Notes under the pieces: model-generated
Told to the model about the DNA's origin: nothing
Databases searched by the model: none
What the model saw: the letters and a program-made list of their open reading frames with translations, nothing else
Program-made: the position numbers and the translations under genes
Shown: positions 1-64,000 of the stretch, in pieces
Position numbering within the stretch: the stretch's first letter is position 1
How the letters are laid out: each line of letters begins with the position of its first letter
Assembly: GCF_024172085.1 (NCBI RefSeq)
Contig: NZ_JAMZDZ010000001.1
Span: forward strand, 3,658,001-3,722,000
Length of the DNA stretch: 64,000 nt
Direction of reading: 5' to 3'
DNA from: Hamadaea flava
GTDB taxonomy: Bacteria; Actinomycetota; Actinomycetes; Mycobacteriales; Micromonosporaceae

Positions 1-1
1 T

Positions 2-163
2 CGGCCTGATGGCCGCTCCTATGTGAGGCGCTTCACACCTCAGCTCGGTCGGCAACCGGTTCTGCGGGTCGCCTGGACCCTCAGCGATCTGGCCGGTCGC
101 GACCGGCCGGGTCGTGAGGACGTCGCGACCGCGCTGACCTTGCGATTGGGAGACCTGAGATGA
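2..163 (+). CDS. comM: ComM/YifB-type AAA+ ATPase (Mg-chelatase-like), C-terminal end only
   Basis: Only the last 53 codons are in the window, open from the left edge. The frame reads through VLRVAWTLSDLAG and RPGREDV to a TGA. This tail (R-V-A-W-T-L-x-D-L-A-G) is typical of the C-terminal magnesium-chelatase domain of ComM/YifB helicases, which act in natural transformation and branch migration. The stop overlaps the dprA start (ATGA), so the two genes are translationally coupled. The comM-dprA pair is the usual actinobacterial arrangement and supports the call. Confidence 0.8.
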   Translation, partial: RPDGRSYVRRFTPQLGRQPVLRVAWTLSDLAGRDRPGREDVATALTLRLGDLR

Positions 164-1338
164 GCACCGAAGACCGCGTACGCCTGGCTCGCATCGCCCT
201 CGGCTGTCTGGTCGAGCCCGGTCGGAAGGACGTGTTCGAGCTGGTCGCGATGGACGGGCCGGAGGCGGCGCTCAACCGCCTCTGCGCGGGCGACGCGGCC
301 GCGTCCGAGGCGGTCCAGAGCCGCCTGGCCGGAGAGGATCCCTGGAATCTCGCCCGGCGACAGCTGGCCATCACCGAACGCGTCGGCGCTCGCGTCCTGA
401 CTCCGGAGGACGACGAGTGGCCCGGAGTCCGGCTCGACGACCTGGCCCGCATCTCCCGCCCGACGCTGTCCGGCGGGACGGCGATCGATCGCGACACCTT
501 CCCGCCCCACTGCCTCTGGGTACGCGGAGCGCTGCCCCTCGGCACGACGGTGGCCCGGTCGGTCGCCGTCGTCGGAGCCCGTGCCAGTACGCCGTACGGC
601 GATCACGTCGCCGCCGAGCTGAGCTACGGCCTCGCCCGCAAGGGGTACGCCGTGGTGTCCGGCGGCGCCTTCGGCATCGACGCCGCCGCGCATCGGGGCG
701 CCCTGGCCGCGGGCGGCCCGACGATCGCCGTCTTGGCCTGCGGCGTCGACCGGGCGTACCCGTTGGGACATGCCGGGCTGCTGGAGCAGATCGCGGAAAC
801 CGGGCTGGTCCTCAGCGAGTGGCCGGCGGGCAGCGAGCCGCTGCGTTTCCGGTTCCTCATCCGCAACCGCGTGATCGCCGCGCTCACCCAAGGCACGGTG
901 ATGGTCGAGGCCGCGGCTCGCAGCGGCAGCCGCCAGACCCTGCACCGGGCGTTGCAGCTCGGCCGGGCCGCGATGGCGGTGCCCGGCCAGGTGACCTCGG
1001 CGACCTCCGTCGGCTGCCATGAGGAGCTGCGGAAACCCGAGGTGCTGCCGGTGGCGAACATCGCTCACGTGCTGGAGGAGGTGGGCCGGATCGGGGCCGA
1101 CCTCGCCCCGCCGGTGCTCGGGCCGGAACGCCCGGAGGACCAGCTGGACGAGGTGGAACAGCGGTTGATGGACGCGGTGCCGGCACACCGGCCGATGCTG
1201 TGCGGCGACATCGCGCGGATCGCGGGCATCCCGGTACGGGTCGCGCTGGCGAAGCTGCCCGCGCTGGTCACGAGGGGCCTGCTCGAAGAACGAGGCGGCG
1301 CGTATCGCCTGCCCGCCGCACGGGCGGGCCGGCGATGA
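160..1338 (+). CDS. dprA: DNA processing protein DprA
   Basis: DprA binds incoming single-stranded DNA and loads RecA during transformation. The protein has 392 residues. A poorly conserved N-terminal region is followed by a Rossmann-like DprA/Smf domain: VGAR near residue 138, VSGGAFGIDAAAH near 166-178, then ACGVDRAYP, LSEWP and FLIRNRVIA, ending with SGSRQTL and AVPGQ. A winged-helix DprA C-terminal domain covers about the last 70 residues. The ATG overlaps the comM stop. The gene runs head-on into DUF2469 with only 3 bp between the stops, so no room is left for a terminator. Confidence 0.95.
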   Translation: MSTEDRVRLARIALGCLVEPGRKDVFELVAMDGPEAALNRLCAGDAAASEAVQSRLAGEDPWNLARRQLAITERVGARVLTPEDDEWPGVRLDDLARISRPTLSGGTAIDRDTFPPHCLWVRGALPLGTTVARSVAVVGARASTPYGDHVAAELSYGLARKGYAVVSGGAFGIDAAAHRGALAAGGPTIAVLACGVDRAYPLGHAGLLEQIAETGLVLSEWPAGSEPLRFRFLIRNRVIAALTQGTVMVEAAARSGSRQTLHRALQLGRAAMAVPGQVTSATSVGCHEELRKPEVLPVANIAHVLEEVGRIGADLAPPVLGPERPEDQLDEVEQRLMDAVPAHRPMLCGDIARIAGIPVRVALAKLPALVTRGLLEERGGAYRLPAARAGRR

Positions 1339-1341
1339 CGA

Positions 1342-1653
1342 TCAGATGTCGCTGGGCAGCGAGAGGTCGGGCTTCTCCAGCTCTTCGACGTTGACGTCCT
1401 TGAACGTCATGACCCGGACGTTCTTCACGAACCGGGCCGGACGGTACATGTCCCACACCCAGGCGTCGTGCATCTCGACCTCGAAGAAGACCTCGCCGTC
1501 GGAGTTGCGCACGTGCAGGTCGACCTGATTGGCGAGGTAGAACCGCCGCTCCGTCTCCACGACGTAGGAGAACTGACGGACGATGTCGCGGTACTCCTTG
1601 TAGAGCTGAAGCTCCATCTCGGTCTCGTACTTCTCGAGATCCTCAGCGCTCAT
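1342..1653 (-). CDS. DUF2469 family protein
   Basis: This is a 103-residue acidic protein starting MSAEDLEKYE with a central FSYVVETERRFYLAN. It matches the actinobacteria-specific DUF2469 family (M. tuberculosis Rv2901c type), whose function is unknown. The start ATG overlaps the rnhB stop (ATGA), so it is the second gene of an rnhB-DUF2469 operon, the usual arrangement. The C-terminus is convergent with dprA. Confidence 0.9.
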   Translation of the reverse strand: MSAEDLEKYETEMELQLYKEYRDIVRQFSYVVETERRFYLANQVDLHVRNSDGEVFFEVEMHDAWVWDMYRPARFVKNVRVMTFKDVNVEELEKPDLSLPSDI

Positions 1654-2408
1654 CGCACGCCCTCCATGCTGACATCTTCCCCCACCCGGCGCCGGCGGCG
1701 AGCCGGGTCACCGGACGCCACGCCGACCGTACCCCGACCGTGCTCCTCGCGCCCATCGAGCGCTCGTTCCGACTCGGCCACGTTCTGATAAGAGAACCGA
1801 TGCTCAGTGCAGGGCCCGTGCGCACGCAGCGCGGCCGAGTGCTCTGGGGTGGTATATCCCTTATGTAGCTCGAAGCCGTATTCAGGATACTTTTCCGCCA
1901 ACTGCACCATGATCCGGTCCCGGGTGACCTTGGCCAGGACGCTCGCCGCCGCAACGCACGCCGCCACCTGGTCGCCCTTCCAGACCGCCAGGCCGGGCAC
2001 ACCCGCGCCGTCCACCGGGAAACCGTCGGTCAGCACGTAGTCGGGGCGCACCGTCAGGGCAGCCAGCGAGCGCCGCAGCGCCGACAGGTTGCAGAACTGC
2101 AACCCCAGCCGGTCCACCTCGGCCGCCTCGATCACCACCACGTGGTAGGCCAGCGCACGCTTGACGACCTGGTCGTAGATCCGGTCGCGCGCCAGCGCCG
2201 TGAGCAGCTTCGAATCGGTCAGTCCCGGAATCTCGCCCGCCTTGCCGTCGGGCAGCACCGCGGCCGCAGCGACCAGCGGACCCGCGCAGGCGCCGCGGCC
2301 CGCCTCGTCCGCCCCCGCGACGAACGCGAAGCCGCGCCGGCGCAGCGAACGCTCCAGCGCGTAGATCCCGCCTTCCCGGCGGGTGACCGTCTTCGGCGGC
2401 ATCAGCAT
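1650..2408 (-). CDS. rnhB: Ribonuclease HII
   Basis: The enzyme removes ribonucleotides and RNA primers from RNA-DNA hybrids. The protein has 252 residues. It carries the acidic catalytic set: GADEAGRG near residue 33 (Asp, Glu), VLTDGFP (Asp) and WKGDQ (Asp) before AAASVLAKVTRDR. The last 40 residues, rich in Arg and Gly, extend beyond the RNase HII fold. The first ATG is chosen because a GGGGAGGG Shine-Dalgarno sits about 11 nt upstream; an ATG two codons later is an alternative. It is divergent from the M23 gene and overlaps DUF2469 downstream. Confidence 0.95.
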   Translation of the reverse strand: MLMPPKTVTRREGGIYALERSLRRRGFAFVAGADEAGRGACAGPLVAAAAVLPDGKAGEIPGLTDSKLLTALARDRIYDQVVKRALAYHVVVIEAAEVDRLGLQFCNLSALRRSLAALTVRPDYVLTDGFPVDGAGVPGLAVWKGDQVAACVAAASVLAKVTRDRIMVQLAEKYPEYGFELHKGYTTPEHSAALRAHGPCTEHRFSYQNVAESERALDGREEHGRGTVGVASGDPARRRRRVGEDVSMEGVR

Positions 2409-2590
2409 GCGGCCAGCGCCCTCCCCTGTGATCTGGATCTTCTTCGCACCGTTCTCCAGACTCCGACGTTACGTCACCCGGGTGACACCCGGGACGCGGG
2501 ACCCGCCCGGTTGTCCACATCCGCCCGTCGTGCACAGAATCGACAAGCACCACTTCCGCGTACGCCGGACGGCGGGCCGACGATGCCGGG

Positions 2591-3166
2591 ATGCGACTTC
2601 TCCTGACCGTCCTGCTGATCTTGTCGACGGCCGCGCCGCCCGCCGCACCAGCGCGGTTCGGCTGGCCGCTGGCCGGTACGCCGACCGTCGTACGCCGCTT
2701 CGACCCGCCGCCTGAGCCGTGGCTTCCCGGACATCGCGGGGTCGATCTGGCCGGGTCGAGCGGGGAGATCGTCCGCGCCGCCGGGGACGGTCAGGTCGTT
2801 TTCGCCGGTCCGCTCGCCGGGCGTGGCGTGATCAGCGTCGCCCACGCCGACGGCGTACGCACGACCTATGAGCCGGTGACGCCGACGACCACGGCCGGGC
2901 AGACGATCCGCCGGGGCGAGCCCATCGGCCGCCTCGGCCCGGGCCACCCCGGCTGCTCGGCCGACGAAGCGTGCCTGCATTGGGGCGCCCGCCGGGGCGA
3001 GACCTACCTCGATCCGCTGTCGCTGCTCGGGCTCGGCCGCGTCCGGCTCAAGCCGCTGCGCTCCGCAGCAGCCCCGGCAGCCCGTCCGCCAGCCGCTGCG
3101 CATCCACGCCGGTCACATAGACGTAGCCGGAGACGCGCAGCAGCCCACCGTTCTCCCACGGATTGA
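2591..3166 (+). CDS. Secreted M23-type peptidoglycan endopeptidase-like protein
   Basis: The 191-residue protein begins with a signal peptide (MRLLLTVLLILSTAAPPAAPA) followed directly by one M23 LytM domain. Zn-ligand motifs are HRGVDL near residue 50 and LHWG near 137, with GDGQVVFAG between them, so it probably cleaves peptidoglycan cross-bridges or is a scaffold-type LytM protein. The domain ends near residue 155. The remaining Arg/Ala/Pro-rich tail lies antisense to the 3' end of the aminotransferase gene and may not be functional. It stands alone on the plus strand, divergent from rnhB. Confidence 0.85.
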   Translation: MRLLLTVLLILSTAAPPAAPARFGWPLAGTPTVVRRFDPPPEPWLPGHRGVDLAGSSGEIVRAAGDGQVVFAGPLAGRGVISVAHADGVRTTYEPVTPTTTAGQTIRRGEPIGRLGPGHPGCSADEACLHWGARRGETYLDPLSLLGLGRVRLKPLRSAAAPAARPPAAAHPRRSHRRSRRRAAAHRSPTD

Positions 3167-4205
3167 CGTTCACCTCGACGCCCAGTTCCTCGGCGATGCG
3201 CGTACGCAGAGCCGCGCCGGACTGCTCGTCGGACACCACCGATCCGGGCAACCGCACCACCCGCATGCTCACCCCGTCGCCGGGATGCGGCCGGTCGACC
3301 CCGAGCGCCTCGGCGAGCACCGACTGGGCGTACTCCGCGACACCGACGGCGTACGCGCGGACGCGGTCCCGGCCGAGCGAGTCGAGCAGGTCCAGCCCTG
3401 CGGGAGCGGCGAGCCAGGCGGTCACATCCCTGGTGCCCTGGTGCTCGATCGACCGAGGGAATCCGTCCGGATCAGCGTGCGAGACGACCAAGGGCTCGAT
3501 CCGGTCCACCCATTGCGGCGCAACGGTAAGCAGCGCGGTTCCCCGCGGCGCGAACCCCCACTTGTGGAAGTTGCCGGTCCAGAAGTCCGCCCCGATGGCT
3601 TCGACGTCGGTGTCCAGCATGCCGGGCACGTGCGCCGCATCCACCAGCAGCGGTACGCCCGCCGCCCGCATCTCGGCGGCGATCCGGGTGACCGGGAACA
3701 GTTTGGCGGTCGCGGCGGCCACATGGTCCACAATGGCCAGTTGGGTGACGCCGGGCCGGACCCCTTCCATGATCCGCTCCACGACCTCGTCGTCACCGGC
3801 GGTCAAGGGGATGTGCACCACCCGCACCCGGACGCCGGTCCGCGCCCGGAGTCGATCCAGCGCCGTCAGCACGGCGTTGTACGCGTGATCGGTCGTGAGG
3901 ATCTCGTGCTCTGGGCGTACCACTGAGGAAAGCGTGTGCAGCACGGTCGCCGTCGCCGTGGTCGCGTTGACGACCAGCGCGGATCTCGCGGGGTCGGCGC
4001 CGACGTAGCGCGCCAGCCGGGCGCGGACCTCGTCCACCCGGCCGGGCAGCAGCCGCGCGAACCGCATGGGATTGCGGTCGACCTCATCGAGAAAGCCCCG
4101 GTGCGCTTCGCGCACCGGGGCCGGTACCGCGCCGAACGAGCCGTGGTTGAGATAACTCACCGACTGCTCGAAGGAGAAGAGTTCGCGGCCACCCTCGAAA
4201 ATCAT
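3048..4205 (-). CDS. Class V aminotransferase-fold PLP enzyme (isopenicillin-N epimerase/CefD-like)
   Basis: The 385-residue protein has a fold-type I PLP enzyme layout: YLNHGSFGAVP at the N-terminus, a substrate/PLP Asp in LLVDAAH, and the Schiff-base Lys in GNFHKWGFAPRG near residue 225. The sequence resembles the isopenicillin-N epimerase-like branch of class V aminotransferases. No antibiotic genes are nearby, so the substrate is unknown. The ATG lies 9 bp after lepB, with AAGG upstream, and it is probably the last gene of the lepB operon. Its 3' 119 bp overlap the convergent M23 gene. Confidence 0.85.
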   Translation of the reverse strand: MIFEGGRELFSFEQSVSYLNHGSFGAVPAPVREAHRGFLDEVDRNPMRFARLLPGRVDEVRARLARYVGADPARSALVVNATTATATVLHTLSSVVRPEHEILTTDHAYNAVLTALDRLRARTGVRVRVVHIPLTAGDDEVVERIMEGVRPGVTQLAIVDHVAAATAKLFPVTRIAAEMRAAGVPLLVDAAHVPGMLDTDVEAIGADFWTGNFHKWGFAPRGTALLTVAPQWVDRIEPLVVSHADPDGFPRSIEHQGTRDVTAWLAAPAGLDLLDSLGRDRVRAYAVGVAEYAQSVLAEALGVDRPHPGDGVSMRVVRLPGSVVSDEQSGAALRTRIAEELGVEVNVNPWENGGLLRVSGYVYVTGVDAQRLADGLPGLLRSAAA

Positions 4206-4214
4206 GGAGCAACC

Positions 4215-4874
4215 TTAGCCAGTGGGCGCGGGCACGCTCTCGTAGCTGTCGGGCACGCTCAGCCAACGCATCCGGTCGAAGGGCCAGAAGAGCACGAAGG
4301 CTCGCCCGACGACCGAGTCGATGGGGATCGTCGCCTGGTTGATGTCGCTGTTGTTGTGCGCCCGCCAGTTCTGGAGCGAGTCGCCGGAGGAGTACCGGTT
4401 GTCGCCCATCACCCACAGCCGGCCCTCGGGCACGACGATGTCGAAGTCCTGCGGCGCCGCGTTCTGCCCGGTGTGATCGGTGTTGGGCAGGATGTAGGGC
4501 TCGTCCAGCGGGTGCCCGTTGATCTGGATCCGACCCTGCGGATCGCAGCACGTGATGTGATCGCCCGGTACACCGATCACCCGCTTGATGAAGTCCTTCT
4601 CGTTCGGATCCGACCGCCATGACTCCGGCGAGACGAAAACGATGACCTCGCCACGGTGCGGGTCCCGGAAGTCGTAGACCAGCTTGTTGACGAGCACCCG
4701 GTCGTCGATGTTGAGCGTGTGCTCCATCGACTGCGACGGGATGAAGAACGTCTGGACCACGAACGCCCGCACCAGGAACGCGACCACGAGGGCCACGACG
4801 AGAAGAATGGGCAGTTCGCGCCAGAACGATCCGCTGCTACCGCTGCTCTTACTCTTGGTCTGCTCGTCAATCAC
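4215..4874 (-). CDS. lepB: Signal peptidase I (first copy, short)
   Basis: This membrane serine protease removes Sec/Tat signal peptides. The 219-residue protein has one N-terminal membrane helix (about 20-42) followed by the catalytic Ser in FIPSQSMEHTL and the general-base Lys in KDFIKRVIGVPGD. The GDNRYSSGDS box E follows. A CC pair in HITCCDPQGRI is shared with the second copy. The GTG start overlaps the stop of the upstream lepB (GTGA). Two signal peptidase genes in tandem are common in Streptomyces-type actinobacteria but not in mycobacteria. Confidence 0.95.
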   Translation of the reverse strand: MIDEQTKSKSSGSSGSFWRELPILLVVALVVAFLVRAFVVQTFFIPSQSMEHTLNIDDRVLVNKLVYDFRDPHRGEVIVFVSPESWRSDPNEKDFIKRVIGVPGDHITCCDPQGRIQINGHPLDEPYILPNTDHTGQNAAPQDFDIVVPEGRLWVMGDNRYSSGDSLQNWRAHNNSDINQATIPIDSVVGRAFVLFWPFDRMRWLSVPDSYESVPAPTG

Positions 4875-6163
4875 GCACGGAGCCTACGCGACCGCGCTGT
4901 GTTCCGGCGGGCGAGCCACACCGGCGCGACGATCGCGAGCCCGGCGGGATCGACCGGCAGCACCGGCCCCACCCCGAGCCCTTGGGTCTGACCAGTGGGA
5001 ACGCTCTGGAACGGGTCCGACTCGGAGATCGAATCCCACCGACTGATCGGCCACACGACAGTGCCCGCGCGCCCGATCACGTTCTCGATCGGAACGAGAC
5101 CACGACAGCGCGAATCCTGAGAGACGAAACGGTTGTCCCCCATGACGAACAGCATCCCGGGCTCGACGACGACCTCGTCGAACTGGCGCGGGCCGCACTG
5201 CCCCGGCGTCTTGGGGCTGTCCTTGTTCGCGTTCTTCGTGACGTAGGGCTCGTCGATCGGCGTCCCGTTGACGAAGATCCGGCCCTTGACGTCACAGCAG
5301 GAGACCCGATCCCCCGGTACGCCGATCACCCGCTTGATGAAGTCCTTCTCCCCGGGCGTACCCAGGCCGACGAGGTCGCTGAGGCCGCTGCCGACCTTGG
5401 AGAAGAAGCTCGCGTTGGGGTCGGCGGAGAACTCCGGAGTCCAGTTCGACGGGCCCTTGAAGACCACCACGTCGCCGCGTTCCGGATCGCCGAAGTGGTA
5501 GACGACCTTGTTCACCAGTACGCGATCGCCCCGGACGAGGGTGTCCTCCATCGAGCTGGAGGGGATGTAGTACGCGCGGAACAGGAAGGTCTGCACCAGG
5601 AAGGCGACGCCGAGCGCGATCACCAGCAGGAGCGGGATCTCCTGCCACAGCTTGAGTTTGCGCCGCTGACGGCGCTGTGACCCGCCCGGCGCCGGACGGT
5701 TCGCCGGCTCCAGCGATCGCGACGCCGGGACCGCCGGCACGCCGGAACCCCACCGCTGGTCGTAACCCGACCGGTCCTCCTGCCGCGACTCGTCCCGCCG
5801 GAGGTCGTCATATCTAGGGTCGTCATAACGGGGGTCGTCATAACGGGGTTCGTCATAACGGGGTTCGTCATAACGGGGTTCGTCGTAGCGGGGCTCGTCG
5901 TAGCGGGGCTCGCCGGAACGCGGCTCGTCATAACGGGGCTCGCCGGAACGCGGCTCGCTGTAGCGGGAGTCGCTGTAACGCGGATCCTGAGAGCGGGAGT
6001 CGGACTCCCAGCGCGGATCCTGCGGGTCCGCCCACGACCGTTGCGGAGGGTATTGCTCGGCGGACTCCTCCGCCGGCCAGCGATCACGCGAGGCGTCCCT
6101 GCCGGGCTCGCGATCCTCCCACCGAGGCTGCTCCGGCCATCGGTCGTATGTGCGGTCGGTCAC
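4871..6163 (-). CDS. lepB: Signal peptidase I (second copy) with long repetitive cytoplasmic N-terminus
   Basis: The 430-residue protein starts with about 170 residues of very polar, Arg/Asp/Glu/Pro-rich sequence containing tandem YDEPR units. A basic stretch (RRQRRKLKLW), one membrane helix and a complete signal peptidase I domain follow: Ser in YIPSSSMEDTL, Lys in KDFIKRVIGVPGD and box E GDNRFVSQDS. A short segment after the domain contains hydrophobic residues and an Arg-rich end. I place the start at the GTG at 6163, three codons inside the longest frame, because TAGAGT ends 7 nt upstream (leaderless promoter). It is first gene of the lepB-lepB-aminotransferase operon. Confidence 0.93.
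   Translation of the reverse strand: MTDRTYDRWPEQPRWEDREPGRDASRDRWPAEESAEQYPPQRSWADPQDPRWESDSRSQDPRYSDSRYSEPRSGEPRYDEPRSGEPRYDEPRYDEPRYDEPRYDEPRYDDPRYDDPRYDDLRRDESRQEDRSGYDQRWGSGVPAVPASRSLEPANRPAPGGSQRRQRRKLKLWQEIPLLLVIALGVAFLVQTFLFRAYYIPSSSMEDTLVRGDRVLVNKVVYHFGDPERGDVVVFKGPSNWTPEFSADPNASFFSKVGSGLSDLVGLGTPGEKDFIKRVIGVPGDRVSCCDVKGRIFVNGTPIDEPYVTKNANKDSPKTPGQCGPRQFDEVVVEPGMLFVMGDNRFVSQDSRCRGLVPIENVIGRAGTVVWPISRWDSISESDPFQSVPTGQTQGLGVGPVLPVDPAGLAIVAPVWLARRNTARSRRLRA
5805..5995. repeat. 15-bp coding minisatellite (YDEPR units) inside lepB
   Basis: A run of near-identical 15-bp units encodes five-residue repeats of the pattern R-Y-D-E/D-P, with variants RSGEP and RYSDS at the outer end. Units in the centre are identical at DNA level, which suggests recent expansion by slippage. 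The repeat is in frame, so length changes would not disrupt the protease domain. Confidence 0.85.
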
Positions 6164-6170
6164 CGGAGGC

Positions 6171-6176
6171 ACTCTA
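6171..6176 (-). promoter_or_regulatory. -10 element (TAGAGT) of leaderless lepB transcript
   Basis: On the minus strand TAGAGT is followed by 7 nt and then GTG. No Shine-Dalgarno is present. The same spacing recurs before many genes in this window and decides the start chosen for the second lepB. Confidence 0.6.
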
Positions 6177-6270
6177 GATGGTGCCGGACTGTTTGGGGAG
6201 GGCCGATTATGTCCGAACGGTTAAGATCCCGGACATCGGTGCTGTCCGGAGCCTTGTCTGCCGGATAACG

Positions 6271-6306
6271 CGACAAGACCCCGTCCTTCCGGACGAGGTC
6301 TTGTCG
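6271..6306 (-). terminator. Rho-independent-type terminator after rplS
   Basis: A strong hairpin with 10-bp outer arms (CGACAAGACC / GGTCTTGTCG), an inner GTCC/GGAC and a TTCC loop lies 25 bp past the rplS stop. It separates the ribosomal operon from lepB. There is no long T-run, as is usual in actinobacteria. Confidence 0.8.
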
Positions 6307-6330
6307 TACGTTCGACCGATAGAACGGCGC

Positions 6331-6687
6331 TCAGACCGCCTTGGCCTCGCGCAGCTCCTTGATCTTGGCCTTCTTGCCCCGCAGATCGCGGAGGTAGTAG
6401 AGCTTGGCCCGGCGGACGTCACCGCGGGTCAAGACCTCCAGGCGGTCGACGGCCGGGCTGTGGATCGGGTAGGTGCGCTCGACGCCGACGCCGTAGCTCT
6501 CCTTGCGGACCGTGAAGGTCTCGCGCAGGCCAGAGCCCTGGCGGCGGATGACGACGCCCTGGAAGACCTGGACCCGGGACCGGTTGCCCTCGACGACTCG
6601 GGCGTGGACCTTGACGGTGTCACCCGCGCGGAAGTTCGGAGTGTCGGTACGGATGGACGCTTCGTCCAGCATGTCCAGCGTGTTCAT
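6331..6687 (-). CDS. rplS: 50S ribosomal protein L19
   Basis: L19 sits at the 30S-50S interface. The 118-residue protein has the family pattern: [38 protein letters not shown], and the basic end [17 protein letters not shown]. Length is normal. The start ATG follows GAGGAACAGCG. It is the last gene of the rpsP-khpA-rimM-trmD-rplS operon, separated from trmD by 154 bp that include a GC-rich hairpin. Confidence 0.97.
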
Positions 6688-6705
6688 CGCTGTTCCTCAG
6701 TGTCG

Positions 6706-6727
6706 CGCGCGCCGCTCCCGGCGCGCG
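6706..6727 (-). other. GC-rich hairpin in the rplS leader
   Basis: A perfect 9-bp inverted repeat (CGCGCGCCG, loop of 4, CGGCGCGCG) ends about 19 nt upstream of the rplS ATG. It could be an attenuator, an mRNA processing site or a partial terminator after trmD. Position alone suggests a regulatory role. Confidence 0.4.
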
Positions 6728-6841
6728 TGCGGACATTTCTGACCCCGCTCGCAGCTGTCTCCAGCTCCTCCGACCCGCTCACGCGGGTGCGAGATCCTCG
6801 TTTCACGGGCGTACTTCAGCCCCGCGAGAACGGCAACCTCT

Positions 6842-7624
6842 CTACTCTGCCACATCGGGTACGCCGGGCGGAAACCGCCCCGGCCACATCACACCGGCGG
6901 CGTCGAGCGTGGCGCGGTCCTTCTTGTCCAGCGTCGCCGGATCGAGCGCGGCGACCAGGTCGGGGCGACGCGCGGCCGTACGCAGCAGAGCCTGGTCCCG
7001 ACGCCAGCGGGCGATCTTGCCGTGATCCCCGGACCGCAGGATCTCCGGCACCTCCAGCTCCCGCCAGACCGCCGGTTTGGTGTACATCGGGGCTTCGAGC
7101 AGCCCGTTCGCGTGGGATTCCTCATCCAGCGAGGCCGAGTTGCCGAGGACGCCGGGCAGCAGCCTCGTGATGGCCTCCAGCATCACCAGGACGGCCACCT
7201 CCCCGCCGAACAGCACATAGTCGCCCAACGACACCTCGGTCACCGGCATCCGCCCAGCCGCATGATCGAGTACGCGTTGATCGATGCCCTCGTAGCGGCC
7301 GCACGCGAACAGCAGGTGCTCCTCGGCGGCCAGCTCGTGCGCGAGGTCCTGGGTGAACAGCCGCCCGGTCGGGGCCGGGACGACCAATCGCGTACGCCCA
7401 TCGGCGAGCGCGTCCAACGCCTCGCCCCACGGCTCGGGGCGCATGACCATGCCCGCGCCGCCGCCGTAGGGCGTGTCGTCGACCGTACGGTGCACGTCGT
7501 GCGTCCACGTCCGCAGATCGTGCACGGCCAGCTCCAGCCGACTCTCCGCCCGGGCCTTGCCGAGCAGGGAGAGGCCGAGCGGGGCGAAGTATTCGGGAAA
7601 GATCGAGACGACGTCGACACGCAT
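6842..7624 (-). CDS. trmD: tRNA (guanine-N1-)-methyltransferase
   Basis: TrmD methylates G37 of tRNAs reading CNN codons, which prevents +1 frameshifts. The 260-residue protein contains the SPOUT trefoil-knot signatures: [13 protein letters not shown] at the start, [28 protein letters not shown] and [13 protein letters not shown], then [12 protein letters not shown] and [17 protein letters not shown]. The ATG lies 9 bp after rimM. It is an essential gene in its standard operon. Confidence 0.97.
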
Positions 7625-7633
7625 GCCGAGGCC

Positions 7634-8164
7634 CTACAGGTCCAGCAGCCCGTCGGGCGGGTCGATGACGACTCGGCCCCCGGCGACGTCGACCGTCGGG
7701 ACGATGGCCCGCACGAACGGGACCAACGCCATGGTGCGGTCCTCTTTGCGGACGACCAGCATGTCGGAGGCCGGCGCGTGATCGATGCGCGCGACCACCC
7801 CGATCTTGTCCCCCGCGACCGTGATCACGTCGAGCCCGACCAGCTGGTGGTCGTGGAACTCATCCGGGTCGACCGGAGCGGCGATGTCGCCGGAGTCGAC
7901 CCAGAGCAGCAGGCCGCGCAGTTCCTCGGCCACGTTGCGGTCCGGGACCTCGGCGAAGAAGATCAGCGGCCGACCTTGATGCCAGCGCACCGTCTCGATG
8001 GTGAGTTTCGCCCCCACGGGGCTGCCGAGCTTCTCCTCGGTGGGGCCGACGTCGAACGTCGACCCCACCACGAAGCGCTCCTCAGGCTCGTCCGTGCGGA
8101 CCTCCACGACGAGTTCGCCGCGGATTCCGTGCGGACGGAGGATCTTGCCGACGACCAGCAGCAT
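7634..8164 (-). CDS. rimM: Ribosome maturation factor RimM
   Basis: RimM assists late 30S assembly, binding S19. The 176-residue protein has an N-terminal RimM barrel (VVGKILRPHGIRGELVVEVRTD) and a C-terminal PRC-barrel (DHQLVGLDVIT and EDRTMALVPFVRAIVPTVD). The ATG follows the khpA stop by 6 bp. Length and context are standard. Confidence 0.95.
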   Translation of the reverse strand: MLLVVGKILRPHGIRGELVVEVRTDEPEERFVVGSTFDVGPTEEKLGSPVGAKLTIETVRWHQGRPLIFFAEVPDRNVAEELRGLLLWVDSGDIAAPVDPDEFHDHQLVGLDVITVAGDKIGVVARIDHAPASDMLVVRKEDRTMALVPFVRAIVPTVDVAGGRVVIDPPDGLLDL

Positions 8165-8170
8165 GACGGC

Positions 8171-8437
8171 CTAGTAGGCGTCGACGATGTCGACGCGCAT
8201 CCCCTTGCCGCCCACCGAGCCGATCACCTGGCGCAGCGCCCGGGCCGTACGCCCGCCGCGGCCGATCACCGTACCCAGATCGTCGGGGTGCACGCGTACT
8301 TCGAGCCGCGCGCCGCGGCGCGCGTCGACGAACCGCACCCGGACCTCGTCCGGGTGCTCCACGATGCCCTTGACCAGGTGTTCGAGTGCCGGACGCAGGG
8401 TGCTGTCGGTCCGGCCCGACGAGCTGCTGCCGCGCAA
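8171..8437 (-). CDS. khpA: KH-domain RNA-binding protein KhpA
   Basis: This is an 88-residue single KH domain with the GRGG loop in TVIGRGGRTARALR. It is the actinobacterial KhpA (Rv2908c type) always placed between rpsP and rimM; it binds RNA and is thought to help translation or cell-wall gene control. The start is a TTG, 2 bp after the rpsP stop, preceded by GAGGGGG; no ATG or GTG lies upstream of the conserved HLVKGIVEHPDEV segment. Confidence 0.9.
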   Translation of the reverse strand: MRGSSSSGRTDSTLRPALEHLVKGIVEHPDEVRVRFVDARRGARLEVRVHPDDLGTVIGRGGRTARALRQVIGSVGGKGMRVDIVDAY

Positions 8438-8439
8438 GG

Positions 8440-8889
8440 TCAGGCCCCCTCGGCCGGAGCCTCAGCCGGCTCAGCCGGCGTCTCGGCCTTCGCTTCGGCC
8501 TTCTTCTCGGCCTTCTTCGGCTCCGCCTTCTTGGTCTCCGCGACGCCGGCGGCGGCCTGCGCCTCGGCCTCGTAGATCGCCTTGCGGTCGACCTTGGCGG
8601 CGGCGACCTTCAGCGGCTCCGTCGGGGCCGGCAGGCCCTTGAACTTCTGCCAGTCGCCGGTCTTGCTCAGGATGGCGATGACCGGCTCGCTCGGCTGCGC
8701 GCCGACCGACAGCCAGTACTGCACCCGGTCGGACTTGACCTCGATCAGCGAGGGCTCCTCCTTCGGGTGGTAAACGCCGATGAACTCGATCGCCTTGCCG
8801 TCGCGCTTGGTACGCGAGTCGGCGACGACGATGCGGTACTGCGGGTTGCGGATCTTGCCCATCCGCAGAAGCCGGATCTTGACGGCCAC
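8440..8889 (-). CDS. rpsP: 30S ribosomal protein S16 with extended acidic/basic tail
   Basis: The S16 core ([20 protein letters not shown], then [12 protein letters not shown] and WLSVGAQPS) covers about the first 80 residues. A roughly 60-residue Ala/Glu/Lys-rich tail ([13 protein letters not shown] region) follows, as in other actinobacteria. I choose the GTG at 8889 rather than the longer ATG at 8931, because AGGAG lies 8 nt upstream and the protein then begins MAVKIRL like its homologues. It is the first gene of its operon. Confidence 0.95.
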
Positions 8890-9101
8890 GTGTGTTCGCT
8901 CCTGTTGCGATAGGTTTCGAACGCTCGCCATCCCACGTGGGGTTGTGAGCGGTGCGAGCGGTCATGGACACGACCGGCGTCGGAAGTTAGAGGGCTGCCG
9001 TGCGCGAGTCGAATACCAGTCGTCAATTGTGCCAGACGCCGGTACGCACTCGGACCCACCCCGCCGGGCATACGGGACACAGATCACACGGCCCGAGGAT
9101 T

Positions 9102-9752
9102 TCAGGGGCGACGCGGGGCGTCCCAGCCGGGCAGCGGCGTCGTCGAGACGATCGGACCCCAGTCCGGATCAGGCCGGAAACCGGTCCAGGTGCCGTCGAA
9201 GGGGAAGTCGCCCGCCTCGACCAGCTTGATCACCTCCAGTCCGGCCTGGCGTACGCGCTGCTCGTCGTCGACCCAGTAGTAGTCGGGCAGACGCAGCCGC
9301 TCGGCGAACTCCTCCTCGTCCTTCCACCGCCAGCTCCGGTCGGGCTCGATCCAGACGTCGAGATCCCAGTCGACGGTGTCCAGCCCGGCCAACTCGGCGG
9401 AGCGCCAGGGCACGGCTGGGACTTCGAGGTTGGCGTACCAGTTGAGGAAGTCGCCGGCCGGACTGAAGAAGAACCGGATGGAGTAGTCGGCGCCGGTCGG
9501 ATGCCAAGACAGGACGGAGTGCCCCGCCTCGGCGTCGATCAGACGCTTGGGCCCGTCCACCCACTCGGGCAGAGGTGTCTGGCGCATCATGCGGCCGTCG
9601 GTCATGACGGTGTAGAAGTGCCGCCCGCCCGCCTGGCCCCACAGCAGCACGCCCTGATCGTCATGCTGCACGGCGCGCAGGGGGAACAGGCCGGAGACCG
9701 CGCTGTGCTGGAAGTGCCGCAAGTAGACGATCTCGCCCCGTTCGAAGACCAT
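9102..9752 (-). CDS. DUF402 domain protein (copy 1)
   Basis: The 216-residue protein has a DUF402 beta-barrel: NWYANLEVP, DTVDWDLDVWIEPD, then WRWKDEEEFAERLRLPDYYWVDDEQ. DUF402 proteins are FomD/nucleoside-phosphate hydrolase-like; acidic residues in the D-x-D-x-W-I-x-P-D segment would bind metal. It is 216 residues long like its neighbour and clearly paralogous to it. TACTTT ends 6 nt before the ATG, so it has its own leaderless promoter despite lying behind the second copy. The physiological substrate is unknown. Confidence 0.85.
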   Translation of the reverse strand: MVFERGEIVYLRHFQHSAVSGLFPLRAVQHDDQGVLLWGQAGGRHFYTVMTDGRMMRQTPLPEWVDGPKRLIDAEAGHSVLSWHPTGADYSIRFFFSPAGDFLNWYANLEVPAVPWRSAELAGLDTVDWDLDVWIEPDRSWRWKDEEEFAERLRLPDYYWVDDEQRVRQAGLEVIKLVEAGDFPFDGTWTGFRPDPDWGPIVSTTPLPGWDAPRRP

Positions 9753-9758
9753 GACCCA

Positions 9759-9764
9759 AAAGTA
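9759..9764 (-). promoter_or_regulatory. -10 element (TACTTT) for DUF402 copy 1
   Basis: TACTTT on the minus strand is followed by 6 nt and the ATG. This is the leaderless arrangement seen elsewhere in the window. Confidence 0.5.
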
Positions 9765-9815
9765 GTCGAGGCCGCACCGGATCGTGATCCTCCGACGGGT
9801 GATGCCGACGTCGGG

Positions 9816-10466
9816 TCAGTACGCCCGCGGACGATCCCAGCCGGCCGCGACCGTCGACGCGCCGGTCCACATCGGATCACCAGTGAGCCCCAGCAGCGAG
9901 GTGTCGAACGGGAACTCCCCCGCCTCGATGCGCTTCACCACACGCAGGCCGACCTCGCGCACCGCGTCCCCGTCCGCCACCCAATAGTCCGACGGGTACG
10001 CCAGGCGCTCGGCGAACTCCTCCTCGTCCTTCCACGACCACGAGCGATCGGGCTCGACCCAGATGTCGAGGTCTTGATCCACGATGTCGACCCCGGCCAC
10101 GGCGCCGTCGTCCCACCGGACCCCGGCCTCTTCGAGGTTGACGTACCAACCGCGAAAGCGGCCGTCCTCGGCCCGGAAAAGCCACACGGAGTAGTCCTCG
10201 CCGGGCGGCAGCACCTTGAGAATGGCCGGACCACGCCAGGTCATCTCCCAGAGCTTGGTCTCGGTGACGAGCCACTCGGCGAACGGCATCGCCCGCAGAC
10301 CCCGGCCGTCGACCGCCTTCCGGTCCAGCATCGGGGCGCCCCGGGGAACCCAGAGAAGCAGACCGCGATCGTCGTCGGCCAAGACGACGGCGGTCTTCAG
10401 TAGACCCAGCCGGGAACCCTGGAAATGACGGTGCAGGACCACCCGGCCGGGTTCGAAGCGCATCAC
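9816..10466 (-). CDS. DUF402 domain protein (copy 2)
   Basis: This paralogue also has 216 residues with the same landmarks: GWYVNLEEAG, DIVDQDLDIWVEPD and WSWKDEEEFAERLAYPSDYWV. The two proteins share layout from end to end, indicating tandem duplication. The start is GTG-ATG (10466 or 10463). It lies 16 bp after proS, so it is probably co-transcribed with proS; 63 bp separate it from copy 1. Function is unknown beyond the fold. Confidence 0.85.
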   Translation of the reverse strand: MMRFEPGRVVLHRHFQGSRLGLLKTAVVLADDDRGLLLWVPRGAPMLDRKAVDGRGLRAMPFAEWLVTETKLWEMTWRGPAILKVLPPGEDYSVWLFRAEDGRFRGWYVNLEEAGVRWDDGAVAGVDIVDQDLDIWVEPDRSWSWKDEEEFAERLAYPSDYWVADGDAVREVGLRVVKRIEAGEFPFDTSLLGLTGDPMWTGASTVAAGWDRPRAY

Positions 10467-10482
10467 GCGGATATCACGCGGA

Positions 10483-11892
10483 TCAGTAGGAGCGGCCGAG
10501 GATCGCCGTCAGGTTCGGCTCGTCCTGCGCCGCCGGAGCCGACCCGTCCTCGCGGAACAGGCAGCGTACGGTGATCGCGCTCTCGTTCGCCTTGGCCTCG
10601 CCGTCGACGCCGACCGCCGACCACGGCAGCTTGGCCCAGCCGGACTGCGACGCCTCGATCGCCTCGTCCAGCGTCTTGACCTCGACGGTGCTCGCCTCGC
10701 GCCGGGCGAGCGCCTCGTCGTAGAGACCCTGCTGGTCGGCGACAAGCGCCTCGGTCACCGCGGCGACCACGCCGCCGATCGGCAGCGGCGTCTTCGAGCC
10801 GTCGATCCGTCGCGCCAACGTCACGTTGCCCGCGGCCAGATCGCGCGGGCCGACCTCGATCCGCAGCGGTACGCCCTTCAGCTCGGCGTCGACCGCCCGG
10901 CGGCCGAACGGCGTGTCCACCCGGTCGTCGAGCTTGACGCGTACGCCCGCGGCGGCGAGATCGTCGACCAATCCCTTCGCGGCGGCGGTGATGGAACCGT
11001 CGGTCTCCTTCACCACCATGACCAGGGCCTGCGTCGGAGCCACCAGCGGCGGCAGGCGCAACCCGTTGTCGTCACCGTGGCACATGATCAGACCGCCCAG
11101 CATCCGCGTCGACGAACCCCACGAGGTCGTCCAGGCGTACTCGCGGACACCGGCCGCGCTGGAGTACTGGATGTCGAAGGCACGGGCGAAGTTCTGGCCC
11201 AGCTCGTGCGAGGTGCCCATCTGCAGCGCCTTGCCGTCGCCCATCATGCCCTCCAGCGTGTACGTGCTGGTGGCGCCGGCGAACCGCTCCCGGTCGGTCT
11301 TGCGACCCGGGATCACCGGGATGGCCAGGAGGTCGCGCATGTGCTTCTCGTAGACCTGGTGGTGGATGCGCAAGGTGTAATCCTTCGCGTCCTGCTCGGT
11401 GGCGTGCGCGGTGTGCCCCTCCTGCCAGAGGAACTCGCTGGTACGCAGGAAGATCCGCGGGCGCATCTCCCACCGGACCACATTGGCCCACTGGTTGAGC
11501 AGCAGCGGCAGATCCCGGTAGGAGTCCACCCACTTGGCCATGAACTCGCCGATGACCGTCTCACTGGTCGGCCGGACCACGACCGGCTCGGCAAGCTGCT
11601 TGCCACCGCCGTGGGTGACGACGGCCAGTTCCGGGGAGAACCCCTCGACGTGCTGTGCCTCCCGGTGCAGGTAGCTCTCCGGGATGAACAGCGGGAAGTA
11701 CGCGTTCTCCGCCCCGGTCGCCTTGATCCGGGCGTCCATGTCGGCCTGCATGCGCTCCCAGATCGCGTACGCCGTCGGCCGGATCACCATGGTGCCCCGG
11801 ACCGGGCCGTTGTCGGCCAGTTCAGCCTTCGCGATCACGTCTTGGTACCAGCGGGGGAAGTCTTCCGCCCGGGGAGTCAGCACACGCGCCAT
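10483..11892 (-). CDS. proS: Proline--tRNA ligase, archaeal/eukaryotic-type
   Basis: The enzyme charges tRNA-Pro. The 469-residue protein belongs to the short ProRS lineage without the bacterial editing insertion. Class II motifs are VIRPTAYAIWERMQ, motif 2 RPRIFLRTSEFLWQEGHTAH, and motif 3 with GLIMCHGDDNGLRLPP; an anticodon-binding domain and a C-terminal zinc-type domain follow. I start it at the ATG at 11892 (MARVLTPRAEDF) because homologues begin there; a longer frame exists upstream. In M. tuberculosis and E. coli the bacterial-type ProRS is used instead. Confidence 0.94.
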   Translation of the reverse strand: MARVLTPRAEDFPRWYQDVIAKAELADNGPVRGTMVIRPTAYAIWERMQADMDARIKATGAENAYFPLFIPESYLHREAQHVEGFSPELAVVTHGGGKQLAEPVVVRPTSETVIGEFMAKWVDSYRDLPLLLNQWANVVRWEMRPRIFLRTSEFLWQEGHTAHATEQDAKDYTLRIHHQVYEKHMRDLLAIPVIPGRKTDRERFAGATSTYTLEGMMGDGKALQMGTSHELGQNFARAFDIQYSSAAGVREYAWTTSWGSSTRMLGGLIMCHGDDNGLRLPPLVAPTQALVMVVKETDGSITAAAKGLVDDLAAAGVRVKLDDRVDTPFGRRAVDAELKGVPLRIEVGPRDLAAGNVTLARRIDGSKTPLPIGGVVAAVTEALVADQQGLYDEALARREASTVEVKTLDEAIEASQSGWAKLPWSAVGVDGEAKANESAITVRCLFREDGSAPAAQDEPNLTAILGRSY

Positions 11893-11968
11893 GGGCACCA
11901 ATCCTACTGACCGCCCTCGCCCGGCTTCCGCTGGCACCCATCGGCGCATCCCCGCCCTCCATCGCCTT

Positions 11969-12034
11969 CGCTCGCCGCTCGTCGCTCGCCGCTCGTCGCA
12001 CGGCGCTCGCCGCTCGTCGCACGGCGCACGGCGC
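11969..12034. repeat. Short GC-rich tandem repeats upstream of proS
   Basis: Degenerate copies of CGCTCGCCGCTCGTCG and CGCACGGCG run in tandem between proS and the palindromic element at 12046. With the following elements they fill the 437-bp gap between proS and the amidohydrolase, in which I see no convincing gene. Confidence 0.75.
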
Positions 12035-12045
12035 TTGTTAGCACC

Positions 12046-12100
12046 AGATCAGGGATATGCATGCGATCTTGGGCACGGGAAGCATGCGTATCCGTGATCT
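12046..12100. repeat. Interspersed palindromic repeat, type 1, copy A
   Basis: The left arm AGATCAGGGATATGCATGC faces a right arm whose complement reads AGATCACGGATACGCATGC (17 of 19 positions match). The 16-nt spacer begins GATCTTGGGC, the complement of the CCCAAGATC found in other copies. It lies about 230 bp past the amidohydrolase stop and upstream of proS. Confidence 0.9.
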
Positions 12101-12111
12101 TCTTGCTTCCC

Positions 12112-12281
12112 GTGCGGGAGCGCGAGCCAGCGAGCGAGCGGGCGCGTCGCGGCCGGCGCGGGAGCGCGAGCAGGCGCGTCGCGGCCCGGCGTGGGGGCGC
12201 GAGCGGGCGCGTCGCGGCCGGCGTGGGCGCGAGCGGGCGCGTCGCGGCCGGTGGGGGCGCGAGCGGGCGCGCGACGCGGCC
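12112..12281. repeat. Tandem array of about 30-bp GC-rich units
   Basis: About five degenerate units of pattern GYGGGGGCGCGAGC followed by GGGCGCGTCGCGGCCG lie directly beside palindrome copy A. No credible coding frame uses them; translations are Arg/Ala/Gly low-complexity. Other repeat islands in the window also pair a dispersed repeat with an array like this. Confidence 0.85.
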
Positions 12282-12329
12282 ACCGCAGGCGTGCAGCGTG
12301 CGTCGGGCGCGGCGTGGCGAGAGCCGCGG

Positions 12330-13421
12330 TCAGTGGGGCGAGACGATCCGGCCGCGCAGCACGATCAGGCTCGGCTCACGCAGCACGGTCAGGTCGTGTC
12401 GCGGATCACGCGGATAGACCACGAGGTCGGCCCAGCCGCCGTCGTCCAGCCCCCGGAAGCCGAGCCATTCGCGGGCACGCCACGATCCGGCTGCCAGCAC
12501 CGCCTCGGCGGACATCCCAGCCGCGTTCAGGAGCAGCATCTCCTCTGCGGCCAGCCCGTGTGCGATCCCACCGCCGGCGTCGGAGCCGACATAGATCGGT
12601 ACGCCCGCCTCGTGCGCGGCGGCGACGACGGCTGGGAAGCCGTCCCGGAGTGCGAGCATGTGCTTGGCGTACCGGGGGAACTTGGCTTCGGCGCGTTGGG
12701 CGATCGTCCCGAACGTCTCGATGTTGATCATCGTGGGCACCAGGGCGGTCCCTCGTCGGCCCATCTCGGCGACGATCTCCGTCGACAGCCCTGTGCCGTG
12801 CTCGATGCAGTCGATCCCGGCCGTGACCAGGGTCGCGACGCTCTGCTCCTCGAAGCAGTGCGCGGTGATGCGCGCGCCGGCCGCGTGGGCTGCCTCGACT
12901 GCGGCGACCAGCGTCGCATCGTCCCAGGCCGGGGCGAGGTCGCCGCGATCCCGGTCGATCCAGTCGCCGACCAGCTTCACCCAGCCTGTCCCCGCAGCGG
13001 CCTGCCGGGTGACCTCCGCGGCCACCAGCTCCGCCGGAACCTCGACCCCGATCTCGGGCAGATACCGGCGTGGGGGTGCGACATGTCGTCCCGCGCGGGC
13101 GAGCCGAGGGATGTCCGGGTCCTCGTCCAACTCGGGATACGGATAAGGCGAACCCGCGTCACGAATGGCCAGTACGCCCGCACCACGGTCGACGAGGGCG
13201 AGCTGCTTGGCCTGATCGAGGCTTCCGATCGGACGGCCACCGGGGGCGATCCCGAGGTGGCAGTGGGCGTCTACCAGTCCCGGCAGGACGAACCCACCGT
13301 CGCAGATGGTAGTGGCGCCGGGTATCGGCTCTCGCGACACCCGGTCGCCGTCAAGCCACAGATCGCCGGTCTCTTCGTCGGGAAGGAGCACACCGCGTAC
13401 GTGCAACGCCATGCGCTCCAC
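12330..13421 (-). CDS. Amidohydrolase family protein (imidazolonepropionase-like)
   Basis: The 363-residue protein has the metal-dependent amidohydrolase pattern: LPGLVDAHCHLG (HxH), VKLVGDW with the candidate carboxylated Lys, ITAHCFEE, CIEHGTG (His ligands) and VGSDAGGG (Asp). It resembles the HutI/cytosine-deaminase-like prolidase subgroup, and the substrate cannot be told. The GTG overlaps the PIN-domain gene stop (TAGTG); an ATG three codons later is equally possible. Downstream lies a repeat island with palindrome A. Confidence 0.87.
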   Translation of the reverse strand: MERMALHVRGVLLPDEETGDLWLDGDRVSREPIPGATTICDGGFVLPGLVDAHCHLGIAPGGRPIGSLDQAKQLALVDRGAGVLAIRDAGSPYPYPELDEDPDIPRLARAGRHVAPPRRYLPEIGVEVPAELVAAEVTRQAAAGTGWVKLVGDWIDRDRGDLAPAWDDATLVAAVEAAHAAGARITAHCFEEQSVATLVTAGIDCIEHGTGLSTEIVAEMGRRGTALVPTMINIETFGTIAQRAEAKFPRYAKHMLALRDGFPAVVAAAHEAGVPIYVGSDAGGGIAHGLAAEEMLLLNAAGMSAEAVLAAGSWRAREWLGFRGLDDGGWADLVVYPRDPRHDLTVLREPSLIVLRGRIVSPH

Positions 13422-13804
13422 TAGACCACAAGGATGTCGAGCTTCTTCCCGAGGGCGGCGGCGATCTTTCGGAGGTCGTCCGGATCGCTGGAGACCACGG
13501 CGGCTCCCTTGGCGAGCGCGGTGACGACCACGATCGCGTCCACTACGTCGGATGTAGCCGCTCTAGCGCAGGCGACGCCGGCCTCACGGCCGATGAGTTC
13601 GTCGTCCGGAACGATCTCGCAGTCCTTGAGCACTTCGGCGATTCCGTGCTGCCCGCGACCGCGCCAGGCCTGCGCGAGGACGACCACCGGCACGGTCGGC
13701 GTCCCCCTGCGACCAGTGATGATCCCGTTGTGCAGAGTCTTGAAACGACGGTCCCGCCGCTCGGCCGCGAGAAGTGCTCCGGTGTCGTAGACGATCGGCA
13801 TCAT
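13421..13804 (-). CDS. vapC: PIN-domain ribonuclease, VapC-like toxin
   Basis: The 127-residue protein has the PIN acidic residues in VYDTGALLAAE, DVVDAIVVVTALA and SSDPDDLRKIAA. Such toxins cleave tRNA or rRNA when not bound by their antitoxin. The start overlaps the antitoxin stop (ATGA), and the second Met may also serve. The downstream amidohydrolase start touches its stop, so it may be read through from the same promoter. Confidence 0.85.
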   Translation of the reverse strand: MMPIVYDTGALLAAERRDRRFKTLHNGIITGRRGTPTVPVVVLAQAWRGRGQHGIAEVLKDCEIVPDDELIGREAGVACARAATSDVVDAIVVVTALAKGAAVVSSDPDDLRKIAAALGKKLDILVV

Positions 13805-14151
13805 CGGCGACGGTCCTTCGGATCCATCAGACCCAAGCGGATCAGCTCGTCGTCGACCTCGCGGACGATGTCCGGGTCGTCCGGGCCGAAGAACTCGTCC
13901 AGCTCGCGCAAGCGCTGCTGGATCTTGAGGTCCGCTTCCAGGTCGGCCTGGAGCCGCTCCAGCCGCTCCTCGATGGCCTGGGAGACCCAGGCCGACATGG
14001 TGACACCCGATTCGGCTACGGCATCGCGTAGGCGTGTGTCCAACTGACTGTCCAGGGATAGCGACAACCTGACCACCTTTCCGCTGCCGGGCTTGGCGCC
14101 TGGCTCGTTCGGCTTCGTGTTGCGCGACTTCTCGCTCCCCGGCTCAGTCAC
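13801..14151 (-). CDS. vapB: Ribbon-helix-helix antitoxin, VapB-like
   Basis: The 116-residue protein has a flexible Lys/Pro N-terminus, then a ribbon-helix-helix core VVRLSLSLDSQLDTRLRDAV with GVTMSAWVSQAIEERLERL, and an acidic C-terminus expected to wrap the toxin. Its GTG is 6 nt after a TAACAT -10 hexamer, and a perfect 6-bp inverted repeat lies across that promoter. This is the classic self-repressing toxin-antitoxin layout. Confidence 0.85.
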   Translation of the reverse strand: MTEPGSEKSRNTKPNEPGAKPGSGKVVRLSLSLDSQLDTRLRDAVAESGVTMSAWVSQAIEERLERLQADLEADLKIQQRLRELDEFFGPDDPDIVREVDDELIRLGLMDPKDRRR

Positions 14152-14157
14152 AAGCCA

Positions 14158-14187
14158 ATGTTATTACGCAGTAATACGAAGGGGCAA
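14158..14187 (-). promoter_or_regulatory. vapBC promoter with embedded operator palindrome
   Basis: On the minus strand, -35 TTGCCC (14182-14187) and -10 TAACAT (14158-14163) are 18 bp apart, and GTG follows 6 nt later. The inverted repeat TATTAC-GCA-GTAATA (14162-14176) lies in the spacer and touches the -10. It is AT-rich against a GC-rich background. A ribbon-helix-helix antitoxin bound here would block the promoter. Confidence 0.7.
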
Positions 14188-14218
14188 GGACGATTCACGA
14201 TCGCCCTTGCCCCTTCGT
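14176..14218 (-). terminator. Terminator hairpin after the SGNH hydrolase gene
   Basis: Long arms ACGAAGGGGCAAGG and CCTTGCCCCTTCGT, with an additional CGAT/ATCG inner pair, start 15 bp past the SGNH stop. The hairpin also overlaps the -35 of vapBC, so one DNA segment ends one unit and starts the next. Confidence 0.75.
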
Positions 14219-14232
14219 ACGGGCCCAGCGGA

Positions 14233-15069
14233 TCAGACCTCGGCCAGGTACGCGTTCGCGAGGACGGCGTACCCGGTGACGTTGGCGTGGATGTCGGACT
14301 TCGTGCACATCCACGTCCACGCGCAGATCCGGGCGACGGCGAGCGGCACCGTGCCGACGCCGGGCAGCGGAACCTGCGTGGTCAGGTCGGTCGAGGCGAA
14401 CGCGCCCGCGACGTCGGCGACGCGTACGCCGGCCGCCCGGTACAGCGTCGTGAGCAGCCCGTTGAAGGCCCCGCTGACCTGAATGGACTGCTGCGCCAGC
14501 GCCCGCCCGGCCGGGCCGGCCAGCCAGGCCGCCAGGTACGGGTTGTAGTAGGTCATCCCGACCATCGGCGTACGCGGAGCGATCGCCCGCAGCCGCGCCA
14601 GGATCTGACCGAGGTTGACGGCCAACGCGGCCAACGCGTTCTGTACGCACGCCGGGTCGATGGTGCCGCCCCGGGCACACCGGTTGAGGTCGTTGCCGCC
14701 GATGTCGATCGTGACGAGCGAGACCTTGTCCTTGTGCGCGTGCAGGAAGCGTTCGGCCGCTTCGAGCTGGGAATCGCGACCGGGGTACTCGCAGGTCCCG
14801 CCGGCCAGCAGCGAACCAGAGGTCTCGCCGTCGCAGCCCAGGTTCTCCAGGCGCAGCTTCGGCTCGGTGGCCTGCAGCTCACGGTGCAGCTGCCCGACGT
14901 AGCCCTCGGCGCGGTCCAGCGGCGTCGCCGGCTGATAGCCGGCTGCCAGCGAATCGCCAAGCGCCAGATAGTACGTGGTTGATCTGTCCGGCGAGGCCGA
15001 CGCGGGGGTGCCCACGAATCCGAGGGCGAGCGCGGCCACGGCGGCGACGGAGGTGATGCGTCGCAACAT
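14233..15069 (-). CDS. Secreted SGNH/GDSL-family hydrolase
   Basis: The 278-residue protein has a signal peptide ending near ASASP (residue 26) and the four SGNH blocks: GDSLAAGY (Ser), the Gly in LENLGCDGET, GGND near residue 124, and the catalytic pair in SDIHANVTGY. Six or more Cys suggest disulfides outside the cell. It is an esterase or lipase of unknown substrate. TACGTT ends 6 nt before the ATG, so it is probably a leaderless single-gene unit. Confidence 0.9.
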   Translation of the reverse strand: MLRRITSVAAVAALALGFVGTPASASPDRSTTYYLALGDSLAAGYQPATPLDRAEGYVGQLHRELQATEPKLRLENLGCDGETSGSLLAGGTCEYPGRDSQLEAAERFLHAHKDKVSLVTIDIGGNDLNRCARGGTIDPACVQNALAALAVNLGQILARLRAIAPRTPMVGMTYYNPYLAAWLAGPAGRALAQQSIQVSGAFNGLLTTLYRAAGVRVADVAGAFASTDLTTQVPLPGVGTVPLAVARICAWTWMCTKSDIHANVTGYAVLANAYLAEV

Positions 15070-15075
15070 GCCCGC

Positions 15076-15081
15076 AACGTA
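15076..15081 (-). promoter_or_regulatory. -10 element (TACGTT) for the SGNH hydrolase
   Basis: TACGTT on the minus strand, 6 nt before the ATG, without a Shine-Dalgarno. Confidence 0.5.
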
Positions 15082-15139
15082 CTCGCGAGTAGCGTCGCGC
15101 GCAGCCCCGCCGACGGCAGCGGTTGAACAGACGTGCCGG

Positions 15140-16663
15140 TTAGTTGTCGCGCTTGAAAAGCTTGTTGAAGTCGAGCTTCGGCGCCTTGAAGTCGTCTCCG
15201 CCGAGCTGCGACGGGTCGAGACCGGGCGGCAACTGCGGCATGCCGCCGCCGGGCAGACCGGCCGGGAAGCCGCCGCCGGACCGGCCGCCGCCCTTGGTGC
15301 CCTTGCGCTTGTTCTTCGGGCTCTTGGTCGCCTTGCGCCGGCCGCCGCCGGGCAGGCCCATCATGCCGCCCATCTGCTTCATCATCTTCTGCGCGTCGGT
15401 GAAGCGGTTGAGCAGCTGGTTCACGTCCATGACGGTGACGCCGGAGCCGGTGGCGATGCGCGCGCGGCGCGAACCGTTGATGATCTTCGGGTTGGCCCGC
15501 TCGGCCGGGGTCATCGAGCGGATGATCGCCGTCACCCGGTCGAAGTGCTTGTCGTCCAGGTCGTCGAGCTGACCCTTCATCTGGTTCATGCCCGGCATCA
15601 TCTTGAGCATGTTCGCGATCGGGCCCATCCGGCGGATCGCGATCAGCTGATCGAGGAAGTCTTCGAGGGTGAACTGCTCGCCACCGAGCAGCTTCGACGT
15701 CATCTTCTCCTTCTGATCGGCGTCGAAGGCCGCCTCGGCCTGCTCGATCAGCGTGAGGACGTCGCCCATGCCGAGGATGCGGCTTGCCATCCGGTCGGGG
15801 TGGAAGACGTCGAAGTCCTCCAGCTTCTCGCCGGTGGACGCGAAGAGGATGGGCTGGCCCGTCACGTGGCGTACGCTCAGCGCCGCACCACCCCGGGCGT
15901 CACCGTCCAGCTTGGACAGCACGACGCCGGTGATGCCGACGCCGTCACGGAACGCCTCAGCGGTGGCGACCGCGTCCTGACCGACCATCGCGTCGATGAC
16001 GAAGATGACCTCGTCGGGGGTGACCGCGTCGCGGATCGACGCCGCCTGCGCCATCATCTCCTGGTCGATGCCCAGCCGGCCGGCGGTGTCGACGATGACG
16101 ATGTCGCGCATGTGGCGGCGGGCGTACTCGATCGACTCCTTGGCGACCGCGACCGGGTCGCCGACGCCGTTGCCGGGCTCGGGCGCGAAGACCTCGACGC
16201 CGGCCCGCCCACCGAGCACCTGGAGCTGGTTGACCGCGTTCGGGCGCTGGAGGTCGGCCGCGACCAGCATCGGCTGGTGACCCTGGCCCTTGAGCCACTT
16301 GGCCAGCTTCCCGGCCAGCGTGGTCTTACCGGAACCCTGGAGACCGGCGAGCATGATCACGGTCGGCGGCTGCTTGGCGAACTGGAGCCGCCGCGCCTCG
16401 CCGCCGAGGACGTTGATCAGCTCCTCGTGGACGATCTTGATGATCTGCTGCGCGGGGTTGAGCGCCTGGGACACCTCGGCGCCGCGCGCCCGCTCCTTGA
16501 GCGCCGCGACGAACGAGCGCACGACAGGCAGCGCGACGTCCGCCTCGAGCAGGGCGAGCCGGATCTCGCGCGCGGTGGCGTCGATGTCGGCCTCGGTGAG
16601 CCGCCCCTTGCCGCGCAGCTTCGTGAAGATCCCCGAAAGCCGGTCGCTCAGTGTGTCAAACAC
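15140..16663 (-). CDS. ffh: Signal recognition particle protein Ffh
   Basis: Ffh targets ribosomes making membrane proteins to FtsY. The 507-residue protein has N and G domains with GLQGSGKTTLAGKLA, the AADLQRPNA insertion region, DTAGRLGID and SKLDGDARGG. The M domain includes the Met-rich MKQMGGMMGLPGGG and a Gly/Lys-rich tail. Start is GTG with AGGATG about 8 nt upstream. FtsY, its partner, is 6 kb away on the same strand. Confidence 0.97.
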   Translation of the reverse strand: MFDTLSDRLSGIFTKLRGKGRLTEADIDATAREIRLALLEADVALPVVRSFVAALKERARGAEVSQALNPAQQIIKIVHEELINVLGGEARRLQFAKQPPTVIMLAGLQGSGKTTLAGKLAKWLKGQGHQPMLVAADLQRPNAVNQLQVLGGRAGVEVFAPEPGNGVGDPVAVAKESIEYARRHMRDIVIVDTAGRLGIDQEMMAQAASIRDAVTPDEVIFVIDAMVGQDAVATAEAFRDGVGITGVVLSKLDGDARGGAALSVRHVTGQPILFASTGEKLEDFDVFHPDRMASRILGMGDVLTLIEQAEAAFDADQKEKMTSKLLGGEQFTLEDFLDQLIAIRRMGPIANMLKMMPGMNQMKGQLDDLDDKHFDRVTAIIRSMTPAERANPKIINGSRRARIATGSGVTVMDVNQLLNRFTDAQKMMKQMGGMMGLPGGGRRKATKSPKNKRKGTKGGGRSGGGFPAGLPGGGMPQLPPGLDPSQLGGDDFKAPKLDFNKLFKRDN

Positions 16664-16750
16664 AGCGCAATCATCCTGTTGGTGAGGTTTGTCCGATCAA
16701 GGGCGGCTCGTCGCCGCCCCCGAAAGACTACCCGCCTCGCAAATCGAGTG

Positions 16751-16807
16751 CGGATCACGGATCTGCATGCCATCTCAACCCAAGATCGCATGCATATCCA
16801 TGATCTG
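16751..16807. repeat. Interspersed palindromic repeat, type 1, copy B
   Basis: The left arm CGGATCACGGATCTGCATGC and a right arm whose complement is CAGATCATGGATATGCATGC match at 17 of 20 positions. The spacer ends CCCAAGATC. It sits 50 bp past the glnD stop and upstream of ffh. The two arms differ from each other more than in copies D and F. Confidence 0.88.
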
Positions 16808-16857
16808 CCGCAAACAAGCGAGCCGCAAACAAGCGGGCCGCGAGCGGGGGAAGCGGG

Positions 16858-19047
16858 TCAGTGCAGGAGGGCGAGCAGGGCGGCCTCGATGGCGGCCCGG
16901 TCGACCGGGCCGATCAGGTAGAACGTGTCCACCACGTCCGCGCCCAGCGTCGAGACCCGGGCGGCCCGGAGGTTCACGCCCAGCTCGGCGAGCGTCGAGG
17001 CGATCCGGTACAGCAGGGCCGGCTCGTCGGTCGCGCGTACTTCGAGCAGGTCGTCGCCGGGCCAGAGCAGGCGCGGGCGCGGGCGGGCGCCGTTGGGCGT
17101 ACGCGATCGGCGAGCCAGCCGAGCGGGGAGGACGAGCTGATCGAGGGCGGCTCGCCGGAGATCCGCGGCCAGCAGGTCCCGGTCCGGGGAAGCGCCGTAC
17201 CGGGGTTGCACGGCGCACTGCAGGACGGCCCGGTCCTCCACCGTGATCGAGTTGACCGCCACCACTTCGAGCTGATGCATGGCCAGACATCCCGCGACCG
17301 TGGCCAGCAGGCCCCGGCGGTCCTTGGCGGCCAGCGCGACCCAGTCCGGCGCCACCTGAACGACCGGGAGATCCGCCCCGAGCAGGGTCGGGTCGGGCGC
17401 CATCGGCGCGGGCAGCGGCGCTCCGGCCAGGCTCGCCCGGACCGCCGCGACGAGCTGGTCGATCAGCCGCGACTTCCAGGTGGTCCAGGCCGCGGGCCCG
17501 GTCGCGACCGCGTCCGACCGCGCCAGCATGTGCAGCAGCTCCAGCGTCTCGGTGTCGCCCACGATCTCGGCCACCGCGGTCACCGTCACGGGGTCGCCGA
17601 TGTCCCGCCGGGTGGCGATCTCCGGCAGCACCAGGTGATGCCGCACCAGACGCTCGATCATCACGACGTCCGCGTCCGCCAGCCCGATGCGACGCGCGAT
17701 GTCGGCCGCGAGGGGCGCGCCGACCACGCTGTGGTCGCCGGGCAGCCCCTTGCCCACGTCGTGCACGAGCGCGCCGACCAGCAACAGGTCCGGCCGCGCG
17801 ACCTCGCGTGCGTACCCGGCCGCCTCGGCCGCCGCCGACACCAGGTGACGGTCCAAAGTAAACAGATGCACCGGGTTGTGCTGCGGCGCGCCGCGCAACC
17901 TGGCCCACTCCGGCAGCCAGGCCGCGATCAGCCCGAACCGGTCGCACGCGGTCCAGGTCGGGATCAACGCCTGCCCGGACCCCAACAGACTCATCAGGGC
18001 GGTACGCGCAGCGGCGGGCCACGGATTGGGCAACGGCGGCACGTAGCGGCTCAACCACTCCAGCGTCGACCGGGCGATGGGGAGCTTCGCCGTCGCGGCC
18101 GCCGCGGCGACGCGGAGCGACAGGCTCGGGTCGGGATGCGGGGTGACCGCCGACCGGGCGAGCACCACCTCGCCGTCGCTCTCGACGACGTCGGTCGCCA
18201 ACGGCAGGCGTCGCGGCCGATGCGGTACGCCGCCCCGTCGCAACGAGGCCCGCCATCGGTGGACGGAGCGCCAGGCGTCGTCCAGCGCCCATTCGACGGT
18301 GGCCGCGTCGTTGGCGACCCGGCGCAGCAGGGCGTCCCCGTCCGGCAGATCCAGTGTCTCGGCGACGGCGGCCCGCTCGTGCGCCACGAGCCGATCCAGG
18401 TTGCGTCCCGCCGACCGGTGCAGTGCGTCACGAACGTCCAGAAGGCGGGTCTGCGCTGCGCGTATCGCCGGAGGAGTGGCGTCGGCGATGCCGGCGCGAC
18501 CGATCCCGCGGAGGATGCCCACGTCGCGCAAGCCGCCCGCGGACTCCTTGAGGTCGCCTTCGAGGAGGTGGGTCAGCGTGCCGTGCGTGGCGTGCCGAGC
18601 CTCGGTGAGTTCGCGGAGCCGGCTGAGCTGGCTCGGTGCCGTACGCCGCCAGAGGTCTGCCGCGCTCCGCGCGAGCCGCGCGGTGAGGTCGGGGTCGCCG
18701 GTGACGTGGCGTGCGTCGAGCAGGCCGAGGGCGACCTTGGCGTCCGCCTCGGCCGCGGCGAGCGACTCGTCCACGGTCCGGACCGAGTGGTCGAGCCCGA
18801 CCCGGCTGTCCCAGATCGGATACCAGATGCGCGCCGCGAGTTCCTCGACGCCGCTGACCCCGGTGTGCAGCAGGACCAGGTCGAGGTCGCCGCGAGGGGC
18901 GCATTCGCGGCGGCCGAGCCCGCCGACCGCGACGAGGCTGACGCCCGGCGGCATCGCCGAATCGGCGGCGAGCTTCGTCAGCCAGACGTCGAACGCCGCC
19001 GCACGCTCGAAGCGTGCGGCGGCGCCGATGTTCGTACTCGGAGTCAC
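16858..19047 (-). CDS. glnD: PII-modifying nucleotidyltransferase GlnD
   Basis: GlnD modifies and demodifies PII in response to glutamine; in actinobacteria this is adenylylation. The 729-residue protein has a nucleotidyltransferase motif GGLGRRECAPRGDLDL (residues 43-58), the linker with TLTHLLEGDLKES, an HD domain with HDVGKG (near 415), and two C-terminal ACT domains (DRRGLLATVAG and DEPALLYRIASTLAELG). The GTG is 7 bp after glnB. It is last of amt-glnB-glnD. Confidence 0.95.
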   Translation of the reverse strand: MTPSTNIGAAARFERAAAFDVWLTKLAADSAMPPGVSLVAVGGLGRRECAPRGDLDLVLLHTGVSGVEELAARIWYPIWDSRVGLDHSVRTVDESLAAAEADAKVALGLLDARHVTGDPDLTARLARSAADLWRRTAPSQLSRLRELTEARHATHGTLTHLLEGDLKESAGGLRDVGILRGIGRAGIADATPPAIRAAQTRLLDVRDALHRSAGRNLDRLVAHERAAVAETLDLPDGDALLRRVANDAATVEWALDDAWRSVHRWRASLRRGGVPHRPRRLPLATDVVESDGEVVLARSAVTPHPDPSLSLRVAAAAATAKLPIARSTLEWLSRYVPPLPNPWPAAARTALMSLLGSGQALIPTWTACDRFGLIAAWLPEWARLRGAPQHNPVHLFTLDRHLVSAAAEAAGYAREVARPDLLLVGALVHDVGKGLPGDHSVVGAPLAADIARRIGLADADVVMIERLVRHHLVLPEIATRRDIGDPVTVTAVAEIVGDTETLELLHMLARSDAVATGPAAWTTWKSRLIDQLVAAVRASLAGAPLPAPMAPDPTLLGADLPVVQVAPDWVALAAKDRRGLLATVAGCLAMHQLEVVAVNSITVEDRAVLQCAVQPRYGASPDRDLLAADLRRAALDQLVLPARLARRSRTPNGARPRPRLLWPGDDLLEVRATDEPALLYRIASTLAELGVNLRAARVSTLGADVVDTFYLIGPVDRAAIEAALLALLH

Positions 19048-19054
19048 AGTGAAA

Positions 19055-19417
<363 letters not shown>

Positions 19418-20812
19418 TTAACCGGCCACCTTCTCGGTGGACGGGGCCGACTCTTCGGCCTCCGCGGGCTTGCTCGCCGCCGGCGCGATGCCGGCCAGAG
19501 CGAACGCACCGGCAGCACCGCCGGTGGGAGCGAAGTCGTACGCCGACTCGGCGTGCTCAGCGACGTCGATGCCCTCGACCTCGGTCTCCGGCGACGTCCG
19601 CAGACCGATCGTCACCTTGATGGCGAGGGCGAGCAAAGCGGCCACGCCGAACGAGTAGATCGAGACGATGCCGCTGGCCAGCGCCTGCCGCCCGAGCTGG
19701 GTGACGCCGCCCCCGTAGAAGAGCCCGTTGCTGGCCCCGAGGCCGTCGGTGATCAGCGAGTTCACGTAGTCGTTGGCGAACAGGCCCAGCGACAGCGAGC
19801 CGATCCAGCCGCCGACGAAGTGGACGCCGACCACGTCGAGCGAGTCGTCGAAGCCAAGCTTGTACTTCAGGCTGACCGCGAGGGCGCAGACCGCGCCGGC
19901 CACGATGCCGAGGACGATCGCCGCCCACGGGGAGACGAAACCACAGGCCGGGGTGATGGCGACCAGACCGGCGACCGCGCCCGAGGACGCCCCGACCAGG
20001 GTCGGCTTGCCCGACTTGAGCCACTCGACGGCGATCCAGCCGAGCACCGCAGCCGCCGTGGCGACCTGGGTGTTGAGGAATGCGACCGCGGCGGTGGCGT
20101 CAGCCGTCAGCTCGGACCCGGCGTTGAAGCCGAACCAGCCGAACCACAGCAGGCCGGCGCCGAGCGCGACGAACGGGACGTTGTGCGGCTTGAATGCCTC
20201 CTTGGGCCAGCCGATCCGCTTGCCGAGCACCAGGACGACGCCCAGGGCGGCCGCACCGGCGTTGATGTGGACCGCGGTACCGCCGGCGAAGTCCAACGCG
20301 TGGATCTTCGTGGCGATGAAGCCGCCGCCCCAGATCCAGTGCGCGACCGGCACATAGACCAGGGTCATCCAGCCGAAGGCGAACACCAGCCAGCCCGCGA
20401 ACTTCGTGCGGTCCGACAGCGAACCGCTGATCAGCGCGACGGTGATGACGGCGAACATCATCTGGAACGCCATGAAGACGAAGACCGGGATCCCGGTGGT
20501 GCCCCAGAGCGCGCTGAACGTGTCGCCGGTGTTGCCACCCAGGTACGCCGTGAAGCTACCGAGGTAGTCGTTCACCGTGGTGTTGTCGTTGGCGCCGAAG
20601 GCCAACGAGAACCCGTAGACGACCCACAGCACCGAGACGAGCCCGATCGTCACGAAGCTCATCATCATCATGTTCAGTACGCTCTTGGCCCGGTTCAGGC
20701 CGCCGTAGAAGAAGGCGAGACCCGGCGTCATGAGCAACACAAGTGCGCTGGAGACGAGCAACCAGGTCGTGTTCCCGGTGTCGATCGTCGGCGCGTCCTC
20801 CAGGAGCAGCAC
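19418..20812 (-). CDS. amt: Ammonium transporter
   Basis: The 464-residue protein has eleven expected membrane segments, the Amt signatures FFYGGLNRAKSVLNMMM, DFAGGTAVHINAGAAALG and HFVGGWIG, and pore histidines in the latter two. A roughly 40-residue cytoplasmic tail rich in Ala/Glu follows the PII-contact region. The GTG start has GAGGAGGG 5 nt upstream. About 90 bp further upstream lies a candidate GlnR site, so it is probably induced by nitrogen shortage, together with glnB and glnD. Confidence 0.96.
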   Translation of the reverse strand: MLLLEDAPTIDTGNTTWLLVSSALVLLMTPGLAFFYGGLNRAKSVLNMMMMSFVTIGLVSVLWVVYGFSLAFGANDNTTVNDYLGSFTAYLGGNTGDTFSALWGTTGIPVFVFMAFQMMFAVITVALISGSLSDRTKFAGWLVFAFGWMTLVYVPVAHWIWGGGFIATKIHALDFAGGTAVHINAGAAALGVVLVLGKRIGWPKEAFKPHNVPFVALGAGLLWFGWFGFNAGSELTADATAAVAFLNTQVATAAAVLGWIAVEWLKSGKPTLVGASSGAVAGLVAITPACGFVSPWAAIVLGIVAGAVCALAVSLKYKLGFDDSLDVVGVHFVGGWIGSLSLGLFANDYVNSLITDGLGASNGLFYGGGVTQLGRQALASGIVSIYSFGVAALLALAIKVTIGLRTSPETEVEGIDVAEHAESAYDFAPTGGAAGAFALAGIAPAASKPAEAEESAPSTEKVAG

Positions 20813-20899
20813 GTGCCCTCCTCAGTGAGTGGAATTCTCCCTCCCGGCTGGGGCCGCATCGCCGCTGCGCCGGTTGTTGGGGGAGCTTTCCGGGCGCGT

Positions 20900-20938
20900 G
20901 TTTCACGCATTCACGTTGCGCGGTTTCGTGTGTGTCAC
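20900..20938 (-). promoter_or_regulatory. Candidate GlnR binding site upstream of amt
   Basis: On the minus strand GTGAC-N6-GAAAC (20923-20938) matches the published actinobacterial GlnR half-box pattern gTnAc-n6-GaAAc exactly. A second degenerate pair, GTGAA-N5-GAAAC (20900-20914), follows about two helical turns later. The site is roughly 90-125 bp before the amt GTG. Confidence 0.65.
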
Positions 20939-20994
20939 GAAGTGTTTCCGGCGTGTGAAGAAATCCTCACCGGCCCTTCGAAGCCGGGCGTTTT

Positions 20995-21058
20995 GCGCTG
21001 GATCAGGGTTCTCTGTCGAATCTTGCCCAAGATTCGACACGAAACCCTGATCCAGCGC
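20995..21058. repeat. Interspersed palindromic repeat, type 1, divergent copy C
   Basis: Thirty-one-nt arms (GCGCTGGATCAGGGTT... to ...TGTCGAATCTTG) match their complement at 28 positions, with a 2-nt loop. GGATCAGGG and the AATCTTG/CAAGATT centre relate it to the other copies, but the TATGC part is replaced. It starts 17 bp past the APH-like gene stop and is a candidate strong terminator ahead of the amt promoter. Confidence 0.85.
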
Positions 21059-21075
21059 AGGGGGCTGTGCTCGAT

Positions 21076-21867
21076 CTAGCGGAGGGCGTGCTCGAGGGTG
21101 TAGCGCTCGTAGTCGAGCAGGCGCAGGTCACGCATCGGGCGGCGCAGGTGGCCCTTGTTGACGATCCGGACGAACGCGGGATCGCCCGCGGCCGCCATCC
21201 GGCGAATGCCCTCGACATGGTCCACGATGCGCTTGCGGATAGTGCGGACCAGACGGTGGCGGTCGCGTGGGATCAACCCGTAGGCGTCGGCGAACAGCCG
21301 CAGCCGGCGGGGCCGGTCGGGCCGGTGCCAGCCGAGCGTCACCGAGTCCCGGTCGCTGAACAGCGGCACCCAGGTCCAGGCCGCGTACGCGACGTCGTAG
21401 ATGCGCGCGCCCGGCGAGGCCAGGTCGAAGTCGATCATCGCCAGGGTGCCGTCCGGACGCCAGATGACGTTGTGTGGCGCGGCGTCGTGGTGGCAGATCA
21501 CCTCGGCGTCCGGCGGCGGCGGGCCGAACGAGCGCCACACCGCCCCCGGCGGCGGCCGGAAACCGGCCTGCGCGTCGTGGAACATGCGCAGCATGGTGGC
21601 GACCGTGACGAGCGCCTCGTCGGTCACCCAGTACGGCTTGAGCGGGTATTCGCCGCACTCGCCGGTCAGGTAGGAGAGGACCTCGCGGCCCTGCGTGTCC
21701 ATGCCGAGCGCCCGGGGCGAGCCGGTGAACCCGGCGTGCTCCAGATGGCGCAGCAGAGCATGGACTGACGGGGTCCAGGGCCCGGCGTTCCGGCGTACGG
21801 TGTCTCCCACCCGCACCACGGTCGAGACGTTGCCTCCGCGCAGCGGGATCTCATAGTCCACAGTCAC
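21076..21867 (-). CDS. APH-family (aminoglycoside phosphotransferase-like) small-molecule kinase
   Basis: The 263-residue protein has the APH/choline-kinase catalytic loop ICHHDAAPHNVIW (HxDxxxxN) and the metal-binding Asp in AMIDFDLASPGARIYDVAY. The N-lobe is short. Substrate is unknown and resistance should not be assumed. The GTG overlaps the ftsY stop (GTGA), so it is translated with ftsY, and a long hairpin (copy C) follows. Confidence 0.88.
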   Translation of the reverse strand: MTVDYEIPLRGGNVSTVVRVGDTVRRNAGPWTPSVHALLRHLEHAGFTGSPRALGMDTQGREVLSYLTGECGEYPLKPYWVTDEALVTVATMLRMFHDAQAGFRPPPGAVWRSFGPPPPDAEVICHHDAAPHNVIWRPDGTLAMIDFDLASPGARIYDVAYAAWTWVPLFSDRDSVTLGWHRPDRPRRLRLFADAYGLIPRDRHRLVRTIRKRIVDHVEGIRRMAAAGDPAFVRIVNKGHLRRPMRDLRLLDYERYTLEHALR

Positions 21868-23084
21868 ACGGCGTCCGGGTGCTCGGTGCCCAGCAGAGCG
21901 CTGACGAAGGCGGCGGGCTCGAACGGGGCCAGGTCGTCCGGGCCCTCGCCGAGTCCGACCAGTTTGACCGGGATCCCGAGCTTGCGCTGCACAGCGATGA
22001 CGATACCGCCCTTGGCGGTTCCGTCCAGCTTCGTGAGCACGACACCCGTGACGTCGCAGACCTCCATGAAGACGCGGGCCTGCTCCAGGCCGTTCTGTCC
22101 GGTTGTGGCGTCCAGGATGAGCAGGGTCTCGTCGACCGGTCCGTGCTTCTCCACGACCCGCTTGACCTTGCCCAGCTCGTCCATGAGGCCGATCTTGTTC
22201 TGCAGTCGGCCCGCGGTGTCGATCAACACCGTGTCGACGCCCGTGTCGATGCCCTGCTTGACCGCGTCGTACGCCACGGCGGCCGGGTCGCCGCCCTCCG
22301 GTCCCCGCACGATGTCGGCGCCCACCCGGCTACCCCAGGTGGCCAGCTGGTCGGCGGCGGCGGCCCGGAACGTGTCGGCCGCGCCGAGGACGACGCTGTG
22401 GCCGTCGGCGACCAGCACTCGGGCGATCTTTCCGCAGGTCGTGGTCTTGCCCGCGCCGTTCACGCCGACGACCAGGATCACCGCCGGGCGGCCGTCCTGC
22501 GGGCTCGCCCTCAGCGACCGGTCGAGCTGAGGATCGAGCGCCTCGGTCAGCTCCTCGGCGAGCAGCATCTTGACGTCGGCGACCGAACGCGTCCCGAGCA
22601 CCCGGGTACGCTCGCGCAACTTGGCGACGATCTGGCCGGTGGACTCGACGCCGACGTCCGCCGTGATCAGGCTTTCCTCGATCTCCTCCCAGGCGTCCTC
22701 GTCCAGCCGGTCCCGGGACAGCACGGCGAGCAGACCCCGGCCCAGGGCGTTCTGGCTGCGCGCCAGGCGGCTGCGCAGGCGGACGAGCCGGCCTGCGGTG
22801 GGCTCGGGAACCTCGACCTGCGGCTTCTCCGCCGGCTTCGGCGCAGGTTTCGCCTCCGGCGCCGCCTCTGGTGCCGCCTCGGGTTCCGCCGTGGGTTTCG
22901 GTTCGACGATCACGCCGGTCGGAGCCCCAGCCGGCGGTGTGACCTCGTCAGGAGTCGTGACCTCGGTAGGCGGCGCGGACGGCTGCGGCGGAACGCTGCG
23001 GCGGGAACGGCGAACCGCGAAGACGACTAGCGCGGCGCCGATCAGAACGATCAACACCACCAGAGGGATGACGAGGTTTTCCAT
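21864..23084 (-). CDS. ftsY: Signal recognition particle receptor FtsY
   Basis: FtsY is the membrane-associated GTPase docking SRP. The 406-residue protein has an N-terminal membrane helix (IPLVVLIVLIGAALVVF), an acidic Pro/Glu/Ala linker (about residues 35-95) and the NG domain: VNGAGKTTTCGKIA, AADTFRAAAADQL, DTAGRLQNK and TKLDGTAKGG. It lies in the conserved smc-ftsY-amt-glnB-glnD-ffh neighbourhood. The ATG is preceded by GAGGATG. Confidence 0.96.
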   Translation of the reverse strand: MENLVIPLVVLIVLIGAALVVFAVRRSRRSVPPQPSAPPTEVTTPDEVTPPAGAPTGVIVEPKPTAEPEAAPEAAPEAKPAPKPAEKPQVEVPEPTAGRLVRLRSRLARSQNALGRGLLAVLSRDRLDEDAWEEIEESLITADVGVESTGQIVAKLRERTRVLGTRSVADVKMLLAEELTEALDPQLDRSLRASPQDGRPAVILVVGVNGAGKTTTCGKIARVLVADGHSVVLGAADTFRAAAADQLATWGSRVGADIVRGPEGGDPAAVAYDAVKQGIDTGVDTVLIDTAGRLQNKIGLMDELGKVKRVVEKHGPVDETLLILDATTGQNGLEQARVFMEVCDVTGVVLTKLDGTAKGGIVIAVQRKLGIPVKLVGLGEGPDDLAPFEPAAFVSALLGTEHPDAV

Positions 23085-23188
23085 CCGTTCATCCTCTCAG
23101 ACTCACGCCGCCCGGCGTCGGCACGGCGGCGCTCGCCGCCACCCGAAATCCGTTGATCGATGCGGGGCCCTGGACCGATCATGGTCAG

Positions 23189-24253
23189 GTGTCTTTCCCG
23201 CACACCTTTTACCTGGATGACGCCGACTCTCCCGTCGACGTGATCGACGCCATGGCGCTCGCCGAGTTCGCGACGGGCGCTCAGCCCTTCGCGCGTACGC
23301 AGCGCCTGGAACGGGTGCGGGCGGACGCGTTGCTGCTGCCGGCCGGGGCCGAGATCCGGCGCGCCGCCCGGGACGACGGGACCAGCTCCCACCTCGCCAC
23401 CGGCGACGGCTGGACACTGCGCGCCGTACGCTGGCGCGGCGGTTCGGCTGTGGTGACCGTCACGGCCGCCTCCGCCGAGCTGGCCCGGACCGTCCTGGAG
23501 GAAAGCGTCAAGGACGTCCAAGAGCCGGAGACCGCCGACGTCGAGACGGTCGAGGTCGGCTTCGCCCACTTCACCGGCCACGGCCCCCGGCGCGCCGTAC
23601 GCAAGATCGCCACGACTCCGTGGACCGAGCTGCGGTCGAACTACGCGACCGCGGTCGCGGCGCAGTTCGACCGGCTGATGACGCTCACGCCGGACACGAT
23701 CGACGGACGGCTGCTGCTCCTGCACGGTCCGCCCGGCACCGGCAAGACCACCGCTTTGCGTAGCCTCGCCCGCGAATGGCGTTCATGGTGCCGGATCGAC
23801 GCGGTCATCGACCCCGAGACGCTCTTCGGTACGCCGTCCTACCTGATGAGCATGGCGGTCGGCGTGGACGACGACGAAGAGGGCCCGCGCTGGCGGATGC
23901 TGCTGCTGGAGGACTGCGACGAGCTGATCCGGGGCGAGGCCAAGCAGTCGACCGGGCAGGCGCTGTCCCGGCTGCTCAACCTGACCGACGGGCTGCTCGG
24001 GCAGGGACGCAACGTGCTGGTCGCGATCACGACGAACGAGGATCTCGCCCGGCTGCACCCGGCGGTCCTGCGCCCGGGACGCTGCCTGGCGCGGATCGAG
24101 GTGACCCCGCTCCCCCACGCCGAAGCCACCACCTGGCTGGGGACGCCGACGGGCATCCCGGCGACCGGCGCGACCCTGGCCGAGCTGTACGCCCTCCGCT
24201 CCGGCACACTGACCGCCCCGGTCGAAGACGAGCGCGTCGGCCAATACCTCTGA
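23189..24253 (+). CDS. AAA ATPase, DUF5925-type
   Basis: The 354-residue protein has an N-terminal region of unknown fold (LDDADSPVDVIDAMALA) and a C-terminal AAA module with Walker A GPPGTGKTT, Walker B MLLLEDCDE, sensor-1-like ITTNEDLA and HPAVLRPGR. This matches the actinobacterial DUF5925 AAA proteins, whose role is unknown. The GTG at 23189 is preferred because homologues start near MSFPHTFYLDD; a TTG at 23153 is an alternative. It is a single-gene unit, divergent from ftsY, ending before palindrome D. Confidence 0.83.
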   Translation: MSFPHTFYLDDADSPVDVIDAMALAEFATGAQPFARTQRLERVRADALLLPAGAEIRRAARDDGTSSHLATGDGWTLRAVRWRGGSAVVTVTAASAELARTVLEESVKDVQEPETADVETVEVGFAHFTGHGPRRAVRKIATTPWTELRSNYATAVAAQFDRLMTLTPDTIDGRLLLLHGPPGTGKTTALRSLAREWRSWCRIDAVIDPETLFGTPSYLMSMAVGVDDDEEGPRWRMLLLEDCDELIRGEAKQSTGQALSRLLNLTDGLLGQGRNVLVAITTNEDLARLHPAVLRPGRCLARIEVTPLPHAEATTWLGTPTGIPATGATLAELYALRSGTLTAPVEDERVGQYL

Positions 24254-24316
24254 CCCTCACTGCCGCCCACTTGGGCACGCCGTCCGTAGGCACACCGGCC
24301 CGCTTGGGCACGCCGC

Positions 24317-24397
24317 CGACGTTGGCACTAGATCATGGATATGCCTGCTAAAAGTGCCCAAGATCGCAGGCATATCCATGATCTGGTGCCAACGTCG
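24317..24397. repeat. Interspersed palindromic repeat, type 1, copy D
   Basis: Arms of 32 nt match at 31 positions. The common core is AGATCATGGATATGCCTGC; copy-specific outer arms are CGACGTTGGCAC / GTGCCAACGTCG. The 17-nt loop ends CCCAAGATC. It is centred between two convergent genes (63 bp and 68 bp from their stops), flanked by GC-rich low-complexity DNA. A two-way terminator is the simplest role. Confidence 0.93.
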
Positions 24398-24465
24398 GGT
24401 CCGAAAGCGGGCCCGAAGGCGAGCCCGGAGCGCGCCAAAAAGCGGGCCGAAGCGGGCCCGAGGGC

Positions 24466-25074
24466 TCAGAGGCCCAGTGCGGCCTTCAGGTAGGGAAGGT
24501 CGGAGTGCCCGCTCCACCGGAAGGCGGCAATCCCGACCCGCCGTGCGCCTTCGACGTTGCGCTGTGAGTCGTCCACGAACAGGCAGTAGCGCTGCACTGT
24601 GCGTACGGCGACACAGGCGGCTTGGAAGTATTCGGGCTGGGGTTTGGCGTACCCGAGGTCGGAGGAGTTGACGACGGCGTCGAAGTCTTCCGCGATGCCC
24701 AGTTGGACGAGGTCGTCCGCGAGGTCACGGGGTGCGTTGCTGCACAACGCGACGGGTATGCCGGCCGCGCGTACTTCCCGGACGAACTCCAGCACCTCGC
24801 GGTCGAGGTAGCCCCGGTATCGGGCCAGTTCGTCCACATCAGACTCCGTCAGGCCGAGCGCGGCGCCGACGTCGGCGAGCCATTCGGCCCGGGTCCACCC
24901 GCCGGTGACGAGGGTCCGATACCGGTCCGGCTCCATCGCCGCCTGGAAGATCGCCCCGGGTTCGAGGAAGTGCCGATCCTCGATCGCCGCGTCGATCGCG
25001 CCGTCGAAGTGGCGCACCACTCCGTCCAGGTCAATGAGCAGGGCTTTCGCAGGTTCGCGTACGCCGGTCATCAA
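24466..25074 (-). CDS. HAD-superfamily hydrolase
   Basis: The 202-residue protein has HAD motif I LIDLDGVVR (nucleophile and acid Asp), motif II LCSNAP, Lys in LGYAKPQPEYF and motif IV FVDDSQRNVEGA. The cap is helical (subfamily IA-type). It is probably a small phosphatase; substrate unknown. Its ATG overlaps the smc stop (ATGA), so it is the second gene of an smc-HAD unit, where many actinobacteria have other genes. Confidence 0.9.
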   Translation of the reverse strand: MMTGVREPAKALLIDLDGVVRHFDGAIDAAIEDRHFLEPGAIFQAAMEPDRYRTLVTGGWTRAEWLADVGAALGLTESDVDELARYRGYLDREVLEFVREVRAAGIPVALCSNAPRDLADDLVQLGIAEDFDAVVNSSDLGYAKPQPEYFQAACVAVRTVQRYCLFVDDSQRNVEGARRVGIAAFRWSGHSDLPYLKAALGL

Positions 25075-28000
25075 TCGTCCTCACGCGACAGTCGCTGGCT
25101 GATCACTTCGGTCACACCAGCGCGCATGGTGACGCCGTACAACGCGTCGGCGACCTCCATCGTGCGCTTCTGGTGGGTGATGATGATCAGCTGGCTCTTC
25201 TCGCGAAGCTGCTCGAAGAGGGTGATCAGGCGGCCGAGGTTGACGTCGTCGAGCGCCGCCTCCACCTCGTCCATGATGTAGAACGGACTGGGACGGGCGC
25301 GGAAGATCGCGCAGAGCAGTGCGACCGCGGTCAGCGAGCGCTCGCCGCCGGACAGCAGCGACAGCCGCTTGATCTTCTTGCCCGGGGGGCGTGCCTCGAC
25401 CTCGACGCCCGTGGTCAGCATGTCCTCGGGGTCGGTGAGGATCAGCCGGCCCTCGCCACCGGGGAAGAGCACCTTGAAGACCTGCTCGAACTCCCGCGCG
25501 GTGTCGTGGAACGCGTCGGCGAAGACCTGCAGGATGCGGTCGTCGACGTCCTTGACGACGGTCAACAGGTCCTTGCGGGTCGCCTTGAGGTCTTCGAGCT
25601 GGTCGGACAGGAACTTGTAGCGCTCCTCCAGCGCTGCGAACTCCTCCAGCGCGAGCGGGTTGACCTTGCCCAGCAAGGCCAGCTCCCGTTCCGCCTTGGC
25701 CGCGCGCTTCTCCTGGATCGCCCGGTCGTAGGGAATGGTCGGCGTCTCGGCGGCCGGCTCGCCCTCGGCGGGCTCCGCGGGCGCCGACTTCGCCCCTTCC
25801 TCGGTGAGGATCGGCACCGGAACGTGCGGGCCGTACTCGCCGAGCAGGGTGTCGACGTCGATCGAGTACTCCTCGGCGGCCTTCGCCTCCAATTGCTCGA
25901 TACGCAGTCGCTGCTCGGCCCGGGCCACCTCGTCGCGGTGCACCTCGCTGGTGAGCCGGTCCAGGTCGCCGCCGAGCCGCTTGGCGTCCGCGCGTACCTC
26001 GGCCAGCTCAGCCTCTCGCGCGGTCCGCGCCTCAGCCAGCTCGTCGCGGCGGCTCGCGGCCATCGTCAGGGCGCCCGACAGCTGTCCGAGGGCCAGTCGC
26101 GCGCCGCTCTCCACGGCTCGCGCGATGCCCGCGCCACGTTCCCGGGCCGCACGCCGCGCGGCGGCCCGTTCTCTCGCGGCCCGTTCGGCCTGCGCCTGGC
26201 GCAACAAGGAGTCCGCGCGGCCCGCGATGCTCGAGACGCGTTCCTCACTTGTACGCACAGCGAGGCGGACTTCCATCTCATTCTGCCGAGCCTGTGGCAC
26301 CGACGCGGCGAGCTGATCACGTTCCGCCGACGAGGGATCCTCCTCGATCGGGCTGTCCTGCGCCAGTTCGAGGCGCTCCTCCAGCTCGGCGAGGCGTTCG
26401 AGGTCTTCCTCGCGGCTGGCGACCGCCTTGTCCCGGGCGACGGCGAGCCGATCCGCCTCGGCTCGGGCCGACCGGGCAGCCGCGCCGAGTTCGGCGAGCT
26501 GCCGGGCGACGGCGTTGCGCTCGCCTTCGGCCGCGCGCTTGGCCGCTGCCGCCTCGTCGACGGTCTTCTTGCGTACGGCGATGACTTCGCGGGACGCGGC
26601 GATCTCGTGGCGCAGCCGGGACAACTCCGCCTCAGCGGCGGCCCGCTTCTGGTCGGCCTCGTCGACTGCGGCCTGGGTCTCGATGTGGCTGGGTTCCTTG
26701 GCCGACCCGCCCGCGGCGGCGTACGCCCCGATGACGTCGCCCTCCGGGGTGACCGCGCGGAGCTGCGGGTACGCCGACACCAGCTCGGTCGCCCGGCGCA
26801 GATCGGGAACGACCGCGACCTCGGCGAGTGCCTTGTCCACGGCCGGGCGCAGCTCCTCGGAGCACCGCACGAGGTCGCTCGCCCACCGGGCGCCGTCGGG
26901 CAGCGCGACCGCTGGCGGCCGGCTGACTCCACGCCCGCCGACCAGCATCGATGCCCGCCCGGCGTCGGAGATCTTGAGCAGGCGCATCGCCTCGGCGGCC
27001 TCGTCGACCCCGGCGACCACGACCGCGTCCGCCAATCCACCGAGGGCCGCGGCGATCGCACCCTGATAGCCCGACTCGACGGTGAGCAGGGACGCGACGC
27101 TTCCCATCAGACCCGGTACGTCGCCGGACCGGGCGAGCAGCGCGCCCGCGCCGTCCTTGCGACGCAGTCCGAGCGACAGGGCCTCGGCCCGCGCCCGCCA
27201 GCTCGCCGCGTCCTTCTCCGTCGTGCGTTCCGCGTCGGAGAGCAGTTTCAGCTGTTCGTTGGCCTCGGTGAGGGCGGCGGTCGCCACGGCGAGCGCTTCG
27301 TCGAGGGCGACGTTGTCCCGATCGGCCTCGGTGGACTCCGCGTTGGCGACGTCCACCTCCTCCTGCGCCTGTCCGGCCCGGGCGGCGGCGTCGGCGTGCG
27401 CGGCACTGAGCCGGGAGATCTCCTCGGCTGCCGTCGTCGTCCGCGTACGCGCGCTGGCGACCTGCCCGGCGAGCTTGGCCAGCCCTTCGCGGCGGTCGGC
27501 GATCGCCTTGACCGCGGCGACGAGCGCCTTCTCGGCGGCGGCCAGTTCGTGCTCCAGCCGCTGCCGGGCGGCGACCGCCTCGCCCAGTCGGTCCTTGTCG
27601 ATCTCCAGCGCCTCGCGGAGCGCGATCTCCTCGTCGCGGACCGCCTCGGCCTCCTCGACGAGCTGGTCGGGGTCGCGCCCGCGCTGCTCGTCCTCGGTCG
27701 GGGCGGACAGGTGCCGCAGACGTTCCGCCGCGAGCTGCGCGGTCGACCGGAAGCGCTCCTGCAGAGTGGACATCTGGTACCAGGTGTCCTGAGCGGCTTG
27801 CAAGGCCGGCGCATCAGCGGCGTGCGCCGTCTCCAGCTCGTGCAGCAGCCGCTGAGCCTCGGCGTGATCCGACTCGACCGTACGCCGCCGGTCCCGCAGG
27901 GCGGCCTCGTCGGCGATCTCCCGATCCAAGGTGCTGCGCAACGTGTGCAGGTCGTCGGCGAGCAGCCGGAGCCGGGCGTCCCGCAGGTCGGCCTGGATGC

Positions 28001-28649
28001 CGGCGGCCCGGCGGGCGATCTCTGCCTGCCGGCCGAGCGGCTTGAGCTGGCGGCGGAGTTCTGTCGTCAAGTCGTTGAGCCGGTTGAGGTTGGCCTGCAT
28101 CGCGTCGAGCTTCCGCAGCGCCTTCTCCTTGCGCTTGCGGTGCTTCAGTACGCCGGCCGCCTCCTCGATGAACGCGCGGCGGTCCTCGGGCTTGGCGTGC
28201 AGGACCGCGTCGAGCTGGCCCTGGCCCACGATGACGTGCATCTCCCGGCCGATGCCGGAGTCGGAGAGCAGCTCCTGGATGTCGATCAGCCGGCACCGGT
28301 CGCCGTTGATCTCGTACTCGCTCTCGCCGGAGCGGAACATCCGCCGCGTGATCGACACTTCGGAGTAGTCGATCGGCAGCGCGCCGTCACCATTGTCGAT
28401 GGTCAGCGTGACTTCGGCCCGACCCAGCGGCGGGCGGCCGGCGGTTCCGGCGAAGATGACGTCTTCCATCTTGCCGCCGCGCAGTGCCTTGGCGCCCTGC
28501 TCGCCGAGCACCCAGGAGATGGCGTCGACCACGTTCGACTTGCCGGAGCCGTTGGGCCCCACCACGCAGGTGATTCCCGGTTCCAGCTGCAGCTTGGTCG
28601 TGGAGGCGAAGGACTTGAACCCCTTCGCCGTCAGGGTCTTGAGGTGCAC
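25071..28649 (-). CDS. smc: Chromosome segregation ATPase Smc
   Basis: Smc is the ring-forming condensin subunit. The 1192-residue protein has Walker A GPNGSGKSN near residue 32, two long coiled coils separated by a hinge (about 505-670, with GLADAVVVAG and VTPEGDVIGAYA), the LSGGERSLTAVALL signature and Walker B FYIMDEVEAALDD. An Ala/Glu/Pro-rich insertion interrupts the coil near residue 960. GTG start with GGAGA upstream. The acylphosphatase gene found next to smc in mycobacteria is absent here. Confidence 0.97.
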   Translation of the reverse strand: MHLKTLTAKGFKSFASTTKLQLEPGITCVVGPNGSGKSNVVDAISWVLGEQGAKALRGGKMEDVIFAGTAGRPPLGRAEVTLTIDNGDGALPIDYSEVSITRRMFRSGESEYEINGDRCRLIDIQELLSDSGIGREMHVIVGQGQLDAVLHAKPEDRRAFIEEAAGVLKHRKRKEKALRKLDAMQANLNRLNDLTTELRRQLKPLGRQAEIARRAAGIQADLRDARLRLLADDLHTLRSTLDREIADEAALRDRRRTVESDHAEAQRLLHELETAHAADAPALQAAQDTWYQMSTLQERFRSTAQLAAERLRHLSAPTEDEQRGRDPDQLVEEAEAVRDEEIALREALEIDKDRLGEAVAARQRLEHELAAAEKALVAAVKAIADRREGLAKLAGQVASARTRTTTAAEEISRLSAAHADAAARAGQAQEEVDVANAESTEADRDNVALDEALAVATAALTEANEQLKLLSDAERTTEKDAASWRARAEALSLGLRRKDGAGALLARSGDVPGLMGSVASLLTVESGYQGAIAAALGGLADAVVVAGVDEAAEAMRLLKISDAGRASMLVGGRGVSRPPAVALPDGARWASDLVRCSEELRPAVDKALAEVAVVPDLRRATELVSAYPQLRAVTPEGDVIGAYAAAGGSAKEPSHIETQAAVDEADQKRAAAEAELSRLRHEIAASREVIAVRKKTVDEAAAAKRAAEGERNAVARQLAELGAAARSARAEADRLAVARDKAVASREEDLERLAELEERLELAQDSPIEEDPSSAERDQLAASVPQARQNEMEVRLAVRTSEERVSSIAGRADSLLRQAQAERAARERAAARRAARERGAGIARAVESGARLALGQLSGALTMAASRRDELAEARTAREAELAEVRADAKRLGGDLDRLTSEVHRDEVARAEQRLRIEQLEAKAAEEYSIDVDTLLGEYGPHVPVPILTEEGAKSAPAEPAEGEPAAETPTIPYDRAIQEKRAAKAERELALLGKVNPLALEEFAALEERYKFLSDQLEDLKATRKDLLTVVKDVDDRILQVFADAFHDTAREFEQVFKVLFPGGEGRLILTDPEDMLTTGVEVEARPPGKKIKRLSLLSGGERSLTAVALLCAIFRARPSPFYIMDEVEAALDDVNLGRLITLFEQLREKSQLIIITHQKRTMEVADALYGVTMRAGVTEVISQRLSREDD

Positions 28650-28790
28650 GGGTCTCCGCTGTCTCGTGAAGGTGCAGAGGTGGAGCCTACCCGCTGGGGG
28701 TCCGGCGTCGGCGGCGGCGCGGCGGGACGAGGTGCCGCTGCCATCTACCCACTATCCGACAGCCCCACACAAGCGCAGCTCAGCCCCGAG

Positions 28791-28852
28791 GTGATCACGG
28801 TCCCGCGGACACGACACACCGGTGGATCACGACGATAAGTTCATGATCGCGC
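28791..28852. repeat. Interspersed repeat, type 2, copy G
   Basis: This about 60-bp segment shares long blocks with 46049-46112: GATCA, GGACACGACAC, CCGGT, GATCA and GTTCATGATC in the same order and spacing, roughly 85% identical by eye. It holds several short GATC palindromes but no single clean hairpin. It lies between the small coiled-coil gene and smc. Confidence 0.8.
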
Positions 28853-28870
28853 AGAAGGGGGGGTTGGGGG

Positions 28871-28934
28871 GAGCAGCCGGTAGGCGGCGAGGCCGGGGGG
28901 TGGGGGAGCAGCCGGTAGGCGGCGAGGCCGGGGG
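28871..28934. repeat. 35-bp-period direct repeat (two copies)
   Basis: GAGCAGCCGGTAGGCGGCGA followed by GGCCGGGGG occurs twice (from 28871 and from 28906), joined by G-rich DNA. It follows type-2 copy G directly. In the 370-bp gap between smc and the next gene I see only these repeats and a terminator. Confidence 0.85.
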
Positions 28935-28964
28935 CGGGGGGTGGGGGAGGTACAGAGATACAAC

Positions 28965-28995
28965 AGCGCGCCGCCACGGAGGTGGCAGGCGCGCT
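28965..28995 (-). terminator. Terminator after the small coiled-coil gene
   Basis: The hairpin has arms AGCGCGCCGCCAC and GTGGC-A-GGCGCGCT (one bulged A) and a GGAG loop. It lies 24 bp past the stop of the gene at 29020-29220. Confidence 0.8.
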
Positions 28996-29019
28996 ATCAG
29001 GTTCTTCGGCCCGGGCCGA

Positions 29020-29220
29020 TCAGGCCATAGCCGTCTCGGCGAGACGGAGGAACTCGTCGTTCTCGCTCCCGGCGACCGCAGCGGCCAGCCGATCGTTCTC
29101 CGCCCGCAGGCGAGTGTTGTCGAACTCCAGCGAGTTCACCCGGGCACGCAACTTGGTGACCTCGTCCAGAAGGCGCCGGTCTGGTGCCATCGTGACGTGG
29201 CCAAAGAGGGCCTTCGCCAT
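29020..29220 (-). CDS. Small conserved coiled-coil protein
   Basis: The 66-residue protein starts MAKALFGHV and continues with one amphipathic helix (RRLLDEVTKLRARVNSLEF, then LRAENDRLAAAVAG) that has clear heptads. Short proteins of this form (MxKALxGHV...LRxRVxxLE) are widespread in actinobacteria; I know of no assigned function. The ATG has AAGGAGATGAA directly upstream, a strong ribosome site that marks it as a real gene and not part of the longer frame running through it. A terminator follows. Confidence 0.8.
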   Translation of the reverse strand: MAKALFGHVTMAPDRRLLDEVTKLRARVNSLEFDNTRLRAENDRLAAAVAGSENDEFLRLAETAMA

Positions 29221-29435
29221 TTCATCTCCTTGTTCTGCGCCACCGGTATGCCGGGACACGCGCCCATTTGTCTCGCGGCAGCCGGCCCACGGCGCATGTG
29301 GGTGGACACGGTTAGGGCGCGATACGGCGTCGGATTCCATACTCCGCCGATCGGGAGTCGGAGTCAAGCTGCGCCACCCCGTGAGACCCGTTACGCCCTC
29401 ATCCCGATCTGTCGTGATCTGACACATCGTCTGGG

Positions 29436-29464
29436 TTGCCCCTGTCCAGCCGTCCGGATAGCTT
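29436..29464 (+). promoter_or_regulatory. Promoter of the CAP-domain gene (-35 TTGCCC, -10 TAGCTT)
   Basis: TTGCCC and TAGCTT are separated by 17 bp, and GTG follows the -10 by 6 nt, so transcription should start at or next to the start codon. Confidence 0.65.
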
Positions 29465-29470
29465 CGGCGG

Positions 29471-30175
29471 GTGCACCCCTCCCCCAACAGGCCGATGCAC
29501 CGGGCTCCGAGCAGGTCACCGCTGCCTTTGGTGCTCGCCTTACTGCTCGCCGCGGCCCTGATCGTCGGGCTTTTCGCCGCCGTCGCGCACTTCGCCCCCA
29601 ACTTCTCGCCCTCATCGGCATCGGGCGATCCCGGCGTCAATGTCTCATCCTCCGCCTCCGGGTCCCCGGCGGCAGTCGCGACGGCCTCGGGTTCCCCCAG
29701 CCCAGTGACCCCCTCGGGGAGTACGCCCCCGGCCTCCCCCTCGCCGAAGCCGTCGCCCACCAAGGCTTCGCCGACCGCGCTGGACAAGATCACGTCGGTC
29801 GAGAACAAGGTCTTCGACCTGGTGAACGCCGAACGGGTGAAGGCGGGCTGCGGCAAGCTGCGCAACGACTCCCGCCTGCACAAAGCGGCCCGCTCCTACA
29901 GCGCGCTGATGGCGGAGAAGAACTTCTTCAGCCATACCGGCCCGGACGGATCGTCCTTCGTCGACCGGATCGCGGCGACGGGCTACCCGCGCAACGCGGC
30001 CGGCGCCGAGAATATCGCGTACGGGTATGCGGACGCGGCGGCCGTGATGAAGGGCTGGATGAACAGCGAGGGGCACCGGGCCAACATCCTCAACTGCGAT
30101 CTCGAGGCGATCGGCGTCGGATTGGCATACCGGAAGTCGACACCCTACTGGACGCAGGACTTCGGACGGCAGTAG
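29471..30175 (+). CDS. Membrane-anchored CAP/SCP-domain extracellular protein
   Basis: The 234-residue protein has a short cytoplasmic N-terminus, a membrane helix (LPLVLALLLAAALIVGLFAAV, here split for brevity as residues 18-40), a Ser/Pro/Thr-rich linker to about 105, and a CAP domain: VNAERVKAGC, SALMAEKNFFSHTGPDG, AGAENIAYGY and NSEGHRANILN. The conserved His/Glu pairs of CAP proteins are present. Function outside the cell is unknown. GTG start from a leaderless promoter. Confidence 0.87.
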   Translation: MHPSPNRPMHRAPSRSPLPLVLALLLAAALIVGLFAAVAHFAPNFSPSSASGDPGVNVSSSASGSPAAVATASGSPSPVTPSGSTPPASPSPKPSPTKASPTALDKITSVENKVFDLVNAERVKAGCGKLRNDSRLHKAARSYSALMAEKNFFSHTGPDGSSFVDRIAATGYPRNAAGAENIAYGYADAAAVMKGWMNSEGHRANILNCDLEAIGVGLAYRKSTPYWTQDFGRQ

Positions 30176-30253
30176 CACCGCCGGGGCCGCCGTCAACCGG
30201 CCTGTCAATTCAGCGACAGTCTCGACTCAAACGGGCAAATCGTTGACGACGGT

Positions 30254-30751
30254 GTGGGCAGACACCTGACGATCTACGCGCATCCGGTCGCCGGACCCGT
30301 CAACGCCGGCGTCCCGCTGGGGTACCTCGACCTCGCCTTCGGCGCGCGTCCGGTCGAGTCGGTCAAGGCCGAACTCGACGAGTGGGGCGCGCAGGCCGTC
30401 GGCGGCCTCTTCTTCGACCAAGTCCCGACCAGCCCGTTCTCGATCGGCCCGGTCGCGATGGCCGTACGCGCGGCGCGCCGGTTGGGCTTCGACACGATCC
30501 TGCTCAATCCGGGCCGCCCGACGGACAACCTCTATCGCGGGCTCGGCGCCATCATCTGCACCTTCGAAGGCGACTGGATCGATTACCAGTTGGGCACCGA
30601 GGACGGCGTACGCCCCGGTGACGGGCATGTCGTCCACGGCATCCCGGGCGAGAACATGGAGCAGTGCCTGGAGCTGATGCGGGGGCGGGGCGCGGCCTGG
30701 GGCGTCGCGACCTCGGCCGGCTGCCTCGTTCCGGCGCTGGCCACCGCGTGA
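30254..30751 (+). CDS. Spherulation-specific family 4-like protein
   Basis: The 165-residue protein reads VAGPVNAGVPLGYLDLAFG, KAELDEWGAQAVGGLFFDQV and TILLNPGRPTD. This follows the TIM-barrel-like pattern of the Spherulin-4 family (a Y-x-D-x-x-x-G strand, then G-x-F-x-D-x). Those proteins relate to glycoside hydrolase-like barrels, often secreted. Here there is no signal peptide and the protein is shorter than usual. GTG start without a clear ribosome site. The call rests on pattern memory and is moderate. Confidence 0.55.
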   Translation: MGRHLTIYAHPVAGPVNAGVPLGYLDLAFGARPVESVKAELDEWGAQAVGGLFFDQVPTSPFSIGPVAMAVRAARRLGFDTILLNPGRPTDNLYRGLGAIICTFEGDWIDYQLGTEDGVRPGDGHVVHGIPGENMEQCLELMRGRGAAWGVATSAGCLVPALATA

Positions 30752-30763
30752 GGCAGCGCAGCG

Positions 30764-31042
30764 GTGAAGAAGATCGTCAAGGTCCTGGCGCTGGGCTCGG
30801 CCATCGTCGTCATCTTCATGGTGATCGGCCGCGCCCGGCCTGACCTGCGCGAGTTCAACCCCGACGAGTACGCCCCGGACGAGGTCGCCGTCTTCGACGC
30901 GTTCGGGGCCAGTCCCGAAGTGGTGAAAGACGTGCTCGCCGCTGGGCGTACCCCTGTCTGTTATGTGCAGGGACCGGACATGGACCGCGCGAAGAAAGCC
31001 TGCCGGGACAAGGGTTTCGAGCTGTACGTCACCGCACAGTGA
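30764..31042 (+). CDS. Small membrane-anchored protein with a GH114-like beta-alpha segment
   Basis: The 92-residue protein has an N-terminal membrane anchor ([16 protein letters not shown]) and a short segment [14 protein letters not shown] followed by [12 protein letters not shown]. That segment resembles the first strands of GH114/TM1410 barrels (D-x-F-D-x-S...GRxVICY). The rest of a barrel is missing, so it is either a small independent protein or a remnant. It lies 12 bp after the Spherulin-4-like gene and overlaps the convergent mutM by 14 bp. Confidence 0.55.
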
Positions 31043-31883
31043 CCCGCGGTTTGGGTTGGCAGCGCGGGCAGCTGAACGAGCTCCGGTTCATGAACGACTC
31101 CCGCCGGATCGCGGAGCCGCAGCGCGAGCACGGCTCCCCTTCCCGGCCGTACGCGTTGAGCGACCGGTCGAAGTAGCCGCTCTCGCCGTTGACGTTGACA
31201 TAGAGGGCGTCGAAGCTCGTGCCGCCCGCGATCATGGCCTCGGCCATGACGTCCCGGCAGTGGCCGAGGAGGGTGAGCGCGACGGCCTGGCTGAGCCGGT
31301 CGGTGGGCCGCGCGCCGTGGAGCTTGGCCCGCCAGAGCGCCTCGTCGGCGTAGATGTTGCCGACGCCGGAGATCAGTGTCTGGTCGAGCAGCGCGCGCTT
31401 GACCTCGGTCTTGCGAGCCCGCAGCGCGGCGGCGACCACCGAGTCGCGGTACGTGGCGTCGAACGGGTCGAGGGCGATGTGCGCGATCTCGTCCGGCAGC
31501 TCGGCGCCGCCCCGGGACAGGGCTAGCCCGCCGAACGTCCGCTGGTCGACGAACCGCAGCTCGGACTCGCCGTCCTCGAAGCGGAACCGGATGCGCAGGT
31601 GCTTCTCGTCCTCGGCGTCCGGCGGCTGCACGAGGAGCTGGCCGGACATGCCGAGGTGGCCGACGACGGCGTCCCCGCTGTCGAGCGGCAGCCACAGATA
31701 CTTGCCACGCCGCCGGGCACCGAGGATCTTGACGCCGCGCAGGGCCGCCGTGAAGTCGTCCGCGCCGGCGATGTGCCGCCGGATCGCGCGTGGATGAAGC
31801 ACCTCGGCCGCGGCGACCGTCCGGCCGGTGACCCAGCGCTCGACGCCCTGGCGGACGGTCTCGACCTCAGGCAGCTCCGGCAT
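31029..31883 (-). CDS. mutM: Formamidopyrimidine-DNA glycosylase
   Basis: Fpg removes 8-oxoguanine and formamidopyrimidines. The 284-residue protein starts [15 protein letters not shown] with catalytic Pro2 and Glu3, has the Lys in [11 protein letters not shown], the helix-two-turn-helix [17 protein letters not shown], and a C-terminal zinc finger [13 protein letters not shown]...CPRC. It overlaps rnc by 17 bp, in the standard rnc-mutM arrangement. Confidence 0.96.
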
Positions 31884-32616
31884 CGGACCCCTCCGCCTCG
31901 GGATGGCTCTGGTCCACCGCGCGATTGCTCAGCACGAGGAACGCCTCCTCGGCCGAGCGCTGCTCGGCCTCCTTCTTCGTCCGGCCCCGGGAGCCGCCGA
32001 ACCGCTCGCCGCCGACGACCGCCCAGGCGGTGAACGCCTTCGCGTGGTCCGGGCCCTCCTCGGTGACCTCGTACTCCGGCACGCCCCAGCCGTTCATCGC
32101 GGTCAGCTCCTGCAGGCTGGTCTTCCAGTCCAGGCCGACACCCTTGCGGGCGGACTCGCTCATCAGCGGGTCGAAGAGCTTGAGGATGACCGAGGTGGCG
32201 GTCTCGATGCCGTGCTCGATATAGATCGCGCCCAGCACTGCCTCCAGCGCGTCGGCGAGGATCGAGTCCTTGTCCCGGCCGCCGGTGCCCTCTTCGCCCT
32301 TGCCCAGCAACAGGTACGCGCCCAGGCCGTACGGGCTGAGCGTCCGGGAGACGCTGGCCAGCGCCCGCGAGTTCACGACACTGGCCCGCAGTTTGGCCAG
32401 TCGCCCTTCGGCCAGCTCCGGATGGTCGCGGAAGAGGGCGTCGGTGACGACCACGCCCAGGACGGCGTCGCCGAGGAACTCCAGCCGCTCGTTGGTGGGA
32501 ATGCCGCCGTTCTCGTACGCGTACGACCGGTGGGTGAGCGCTAGCTCCAGAAGCTGTTCCTCGAGCGTGATGCCGAGGGCTTCCTCCAGATGCGACAGTG
32601 CTGGACGCTTCTTCAC
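31867..32616 (-). CDS. rnc: Ribonuclease III
   Basis: RNase III cleaves double-stranded RNA in rRNA maturation and mRNA turnover. The 249-residue protein has the signature [13 protein letters not shown], the second acidic site [16 protein letters not shown], and a C-terminal dsRNA-binding domain ([16 protein letters not shown] to [16 protein letters not shown]). GTG start overlaps the plsX stop (GTGA) with GGAGGG 6 nt upstream. Confidence 0.96.
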
Positions 32617-33674
32617 CGGTTGCCCTCCTGCTCCTGCTCGGCCCGGACGTCTCGCTCGGCCCGGATGCGCTGCCCCGCGCGGGTGTGCTCGGCCCGACCG
32701 GTCCGCCGGCTCCGCGCCAGACGAGCCGCCTCGGCGAGCCCGGAAGCCAGATCGCCTTCGTCCGCCGCGCCGTGGCAGACCACGACCACGCCGGGCACCC
32801 CCAGCATCACCGCCGCGCGGGCCATCCCGTGCGACGCTCCGTCCACTCCCACTGTCGCCAGACGGTACGCGCCTTCGATCCCTTTGAGCAGCACATTACC
32901 GGTGAAGCCATCGGTGACCACGACATCGGCCCGGTCGCCGAGGAGAACGTCGTCGCCTTCGACCAGGCCGACGAAGCCGTCCGTCGCCGCGAACGCCTTC
33001 TCGGCGGCGCGGCGTACGCGGTCGCCCTTGCCCGGCTCACGGCCGACGGAGAGCAGCCCGATCCGGGGATGGGCCTGTCCAGTGTGCTGCGACCAGTACG
33101 CCGTCCCGAGGCCCGCATGGGACTGGAGCACCGCGACGGTGCAGTCCATCGAGCCGCCGACGTCGAGGAGCAGTGTCTCCTGACCTGGCCGGACGGTCGG
33201 CAACCACGCCGCCAGCGGCGGTTTGCGTACGCCGGAGGACCGGCCCAGGGCCAGCACGGCGGCGGTGACCGTGGCGCCGGAGGAGCCCGCGGAGACCATG
33301 GCGTCGGCGGCTCCGACGGCCACGGCGTGCGCGGCGGCACGGATGCTCGTCTCGCGGGAAGCCGCGCGTACCGGGGGATCGGCCATGGTGACGGCACCCG
33401 AGACGGCGTGAAGTTCGACCCGCTCGCGATCGGCGGGAGACAGGGCGCGGATCACCGCGTCGGCCGCATCGGGCGGGCCGACCAGGATCAGGCGCAGACC
33501 CGGATCGACGGCCAGTGCCTGAAGAGCGCCGCCCACCACGACGGCGGGAGCATCGTCCCCGCCGAGGAGGTCGACGGCGATCTTGACAGGCCCTGACGAC
33601 GCGTCACCGGCCGGCCCGTTGTCCACGGACCGACCGGCGCGAAGATCGTCTTTCCGGGTGACCTTGAGCGTCAC
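32613..33674 (-). CDS. plsX: Phosphate acyltransferase PlsX-like
   Basis: PlsX makes acyl-phosphate from acyl-ACP for phospholipid synthesis. The domain begins [13 protein letters not shown] and includes [33 protein letters not shown] and a C-terminal charged tail. The canonical DAMGGDHAP is altered to DLLGGDDAP, so catalytic competence deserves checking. The start is uncertain: GTG at 33674 (353 residues, 11 bp after rpmF) or GTG at 33626; neither has a good ribosome site. Downstream it overlaps rnc. Confidence 0.87.
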
Positions 33675-33685
33675 CGGAAAGGCTG

Positions 33686-33859
33686 TCAGACCGAGAGGAC
33701 CTGACGGCCGTTGTAGGTGCCGCAGACGGTGCAGGCACCGTGCGGGAGCTTCGGCGACTTGCACTGCGGGCAGGCGACGGTCGCGACAGCGGAGACCTTC
33801 CACTGCGCCCGGCGGTGACGGGTGTTGCTGCGCGACATCTTCCGCTTCGGGACAGCCAC
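33686..33859 (-). CDS. rpmF: 50S ribosomal protein L32 (zinc-binding form)
   Basis: The 57-residue protein reads MAVPKRKMSRSNTRHRRAQW at the start and has the zinc pattern CPQC...CTVC. GTG start with GGAG 8 nt upstream, 5 bp after the DUF177 stop. DUF177-rpmF-plsX-rnc-mutM is the standard operon. Confidence 0.96.
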   Translation of the reverse strand: MAVPKRKMSRSNTRHRRAQWKVSAVATVACPQCKSPKLPHGACTVCGTYNGRQVLSV

Positions 33860-33864
33860 GGTAG

Positions 33865-34431
33865 TTACTCCTCAGTGCTCACGGTCAGGTTGCTCAGGGC
33901 CGCCCAGCGCGGGTCGACCTGCTCGTGGGTATGACCCTCGGGCAGTTCGTCCCAGTGCACCCCGCAGTCGGGGCACAATCCCGGGCAGTCTTGCTCGCAG
34001 AGCGGGTTGACCGGCAGTGCGAGCACCACCGCATCCCGCAGCGCCGGTTCCAGGTCGAACAGGTCGTCCTGAAGCCGGCCGATCTCGTCCTCGTCCGTCG
34101 TCTCGTCCGTCGCGGAGTCCGGGTACGCGTAAAGCTCCTGGATCCGCACGGTGATCTCGTCGGTGATCGGGCGCAGGCACCGGCCGCACTCGCCCTCCAG
34201 GGCACCGTGGGCGGTGCCGGAGACGAGCACGCCTTCGGAGACGGACTCCATCCTCAGATCGAGGGTGAGGTCGCCGCCTTCCGGCACGCCGATCAGTTCC
34301 AAGCCGAGGTCCGCCGGTGCGGGAACGACCAGTTTCAGGGCACGCATCGCCCCCGGGCGGCGCGGCAGCTCCCTCGCATCGAGGACAAGCGGCGCCCGGG
34401 CATCGAGGTGCTTCGGCTGATGATCACGCAT
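33865..34431 (-). CDS. DUF177/YceD family protein
   Basis: The 188-residue protein has the family's Cys-rich pieces GECGRCLRPIT and CEQDCPGLCPDCGVHWDE near the C-terminus. YceD/DUF177 proteins always precede rpmF and have been tied to 23S rRNA/50S maturation. The stop is 5 bp before rpmF. The ATG lacks a clear ribosome site. Confidence 0.92.
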   Translation of the reverse strand: MRDHQPKHLDARAPLVLDARELPRRPGAMRALKLVVPAPADLGLELIGVPEGGDLTLDLRMESVSEGVLVSGTAHGALEGECGRCLRPITDEITVRIQELYAYPDSATDETTDEDEIGRLQDDLFDLEPALRDAVVLALPVNPLCEQDCPGLCPDCGVHWDELPEGHTHEQVDPRWAALSNLTVSTEE

Positions 34432-34520
34432 AGTTAAGACTCCGGCCTAGGTGAGGCCGACGTAGAAGGTTACCTGGGCGGCCGGGTCGACGTCCAACTG
34501 GGGGTTGGACCTCACAGGGG

Positions 34521-35018
34521 TCAGAGGGACGGAAGCGGACGTTCGTCCTCACCGGGGACGAACTGCCCGATCTCGCGCAGCGCGTGCATCTTGTCCCGCC
34601 CGCGCTCGATCGACGCCAGCGCCCGGGTCAGGAACTGCTCGAAGTTGGCCAGGGCGGTGTCGACGTAGTCGTCGACCTCTTCCCGCAGGCGCTGCGCCTC
34701 GGCGCGGGCCTCGGAGATGATCCGGTTGCCCTCGTGCTCGGCCGAGACGGTGATCTCGTGCATCGCGACGAGCCGGTGATGCTCCCGCTCGCCCTCGTTG
34801 ATGATCCGGTCCGCCTCGCGCTGGCCGGCGTCCAGGATGTTGTCGCGTTCCTCCAGGAGCGCCGCTGCCTTACGCAGCTCGGCGGGAAGATCCGCGCGCA
34901 GCTCGTCGAGCACGCCGATCATCTCTCCGCGGTCGACCATGCAGTTGCGCGACATGGGCACCGACCGAGCGCTCTCCACCATGGCGATGATCTCATCGAT
35001 GCGGTCGAGCGGGTCCAC
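34521..35018 (-). CDS. DivIVA-like coiled-coil protein (Rv2927c type)
   Basis: The 165-residue protein has DPLDRIDEIIAMVESARSVP, a Cys in RNCMVDRGEMI, and a long helical coil rich in Glu/Arg/Ala to FEQFLTRALASIERGRDK. This matches the actinobacterial cell-division-initiation/F-ATPase-b-like family found between coaD and DUF177. I start at the GTG at 35018 because GAGGAG lies 7 nt upstream; the frame is open further. It lies in the same order as in mycobacteria and probably acts in polar growth or membrane organisation. Confidence 0.87.
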   Translation of the reverse strand: MDPLDRIDEIIAMVESARSVPMSRNCMVDRGEMIGVLDELRADLPAELRKAAALLEERDNILDAGQREADRIINEGEREHHRLVAMHEITVSAEHEGNRIISEARAEAQRLREEVDDYVDTALANFEQFLTRALASIERGRDKMHALREIGQFVPGEDERPLPSL

Positions 35019-35234
35019 CGAACACTCCTCGTTAGTTGCAGTCGTAGCTGATCCATCATGCGTCGTCTCCGCCATGGATGGGCCGACCGGACGTCCGGCC
35101 GCGTGTCGCACGAACGGCCGGGGCGTGTCGCGTCCCGTTTCGTCCGTGATGCACGGTTCAGCTGCTGAACCGGCCGCTACCGGGCCGGTGTTGGCCGAGG
35201 CGACCCGTCAAACCGGTCGCTGTCAAGCCGGTCG

Positions 35235-35717
35235 CTATTGGGCCGGTCGCAGTTTGGCGACGAGACGCTCCTCGACCGCCTTCGGGACGTATTGAGAGAC
35301 GTCCCCGCCGAGCTTGCAGACCTGCTTCACCAAGCTCGACGCGATGAACGAGTAGAGCGGGTTGGTCGGCATGAACAAGGTCTCGACGCCCGAGAGCCCG
35401 ATGTTCATCTGCGCCATCTGCAACTCGTAGTCGAAGTCGCTGACCGCCCGCAGTCCCTTGACCACGACCTGCGCGCCCTGCTCGTGGCAGAAGTCCACCA
35501 GCAGCCCGTGGAAGCCCACGATCCGCAGGTTGGGCGTACTCGCGGTCGCCTCCCGCAGCATCTCGATCCGCTCGTCCACGGTGAACACCGCCGACTTCGA
35601 CGCGTTGATCAGCACTCCGACGATGACCTCGTCGAAGAGCCGGGCCGACCGGACGATGATGTCCAGATGGCCTTTCGTCATCGGGTCGAACGAACCGGGA
35701 CAGACTGCACGCCTCAT
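35235..35717 (-). CDS. coaD: Phosphopantetheine adenylyltransferase
   Basis: CoaD makes dephospho-CoA. The 160-residue protein starts MRRAVCPGSFDPMTKGHLDI, with nucleotidyltransferase motif TKGH, then KGLRAVSDFDYELQMAQMN and SLVKQVCKLGGDVS. The ATG at 35717 overlaps the rsmD stop (ATGA), so the upstream extension of the frame is not used. The 216-bp gap after the DivIVA-like gene start holds degenerate CCGGTCGCT repeats (35161-35245) and no gene. Confidence 0.96.
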   Translation of the reverse strand: MRRAVCPGSFDPMTKGHLDIIVRSARLFDEVIVGVLINASKSAVFTVDERIEMLREATASTPNLRIVGFHGLLVDFCHEQGAQVVVKGLRAVSDFDYELQMAQMNIGLSGVETLFMPTNPLYSFIASSLVKQVCKLGGDVSQYVPKAVEERLVAKLRPAQ

Positions 35718-36319
35718 TGCGCTATTCCTTCTGCTGCCGCGTTTACCCCTCGGTCGGCGCGACCGTACCAAAGAGTCGTCTCACCGTAACGGCGTGACCG
35801 CTCTCCGGTGATGTGATGCACCCACGGCGGCTCCGGCGACCGCCGGGCGCGCTCGATGACGATCAGGGCGTCGTCGGCCAGCCAGCCCTGCCCGGCCAGC
35901 CCGTCGAGGACCGTCTTCAGCTCGTCCTCCCCGATCGCGTACGGGGGATCGGCGAAGACGACGTCGAAGGGACCGCCCGGCGGCGGCGCCGCGACGGCCG
36001 CGCTCACCTTCACCGTGAGCAGCTCGGCCGCCGACCCGACAGTCAGGGCGGTGAGGTTCGCCCGGATCACCCGGGCCGCCTTCGGATCCGACTCGACCAG
36101 CAACGCGTACGCGGCTCCGCGGGACAACGCCTCCAGGCCGATCGCGCCGGATCCGGCGTACAGGTCGGCGAACCGCAGTCCTTCCAGGTCACCGCCGTGC
36201 TCACTGGTCAGGGAGGAGAACAGCGCCTCGCGTACGCGGTCGGCGGTCGGCCGGGTGTTCGGTCCGGCCAGAGTGGTCAGCCGCCGTCCGCCATAGATCC
36301 CCGCCACGATTCTGGTCAC
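35714..36319 (-). CDS. rsmD: 16S rRNA (guanine966-N2)-methyltransferase
   Basis: The 201-residue protein has SAM motif I FADLYAGSGAIGLEALSRGA, VESDPKAARVIRANL and catalytic FADPPY. The N-terminal RIVAGIYGGRRL is typical of RsmD. GTG start with TAGCGT ending 5 nt upstream, probably near-leaderless. It forms a two-gene unit with coaD. Confidence 0.94.
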   Translation of the reverse strand: MTRIVAGIYGGRRLTTLAGPNTRPTADRVREALFSSLTSEHGGDLEGLRFADLYAGSGAIGLEALSRGAAYALLVESDPKAARVIRANLTALTVGSAAELLTVKVSAAVAAPPPGGPFDVVFADPPYAIGEDELKTVLDGLAGQGWLADDALIVIERARRSPEPPWVHHITGERSRRYGETTLWYGRADRGVNAAAEGIAQ

Positions 36320-36454
36320 CCTCTGACGCTACGCGATGGCCGAAAGTAGGAGATGACGTAACGGCGTGATGTCGATATTGTTGGCCGACTTTTGTCGTGG
36401 ATCTCCGGCGCTGGCACCCATTCGGGGAGGCCGTGCCCAACCCCTGGAGAACGA

Positions 36455-38056
36455 ATGACCCCCCACACCTCCGTCCGGCGTGCCCTCGTGGCCGTGGCGG
36501 GCGTGGCCTTCGCGCTGCTCGGCGCGGGCCAGGCGCTCGCCTCTGGCCCGGTGCAGACCGGCGACGACCACCACAAGAACCAATTCGTCCTCGAAGGATC
36601 CGCCGCGCAGTGCGACACCGGCACGGGCAAATGGCGGGTCACCTGGACCCTCACGAACAAGTGGAACCGGGACGCGACCATCACCGAGGTCCAGTCGGAG
36701 CCGACCGGCGACGTGACGGCCGGCGACCCCGCTGTGCCGCTCGCGGGCGCGGTCGTCCCGCAGAAGGACCGCAACGCCAACGGCCGGCTGACCGCGACGC
36801 AGCTCGTCGCCGGCGACGCGAAGTCGGCGAAGCTCTCCTTCACCGTGGTCTGGTCCAAGGAGCACGGCAAGCCGAACGACGGTGTGACTGACAAGATCGG
36901 CGAGACCGTCCGGCTGAAGGGCGAGTGCAAGCCGACCGAGCAGTGCGTCAAGGCGGACGCCGCCAAGTACACGCACACCTTCGAAGTCACCGGCTCCACC
37001 GCGAGCTCGACCATCAAGCTCGCCGGCGAGCTGCCGCTGTGCGCCGGCCAGTCGCAGTCCTTCCTGCTGGTCTCGTACTACGCCCCGTCCTCCTCGGCGA
37101 CCTGGCCGCAGTACAAGTACGACTCGGTCGTGGGCGTCATCGACGCCGAGCACCCGACCGCCGACCTGAAGGTCAACGTTCCGGCCTGTTACACGCAGGT
37201 CGACCTGGTCTGGGGCGACAAGCTCATCAACCCGATGGTGGCTGACGGCGAGCGGTACAACAACCGCAAGCTCGGCTCGTCCGGCGCGCCCGGCAACCGG
37301 TCGAAGGGCCCGCAGGCCTGGTTCAACGGCGGTTCGAGGGCCTGTGTCACCCCCGAGGCGACCATGGTCTCGGCCTGTGACGGCACGGTGACCGTCCACC
37401 TCGCCAACTCCGGCAAGGACGCCAAGTACGACGCGCCGTTCAAGGTCGTCGCCGGCCTCGACGGCTCGTTCGTCAAGGAGGTCACGGTCCAGCCGGGCAA
37501 GTCCGTCGACGTCGTCGTGCCCGCGGACAAGTCCGGGAAGATCTCCGTCAGCTCCGGCAAGGACTTCGTCGCCGAGGGCATGTGGCAGCCCGGCCACTGC
37601 ACCCCGCCGACCGTGTCCAGCGAGTCCACCTGCGACAAGTTCACCGTTTCGGTGAGCAACCCGGAGGGCGACCTCGCCGCCGACGCCGTCGTCACCTACG
37701 GCTCGGAGAGCAAGAAGCTCACGGTCGAGCCCGGCAAGACGGAGACGGTCACGTTCACCCCCGGTGACGCGACCGAGGCCACGGTGAGCTTCCCCGACTT
37801 CGACAAGGAAGTCACCGTCACCTACGTGAAGCCGACCGAGTGCGCCGGCGGTACGCCGTCGCCGTCCCCGTCGGCCAGCTCGCCGGGCGTACCGGGGTCG
37901 ACGACCCCGTCGCCGAGCACCTCGACCTCGACCCCGGGCCTGCCGGTCACGGGTGTCCAGGTCGGCCTGATCGCCGGAGTCGCGGCGCTGCTGCTGGGCG
38001 GCGGCGCGGTGCTCCTGATGATGGCGCGCCGGCGGAAGCTGACCGAGATCGAGTAA
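36455..38056 (+). CDS. LPXTG-type surface protein with tandem Cys-rich beta modules
   Basis: The 533-residue protein has a signal peptide (AVAGVAFALLGAGQALA), a large ectodomain, and a C-terminal Ser/Pro/Thr linker followed by LPVTG, a hydrophobic helix and RRRKLTE. This is a sortase cell-wall sorting signal. Two related C-terminal modules of about 80 residues start VSACDGTVTVHL and ESTCDKFTVSV and end in PGK-containing strands. No sortase gene is in the window. The ATG has GGAGA 5 nt upstream; the frame extends further but without support. It is a single gene with its own terminator, divergent from rsmD. Confidence 0.87.
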   Translation: MTPHTSVRRALVAVAGVAFALLGAGQALASGPVQTGDDHHKNQFVLEGSAAQCDTGTGKWRVTWTLTNKWNRDATITEVQSEPTGDVTAGDPAVPLAGAVVPQKDRNANGRLTATQLVAGDAKSAKLSFTVVWSKEHGKPNDGVTDKIGETVRLKGECKPTEQCVKADAAKYTHTFEVTGSTASSTIKLAGELPLCAGQSQSFLLVSYYAPSSSATWPQYKYDSVVGVIDAEHPTADLKVNVPACYTQVDLVWGDKLINPMVADGERYNNRKLGSSGAPGNRSKGPQAWFNGGSRACVTPEATMVSACDGTVTVHLANSGKDAKYDAPFKVVAGLDGSFVKEVTVQPGKSVDVVVPADKSGKISVSSGKDFVAEGMWQPGHCTPPTVSSESTCDKFTVSVSNPEGDLAADAVVTYGSESKKLTVEPGKTETVTFTPGDATEATVSFPDFDKEVTVTYVKPTECAGGTPSPSPSASSPGVPGSTTPSPSTSTSTPGLPVTGVQVGLIAGVAALLLGGGAVLLMMARRRKLTEIE

Positions 38057-38070
38057 CCCGCTCTACGACT

Positions 38071-38106
38071 GAAGGCGCCGCGATCCCGAGGGGACGCGGC
38101 GCCTTC
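38071..38106 (+). terminator. Terminator after the LPVTG protein gene
   Basis: A perfect 12-bp hairpin (GAAGGCGCCGCG / CGCGGCGCCTTC) with a 12-nt loop lies 14 bp past the stop. It separates the gene from convergent recG and may serve both. Confidence 0.85.
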
Positions 38107-38128
38107 GGCGTATCCGAGGCTCGGCGGC

Positions 38129-40345
38129 TCACCCTTTTTCGAGGTACTCCGCCCGGTCGTCCGAGACAAGAGCGGCGATCGAGGCCGCCAGCTGGGGATG
38201 CTTGGCCAGCTCGGGATCGCCCGTCAGTAACTGCTCGGCCGTCGCCCGAGCGTCGCCGATCATGTCGGCGTCCCGCAACAACGACAGGACCTTCAGATGC
38301 GAACGGCGACCGGACTGGGCCGCACCCAGCACGTCGCCCTCACGCCGCTGCTCCAGGTCGATCTCGGCCAGCCGGAAACCGTCGGTGGTGGACGCCACGG
38401 CGTCGAGCCGTTCCCGCGCCGGGCTGCCCTCGATCGCCTCGGTCACCAGCAGGCACAGGCCGGGCGCCGACCCCCGGCCGACCCGGCCGCGCAGCTGATG
38501 CAGCTGGGAGACGCCGAACCGGTCGGCGTCGAGGATCACCATCATGGTGGCGTTGGGCACGTCGACGCCGACCTCGATGACGGTGGTCGCGATCAGCACG
38601 TCGAGGTCGCCCGCCGAGAACGCGCGCATCACCGCGTCCTTCTCGTCCGAGGCCAGCCGCCCGTGCAGCACACCGATCCGCAGGCCCTTCAGCGGTCCCT
38701 CGGCCAGCAGCGGAGCCACCTCGGTGACGGCGATCGGGGGGCGGCGGCCGTCGTCCTCCGCGCCCGTCGGCTCGGCGTCCTCCTCTGCGGCCGACTCCCC
38801 GATCCGCGGGCACACCACGTACGCCTGATGCCCCTTGCCGACCTCTTCGACCATCCGCCGCCAAGCCCGATCGAGGTACGCGGGCTTCTCCGCGGCGGGC
38901 ACCACATGCGACGCGATCGGCGACCGGCCGCCCGGCAGCTGGGCCAGCGTCGAGACCTCCAGATCGCCGAAGACCGTCATCGCGACCGTCCGCGGAATCG
39001 GAGTGGCCGTCATGACGAGCACATGCGGCGGCTGCCCGGCCTTGGCGCGCAACGCGTCCCGCTGCTCGACGCCGAACCGGTGCTGTTCGTCGACCACGAC
39101 CAGACCGAGGTCGGCGAAGTCGATGCCGTCGTAGAGCAACGCGTGCGTCCCCACGACCAGACTGGCCCGGCCGTCGGCGATCTCGGCCAGCGCCTGCCGC
39201 CGGGCGGCGGCGGGCAGCGAGCCGGTCACCAGGACGATCCGGGTCCCGTCCAGGTCGCCGTCGAGTTCCCCGGCCCGGCCCAGCGGACCGAGCAGCTTGT
39301 GCATCGACCGGTGATGCTGCGAGGCCAGCACTTCGGTCGGGGCGAGCAGGACGGCTTGGCCGCCCGCGTCGACGACCTGCAACATGGCCCGCAACGCCAC
39401 CATCGTCTTGCCCGCGCCGACCTCGCCCTGCAACAGGCGGTGCATCGGATGGGCCGCCGAGATCCCTTCCGACAGCTCCTCGCCGACCGTCTGCTGCCCT
39501 TCGGTCAGGGTGAACGGCAACTGGGCGTCGAACCGCTCCAGGAGACCGCCTGACCGGGGCGGACGGGGCACTGCGGGCGACTGCTCGGCGCGTACGCGTC
39601 GTTGCACCAGCGTCAGCTGGACGGCGAACGCCTCGTCCCAAGCCAGTCGCTTCTTCGCCGTCGCCAGCGAACCCTGCGACTCGGGGCGGTGGATCTGCCG
39701 GAGCGCGGTCGGCAGGTCGACGAGTCTGCGCTCGGCCCGGATCTCGCTCGGCATCGGATCCTCGGTCAGCCGCACCGTGTCCAGCACGACGCGTACGCAC
39801 TTGGCGATGACCCAGGTCGGCAACGCCTTCGCCGCCGGGTAGATCGGGATGAACGCCCCGGCGAACTCCTCCACCTCGGCCTCGGCCGCCAACGCGACCT
39901 CACCGGGATCGGCCCCGTCGTCACCGAGCAGCACGTATTCGGGATGGGCGAGCTGGCGCTCCCCCCGGAACTCACCGACCTTGCCGGCGAACAAACCCCA
40001 CCGGCCTGGACGCAGATCCTTCTCCCGCCAGGCCTGGTTGAAGAAGGCCAGCTTGATCCGGCCGCCCGCGTCGTCGCCGACCACCACATCGAGGATGTTG
40101 CCCCGGCGGTCGCGCATCCGGCGCTGGTTGGTCGTCAGCACCTGGCCGAGGATGGTCACCTCCTCGCCGACCTCCAGCGATCGGATCGCGGTGTGCTCGC
40201 CGCGCTGGTCGTATCGCCGGGGCAGGTGGTAGAGCAGGTCGCCCGCGGTCTCCAGCCCGAGATGGCTGGACAGGGCCTTGGCCGTCTTCTCCCCCACCAG
40301 CTTCTTCAGGGGCGTCGCCAGCTCGGGCGCGGTCACCGTGGTCAT
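38129..40345 (-). CDS. recG: ATP-dependent DNA helicase RecG
   Basis: RecG remodels stalled forks and Holliday junctions. The 738-residue protein has a wedge/OB domain at the N-terminus (YHLPRRYDQRGEHT), Walker A GEVGAGKT, DEQH box VVDEQHRFGV, MTATPIPRT, and QLRGRVGRG in the C-terminal helicase lobe. An acidic insertion (AAEEDAEPTGAEDDG) in lobe 2 is unusual. I prefer the ATG at 40345, with AAGGA upstream. It follows the fakA-like gene by 39 bp. Confidence 0.96.
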   Translation of the reverse strand: MTTVTAPELATPLKKLVGEKTAKALSSHLGLETAGDLLYHLPRRYDQRGEHTAIRSLEVGEEVTILGQVLTTNQRRMRDRRGNILDVVVGDDAGGRIKLAFFNQAWREKDLRPGRWGLFAGKVGEFRGERQLAHPEYVLLGDDGADPGEVALAAEAEVEEFAGAFIPIYPAAKALPTWVIAKCVRVVLDTVRLTEDPMPSEIRAERRLVDLPTALRQIHRPESQGSLATAKKRLAWDEAFAVQLTLVQRRVRAEQSPAVPRPPRSGGLLERFDAQLPFTLTEGQQTVGEELSEGISAAHPMHRLLQGEVGAGKTMVALRAMLQVVDAGGQAVLLAPTEVLASQHHRSMHKLLGPLGRAGELDGDLDGTRIVLVTGSLPAAARRQALAEIADGRASLVVGTHALLYDGIDFADLGLVVVDEQHRFGVEQRDALRAKAGQPPHVLVMTATPIPRTVAMTVFGDLEVSTLAQLPGGRSPIASHVVPAAEKPAYLDRAWRRMVEEVGKGHQAYVVCPRIGESAAEEDAEPTGAEDDGRRPPIAVTEVAPLLAEGPLKGLRIGVLHGRLASDEKDAVMRAFSAGDLDVLIATTVIEVGVDVPNATMMVILDADRFGVSQLHQLRGRVGRGSAPGLCLLVTEAIEGSPARERLDAVASTTDGFRLAEIDLEQRREGDVLGAAQSGRRSHLKVLSLLRDADMIGDARATAEQLLTGDPELAKHPQLAASIAALVSDDRAEYLEKG

Positions 40346-40384
40346 GCGATCACCATCCTTCGGCGGGCGCACAGGTGCGGCGGG

Positions 40385-41974
40385 TCATTCGACGCCCACG
40401 ATCAGCGGGTAGTGCGGCTGCCCGCCGGACAGGCATTGGACCTCGGCGAACGGCCAGGCCGTCGCGAGGTGGCCGACGAGCGCCGCCGCCAGCTCGTCGG
40501 GCGCGTCCGCTCCGATCAGGAGCGTGACCAGTTCGCCGCCGCCGCCCAGCAACCGGTCCAGCAGATCCCGGCAAACCTGCCCGAGATCGGTGCCGATCAG
40601 GTGCACCTCACCCTCGACGAGCGCGATCACGTCACCCGGGCGGCATGGCCCGGCCACTGTCAACGCTTCCCGCGCGGCCCGGGTGACCTGGGCGTAGCGA
40701 CACTTGCCGGCGGCCTCCGCCATGGCGATGACGTCGTCCTCGAACCGGCGGCCGGAGTCGCGCACGGCCAGCGCCGCGATCGCCTGCACCGGCGACTTCG
40801 TCGGCACCACCCGGACCTTGATGCCCTCGTGGTACGCCTCCCCGGCGGCCACCGTCGCGACGGCCTGCGTATCGGGGTCGTTGGGCAGCACCACCACCCG
40901 GCCGGCCGCCGCCCGGCGGATCGCCGCCAGCAGCTCGGCCGGGGACGGCTTGGCGCCCACCGTCACCGTCTGCTCGGCCTGGAAGAGGTCCTCGAGCCCG
41001 TCGCCGGCCGCTACCACGACGACTCCGCGCGCCTCCGGGTCCAGACACTGCCGCCCGGCGACCTGCTTCGTGAGGTCGGTCACGCCGATCTGATAGGGCC
41101 GGCCCGCCCGGACGCCCGCCTCGATGGCCGCGCCGACGTCGGCCACATGCACGTGCACCCGCCAGGTGTCCGGACCGCCGACCACGACGAGGGAGTCGCC
41201 GAGCCGGTCGAGTGTGCCCCGCAACCGCTCCACCGCCGGCTCCGGCGCGTCGAGCAGGTATTGCACCTCGTAACCGAACTGGCCGACCGCTTCCTCGGTC
41301 GCGGCCGTCGCCGAGTTGATCGCCGCCGCGCCGGTGACCTCGGGCAGGTGGCTCTCCTCGCCGGTGACCTCGCCCCGCAAGGCGTCCAGGATCACGACCA
41401 GGCCGCGACCGCCCGCGTCGACCACGCCCGCCGCGGCGAGCGCGGGAAGTTGCTCGGTCGTCTGCGCCAACGCCCGGACCGCCTTGCCGAGCGCCGCGCC
41501 GACGACGTCGGCGAGCGACCCGGCCCGCAGCGCGACGTCGCGCGCCGCCTGAGCCGCCGCGTCGGCGACGCTGAGGATGGTGCCCTCCACCGGGCGGGCG
41601 ACCGCGGCCCGCGCCGCCTTCGCGCCCTCACCGAGCCCGGCCGCGACCGCGCCCGGCGAACCGTCGGCGATCAGGTCGGCGATCCCTCGCAGAAGCTGCG
41701 CCAAGATGACTCCGGAGTTGCCCCGGGCTCCCATCAGCGCGCCGCGCGCCAGCAGCCCGGCGGCCTCCGACGTCGGGGCCGAAGCCGTCTCGTCGGAGTG
41801 CACCGCCAGCTCGTCCCGGGCGGCGACCATCGTCAGGTGCATGTTCGTCCCGGTGTCGCCGTCCGGCACCGGATAGACGTTGAGCTGGTCGATCTCCGCC
41901 CGATGACGGCCGAGCGCGGTCACCGCCCGCTCGGCGAAGCGCCGCACCGCCGCCGCGTCCAAAACCTCCAGCAC
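40385..41974 (-). CDS. DAK2/FakA-like kinase-domain protein
   Basis: The 529-residue protein has the DhaL (DAK2) domain with QLNVYPVPDGDTGTNM and GARGNSGVILAQLLRG, followed by a DegV/FakA middle and C-terminal region. FakA phosphorylates FakB-bound fatty acids, and the actinobacterial YloV-like protein always precedes recG. The start GTG at 41974 is fixed by TAGGCT ending 7 nt upstream. Fatty-acid kinase function is likely but not shown. Confidence 0.87.
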   Translation of the reverse strand: MLEVLDAAAVRRFAERAVTALGRHRAEIDQLNVYPVPDGDTGTNMHLTMVAARDELAVHSDETASAPTSEAAGLLARGALMGARGNSGVILAQLLRGIADLIADGSPGAVAAGLGEGAKAARAAVARPVEGTILSVADAAAQAARDVALRAGSLADVVGAALGKAVRALAQTTEQLPALAAAGVVDAGGRGLVVILDALRGEVTGEESHLPEVTGAAAINSATAATEEAVGQFGYEVQYLLDAPEPAVERLRGTLDRLGDSLVVVGGPDTWRVHVHVADVGAAIEAGVRAGRPYQIGVTDLTKQVAGRQCLDPEARGVVVVAAGDGLEDLFQAEQTVTVGAKPSPAELLAAIRRAAAGRVVVLPNDPDTQAVATVAAGEAYHEGIKVRVVPTKSPVQAIAALAVRDSGRRFEDDVIAMAEAAGKCRYAQVTRAAREALTVAGPCRPGDVIALVEGEVHLIGTDLGQVCRDLLDRLLGGGGELVTLLIGADAPDELAAALVGHLATAWPFAEVQCLSGGQPHYPLIVGVE

Positions 41975-41981
41975 GACGCCC

Positions 41982-41987
41982 AGCCTA
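41982..41987 (-). promoter_or_regulatory. -10 element (TAGGCT) for the fakA-like gene
   Basis: TAGGCT on the minus strand, then 7 nt, then GTG. It selects the GTG at 41974 over upstream in-frame codons. Confidence 0.55.
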
Positions 41988-42169
41988 GTCGTGACTCCCG
42001 ACACCCACCCGGCTGCGCGCCCGGCGCACTACGCTAAGCTCTCCCGGTTGCCGGGCGGCCCGATTGGGTGTGTCCGGGTCCGGTCAGGTATCCTGGCCAG
42101 GTTGCCCGCTGACGCGGGTCCAGATCCGTCCCCGCTCACTGCGGGGTTTATCCACCTCAGGAGTATCCC

Positions 42170-42361
42170 GTGGCAAGCGTGTGCGACGTCTGTGGCAAGG
42201 GGCCGGGCTTCGGCCACAACGTGTCCCACTCGCACCGGCGGACCAACCGTCGTTGGAACCCCAACATCCAGACGGTTCGCACCCCGGCCGGTGGCGGGAC
42301 GACCCGCAAGGTCAACGCGTGCACCTCGTGCATCAAGGCCGGCAAGGTCGTCCGGGGCTGA
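42170..42361 (+). CDS. rpmB: 50S ribosomal protein L28 (zinc-binding form)
   Basis: The 63-residue protein starts [20 protein letters not shown] and has CxxC...CTSC for zinc, with [17 protein letters not shown] start, AGGAG 7 nt upstream. The 165-bp upstream gap holds the divergent promoters (TATCCT near 42088 is a candidate -10). A terminator follows. Confidence 0.96.
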
Positions 42362-42380
42362 TTCCAGCCTGAGCTTCGGC

Positions 42381-42411
42381 AAAGGCCGCTCGTCGTCGAC
42401 GGGCGGCCTTT
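42381..42411. terminator. Terminator between convergent rpmB and the GNAT gene
   Basis: A hairpin AAAGGCCGC / GCGGCCTTT-type, with the loop near TCGTCGTCGACG, starts 20 bp past rpmB. A-rich left and T-rich right ends make it suitable for both directions. Confidence 0.8.
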
Positions 42412-42436
42412 CCGCGTACCCGGGAACCGGTGGTGG

Positions 42437-42901
42437 TCAGAGGTCGCGGGCCATGCTGACCACGCCGGACTCGTCCTTGTAGAAGCCGTAGTGCTCGGTG
42501 TCGGCGTACCCGAGCTTGGCGTAGAGCGCGATCGCCTCGGGCTGCCGGTCGCCCGTCTCCAGGATCATCCGCTTCCGGCCATGCTCGCGGGCGTTCTCCT
42601 CGACCGCCGCCACCAGCGCGCTCGCCACGCCCCGGTTCCGCGCCGCGGGCGCGCAGTAGAGCCGCTTCAGCTCGGCGATCTCCTCGCTCTCGCCGTGACT
42701 GCGCCAGCCCGCGCACCCGACGGCCTCCCCCGACAGGTACGCGACCAGGAAACCGCCGTCGGGCGGATCGAACTCCATAGCCTCCACCGGCGCGCCGTCG
42801 CTGGAGCCGTAACGCTCCTCCTGATCGGCGTAGATCGCCTGGACGAGACGCTGGGCGACGGGCGAGCCGTAGCGAACGGGACGAATCTGAAGATCACTCA
42901 C
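42437..42901 (-). CDS. GNAT-family N-acetyltransferase
   Basis: The 154-residue protein has the acetyl-CoA loop in RLYCAPAARNRGVASALV and GNAT strand/helix ILETGDRQPEAIALYAKLGY. Substrate unknown. GTG start with TACTCT ending 7 nt upstream, so it is a separate leaderless unit 15 bp downstream of the thiL stop. Confidence 0.9.
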   Translation of the reverse strand: MSDLQIRPVRYGSPVAQRLVQAIYADQEERYGSSDGAPVEAMEFDPPDGGFLVAYLSGEAVGCAGWRSHGESEEIAELKRLYCAPAARNRGVASALVAAVEENAREHGRKRMILETGDRQPEAIALYAKLGYADTEHYGFYKDESGVVSMARDL

Positions 42902-42908
42902 GAGCGTG

Positions 42909-42914
42909 AGAGTA
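42909..42914 (-). promoter_or_regulatory. -10 element (TACTCT) for the GNAT gene
   Basis: TACTCT on the minus strand, 7 nt before the GTG; it lies in the 15-bp gap after thiL. Confidence 0.5.
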
Positions 42915-42916
42915 GA

Positions 42917-43918
42917 TCAAGAGCCGCTGCGGGTGAAGTGGTCCCAGCCCCGTGGCCCGACCCAATCCCGGCCGTCGACGCTGACCCCCTCGCCCCGGCT
43001 CACCTTGCCGACGATCAGCCAGCCCGGCGGCAGCGACGCGTGCGACGGGAACGTCGCGGCCAGGGCGTGATCCTCCCCGCCGGCCAGAATCCATTGGTAC
43101 GGGTCGACGCCCAGTGCCCGGGCGGCGTCCCGCAACTGCTGAGGCAGCCCGAACGCGTCCTTCGTCACGTCGATGTGCACCTCGCTGGCCTTCGCGATGT
43201 GCCCGAGATCGGCCAGCAGCCCGTCGGAGACGTCGATCATGCTCGTCGCGCCCGCGATCGCGGCGGCCGGACCGGCCCGATAGTCGACCTCCGGTCGCCG
43301 GTACGCGTCAACGAGGATCTTCGGCGTCCGGAACCCCCGCGACAGGACCGTGTACCCGGCAGCGGCGCAGCCGACCCGCCCCGCCAAGGCCACGACGTCA
43401 CCCGGGCTCGCCCCACTGCGTACCACTGGATCTCGTCCTTGGAGATCGCCGAGTGCCGTGACCACGATCGTGAGCAGCGCGGAGGAGGTCGTGTCCCCAC
43501 CCACCACGCTGGCGCCGACGAGCCCGGCCTCGTCCGCGACGCCCTCGGCGAACTCCTCGGCCCACTGGACCGGCAGGTCGCCCGGCGCGCAGAGGGCCAC
43601 CAGCAGTGCGGTCGGCACCGCGCCCATCGCCGCGACGTCGGCGAGATTCGCGGCGGCGGCCCGGTGCCCCACGTCGGCCGCGTCACACCAGTCCCGGCGG
43701 AAATGCCGGCCCTCGACGAGCGCGTCCGTGCAGGCCACGACGCGGCCGTCCGGCACCGCCACGATCGCGGCGTCGTCTCCCGGGCCGAGCAGACTGATCT
43801 CGCCCTGGGGCAGGCGCGCCGTCATTCGATCGATGAGACCGAACTCTCCTGTGCCGTTTAACCGGACACCGGAAGAAACACGTCTGTCACGTGCGGTAGC
43901 TTCAACGTCGTGGTCCAC
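42917..43918 (-). CDS. thiL: Thiamine-monophosphate kinase
   Basis: ThiL makes thiamine diphosphate. The protein has GEFGLIDRMTARLP, GPGDDAAIVAVPDGR, TDALVEGRHF, ANLADVAAMGA, GASVVGGDTTSS and IDVSDGLLADLGH. The conserved GEFGLIDR lies upstream of the first ATG (43828), so I extend to the GTG at 43918 (333 residues), with AGGA 9 nt upstream. That start overlaps the first codons of the divergent Lrp-domain gene by 9 bp. Start confidence is lower than gene confidence. Confidence 0.9.
   Translation of the reverse strand: MDHDVEATARDRRVSSGVRLNGTGEFGLIDRMTARLPQGEISLLGPGDDAAIVAVPDGRVVACTDALVEGRHFRRDWCDAADVGHRAAAANLADVAAMGAVPTALLVALCAPGDLPVQWAEEFAEGVADEAGLVGASVVGGDTTSSALLTIVVTALGDLQGRDPVVRSGASPGDVVALAGRVGCAAAGYTVLSRGFRTPKILVDAYRRPEVDYRAGPAAAIAGATSMIDVSDGLLADLGHIAKASEVHIDVTKDAFGLPQQLRDAARALGVDPYQWILAGGEDHALAATFPSHASLPPGWLIVGKVSRGEGVSVDGRDWVGPRGWDHFTRSGS
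43897..43902 (+). promoter_or_regulatory. -10 element (TAGCTT) for the Lrp-domain gene
   Basis: TAGCTT, then 7 nt, then GTG at 43910. The promoter is inside the 5' part of the divergent thiL coding sequence. Confidence 0.55.
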
Positions 43919-44143
43919 GCCTACATCCTGATTCAGACCGAGGTCGGTCGGGCTCGCGACGTGGCCGCCGAGATCGAGAAGATTTCGGGTGTGGTCCGCG
44001 TCGACGCGGTCACCGGTCCGTACGACGTCGTCGTGCTCACCGAAAGCCCCAACGTCGACGAACTCGGCCGGTTGATTATCAGTAAAGTGCAGGCCGTGCC
44101 CGGCATCACCCGTACCCTGACCTGCTCGGTGGTCAAGCTTTGA
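43910..44143 (+). CDS. Stand-alone Lrp/AsnC ligand-binding (RAM) domain protein
   Basis: The 77-residue protein consists only of the AsnC_trans_reg fold (AYILIQTEVGRARDVAAEIEK start, then GPYDVVVLTE and GITRTLTCSV). It lacks a helix-turn-helix, so it cannot bind DNA itself and would sense amino acids or modulate full-length Lrp proteins. Such single-domain proteins next to thiL and DUF3515 are conserved in actinobacteria. Its stop overlaps the TTG of the next gene. Confidence 0.92.
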   Translation: MVHAYILIQTEVGRARDVAAEIEKISGVVRVDAVTGPYDVVVLTESPNVDELGRLIISKVQAVPGITRTLTCSVVKL

Positions 44144-44709
44144 GCCCACGCCTCCTCGCGGCCCTCGTCGCCGTGCCGGCAGCGCTGCTGACCGGCGCGG
44201 TCGTGTTCGCCATGGGCATGCCCGGCAACACTTCCGAACAGCCCAACGCGACGGCGACCGGTCCGGTGACCGTCGCCGACCGGCAACTGGGCGAACGAGC
44301 CACCGTCGTCTGCCGCGCGCTGGTCGCCAAGCTGCCCGATCGCGTACGCACCGCCGCCCGCCGCCCCGTCACCGCCGGGTCGGAGCAGAACGCGGCGTAC
44401 GGCGATCCCGCGCTCGTCGTGTCGTGCGGCGTGCCGGCGCCGAGCTTCCCCAGCACCGACGACGTCTGGCTGCTCAACGGAGTCTGCTGGCACGCCACCG
44501 AGAACTCCGGTTCGACCGTCTGGCAGACCGTCGATCGGGAGATCCCGGTGCAGGTCAGCGTCCCCGGGGCGAAGGACGGCTCGTCGCAGTGGGTGATCGG
44601 GCTGACCACCGCCATCGGGTCCACCGTACCGAGCGCCTCGACCACGCCCAGTGGGTGTACCACCGTGGCTGTGCCGACGGCGTCGATCTCGGCCGCCGCC
44701 GGGTCCTGA
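44140..44709 (+). CDS. DUF3515 membrane-anchored protein
   Basis: The 189-residue protein has an N-terminal membrane helix (LLAALVAVPAALLTGAVVFA), an ectodomain with four conserved Cys (VVCRAL, VVSCGVP, GVCWHA and SGCTTVA) and DDVWLLNGVCW, the DUF3515 landmark. Function unknown; conserved beside thiL and ddl (Rv2980 type). TTG start overlaps the preceding stop (TTGA). A palindromic element begins 38 bp after it. Confidence 0.88.
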   Translation: MSPRLLAALVAVPAALLTGAVVFAMGMPGNTSEQPNATATGPVTVADRQLGERATVVCRALVAKLPDRVRTAARRPVTAGSEQNAAYGDPALVVSCGVPAPSFPSTDDVWLLNGVCWHATENSGSTVWQTVDREIPVQVSVPGAKDGSSQWVIGLTTAIGSTVPSASTTPSGCTTVAVPTASISAAAGS

Positions 44710-44747
44710 CCGCCCGCCGCTGCTGCGGACCGCGCATTCCCTCGTTT

Positions 44748-44812
44748 GCGGCAGATCAGGGATATGCCTGGGATCTTGGGCCAAGATTCGCGGCATATCC
44801 GTGATCTGCCGC
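44748..44812. repeat. Interspersed palindromic repeat, type 1, copy E
   Basis: Outer arms GCGGCAGATCAGGGATATGCC and its partner (20 of 21 match). A nested inner palindrome GATCTTGG-GCCAAGATTC fills the loop, so both conserved motifs of the family are seen on both strands. It lies 38 bp past DUF3515 and 55 bp before the ddl promoter hexamer. Confidence 0.92.
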
Positions 44813-44867
44813 TGATCATGGCGTGCCCGCTGCCCAGAGTCGAGCTGATCATCCAGAGAAGAGCAGG

Positions 44868-44873
44868 TAGGGT
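44868..44873 (+). promoter_or_regulatory. -10 element (TAGGGT) for ddl
   Basis: TAGGGT, 7 nt, then GTG at 44881. No ribosome site is present. It indicates ddl is transcribed separately from the DUF3515 gene, with palindrome E between. Confidence 0.55.
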
Positions 44874-44880
44874 CAGCGGC

Positions 44881-46020
44881 GTGAGTGAGACGCCCCGGAA
44901 GACCCGGGTCGCCGTGATCTTCGGCGGCCGTAGCACCGAGCACGCCATCTCCGCCGTCAGCGCGGGCAGCATCCTGGCCGCACTTGATCCGGCGGAGTAC
45001 GAGGTGGTGCCGATCGGCATCACCCGCGAAGGGCGCTGGGTCCTCACCTCGGGCGACCCGTCGCAGCTGTCCATCGCGGCGGCGGACGGTCGGGCGCGGC
45101 TGCCCGAGATCACCGCCGAATCCGGCGACCAGATCATCCTGCCCGGCGACCCGACCGGCTCCGACCTCGTCATGGCCTCCCGGGGAGAACTGACCACGTT
45201 GGAGCCCAGCCACGGCTCGACCGCGCTGGCCGACATCGACGTGGTCTTCCCGGCGCTGCACGGGGCGTACGGGGAGGACGGGACGATCCAGGGCCTGCTG
45301 GAGATGGCCGGGATCCCCTACGTGGGCGCGAACGTCTTCGCGTCGGCGGCGGCGATGGACAAGGAGTTCACCAAGAAGCTCGCCCTGGTCGACGGCATCC
45401 CGGTCGGCCCGTACGCCGTCCTCCGCGCCGGTCAGTCGCTGACCGAACAGGACAAGGAACGGCTGGGACTGCCCGTCTTCGTCAAGCCGTCGCGAGCCGG
45501 GTCCAGCTTCGGCATCACCCGGGTCAACGACTGGGCCGACCTCGACGCCGCGATCGCCACCGCGCGCGCCATCGACCCCAAGGTCCTCGTCGAAGCCGCG
45601 ATCTTCGGCCGCGAGATCGAATGCGGTGTGCTGGAAGGCGAGTTCGGCGGGGCGCCGGAGGCGTCGACGCTGGCCGAGGTGCACGTCAGCCAGGACCATG
45701 TCTTCTACGACTTCGAGGCGAAGTACCTCGAGGACGCGACGACCTTCGACATCCCCGCCGACCTGCCGCCGCACGTGACGGCCCGCATCCAGGACCTCGC
45801 GAGGCGCACGTTCAGCGCGCTCGACTGCGCCGGTCTGGCTCGGGTGGACTTCTTCGTGGCGAACGACGGCGAGGTCTACCTCAACGAGATCAACACCATG
45901 CCCGGGTTCACGCCGACGAGCATGTTCCCCCGGATGTGGGCGGCCAGCGGAGTGGACTACCCCAAGCTGGTCACGCGGTTGGTGCGTACCGCCCTGCGCC
46001 GGGGCACCGGCCTGCACTGA
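44881..46020 (+). CDS. ddl: D-alanine--D-alanine ligase
   Basis: Ddl makes the D-Ala-D-Ala dipeptide of peptidoglycan. The 379-residue protein has [30 protein letters not shown]-grasp [13 protein letters not shown] and the catalytic [19 protein letters not shown] at 44881 is set by the leaderless -10; the frame upstream runs through the palindrome. Convergent with the following minus-strand gene. Confidence 0.96.
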
Positions 46021-46048
46021 GCGGCTCGTTGATCATCGTCTCGTGGGA

Positions 46049-46112
46049 TCGATCAGGGACTCGTGGACACGACACGCCGGTCGATCATGACCGATAGTTC
46101 ATGATCACGCGC
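46049..46112. repeat. Interspersed repeat, type 2, copy H
   Basis: Collinear with 28791-28852: GATCA, GGACACGACAC, CCGGT, GATCA and GTTCATGATC recur in order. It contains GGTC-GATCAT-GACC as a small palindrome. It starts 28 bp after the ddl stop and runs directly into a 19-bp tandem array. Confidence 0.8.
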
Positions 46113-46190
46113 GAAGACCCCGGTCACACGCGAAGACCCCGGTCACGCGCGAAGACCCCAGTCACGCGCGAAGACCCCGGTCACGCGGAC
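46106..46190. repeat. 19-bp tandem repeat array (four full units)
   Basis: CACGCGCGAAGACCCCGGT is repeated four times (units start at 46106, 46125, 46144 and 46163; units 2 and 3 each carry one or two changes), then a partial fifth unit. The end of the array lies inside the 3' end of the following gene and supplies its stop codon. Confidence 0.92.
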
Positions 46191-47284
46191 AACGCCGAGG
46201 TGAAGTCGGCCAGCAGGTCGTCGGTGTCCTCGATGCCGCAGGACAGCCGGACGAATCCGGGCGCGGTCCGGTCGCCCCACTGTTCCCGCCGGTCGGCGGT
46301 CGTGTGGAGGCCGCCGAAGCTGGTCGCGGCGGTCACCAGTGTCGACGCCCGGAGGAAGTCGGCGACGGCGGCGGCTGAGGGCAGGGTGAAGCCGATGATG
46401 CCGGGGATTCGGCGCATCTGCCGCGTCGCGACGGCGTACGAGGGGTCGGTGGGCAGGCCGGGCCAGCGCACGCCGGTCACCGCCGGATGTTCGCGGAGGA
46501 ACGTCGCCAGCGCACGGGCGTTCGCGGTCTGCTGCCGCAACCGCAGGTCGAGTGTGGACAGCGAGCGCCGGGCCAGCCAGGCGTCGAACGGGCTCGGAAT
46601 CGCGCCGCCGAGCGTACGCCAGGAGGCCATGGCCTCGTAGAGCGCCGCCGAGCGCGTCGAGACATAGCCCAGCAGCAGGTCGGAGTGCCCGCTGAGGGCC
46701 TTGGTCCCGGAGGCGACCGAGATGTCCGCGCCCAGGTCCAGTGGGCGCTGGCCCAATGGCGTCGCGGCGGTGTTGTCGACCGCGACGAGCGTGCCGGCCG
46801 CGTGCGCCGCCGCGCTGACCTCGGCGATGTCGACGACGTCCAGCGACGGGTTCGCGGGCGATTCCAGCAGCACGAGGCGTACGCCGTCGAAGGACGGATA
46901 GGGCCCGGCGGTGGGCGCCTCGACCACGCTGATCCCGGACGATGTGAGGAACGACGACGCGAACGTACGCACGTTGTAGTACCCGTCGGCGGGCAGCATC
47001 ACGGTGTCGCCGGGACGCAGGACCGTCATGAGCACGGCTGAGACGGCTGCCTGGCCGCTGGGGAAGGCGAGGGTGTCCCCACCTTCCAGATCGGCGATCG
47101 CGGCCTCCAGTACGCGTCTGGTCGGGTTGTCGCCCCGCCCGTAGCCGTCGACGCCGGGTTCGTACCCGTCTGGGGGCAGTGCGTACGGGGCGGCGAAGAC
47201 CGGCCCCGGCTGCAGCGGGTCGCCGGGCGACAGCGCCGGTACGCCGGCGTGGACGCAGCGGGTGGAGTCGCCGAGTGTGCTCAT
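46181..47284 (-). CDS. Cys/Met-metabolism PLP enzyme (cystathionine gamma-lyase/synthase-like)
   Basis: The 367-residue protein has the family pattern: YGRGDNPTRRVLEAAIADLEGG, FPSGQAAVSAVL, VDNTAATPLGQRPLDLGADI and the PLP Lys in SGTKALSGHSDLLLG, then RRSLSTLDLR. It acts in transsulfuration or methionine catabolism; the exact reaction cannot be told from sequence alone. TAGTCT ends 6 nt before the ATG. The TGA stop is contributed by a unit of the 19-bp repeat array. Confidence 0.9.
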   Translation of the reverse strand: MSTLGDSTRCVHAGVPALSPGDPLQPGPVFAAPYALPPDGYEPGVDGYGRGDNPTRRVLEAAIADLEGGDTLAFPSGQAAVSAVLMTVLRPGDTVMLPADGYYNVRTFASSFLTSSGISVVEAPTAGPYPSFDGVRLVLLESPANPSLDVVDIAEVSAAAHAAGTLVAVDNTAATPLGQRPLDLGADISVASGTKALSGHSDLLLGYVSTRSAALYEAMASWRTLGGAIPSPFDAWLARRSLSTLDLRLRQQTANARALATFLREHPAVTGVRWPGLPTDPSYAVATRQMRRIPGIIGFTLPSAAAVADFLRASTLVTAATSFGGLHTTADRREQWGDRTAPGFVRLSCGIEDTDDLLADFTSALSA

Positions 47285-47290
47285 GGCGCG

Positions 47291-47296
47291 AGACTA
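47291..47296 (-). promoter_or_regulatory. -10 element (TAGTCT) for the Cys/Met enzyme
   Basis: TAGTCT on the minus strand, 6 nt before the ATG. It lies in the 113-bp gap downstream of gpsA. Confidence 0.5.
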
Positions 47297-47397
47297 ACGC
47301 CCCTGACCCCGCCTGAGACCCGCCGCCAGGGTGATCTTGAACAGAAAACGTCGCCCCAGCGACGGCGACCATTCAAGGTCCCCAGGACCACGCAGAG

Positions 47398-48387
47398 CTA
47401 CTCCGCCTTGACCTCACGAGTCATCAGCGACCGGACGGCCACCCGCGGATCGAGTCCTTCGTGGCAGACCCGCTCGACCTGTTCGGTGATCGGCATCTCG
47501 ACTCCGTGAGCGCGGGCGAGGTCCCGGATGGACAGGCAGCTCTTCACGCCTTCCACGGTGTACTTGGCCGCCTCTTGGGCCTGTTCCAGGGTCATGCCCC
47601 GGCCGAGGTACTCGCCGAAGGTGTGGTTGCGCGACAACGGGGACGAACACGTCGCCACCAGGTCGCCCAGCCCGGCCAGGCCGGAGAAGGTGAGCGGGTC
47701 CGCGCCGAGCGCGACGCCGAGGCGGGCGGTCTCGGCCAGTCCCCGGGTGATGAGGGAGGCGCGGGTGTTGTCGCCCATGCCCATCGCCTGCGCCATCCCG
47801 TACGCCAATGCGATGACGTTCTTGACGGCCCCGCCGAGTTCGCAGCCGACCACGTCGTCGTTGGTGTAGGGCCGGAAGTAGGGCGTGAAGACGGCCTTCT
47901 GCACGCGGGCGGCCCGGTCGATGTCCTCGCAGGCGACGACGGTGGCGGTCGGCTGCTCGGCGGCGATCTCGGGGGCGAGGTTGGGCCCGGTGACGACCGC
48001 GACCCGGTCCGGCTTGACCCCGGTGACCTCGACGATGACCTGGCTCATCCGCAGGGTCGTGCCGAGTTCGACGCCCTTCATCAGCGAGACGACCGTCGAA
48101 TCGGTGTCCAGGTGCGGCCCGACCGAGCCCAGCACCGACCGCAACGTCTGGGACGGCACCGACAGGACCACTAGCTCGGCGTCCCGCAACGCCTCGAAGA
48201 CGTCGGTGGTGGCCGTTACCCGGGAGCCGATCTGGCCCTCCATGTAGCCCGGATTCATGCCGGTGGCGGCGATCGCCGAGACGACGGAGGACCGGCGGGC
48301 CCACAGGACCACGTCGTTCCCGGCGTCGTTCAGGACCTTGGCGAAGGTGGTGCCCCAGGATCCGGCACCGAGGACGGCGGCTCTCAC
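47398..48387 (-). CDS. gpsA: Glycerol-3-phosphate dehydrogenase [NAD(P)+]
   Basis: GpsA supplies sn-glycerol-3-phosphate for lipids. The 329-residue protein starts [19 protein letters not shown] (Rossmann GxGxxG), has the catalytic Lys in [18 protein letters not shown], and [22 protein letters not shown] overlaps the plsC stop (GTGA). Together plsC-gpsA form a phospholipid unit. The following 113 bp show only a weak hairpin near 47350. Confidence 0.96.
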
Positions 48388-49091
48388 GCCTGCCCCTTTC
48401 CAGCGCGAGAAGGGATGTAGATGGGCGGCGGCGTCTCGCCCCGCATCTCGCCGACCAGCTCGCGGATGCGGTTCATGATCTCGTCGGTCATCTCGTCCAG
48501 CACCACCCGGGTGGGTTCGGCGTCGGCCCACTCGCTCAGATCGACCGGTGGACCGGCCCAGACCGACACCGGCACGCGGCCCAGCCGGAACTTCTTCGTC
48601 CGGGGATCGAAGAGCTGCTGCGCGCCGTCCTGTGCCACCGGGATGACCGGCACGCCGGTGGCCAGCGCCAGCCGGGCCACGCCGGTCTTGCCCTTCATCG
48701 GCCAGAGGTCGGGCTCGCGGGTCGTCGTGCCCTCGGGGTAGATCACCACGCAGTCGCCCGCATGCACGGCCGAGATCGCCGCGTCGAGCGCCTTGCCGGC
48801 GTCGACCGTGCCGCGGAACACCGGGATCTGGCGGCACCAGTGGAGGATCTTGCCGGCCACCGGGATGCGGAACACGCTCTCCTTGGCGAGGAACTCCGGC
48901 CAGCGTCCGCTGTCGTAGACGTAGTGGGCGGCGGTGAACGGGTCGGCGTGCGAGACGTGGTTGAACGCGAGGATGACCCCGCCGGTCGCCGGGATGTGCT
49001 CGAACCCGCGCCAGTCTCGCCGGGTCAGCGCCGTCATGAGGGGCTTAACCAAGATCACCGCGAATCGCGGCCAGAATCCCAGTTTGCGCAC
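48384..49091 (-). CDS. plsC: 1-acyl-sn-glycerol-3-phosphate acyltransferase (PlsC)
   Basis: The 235-residue protein has the acyltransferase boxes NHVSHADPF (HxxxxD), [30 protein letters not shown] and [13 protein letters not shown]. It makes phosphatidic acid and is coupled to gpsA downstream. GTG start with GGCGGAGGC upstream. Several actinobacterial PlsC paralogues exist, so its acyl preference is unknown. Confidence 0.94.
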
Positions 49092-49167
49092 GCCTCCGCC
49101 TTTCCCGCACCCGTCGAGGAGTCATCATGCCTGCCCGACCGGGGCGGCGGCCAGTCAGACTGGCAAG

Positions 49168-49755
49168 ATGCTGCCGGTGGGATGGTCGCTGCTCGTGCCG
49201 CTCAAGGCACTGCCGCGGGCGAAGACCAGGCTGCGCGGCGCGCTCGCCGGGGTGGGTCACGAACGACTCGTCGTGGCTCTCGCTCTTTCGACGGTACGCG
49301 CAGCGCAGCGCGCTGAAGGCGTAGCGGAGGTCGTCGTGGTGACCGGGGATGAGCGGCTCCGCCGCGAGCTGACGCCGTTGGGCGTACGGTTCGCCGACGA
49401 CGCCGGGTCGCTCAACGATTCCCTCGTGGCGGCGGCCGAGGCCCGAGCCGGTCTGCCCGTCGCCGCCTTGACCGGGGACGTCCCGGCGCTGCGCCCGGTC
49501 GAATTGGCGGAGGCGTTGGCGCTGGCCGAGGTCCGGTCGTTCGTCCCGGACCTGCCCGGCGACGGCACCGTCCTGCTCGCCGCCCCCGCCGGTGCGACGC
49601 TGCGCCCCTTGTTCGGCCCCGATTCGGCGGCCGCGCACGCCCGCTCCGGGGCCAACCGGCTCGACGGGCTGTGGCCGACCCTTCGCCGCGACGTGGACAC
49701 CCCGGCCGATCTGGCAGATGCCGTAGACCTGGGTTGGATCCCCGATCTCTCCTAG
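49168..49755 (+). CDS. cofC: Phosphoenolpyruvate/2-phospho-L-lactate guanylyltransferase CofC (FbiD)
   Basis: CofC starts F420 side-chain synthesis by linking GMP to PEP or phospholactate. The 195-residue protein begins MLPVGWSLLVPLKALPRAKTRL, has VVVTGDERLR, DAGSLNDSL and ALTGDVPALRP, and ends RRDVDTPADLADAVDLG. It sits as in M. tuberculosis (Rv2983) beside ppk and gpsA. ATG at 49168 is chosen; CAGACT 6 nt upstream is a weak leaderless -10. Confidence 0.9.
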   Translation: MLPVGWSLLVPLKALPRAKTRLRGALAGVGHERLVVALALSTVRAAQRAEGVAEVVVVTGDERLRRELTPLGVRFADDAGSLNDSLVAAAEARAGLPVAALTGDVPALRPVELAEALALAEVRSFVPDLPGDGTVLLAAPAGATLRPLFGPDSAAAHARSGANRLDGLWPTLRRDVDTPADLADAVDLGWIPDLS

Positions 49756-49758
49756 GCT
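49753..49758 (+). promoter_or_regulatory. -10 element (TAGGCT) for CHAD gene, built on the cofC stop codon
   Basis: The cofC stop TAG is the first half of TAGGCT; 6 nt later comes the CHAD ATG. Confidence 0.55.
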
Positions 49759-49764
49759 TGAGGC

Positions 49765-50598
49765 ATGCCACGCTCGGCCGCTGCGGTCCTGCGACGGGCT
49801 GCCGACGGCTGCGCCGACCGGCTGCTCGCCGCGCAACCGGTGATCCGCGCGGACAGCCTGATGCCGGACGGCGACACCCCGGTGCATTACGCACGAGTGG
49901 CCTGCCGCCGGCTGCGTTCCGATGTGCGTACCTTCCGGAGACTGCTGGACGAGCCGTGGACCCGGCGCGTGCGGGCGAATCTGAAGTGGCTCGCGGAGCT
50001 GCTGGGGGCCGCCCGCGACGCGGAGGTCTTACGGGCTCGGCTTCGCGAGACCGCGTCGCCGGGGAGCCACTGGGGCGAGCTGCCAGGAGGGCGGCCGGCC
50101 CTGGCCGTGGGCGCGTTCGACGAGGCGCTCCGGGAGCGGGCGGTGAGCGCCCGCGCGGACCTGTTGGTGGCGTTGGACAGCGCGCGTTTCCCCCTGCTGG
50201 TGGCGATGCTGGGCGAGCCCGGGTTCCGGGGCCGCGCCCGGCGACGCGCCGCCGACGTCCTGCCCGCACTGGCGGACGTCCAGGTGCGGAAGTACGAGGA
50301 CGCCGTGGCCGACCTGACCGACGAGGCGCCGGACGAGCAGTGGCACGAGGTCCGCATCCTGGCCAAGCGCGCCCGGTACGCCGTGGACCTGGCCGGTCGC
50401 CGCCGGGAGGCGAAGCAGCTGGCCAAGGTGCAGAGCCTGCTCGGCGAGCACCAGGACGCCGTGGTGGCCGCCGAGGCGTGGCGCGAGCTGAGCCCGGCCG
50501 ACCCGGTGACCGCCCTGCGCCTGATCGAACGGGAACGCGCCGCCGCCGAACGGGCGCGGGCGGCCTTCCTCGCCACGCCGTCGATCCCCGGTCGGTAG
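49765..50598 (+). CDS. CHAD domain protein
   Basis: The 277-residue protein is one all-helical CHAD domain. Basic, His-containing helices VHYARVACRRLRSDVRTFRR and HEVRILAKRARYAVDLAG form the expected anion-binding channel. CHAD domains bind inorganic polyphosphate, and this gene lies directly upstream of a small OB protein and ppk1, which fits a polyphosphate role. No CYTH domain is fused. Confidence 0.92.
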   Translation: MPRSAAAVLRRAADGCADRLLAAQPVIRADSLMPDGDTPVHYARVACRRLRSDVRTFRRLLDEPWTRRVRANLKWLAELLGAARDAEVLRARLRETASPGSHWGELPGGRPALAVGAFDEALRERAVSARADLLVALDSARFPLLVAMLGEPGFRGRARRRAADVLPALADVQVRKYEDAVADLTDEAPDEQWHEVRILAKRARYAVDLAGRRREAKQLAKVQSLLGEHQDAVVAAEAWRELSPADPVTALRLIERERAAAERARAAFLATPSIPGR

Positions 50599-50601
50599 GC
50601 T
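50596..50601 (+). promoter_or_regulatory. -10 element (TAGGCT) for the small OB gene, built on the CHAD stop codon
   Basis: As at 49753, the preceding gene's TAG stop starts the hexamer TAGGCT, and the ATG comes 6 nt later. Confidence 0.55.
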
Positions 50602-50607
50602 GACCCC

Positions 50608-50805
50608 ATGCAGGGCACCGTTTCGGAGTTCGATCCGCAGACCCGTGCCGGAGCGGTGCTGCTCGACGACGGCACCGAGGTCCGGTTCTCACCGGCCGCG
50701 TTCGCCGCGGGCGGGCTGCGGCTGCTGCGCCTCGGGCAGCGGCTCCGGCTGGAGCGCGACGAAGTCGGCGAGGTCGTGCGCGTGACGTTACCCACGCTGC
50801 CCTGA
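50608..50805 (+). CDS. Small cold-shock-like OB-fold protein
   Basis: The 65-residue protein reads MQGTVSEFDPQTRAGAVLLD, DDGTEVRFSPAAF and LGQRLRLERDEVGEV. The layout follows cold-shock domains (GTVxxFDxxxGxGxI, DG, FS, GQ), but the aromatic RNP residues that bind nucleic acid are mostly replaced. It may bind something other than single-stranded RNA. Conserved between CHAD and ppk in relatives is plausible but unchecked. Confidence 0.75.
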   Translation: MQGTVSEFDPQTRAGAVLLDDGTEVRFSPAAFAAGGLRLLRLGQRLRLERDEVGEVVRVTLPTLP

Positions 50806-50820
50806 GCCGAGTTGTGGGAA

Positions 50821-50842
50821 GTTCACCTTCGCGTCACCTGGG
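50821..50842 (+). promoter_or_regulatory. Candidate PHO box (PhoP direct repeats) before ppk1
   Basis: Two adjacent 11-nt units, GTTCACCTTCG and CGTCACCTGGG, match the direct-repeat GTTCACC-type PHO boxes known from Streptomyces. They overlap the expected -35 region; AAGAAT (50849-50854) would be the -10, 6 nt before the ppk GTG. Confidence 0.6.
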
Positions 50843-50860
50843 CCTGGCAAGAATGAGTAG

Positions 50861-52918
50861 GTGAGCTCCTCCGCACCAGTCGCCACCCCCGCCGCCGACC
50901 TGCCCGAGGATCGGTTCCTCAACCGCGAGCTGTCCTGGCTCGATTTCAACGCCCGCGTCCTCGCCCTCGGCGAGGATCCCGCCACTCCGCTGCTGGAACG
51001 GGCGAAGTTCCTCGCCATCTTCGCGACCAACCTCGACGAGTTCTTCATGGTCCGCTTCGCCGCGCTGCAACGGCGCTGGCAGACCGGCCTGCCGCTGCGG
51101 GGGGCCGACCGCAAGCCGGCCGCGCGGCAGCAGCTCGACCTGGTGACGTCGCGGGCCGCCGAGCTGGTGGCCCGGCACGCCGCGTGCTTCGAGGAACAGG
51201 TACGCCCGGAGCTGGAGAACGCCGGGATCGTGGTCGAACGGTGGAGCAAGCTGTCCGAGGAGGAGCAGGCGCGGCTCCACGAGTACTTCCTGGAGCACCT
51301 GTTCCCGGTGCTGACCCCGCTCGCGGTCGACCCGGCGCACCCGTTCCCGTACATCTCGGGGCTGTCGCTCAACCTCGCCGTGGTCATTCGCGACCCCGAC
51401 GGCGGCCCCGACCTGTTCGCCCGGGTGAAGGTCCCGGCGAACGTCCCCCGCTTCACCGGGCTCGGCCACGGGCGGTACATCGCGGTCGAGGAGCTGATCG
51501 CGGTCCACCTCGACCGGCTGTTCCCGGGCATGTCCATCGTGGAGCATCACCTGTTCCGGGTGACCCGCAACGCCGAGGTCGAGATCGAGGAGGACCGGGA
51601 CGAGGACCTGCTGCAGGCGCTGGAACGGGAACTGGCCCGGCGGCGCTTCGGTCCCCCGGTACGCCTGGAGGTCGCCGAGGGGATCAGCCCGGACGTCCTG
51701 GAGACCCTCGTCCGGGAACTCGACATGGACGAGCGCGACGTGTATCGCGTACCGGGGTTGCCGGATCTGTCGGCGCTGTGGCAGATCTACGAGGAAGCGG
51801 ATCGACCGGAGTTGAAGGAGCCGAGCTTCGTCCCGCCGACGCATCCCCGCCTGCGCGACGGCGAACGCAGCATCTTCTCGGTCATCCGGGACGGCGACAT
51901 CCTGGTGCACCACCCGTACCACTCGTTCTCGACGAGCGTGCAGCGGTTCATCGAGCAGGCCGCGGCCGACCCCCACGTGCTGGCCATCAAGCAGACCCTC
52001 TACCGGACCAGCGGCGACTCCCCCATCGTGGACGCGCTCGTGGACGCGGCCGAGGCCGGCAAGCAGGTCGTCGTGGTGGTCGAGGTGAAGGCCCGGTTCG
52101 ACGAGTGGGCCAACATCGGCTGGGCCCGGACCCTGGAGCGCGCCGGCTGCCACGTGGTCTACGGGCTGGTCGGATTGAAGACACACGCGAAGATCGCCCT
52201 CGTCGTCCGGGAGGAGGGCGCGATCCTGCGCCGCTACTGCCACGTCGGGACCGGCAACTACCACCCGAAGACGGCTCGGCTCTACGAGGACTTCGGCCTC
52301 TTGACGGCCGCCCCCGAGGTGGGCGAGGACGTCACGGAGCTGTTCAACCGCCTCACCGGTTACGGGCGGCCGCCGTCGTACCGGCGGCTCCTGGTGGCGC
52401 CGGAAGGCGTCCGATCCGGTCTCCTGGAGCTGATCGAGGGCCAGGCTCGGCGTGGTCGCCGGGGACTGGTGCAGATGAAGGTGAACTCACTCGTCGACGA
52501 GGACGTCGTGGACGCCCTGTACGCCGCCTCCCGGGCCGGAACGCAGGTGGATCTGGTCGTCCGCGGCATGTGCACCTTGCGGCCCGGCGTACGCGGCCTG
52601 TCGGATCGCATCCGCGTGCGCTCGGTGCTGGGCCGGTTCCTGGAGCATTCCCGGGTCTTCCGATTCGGCCAGGGCGCGGCGGCCCAGTGGTGGCTGGGCT
52701 CCGCCGACGTCATGCGCCGCAACCTCGACCAACGGGTGGAGGCGCTCGTCCGGGTCACCGATCCGGTCTCGGTCCAGCAGCTCAGCTCGATGATGGAGCT
52801 GTACCTCACCGACGAATCCGGCGGGTTCGACCTGGCCCCGGACGGGGTGTGGCATCGGCGTACCGGGCGGGATCCGCAGCAGTTGCTGCTCACCGGGGCG
52901 ACCGCGCAGAACACCTGA
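50861..52918 (+). CDS. ppk1: Polyphosphate kinase 1
   Basis: Ppk1 makes polyphosphate from ATP. The 685-residue protein has the N-terminal [25 protein letters not shown], the PLD-like domain with the phosphorylated His in [34 protein letters not shown] and a second His motif near the C-terminus. GTG start downstream of candidate PHO boxes; a terminator follows. It lies next to CHAD and hupB, as in mycobacteria (Rv2984-2986). Confidence 0.97.
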
Positions 52919-52929
52919 CGGGTATGGGA

Positions 52930-52959
52930 ACAGGCGCCCGTGGTTGCACGGGCGCCTGT
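52930..52959. terminator. Terminator between convergent ppk1 and hupB
   Basis: A perfect 13-bp hairpin ACAGGCGCCCGTG / CACGGGCGCCTGT with loop GTTG lies 11 bp past ppk1 and 15 bp past hupB. Confidence 0.9.
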
Positions 52960-52974
52960 CAGGTAGGGACTTGC

Positions 52975-53616
52975 TCAGCGTCGAGCAGCCTTCTTAGCCG
53001 GGGCCTTCTTGGCGGGCGCCTTCTTCGCCGTCGCCTTGGCAGCCGACTTCGCGGGGGCCTTCTTCGCCACAGTCGCCTTGGTCGCGGCCTTCTTGGCCGG
53101 AGCCTTCTTCGCCGCCACCGACTTCTTGGCGGGCGCCGACTTGGTCGCGGCCTTCTTCGCCGGAGCCGTCTTCTTGGCGGCGGCGGCCTTGGTCGCGGTC
53201 GCCTTCTTGGCGGGCGCCGCCTTCTTCGTAGCGGCCTTGACAGCAGTGGTCTTCTTGGCCGCCGCCGTCGCCGTGGTCTTCTTGGCGGCCGCGGTCTTCT
53301 TGGCCGCGGTGGTCGCCGTCTTCTTCGCGGCGGCGGGCTGCTTGCCGCTCGCCACCGCCTCCTTGAAGCCGGCGCCGGCGCGGAACGCCGGAACGGCCGT
53401 CTTCGGCACCTTCACCGCTTCGCCGGTGCGCGGGTTACGCGCCGTCCGGGCGGCCCGCTGCCGCTTCTCGAAGACACCGAATCCGGTCAGCGACACCTTG
53501 TCGCCCTTGGTGACAGCGGTTTCGATTTCGGCCAGAACGGCGTCCAGCGCGGCGGTTGCGGTCTTCTTATCCCCCAACCGGGCGGCCAGTGCCTCGATGA
53601 GCTCGGCCTTGTTCAC
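52975..53616 (-). CDS. hupB: HU-family nucleoid protein with histone H1-like tail
   Basis: The first 90 residues are HU ([43 protein letters not shown]). About 120 residues of Lys/Ala/Pro/Thr repeats (PAKKA, TAAKKT) follow, the actinobacterial HupB/HU-S tail that binds DNA and other polyanions. ATG with GGGAGGG 5 nt upstream. The 191-bp upstream gap is comparatively AT-rich and should hold a strong promoter, but I cannot assign elements with confidence. Confidence 0.96.
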
Positions 53617-53763
53617 GGTTCCCTCCCGAGTGTTTCCTTACTGGACTTTCAACCAGTCATTCTTCGCGCACGCTAAGCCCTGCCATACACATTTCCAAAC
53701 ACGTGACGGGTAAACGGCATTTGTGTCGCGCGTATGTCTCTAACTGGCAGTGTGCAACAAAAG

Positions 53764-53794
53764 TGAGGCCCGCGCTCGTTGAGCGCGGGCCTCA
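53764..53794 (-). terminator. Terminator after leuD
   Basis: Hairpin TGAGGCCCGCGCTC / GAGCGCGGGCCTCA with loop GTT, 13 bp past the leuD stop. Confidence 0.88.
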
Positions 53795-53807
53795 GGCATT
53801 CGTGGAG

Positions 53808-54395
53808 TCAGGCGACAACCGGTTGGTACACCGGGCGTGTGGCCTCGAAAGCGGTGATCGAATCGGCGTGCAGAAGGGTCAGGCCGATGTCGTCCAAGCC
53901 CTCCAGCAACCGCCAACGACTGAAGTCATCCAGCTCGAAAGCCCAGGTAGAAGCCCCGGCGCGGACTTCCCGCGCGGCGAGGTCCACAGTCACCTCCGCC
54001 GTCGGGTCGGATTCCGAACGGGCCCAAAGACTTTCGACTGCGTCGATGGGAAGCTCGACCGTCAACAGCCCTTGCTTCAACGAATTCCCCCGGAAGATGT
54101 CACCGAATCGGGGGGCGATGACGACCCGGAAGCCCCAGTCACGCAGGGCCCAGACGGCGTGTTCCCGGGAGGAGCCCGTGCCGAATTCGGGGCCGGCGAC
54201 CAGAATCGTGGCGGCGGCGTACGCCGGGTCGTTGAGCACGAAGGCGGGATCCTCACGCCAGGCGCTGAACAGTCCGTCCTCGAACCCGGTGCGGGTGACC
54301 CGCTTCAGGTACACCGCCGGGATGATCTGATCCGTGTCCACGTTAGAGCGGCGCAGTGGAACCGCCGCACCGGTGTGGCTGGTGAACTTGTCCAT
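53808..54395 (-). CDS. leuD: 3-isopropylmalate dehydratase small subunit
   Basis: The 195-residue swivel domain reads [33 protein letters not shown] and [15 protein letters not shown]. It pairs with LeuC in leucine synthesis. ATG at 54395 with GAGGAA upstream, 25 bp after leuC; a longer frame upstream overlaps leuC and is not used. Confidence 0.96.
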
Positions 54396-54420
54396 GTCTC
54401 GTGTTCCTCGGTTCCCTCGG

Positions 54421-55851
54421 TCAGACCAGGTCGGCGGGCGCGGCCAGGCGGCCCGTGACGGCGGTGGCGGCGGCGACGGGCGGCGAGACGAGATGCGTAC
54501 GCCCACCCTTGCCCTGCCGGCCCTCGAAGTTGCGGTTCGAGGTGGAGGCCGAGCGCTGCCCCGGCTTCAGCGTGTCCGGGTTCATCCCCAGGCACATCGA
54601 GCACCCCGCGAACCGCCATTCGGCGCCCGCCTCGGTGAACACCTGGTCCAGTCCTTCGGCCTCGGCGGCCGCCCGAACCGCGGCGGAACCGGGGACGACC
54701 AGCATGCGTACGCCCTCGGCCACCTTGCGGCCCTTCAGCACGCCCGCAGCGGCCCGCAGATCCTCCAGTCGCCCGTTCGTGCAGGAGCCGACGAAGACCA
54801 CGTCGACCTCGACATCCCGCAGCTTCTGCCCCGGGGTGAGCCCCATGTACGCCAGCGCCCGCTCGGCGGCGGCCTTCTCGCCTTCGTCCACGAACGACTC
54901 GGGGTCCGGCACGGCGGCGTCCAGCGGCGCGCCCTGGCCCGGGTTGGTGCCCCAGGTGACGAACGGGGTGACCTGGCTGACGTCCAGGGTCACCTCCCGG
55001 TCGAAGACCGCCCCGTCGTCGGTGCGCAAGGTACGCCAGTGCTCCACGGCCGCGTCCCAGGCGTCGCCCTGCGGCGCGAACCGGCGGCCCTTGAGCCAGG
55101 CGAAGGTGGTCTCGTCCGGCGCGATGAGGCCCGCCTTGGCGCCCCACTCGATGGACATGTTCGAGATGGTCATCCGGCCCTCCATGGAGAGCTGCTCGAT
55201 GACCGGGCCGCGGTACTCCACCACGTAGCCGCGTCCGCCGCCGGTGCCGACCTGCGTGATCAGCGCCAGGATCAGGTCCTTGGCGGTCACGCCGGGCCGC
55301 AGTTCGCCGACGAAGTTCACGGCCATCTGCTTCGGCCGCGCCTGCGGCAGCGTCTGCGTGGCGAGGACGTGCTCGACCTCACTGGTGCCGATGCCGAAGG
55401 CCAGCGCGCCGAACGCGCCGTGCGTCGAGGTGTGCGAGTCGCCGCAGACGATCGTCGTGCCGGGCTGCGTCAGGCCCTGCTGCGGCCCCATGACGTGGAC
55501 CACGCCCTGCTCGGGGTCGCCCAGTGGGTGCAGCTTGACGCCGAACTCCGCGCAGTTGCGGCGCAGCGTCTCGATCTGGGTCCGGCTGACCGGATCGGCG
55601 ATCGTGAGGAGGTTGTCCGTGGGGGTGTTGTGATCCTCGGTCGCGATCGTGAGATCGGGCCGCCGCACCGGGCGGCCGGCCATCCGCAGGCCGTCGAAGG
55701 CTTGCGGGCTGGTCACCTCATGGAGCAGATGCAGGTCGATGTAAAGCAGATCGGGTTCGCCGGCTGCGGATCGGACTACGTGCGCGTCCCAGACCTTCTG
55801 GGCCAACGTCTTGGGCTGGCCGAACTCCTGGCTCTTCACTCGAGAGCTCAT
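54421..55851 (-). CDS. leuC: 3-isopropylmalate dehydratase large subunit
   Basis: The 476-residue aconitase-fold protein has [35 protein letters not shown], and Fe-S Cys ligands in VGSCTNGR and [15 protein letters not shown] at 55851 with GGAG upstream. It is divergent from the IclR gene across 67 bp that hold a palindrome, the standard leuCD regulator layout. Confidence 0.97.
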
Positions 55852-55873
55852 CACTGTTACTCCCACCATATGG

Positions 55874-55894
55874 ACATCCCAGCTTTTGGGAGGT
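55874..55894. promoter_or_regulatory. Candidate operator between leuC and the IclR regulator
   Basis: ACATCCCA-N5-TGGGAGGT is an inverted repeat (7 of 8 positions) in the 67-bp divergent gap. It is where an NdgR/LtbR-type IclR protein would bind to control leuCD and itself. Confidence 0.5.
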
Positions 55895-55918
55895 ATGTTT
55901 CGGTGTGTGGGACACAGT

Positions 55919-56605
55919 ATGTCTGGCGTGGGCGTCCTTGACAAGGCGGTAGTGATTCTGGCCGCCTGCGTCGACGGCGCGAGCCTCGCTGAACTCGTCG
56001 ATCGCACCAAGCTGCCGCGGGCAACGGCGCACCGGCTGGCGCAGGCCCTGGAGATCCATCGCATGCTGGTACGCGACACGCAGGGCCGCTGGCGCCCGGG
56101 CCCCCGGCTCGGGGAGCTCGCCAACGCCGCGCCCGACGTCCTGCTGACCGCCGCCGAGCCGCTCCTGGCCGCCTTGCGCGACAACACCGGCGAAAGCGCC
56201 CAGCTCTACCTCCGCCGAGCGGACGAGCGCATCTGCGTGGCCGCCGCCGAGCGGGCTTCGGGCTTGCGCGACACCGTGCCGGTCGGCTCGATACTGCCGA
56301 TGACGGCTGGTTCGGCAGCACAGGTGCTGCTGGCCTGGGAGCCGCCCGAGGCGGTCATGCCGCTGCTGCCCCGCTGCAAGTTCACCGGAAAGACCCTCGC
56401 CGAGGTACGCCGTCGTGGCTGGGCGCAGTCGGTCGCCGAACGGGAAGCCGGTGTGGCGAGCGTCTCCGCCCCGATCCGGGACCGCACCGGGCGGGTGATC
56501 GCCGCGATCAGCGTTTCCGGCCCGATCGAGCGCCTCGGCCGCCGGCCCGGCGATCGGCACGCGATGGCGGTCGTCCGCGCCGGCCAGCGCCTGTCCGGCC
56601 TCTGA
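55919..56605 (+). CDS. IclR-family regulator of leucine genes (NdgR/LtbR-like)
   Basis: The 228-residue protein begins [14 protein letters not shown], has a winged helix-turn-helix ([21 protein letters not shown]) and an IclR effector domain (LDNxxES-like [15 protein letters not shown], then [18 protein letters not shown]). NdgR/LtbR proteins sit divergent to leuCD throughout actinobacteria. The ATG at 55919 matches their usual N-terminus. Its stop is followed within 5 bp by palindrome F. Confidence 0.92.
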
Positions 56606-56610
56606 CCTGC

Positions 56611-56679
56611 TAGCTGCAGATCACGGTTACGCATGCCAAAACCCCGTTGGGAGGCATGCGTAACCGTGATCTGCAGCTA
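56611..56679. repeat. Interspersed palindromic repeat, type 1, copy F (perfect arms)
   Basis: Twenty-seven-nt arms (TAGCTGCAGATCACGG with TTACGCATGCC, and complement) match perfectly around a 15-nt loop AAAACCCCGTTGGGA. The core AGATCACGGTTACGCATGC belongs to the family; the outer TAGCTGC is unique to this copy. It lies 5 bp past the IclR stop and between that gene and the convergent tRNA unit. Confidence 0.95.
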
Positions 56680-56697
56680 ATGGGGAGAGCAACGAAA

Positions 56698-56725
56698 AGC
56701 GCCGCACTCCGAAGAGTGCGGCGCT
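56698..56725 (-). terminator. Terminator after the tRNA genes
   Basis: Hairpin AGCGCCGCACTC / GAGTGCGGCGCT with loop CGAA. On the minus strand it is followed by TTTTCGTT. It lies just past tRNA-Glu. Confidence 0.88.
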
Positions 56726-56731
56726 CGTCTG

Positions 56732-56804
56732 TAGCCCCGACCGGATTCGAACCGGCGCTACCGCCTTGAGAGGGCGGCGTCCTAGGCCGCTAGACGACGG
56801 GGCC
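56732..56804 (-). tRNA. tRNA-Glu (CTC)
   Basis: A 73-nt cloverleaf on the minus strand: acceptor GGCCCCG / CGGGGCT, D-arm GTCTAGCGGCCTAGGAC, anticodon CTC in CCCTCTCAAGG, T-arm CCGGTTCGAATCCGG, discriminator A. No encoded CCA is visible. The anticodon reads GAG, the main Glu codon at this GC. Confidence 0.95.
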
Positions 56805-56901
56805 AGAACTTTCCGTATTCACACTTTTGCCGCCTTCCGGCGGCAGCTGAACCTTACCAGATCCAGCTCCCTCGCGTGAAATCGCCTTCCACGCTTGGTT
56901 G

Positions 56902-56973
56902 CTGGGGTACCAGGACTCGAACCTAGACTAACTGAACCAGAATCAGTTGGGCTGCCAATTACCCCATACCCCA
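56902..56973 (-). tRNA. tRNA-Gln (CTG)
   Basis: A 72-nt cloverleaf on the minus strand: acceptor TGGGGTA / TACCCCA, anticodon CTG in ACTGATTCTGGTTCAGT, T-arm with GGTTCGAGTCC, discriminator G. It precedes tRNA-Glu by about 97 bp; both probably form one transcript, as in mycobacteria near leuCD and gltX. Confidence 0.95.
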
Positions 56974-57075
56974 TCGGCACCGCTAGCCCTGAGGTTTGCT
57001 GTGCCGAGGAGGAACTTTACCCGACCGGCGCGGGGCGCGCCAAACCGGTATCCCCCTGTGTTTCGTGAGGCGCAC

Positions 57076-57081
57076 TACGCT
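57076..57081 (+). promoter_or_regulatory. -10 element (TACGCT) for the membrane protein at 57088
   Basis: TACGCT, 6 nt, then GTG. It excludes the longer frame that would start inside tRNA-Gln. Confidence 0.55.
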
Positions 57082-57087
57082 GCGGGT

Positions 57088-57762
57088 GTGGTCGATGTCC
57101 TTCCCGCCTGGCTGCGCCCCACCCGGGGCGAACACCGTACGCCGGCCGCGGTCGCCGTGCTGGTGATGATCGGCTTGCAGCTCAAGGTCTCGCACGCGCT
57201 CCACATCCAACCGGGCTGGTTGGTCCCGGCGGTCGAGGGCGTACTGCTGTTGGTGTTGCTCTCGACGAACCCGGGCCGGGTGAACCGGGAGACCCGCTGG
57301 CTGCGCCTGAGCGGGCTGACTCTCGTCGCGGCGGCCAGCGTCCTCAACGCGTACGCCGCCGCCCGGCTCGTCGTCGACATCGCCACCAAGCACGCCGAGG
57401 TCAACGGGCTCACGCCGGCTGTGCTGCTGCTGACCGGGGCGGCGGTGTGGCTGAGCAACGTCATCGTCTTCGCGCTCTGGTACTGGGAACTGGACTCGGG
57501 CGGCCCCGCCGCGCGTGCGAACGCGCGCAAGGACCGCCCCGACTTCCTCTTCCCGCAGATGACCGCGCGGGATCTCGCGAAGCCGGACTGGGAGCCCGGC
57601 TTCGTCGACTACCTCTACGTCTCGTTCACCAACGCGACCGCGTTCAGCCCGACCGACACCATGCCCATGACCAAGTGGGCCAAGCTGACCATGATGTTCG
57701 AGTCGGCCGTCTCGGTCGTGGTGGTGGGGCTGGTCGTGGCCCGCGCGATCAACATCCTCTGA
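57088..57762 (+). CDS. Multi-pass membrane protein (DUF1345-like)
   Basis: The 224-residue protein has five or so hydrophobic segments (VLVMIGLQL, LVPAVEGVLLLVLL, LTLVAAASVL, AVLLLTGAAVWLSNVIVFALWYW, and a C-terminal VVVVGLVVARAINIL). The conserved FVDYLYVSFTNATAFSPTDT and PMTKWAKLTMMFES resemble the DUF1345/ion-channel-like pattern (a T-S-A-F-S-P-T-D loop). Role unknown. The leaderless GTG start is preferred. Confidence 0.78.
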   Translation: MVDVLPAWLRPTRGEHRTPAAVAVLVMIGLQLKVSHALHIQPGWLVPAVEGVLLLVLLSTNPGRVNRETRWLRLSGLTLVAAASVLNAYAAARLVVDIATKHAEVNGLTPAVLLLTGAAVWLSNVIVFALWYWELDSGGPAARANARKDRPDFLFPQMTARDLAKPDWEPGFVDYLYVSFTNATAFSPTDTMPMTKWAKLTMMFESAVSVVVVGLVVARAINIL

Positions 57763-57769
57763 GGGACTG

Positions 57770-58573
57770 TCAGAGGTTCAGCACTGGATTCGAGAGCGTG
57801 CCGACACCCTCGATGCTCACCGAGACGACATCACCTTCGGTCAGCACGCCGACGCCGGCCGGCGTACCGGTGAGGACCACATCCCCGGGCAGCAGCGTCA
57901 TCACATGCGACACATACGAGATGAGGGTCGCCACGTCGAAGACGAACTGGCTGGTACGCCCGAGCTGGCGTACGTCCGGCTCCTCGCCGGCGCGCCCCAC
58001 CTCGCAGCGCACCTCCAGGTCCGAGGCGTCGATCCCGGTGGTGATCCACGGGCCGAGCGGGCAGAACGAGTCGAAGCCCTTGGCCCGGGTGAACTGGACG
58101 TCCGCCTTCTGCAGGTCGCGGGCGGTCACGTCGTTGGCGCAGGTGTAGCCGAACACGGTCTTGAGCGCGTCGGCCCGGTCGACCCGGCGGGCCCCGGTGG
58201 CGCCGATCACGACGGCCAGCTCGGCCTCGTGCTCGACCTGATGCGACTGCGGGGGCAGCCGGATCGGGTCGTTCGGGCCGATGACCGAGGTCGTCGGCTT
58301 GAGGAACAGCAGCGGCTCCTTCGGCACGGCGTTGCCGAGTTCGGCGGCGTGCTCGGCGTAGTTACGCCCGACGCAGACGACCTTGCTCGGCAGAATCGGC
58401 GAGAGCAACCGGACGTCGGCCAGCGCCCACCGGTCGCCGGTCAGCTCGATCTCGCCGAACGGGTGCCCGTTGATCGCCGCGACCGTCAGGCCTTCGGTCC
58501 CAGCTCCGGCCGCCTCGCCTTCGACGACGCCGAAGGACATCCCACCGGAATGAACAAAGCGTGCGATCCGCAC
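57770..58573 (-). CDS. Fumarylacetoacetate hydrolase (FAHD) family protein
   Basis: The 267-residue protein has the FAH C-terminal fold: [15 protein letters not shown], metal-binding [38 protein letters not shown] and LTGTPAGVG. Homologues (Rv2993c) act as acylpyruvate hydrolases or oxaloacetate decarboxylases. I start it at the GTG giving [11 protein letters not shown], the usual N-terminus. It is in the mycobacterial order after leuCD and the tRNAs. Confidence 0.93.
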
Positions 58574-58629
58574 CACAACCCCCAGTACCTCGCGATCTCC
58601 CGCGATCTCCAAGGCCCAATCTATCGCCG

Positions 58630-58635
58630 TACCCT
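58630..58635 (+). promoter_or_regulatory. -10 element (TACCCT) for the gene at 58642
   Basis: TACCCT, 6 nt, then GTG; no ribosome site. Confidence 0.55.
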
Positions 58636-58641
58636 GGGACG

Positions 58642-59538
58642 GTGAGCGAGAAGGTCCAGCACGCCGTCCTACCGGCCCGGCAATGGCACGAACGCCAGGC
58701 CGCGCACGAGGCCCGGGTGGACCACTGGCTGGGCCGTCACCTCGCCCGCCGTCGCGACGGCGTCAAGCATCCCGTCGAGGACTTCCTGTTCACGTACTAC
58801 TCGCATCGCCCGGCTCAACTCCGCCGGTGGCACCCCGGTTTCGGCGTGGTCCTGGCCGACGGTCCGGCCCAGCCGCCGTACGTTTCGGCGCCGGGTGGCA
58901 CGACCGTCGACCCGGACCTGCCGCACCGCCGCTTGGACTCGATCCGCTGGATCCGCGATCTCCTCGTGGCGACCGCGTCCCGGCCGCCCCAGCTCGGCTG
59001 TTTCGGCCTGCACGAGTGGGCCATGGTCTACCGCCAGACCCAGGACCAGGTCCGCCACAACTCCTGGCCACTGCGCCTCTCCCCGGCCGCGACCGCCCAG
59101 GTCGTCGAAGAGCGAGGGGTACGCTGCACGCACTTCGACGCGTACCGGTTCTTCACCGAACCGGCCCGTCCGCTGAACATCCTGACGCCCACCCGCGACC
59201 GGCAGGCGGAGTTGGAGCAGCCGGGCTGCCTGCACGCCACCATGGATCTCTACAAGTGGGCGTACAAGCTGTCCCCGCTCGTGCCGAGCGAACTGGTGGC
59301 GGACTGCTTCGAACTGTCCCGGGCCGTCCGCGAACTCGACATGCGGGCCAGCCCCTACGACCTCGCCGACCTCGGCTACGCACCGGTCCGGATCGAGACG
59401 CCGGAGGGGCGGGCGGCGTACGCCTTGAGCCAGAAGGACTTCGCCGAGCGCGCCGCTCCGCTGCGCGCCCGGCTCATCGAAGCCTGCGACGACCTCCTGA
59501 TCGTCAGCGGGTCGGCGACGGGGACGCCGTCGCGGTAG
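58642..59538 (+). CDS. Conserved actinobacterial protein, often labelled 3-methyladenine DNA glycosylase
   Basis: The 298-residue protein has highly conserved blocks [63 protein letters not shown] and [16 protein letters not shown] recognise the family from many actinobacterial genomes; the glycosylase label is common but I see no helix-hairpin-helix or AAG-type active site to support it. Many His/Cys/Asp residues suggest a metal enzyme. GTG start from a leaderless promoter. Its last 35 bp overlap the convergent gene. Confidence 0.8.
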
Positions 59539-60475
59539 CGGACGGGGTAGCCGTGGTCGTGGTGGCCGACGGTGTGGCGGAGGTCGTGGCGGTGGGGGCG
59601 TCGGTCGGCGATTCGCTCGGGTAGAGGCCCTGGTGGCGGCACAGCCGGGCCAGCACCGGCCAGCGCTCGTACTCCCAAGCCAGGATGGCCTCGCAGTTGT
59701 GGATCTTCGCGTCCACGTAGGACTCGGAGTCCAGGTTGATGATGGAGACCTGGGTGAGCACCTGGCCCTTCGAGTCCACCACCACGAGGTTGCCGCCACC
59801 CTGCCAGGAGGCGTCGACCCACTGGCCGGGGTACTCCTGGTAGCTGCTGTAGTCCCGGGTCGCCGCGTCGTCCACGGTGACGAGCAGGCCGATTCCGAAC
59901 AGCACGAGGGCCGCCGACACCAGGCCGGCCCCGACCCGCTGCCAGCGCTTGACCCGGGTGCTCGCGGTGCGGCCCAGCCAGACGGACGCGACGATCAAGG
60001 CGGCCGTCACGATCAGTCCACCCACGACGCTGTCACCGATGCGGGGCAGCGCGCCTTGCGGACCGTTCCCGGCGGAGACGACCGAGCAGAGGATCCAGGC
60101 CGCCAGGTAGCCGCGGACGACCCACCAGGCCGGGCGCAGCAACTGGCCGAACTCGCTGAGGCTCGCGTACCCGATGATTCTGCCGATCTGGCGGTCGGTG
60201 GTCCGCAGCCGCCCTTTGGCCTCGGTCACGAGCGCGGACAGCCGGGCCCCGCGGGCGGGCGGGGCCGACGGGCCGAGAGTCGCACGCAGCTCGGCGGCGT
60301 AGGCGGCCGGTGGGCCGAGCCGATCCTCGAGCGTGCCGCCCTCCGCCTCGACTTCGGCCGCGACCTCGGAAAGGTGCGCGGGCAGGTCTTCCAGCAGCTC
60401 GGCACGGATGTCGTCGGGCAGGTCGGCGAGTGCCGCACCGACGGCGGCCGCGTAGTGCGCAATGTCGAGATTCAT
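59504..60475 (-). CDS. Membrane protein with N-terminal HAAS/DUF1700-like helical domain
   Basis: The 323-residue protein starts with a helical segment (YAAAVGAALADLPDDIRAELLEDLPAHLSEV, split: residues 8-38) typical of HAAS domains in PadR-linked membrane proteins. Three or so membrane helices follow (WWVVRGYLAAWILCSVV, VGGLIVTAALIVASVWL, GLVSAALVLFGIGLLVTV), then an extracellular part with two Cys and a Thr/Pro/Ala tail. The ATG overlaps the padR stop (ATGA). PadR plus HAAS is a known stress-sensing pair type, e.g. for envelope signals; the signal here is unknown. Confidence 0.83.
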   Translation of the reverse strand: MNLDIAHYAAAVGAALADLPDDIRAELLEDLPAHLSEVAAEVEAEGGTLEDRLGPPAAYAAELRATLGPSAPPARGARLSALVTEAKGRLRTTDRQIGRIIGYASLSEFGQLLRPAWWVVRGYLAAWILCSVVSAGNGPQGALPRIGDSVVGGLIVTAALIVASVWLGRTASTRVKRWQRVGAGLVSAALVLFGIGLLVTVDDAATRDYSSYQEYPGQWVDASWQGGGNLVVVDSKGQVLTQVSIINLDSESYVDAKIHNCEAILAWEYERWPVLARLCRHQGLYPSESPTDAPTATTSATPSATTTTATPSATATASPSPTR

Positions 60476-60792
60476 CGGCTCTCCAGCAGGGCGTCCATCG
60501 TGGCGGCGAACCCGCGCCAGGTCTCGCCGCCGTTTTTCAGCTGGCTGCGACCGGACGGGTTCAGCGAGTAGTACTTCCGGTGCGGTCCTTCTTCGGAGGG
60601 CACCACATAGGTCGTCAGGTAGCCGGCCGCGAAGAGGCGGCGCAGCGTGCCGTAGACCGAGGCGTCGCCGATCTCGTCCAGCCCGGCGCTCCGCAGGCGG
60701 CGCAGGATGTCGTAACCGTAGCCGTCCTCCTCCCGGAGAACCGCGAGCACGGCGAGATCGAGTACGCCCTTGAGGAGCTGGGTCGTATCCAC
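60472..60792 (-). CDS. PadR-family transcriptional regulator
   Basis: The 106-residue protein has the PadR winged helix: QLLKGVLDLAVLAVL, EDGYGYDILRRL, DASVYGTLRRLFAAGYLTTY and GPHRKYYSLNPSG. The GTG at 60792 gives MDTTQLLKG, the common N-terminus, and TAGTGT ends 7 nt upstream. It probably represses its own two-gene unit with the HAAS membrane protein. Confidence 0.93.
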   Translation of the reverse strand: MDTTQLLKGVLDLAVLAVLREEDGYGYDILRRLRSAGLDEIGDASVYGTLRRLFAAGYLTTYVVPSEEGPHRKYYSLNPSGRSQLKNGGETWRGFAATMDALLESR

Positions 60793-60799
60793 GCACAGC

Positions 60800-60829
60800 A
60801 CACTACTGCGCTAACCGAAGTACCGTCAA
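60800..60829 (-). promoter_or_regulatory. padR promoter (-35 TTGACG, -10 TAGTGT)
   Basis: On the minus strand TTGACG and TAGTGT are 18 bp apart, and the GTG follows 7 nt after. It is the best sigma-A-type leaderless promoter in the window. Confidence 0.7.
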
Positions 60830-60834
60830 CAAAA

Positions 60835-60863
60835 GAGAACCCCGACGGAGTGTCGGGGTTCTC
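60835..60863 (-). terminator. Terminator after glnA2
   Basis: Hairpin GAGAACCCCGAC / GTCGGGGTTCTC with a 5-nt loop. On the minus strand it is followed by TTTTGTTG. It begins 4 bp past the glnA2 stop and abuts the padR -35. Confidence 0.9.
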
Positions 60864-60867
60864 GTTG

Positions 60868-62220
60868 TCAGAGTGCGCCGAGGTAGCGACGCCGCTCGTA
60901 CGGCGTGACCTCGCGGCGGTACTCCTCCCACTCGGCTCGTTTGTTCCGCAGGAAGAAGTCGAACACGTGCTCGCCCAGGATCTCGGCGACCAGTTCGGAC
61001 CCGGCCATCACGTCGATCGCCTCGGAGAGGTTCTCCGGCAGCGATTCGTAGCCCATCGCCTTGCGCTCGGAGTTCGACAGCGACCAGACGTCGTCCTCCG
61101 CGCCCGGCGGCAGTTCGTATCCGGCCTCGATGCCCTTCATCCCCGCGCCCAGGAGCACGGCGTACGCCAGATAGGGGTTGCAGGCGCTGTCGAGCGACCG
61201 CACCTCGACGCGGGCCGAGTTGGGCTTGCCGTACGCCGGCACCCGCACGAGCGCCGACCGGTTGCGGTGCCCCCAGCACACGTACGCCGGAGCCTCCGTG
61301 ATGCGGTCGGGCAGTTGCTGCGGGAAGAGCCGCTTGTAGGAGTTGACCCACTGGTTCGTGACCGCCGTGAACTCCCGGGCGTGGGTGAGGATGCCGGCGA
61401 TGAACGCCCGGCCCACCTCGGAGAGCTTGTACGGGTCGGCCGGGTCGTGGAAGGCGTTGCGCTCCCCCTCGAACAGCGACAGGTGCGTATGCATGCCGCT
61501 GCCGGGCTGGTCGGTGAACGGCTTCGGCATGAAGGTCGCCTGCACCCCGTGCGACAGCGCCACCTCCCGCATCACGTGCCGGAACGTCATGATGTTGTCC
61601 GCCGTGGTCAGCGCGTCGGCGTACCGGAGGTCGATCTCCTGCTGGCCGGGCGCGACCTCGTGGTGGCTGAACTCCACCGAGATGCCGATCCGTTCCAGGG
61701 CCAGCACCGCCTGACGGCGGAAGTCGCGCGCGACGGCGTGCGTGGTGTGGTCGAAGTAGCCGCCCGAGTCGACCGGCGTGGGCACGCCGCCGTCGTTCGG
61801 GCCGCCCTCCAGCAGGAAGAACTCGATCTCGGGGTGGGTGTAGAAGGTGAAGCCCTTCTCGGCCGCCCGCGACAGCGACCGGCGCAGCACGTGCCGCGGG
61901 TCCGCCCAGCTCGCGTTGCCGTCGGGCAGCAGGATGTCGCAGAACATCCGGGCGCTCTCGCCAGACGAGCCGCCCTCGAACGGGAAGACCTGGAAGGTCG
62001 TCGGGTCGGGCATGGCGACCATGTCGGACTCGTAGACCCGGGCGAAGCCCTCGATCGCCGAGCCGTCGAAGCCGATGCCCTCGTCGAAGGCGGCCTCCAG
62101 CTCGGCCGGCGCGACGCTGACCGACTTCAGGGTGCCTAGCACGTCGGTGAACCACAACCGGACAAATCGGATGTCGCGCTCTTCCAACGTCCGGAGCACG
62201 AACTCCTGCTGACGGTCCAC
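60868..62220 (-). CDS. glnA2: Glutamine synthetase type I, GlnA2-like
   Basis: The 450-residue protein starts MDRQQEFVLRTLEERDIRFV, as in mycobacterial GlnA2 (Rv2222c). It has the GS signatures FDGSAIEGFARV, HPEIEFFLLE, HHEVAPGQQEID, GSGMHTHLSLFEG and NRSALVRVP. GlnA2-type enzymes are normally not controlled by adenylylation and have been linked in other actinobacteria to glutamine or polyamine metabolism. GTG start at 62220; the longer frame upstream is Arg/Lys/Ser-rich and unlikely. Confidence 0.95.
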   Translation of the reverse strand: MDRQQEFVLRTLEERDIRFVRLWFTDVLGTLKSVSVAPAELEAAFDEGIGFDGSAIEGFARVYESDMVAMPDPTTFQVFPFEGGSSGESARMFCDILLPDGNASWADPRHVLRRSLSRAAEKGFTFYTHPEIEFFLLEGGPNDGGVPTPVDSGGYFDHTTHAVARDFRRQAVLALERIGISVEFSHHEVAPGQQEIDLRYADALTTADNIMTFRHVMREVALSHGVQATFMPKPFTDQPGSGMHTHLSLFEGERNAFHDPADPYKLSEVGRAFIAGILTHAREFTAVTNQWVNSYKRLFPQQLPDRITEAPAYVCWGHRNRSALVRVPAYGKPNSARVEVRSLDSACNPYLAYAVLLGAGMKGIEAGYELPPGAEDDVWSLSNSERKAMGYESLPENLSEAIDVMAGSELVAEILGEHVFDFFLRNKRAEWEEYRREVTPYERRRYLGAL

Positions 62221-62346
62221 GGCGTTACGACCCCTCTTGGCATGACTTTTTTCTGCTTTGTGCTGGCTTCGCTTGCGCTGGCGTGAGGAGGCCGCTGGCG
62301 GCCCCATCAGCGCGCGCGAGGCTGACGGTCAGTCAACACCGATCAC

Positions 62347-62362
62347 GTTACGCGGGTGTTAC
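62347..62362. promoter_or_regulatory. Possible GlnR-like repeat in the glnA2 upstream region
   Basis: GTTAC-N6-GTTAC (complement GTAAC-N6-GTAAC) has the 11-bp phasing of GlnR half-sites with one mismatch to GaAAC. It is about 130 bp before glnA2 and about 50 bp before the divergent gene. Weak evidence. Confidence 0.3.
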
Positions 62363-62409
62363 CGGGGCTGCTCACGTCACGCCGGGAAAGCCCAGGCGTT
62401 GATCAGCAC

Positions 62410-63171
62410 GTGGCCAAGCTGTACCTCTCGCCCGCTCGCCGGAACGCCGTGCTCACCGGCATCGCGGTCGGCGGCGCCGCCGTCGTCGCGCTGAGCGTGC
62501 TGGCCGTGATCGGGTTGCGGCCGCGCACACCGGTCGCGGACCCGGCCGGTCCCACGTCGGCGGCGCCCAGTCTCCAGACGGCGCTGCTGGAGGCCGGCGA
62601 CCTGCCCGCCTCGTTCGAGGTGCGGCCGACGCTCACCCCGAAGGCACATCCGCCGAAGCGTACGGAGCGGTGCCAGAGTCTCGTCGCCGATCCGGCCGCG
62701 CTGCTGCGTTCCCTGCTGCCGATGCCGGGTTCCTCGCCGACGCCGGTGACGGCCCGGCACGTCGGGGCCGACTCGGGCGTACTGGATCAGGCGGTGCAGG
62801 TCTTCGGCCGGGGTCAGGGAACCGAGGCAGTGGACCTGATCCGCACGACCGCCAAGTCCTGCGGCGCCTTCACGGCTCGCCTCGACGACGGCACCAAGGC
62901 GCGCGTCAAGCTCACTTCGACCAGTGTGGAGAGTCTGCTCATCGGCGACGCCTACACGGTCAGCATGACCCTCACGACCAAGTCCGGGCAGCAGACCGGG
63001 TATCTCGCGATCAGCCGGGTCGGCGACACGGTCTCGGTGCTGCGGCGTACTGGGCCGGCCGGTGGACCGGTGCTGGACCGCCAGATCCAGGACCTCGTCG
63101 GCCGGGCGCTCGACAAGCTCGTGGTGCTGGGCGATCCCAGCTTGCTGGGGACCGCCCCGGCGCATCGCTGA
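62410..63171 (+). CDS. Membrane-anchored extracellular protein of unknown function
   Basis: The 253-residue protein has an N-terminal membrane anchor (AVLTGIAVGGAAVVALSVLAV region, residues 11-34) and an ectodomain beginning ALLEAGDLPASFEV with two Cys (TERCQSLV and KSCGAFTA). The layout recalls PknH-type sensor domains and small lipoproteins, but I cannot name a family. The GTG at 62410 is tentative; a GTG at 62356 is in frame. It is divergent from glnA2. Confidence 0.65.
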   Translation: MAKLYLSPARRNAVLTGIAVGGAAVVALSVLAVIGLRPRTPVADPAGPTSAAPSLQTALLEAGDLPASFEVRPTLTPKAHPPKRTERCQSLVADPAALLRSLLPMPGSSPTPVTARHVGADSGVLDQAVQVFGRGQGTEAVDLIRTTAKSCGAFTARLDDGTKARVKLTSTSVESLLIGDAYTVSMTLTTKSGQQTGYLAISRVGDTVSVLRRTGPAGGPVLDRQIQDLVGRALDKLVVLGDPSLLGTAPAHR

Positions 63172-63173
63172 TC

Positions 63174-63179
63174 TACTAT
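63174..63179 (+). promoter_or_regulatory. -10 element (TACTAT) for the gene at 63187
   Basis: TACTAT, 7 nt, then GTG at 63187. It favours this GTG over the ATG at 63178, which would lie inside the hexamer. Confidence 0.55.
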
Positions 63180-63186
63180 GCCGGGG

Positions 63187-64000
63187 GTGCCCCTCACCCC
63201 CTCCTGGACCCGCAAGCTCGCCGCCATTCTGGTCGGTTCGCTCGTCGTCCCGATCGCCGTCGAGTTCCTGCTCGCGCTGATCAAGGGCGAGTCCTACAAC
63301 CTCAGCCGCGCCGCCACCGTCGTCGGCGTCGTCGGCCTGATCTCCCTGGTGCTCTACCTCAGCCGGCCGTCGGCGGTCACCTTCCGGCTCAGCATGGCGG
63401 TCTTCCTCCTGGCCGCGGGGATCATGCTCGCGCTCTACGGCTTCCTCATCGCCTCGGTCGACGGCATGTTCAACGGCCGCGTCGCCCACGCCGCGGTGGG
63501 TGCGGTCTCGGTCTGCTTCGGGCTGATCGTCGGTTCCATCGGCGTGTACGCCTTCAGCGACGCGTGGCGGCAGCAGCCCGTGACGATCCCGGGGCAGCTG
63601 GACCTGGCCCGGTCGGTCAACGTCAAGCGGTTCGCGAGCTACCGCCCGGAGGCGCATCAGAATCTGGCCGAGCTGTGCCGGAGCCGGTTGTCCGCGGGCG
63701 ACCTGCACTACGTCGCGTACTACGCCGGGCACGACTGCGTCTTCCGGGTCGACATGCTCGACGACCCCGCGCTCGGTTCGTTCCACGGGCTCGTGGAGCC
63801 GCAGGCCCGGCGGGAGGCGTACGACGCGCAGGGTCCGACCGTCGAGGCGGCCCTGGAGAGCTTCAACCGCACCTTCAGCGGCCTGGACGTGGGCGTCATG
63901 ATCCGGCTCGTCCTCGACGTGGAACGGGGCGCGGTCTACTACTTCGCGGTCGACCGGGACACCGGCCGGTACCTCCTGGCGGTCACGCTGGATCAGGAAC
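63187..64000 (+). CDS. Membrane protein with four N-terminal helices, 3' end outside the window
   Basis: The frame from the GTG at 63187 stays open to the right edge (271 codons visible). It begins MPLTPSWTRKLAAIL, has four hydrophobic segments (LVGSLVVPIAVEFLLAL, VVGVVGLISLVLYL, FLLAAGIMLALYGFLIA and VGAVSVCFGLIVGSIGVYAF), then a soluble region with NVKRFASYRPE, YYAGHDCVFRVDML and FNRTFSGLDVG. I do not recognise a family. It starts 15 bp after the preceding gene with its own -10 element. Confidence 0.75.
   Translation, partial: MPLTPSWTRKLAAILVGSLVVPIAVEFLLALIKGESYNLSRAATVVGVVGLISLVLYLSRPSAVTFRLSMAVFLLAAGIMLALYGFLIASVDGMFNGRVAHAAVGAVSVCFGLIVGSIGVYAFSDAWRQQPVTIPGQLDLARSVNVKRFASYRPEAHQNLAELCRSRLSAGDLHYVAYYAGHDCVFRVDMLDDPALGSFHGLVEPQARREAYDAQGPTVEAALESFNRTFSGLDVGVMIRLVLDVERGAVYYFAVDRDTGRYLLAVTLDQE

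Follow-up and report, generated by a model that had tools for sequence, protein, structure and literature searches.

Six palindromes in a 64,000-nt stretch of the Hamadaea flava genome raise the question of whether they are unrelated gene ends or members of one dispersed family and, if the latter, what keeps such a family in place. The stretch, hereafter the window, covers positions 3,658,001–3,722,000 of the host genome (G000; 8.86 Mb, single contig). A sequence-only reading had proposed REP/MITE-like elements recruited as transcription ends, or protein-binding sites; taken whole, its observation is partly confirmed here and its interpretation partly supported. All six palindromes that it had located (A–F) are present, and their RNA folding energies lie between -33 and -59.5 kcal/mol, with z scores between -5.8 and -14.2; for no copy did any of 200 shuffles fold equally well. 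According to our own gene calls in the window, the nearest upstream 3′ end lies 13 to 230 nt away. No Rfam match at gathering score was obtained at the copies, the window yielding two tRNAs only.

Copy A (12046–12100; core 12047–12099, 53 nt) occupies a tandem gap between the minus-strand genes 10483–11892 and 12330–13421, and copy B (16751–16808; core 16753–16805) lies 52 nt from the 3′ end of the minus-strand gene 16858–19047. Copy D (24316–24398; core 24331–24383), which has a long outer stem, is situated in the convergent gap between 23189–24253 (plus strand) and 24466–25071 (minus strand), where a separate T-tailed hairpin adjoining it (24460–24443, minus strand) matches the terminator scan. 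Copy E (44748–44812; core 44754–44806), with an ATCTTGG centre, is located 44 nt behind the plus-strand gene 44140–44709. Copy F (56611–56679; core 56619–56671), whose 27-nt arms are perfect, follows the plus-strand gene 55928–56605 by 13 nt and faces minus-strand tRNA-Glu and tRNA-Gln on its other side. These five copies form one family, designated type I, composed of two inverted halves GATCANGGNTANGC at a spacing of 39 nt. Shared arms had been claimed for all six, which does not extend to copy C (20994–21059; core 21001–21052, 52 nt): instead of the RGATCANGGATAYGCATGC arm attributed to it, C carries GGATCAGGGTTCTCTGTCGAATC and is a member of type II, a sister family that is repeated in the genomes of two relatives. 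It lies 23 nt, measured in the type I frame, from the 3′ end of the minus-strand gene 21076–21861. The loop motif described for most copies is found, as CCCAAGATC or its complement, in A, B, C and D and as a close variant in E, but is absent from F. With up to two mismatches allowed, a loose arm pattern matched 31 places in the window, where 15.4 were expected and the highest count in 100 shuffles was 28.

Across the whole genome, the exact half-site GATCANGGNTANGC gave 133 + 138 matches (271) and the reversed pattern 0 + 0, which bears out the claim of kinship beyond chance: copy number exceeds the control, and the copies are related beyond their composition. Among the matches listed, the half-sites are mostly arranged as inverted pairs with the 39-nt spacing, and a single-site reading resembling uptake sequences was rejected on this ground; three unpaired matches inside genes (804415, 1492923 and 2305650) occur among the 124 candidates listed. 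Candidate places number at least 124, of which 120 match the consensus well, three are chance matches and one is copy C. Core length among the at least 120 well-matching copies is 53 nt in 115, 52 nt in three and 54 nt in two. Logo, column and tag tests were performed on 114 copies of 53 nt with stricter scores. The resulting logo reveals conservation over about 70 nt, from about -8 to +61, with the consensus TTnGCTGCA-GATCACGG(T/A)TA(C/T)GCATGC-N17-GCATGC(G/A)TA(A/T)CCGTGATC-TGCAGCnAA. A T-run is absent from it; on each strand, 1 of the 114 copies has a stretch of 8 nt containing five T no more than 28 nt from the core. Neither a GTAG nor a CGTC tag is conserved in the flank logo of these copies; GTAG occurs within 15 nt of the core in 7/114 and CGTC in 12/114, with 2 and 30, respectively, in a distant control.

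Core positions 6, 9, 12 and 15 of the arms covary, pairing at frequencies of 0.81, 0.82, 0.72 and 0.87 against 0.61, 0.50, 0.48 and 0.71 expected, and covariation is absent at most outer-stem and loop positions of the 114 copies. Compensation in the outer stem, which had seemed apparent in the first copies, was discarded: across all 114, most outer positions pair about as often as their columns predict. The idea of freely mixed loop modules, based on hand-made classes, was likewise abandoned: GATCTTG with TTCC occurs 16 times against 15.8 expected, but other combinations are skewed: GATCTTG is rarely joined with CTCC (1 vs 8.5), and CTCC is found with CATC more often than expected (9 vs 3.6).

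The scan of the genome and other Micromonosporaceae that had been suggested was carried out by sequence pattern. Two further Hamadaea sp. genomes, the MAGs Bin8.36 (G001) and Bin2.24 (G002), are 87% and 97% complete, and G003 is the fourth genome of the genus. The strict type I palindrome was detected 98, 59, 69 and 0 times in G000–G003, and none of 146 other family genomes has a match to it. A wider superfamily pattern, GGATCANGGN{35,39}CCNTGATCC, gave 100, 169, 176 and 179 matches in the four genomes and 0 in the control; outside the genus it matched once each in 12 of 350 other family genomes and not at all in the rest, i.e., at chance level. Each genome of the genus thus carries roughly 100 or more copies. 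The wider pattern also reveals two sister types: type II, which includes copy C and has the consensus GCGCTGGATCAGGGTTCTnGGTCGAATCTTGnnCCAAGATTCGACCnnGAACCCTGATCCAGCGC (46 copies), and type III, found in G003. The common architecture places GATCANGG outermost, followed by roughly 10 nt that are specific to the type, and an ATCTTGG-like centre is present in types II and III and in many type I copies.

When halves were shuffled among copies, pairing in type I fell from 19.78 to 18.85 (z 5.7, n=162). For type II, in a set collected by likeness to copy C and by pattern, it was 22.46 observed and 22.59 shuffled of 26 (z -0.9, n=46), and for type III 18.29 observed and 20.50 shuffled (z -2.9, n=17). 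Since shuffling lowers pairing in type I only, within-copy pairing is weakly favoured in that type alone. Type III has an uneven composition: 41 of 43 copies combine a half “a” (AAATCACCCGAATC) with a different half, of which there are three, two are a/a and none lacks “a”, where random joining at these frequencies predicts about 12 a/a copies and about 10 without “a”. In tandem gaps, half “a” is proximal to the upstream gene in 8 cases and distal in 11, with no clear orientation bias.

Genes were predicted with a purpose-built codon-usage caller, and genomic context was assessed for 119 G000 type I copies among those listed, after the overlapping half-copy at 983410 was dropped. Forty-four are located in convergent, 57 in tandem and 11 in divergent gaps, and seven touch a predicted gene; gaps of at least 75 nt without type I in the same regions comprise 15 convergent, 74 tandem and 83 divergent ones. 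The convergent excess (Fisher p = 1.3e-9) and the divergent deficit (p = 2.6e-12) are accompanied by proximity to 3′ ends, as 53 of the 57 tandem-gap copies lie closer to the 3′ end, and the median distance behind the stop codon is 24 nt. A similar distribution was observed for 43 type III copies (20 in convergent gaps, 19 in tandem gaps with 15 nearer the 3′ end, one in a divergent gap, two in contact with a gene and one at an edge) and for 16 G002 loci retrieved as type II, which include at least one type I copy (six in convergent gaps, seven in tandem gaps, all nearer the 3′ end, one in a divergent gap, one inside a gene and one at an edge). The statement that the palindromes follow a 3′ end and never lie inside a gene applies to all six copies of the window, but not to the genome, given the seven of 119 that touch a predicted gene. 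Three G000 copies are well within open reading frames and in frame. One is in a GT87 glycosyltransferase, another in an ABC protein that we take to be CydC-like, in the linker between its membrane part and its ATPase part, and the third in a membrane protein that matches DUF2157 below threshold. The orthologue of the ABC-protein copy is in frame in both G001 (type I) and G002 (type II). A strict test, in which both sides must have a coding score, retains 4 of the 251 distinct copies, two of which sit between domains, one in an ABC protein and one in a PucR-type regulator.

To follow the slots between species, four 20-kb G000 stretches, selected for their G000 copies, were compared; the statistics are based on 34 gaps with a 3′ end, 12 of them occupied in G000, with five loose “?/?” matches excluded as spurious (two each in G000 and G002, one in G003) and the loop-enlarged G002 counterpart of copy C uncounted. 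Nine of 10 elements in G001 and nine of 10 in G002 lie at G000-occupied slots (p = 3.7e-5 each, the two not being independent), and sharing with G003 is not significant (2/4, p = 0.44). The aligned genes of the slot-sharing species differ by roughly 10%. The type at a slot often changes. At 10 G000 type I sites, G001 carries type I at five, type II at three and none at two, and G002 type I at four, type II at five and none at one (a G001 site labelled “?/I” being read as I and a G002 site “I/II” as II), so that type II stands in the type I position in 8 of 20 comparisons; at seven such sites, G003 has type III at two and none at five. Within the window, slots A and D hold type I in G001 and G002 and are empty in G003, and slot F holds type I in G001 and G002. 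Slot C has type II in G001, an enlarged loop in G002 and no element in G003; slot E is empty in G001 and G003 and falls at a contig break in G002. At slot B, type I in G000 corresponds to type II in G001 and G002 and to type III in G003, and this slot and 5226334 each contain an element in all four genomes, in three types. By eye, 5226334 in G000 combines a type I core with CAGCGC, the right outer arm of type II, and the core at 4508985 reads as a type I/II hybrid; the two sequences suggest that types may be replaced or mixed.

In 26 type I orthologue comparisons, a sample biased toward loci retrieved because they hold an element, arms differ by 11% and loops by 32%. Twenty arm pairs changed on both sides, 16 of which still pair, with 12.8 double changes expected from per-position rates; these double changes are weak evidence. 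Of the type I/II pairs that could be aligned, one of six shows replacement in exact register, as do 4 of 16 type I/I pairs; such replacement is unprovable in this material because the flanks change too fast. Empty orthologous slots exist, with flanks too diverged for a target-site duplication or a clean footprint to be read.

The suggestion of a RayT-like gene did not hold in G000: the Y1/RAYT transposase profile PF01797 had no match in G000, and 5 of 14 controls, E. coli and four others, were positive. No parent IS with these ends was found on reading the half-site matches listed. Among the papers ranked highest in literature searches, none describes these repeats from Hamadaea or Micromonosporaceae, which does not by itself prove their absence from print.

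Copy number, fixed length, the three types, 3′-flank bias, slot sharing and the differing types per slot are directly established. We put at about 0.55 the probability that the six sequences belong to a short, dispersed, REP/MITE-like inverted-repeat superfamily, restricted to one genus within the family, whose types interchange at gene-end slots. The REP/MITE-like proposal of the sequence-only reading is upheld by high copy number, confinement to one genus within the family, 3′-flank bias and few in-frame insertions. The data fit half-sites as the conserved unit, with copies kept or re-gained at gene ends. We hypothesize that a trans-acting enzyme recognizes the paired half-sites at the DNA level, perhaps in the form of a cruciform or a single-strand hairpin, and that copies persist at gene ends because other sites are purged of them or poorly targeted. 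At occupied slots, one palindrome could supplant another by conversion or template switching via the common GATCANGG ends, and the hairpin, once transcribed, may terminate or shield transcripts coming from either side, which would favour its retention. A more specific version, in which slots are inherited and cores exchanged, a non-Y1 enzyme or a replication-linked template switch copying one half-site pair over another via 8–9-nt ends and one species joining almost only unlike halves, is rather improbable in our estimate. Against the REP/MITE-like reading stand the failure to find a mobiliser, the flanks without a recognizable target-site duplication or clean footprint, the single exact-register replacement among six, the non-significant slot sharing with G003 and the selection of the compared stretches for their G000 copies.

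A role of the copies in ending transcripts is possible. The earlier phrase “recruited as transcription ends” would fit the placement, beside which the lack of a U-tract, the non-covarying type II halves, the unlike type III arms and the copies inside reading frames have to be noted. A stronger form of this idea, which we judge somewhat unlikely, takes the copies as lineage-specific bidirectional 3′-end elements, U-less terminators or 3′ exonuclease barriers, with selection acting on the RNA hairpin and the shared sequence being an amplified useful part. The strong hairpins, the short median distance behind stops with the convergent excess, the slots kept between species and the slower divergence of orthologous arms than loops would agree with it. 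Type I arms also covary beyond shuffled halves (16.46 vs 15.56 of 18); the corresponding covariance at z 5.7 would be expected from a selected hairpin too and would count against the REP/MITE-like reading. In Streptomyces clavuligerus, structured ends that lack a U-tract are common, making up 353 of the 1,427 ends mapped (PMC8269248), and an RNA 3′-end role is plausible for this reason. Selection on the hairpin is harder to reconcile with type II halves that pair no better than shuffled ones and type III halves that pair worse, with the in-frame copies, with the missing U-tract, or with the separate T-tailed hairpin next to copy D at 24460–24443.

Operator-like or architectural sites for a putative dimeric or tetrameric DNA-binding protein, which would set the spacing, are distinctly improbable: the fixed 53-nt length, the conserved half-site sequence, the orientation independence and the confinement of type differences to the middle of the arm would suit such sites, but the copies are located behind genes and not at promoters, the preferred sequence changes genome-wide between species, and recent common descent of copies also yields a fixed length. 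Ordinary unrelated terminators or chance palindromes of similar appearance would share the positions behind genes, but are practically dismissed by genome-wide repetition (271 half-site matches, none with the reversed pattern), fixed length and the lack of a U-tract.

Related palindromes, about 100 or more per genome, mark gene ends across one genus. The keeping of a site and the spread of a sequence, usually confounded for REPs, are separable here, as the same slots carry changed types, and G000, a genome without detectable RAYT, is a place to seek another mobiliser. Should the copies terminate transcripts as well, they would define where many transcription units of the genus stop.

Among known systems, REP/REPIN sequences are similar in organization, with many short palindromic copies, inverted paired halves and a mostly intergenic location near 3′ ends that is rare in divergent gaps (PMC3733652, PMC3116915); a 3′-flank bias of REPs is reported in the former. 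The unlike halves of type III are not in themselves unprecedented, because REP heterodimers joining unlike members have already been described (PMC3733652, PMC3116915). Unlike REP/REPIN with RAYT, the Hamadaea repeats come without a Y1 transposase match in G000 and without a GTAG/CGTC tag in the logo; their unit is fixed at 53 nt, their halves are not evidently separate hairpins, and relatives carry a different type at one slot. Rickettsia palindromic elements (RPE) and MITEs are likewise dispersed palindromic DNA for which an in-frame location in reading frames is possible (PMC10969869), as in 4 of 251 copies here. Compared by description, RPEs are about 150 bp long and often intragenic, whereas the Hamadaea core is 53 nt, with about 70 nt conserved, and few copies are intragenic. 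A parent IS, as known for MITEs, was not found among the half-site matches listed, nor was a target duplication found in the diverged flanks. The repeats differ from canonical intrinsic terminators by hairpins without a U-tract (1/114 per strand) and, judged from DNA sequence, resemble in this respect the U-less (I-shaped) or structured actinobacterial transcript ends, which are stable hairpins behind genes without a U-tract; compared with those ends, in the part of PMC8269248 available, the Hamadaea elements stand apart as a repeated family of fixed length.

The window carries another dispersed repeat, GATCAGGG...GGACACGACACGCCGGTYGATCACGACCGWTAGTTCATGATCGCG, at 28783–28880, additional to the six palindromes (copies A–F) of the sequence-only reading. 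In the fetched loci, 36 distinct copies of this repeat were counted, of which 15 occupy tandem and 13 convergent contexts, with one in a divergent context, one within a gene and six at edges.

Around copy A (12046–12100), short GC-rich near-tandem repeats extend over window positions 11980–12330; they are absent at the orthologous sites. Between copy D (24316–24398) and the 3′ end of the gene at 24466–25071, the minus strand holds a T-tailed hairpin at 24443–24460, and the terminator scan that picked it up gave 7 matches, compared with 5.5 in shuffles. Elsewhere in the host genome, two overlapping type I units offset by 42 nt form a partial tandem duplication at G000:C1:983410–983505 (locus L188), the orthologue of which in the Hamadaea MAG G001 has a single unit. 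A pair of identical copies is also found at G000:C1:7012610 and 7012846, spaced by 236 bp (L280).

At the gene-end position orthologous to that of copy C (L294), the second MAG, G002, has a type II element with a loop larger by ~50 nt and both arms kept. Type III units of the fourth genus genome, G003 (loci L172–L179 and L312–L368), contain recurring GATCNNGG-like motifs in each half and are flanked by an extra inverted pair, CCAAGATC ... GATCTTGG, which brings the full length of the palindrome closer to 90 nt.
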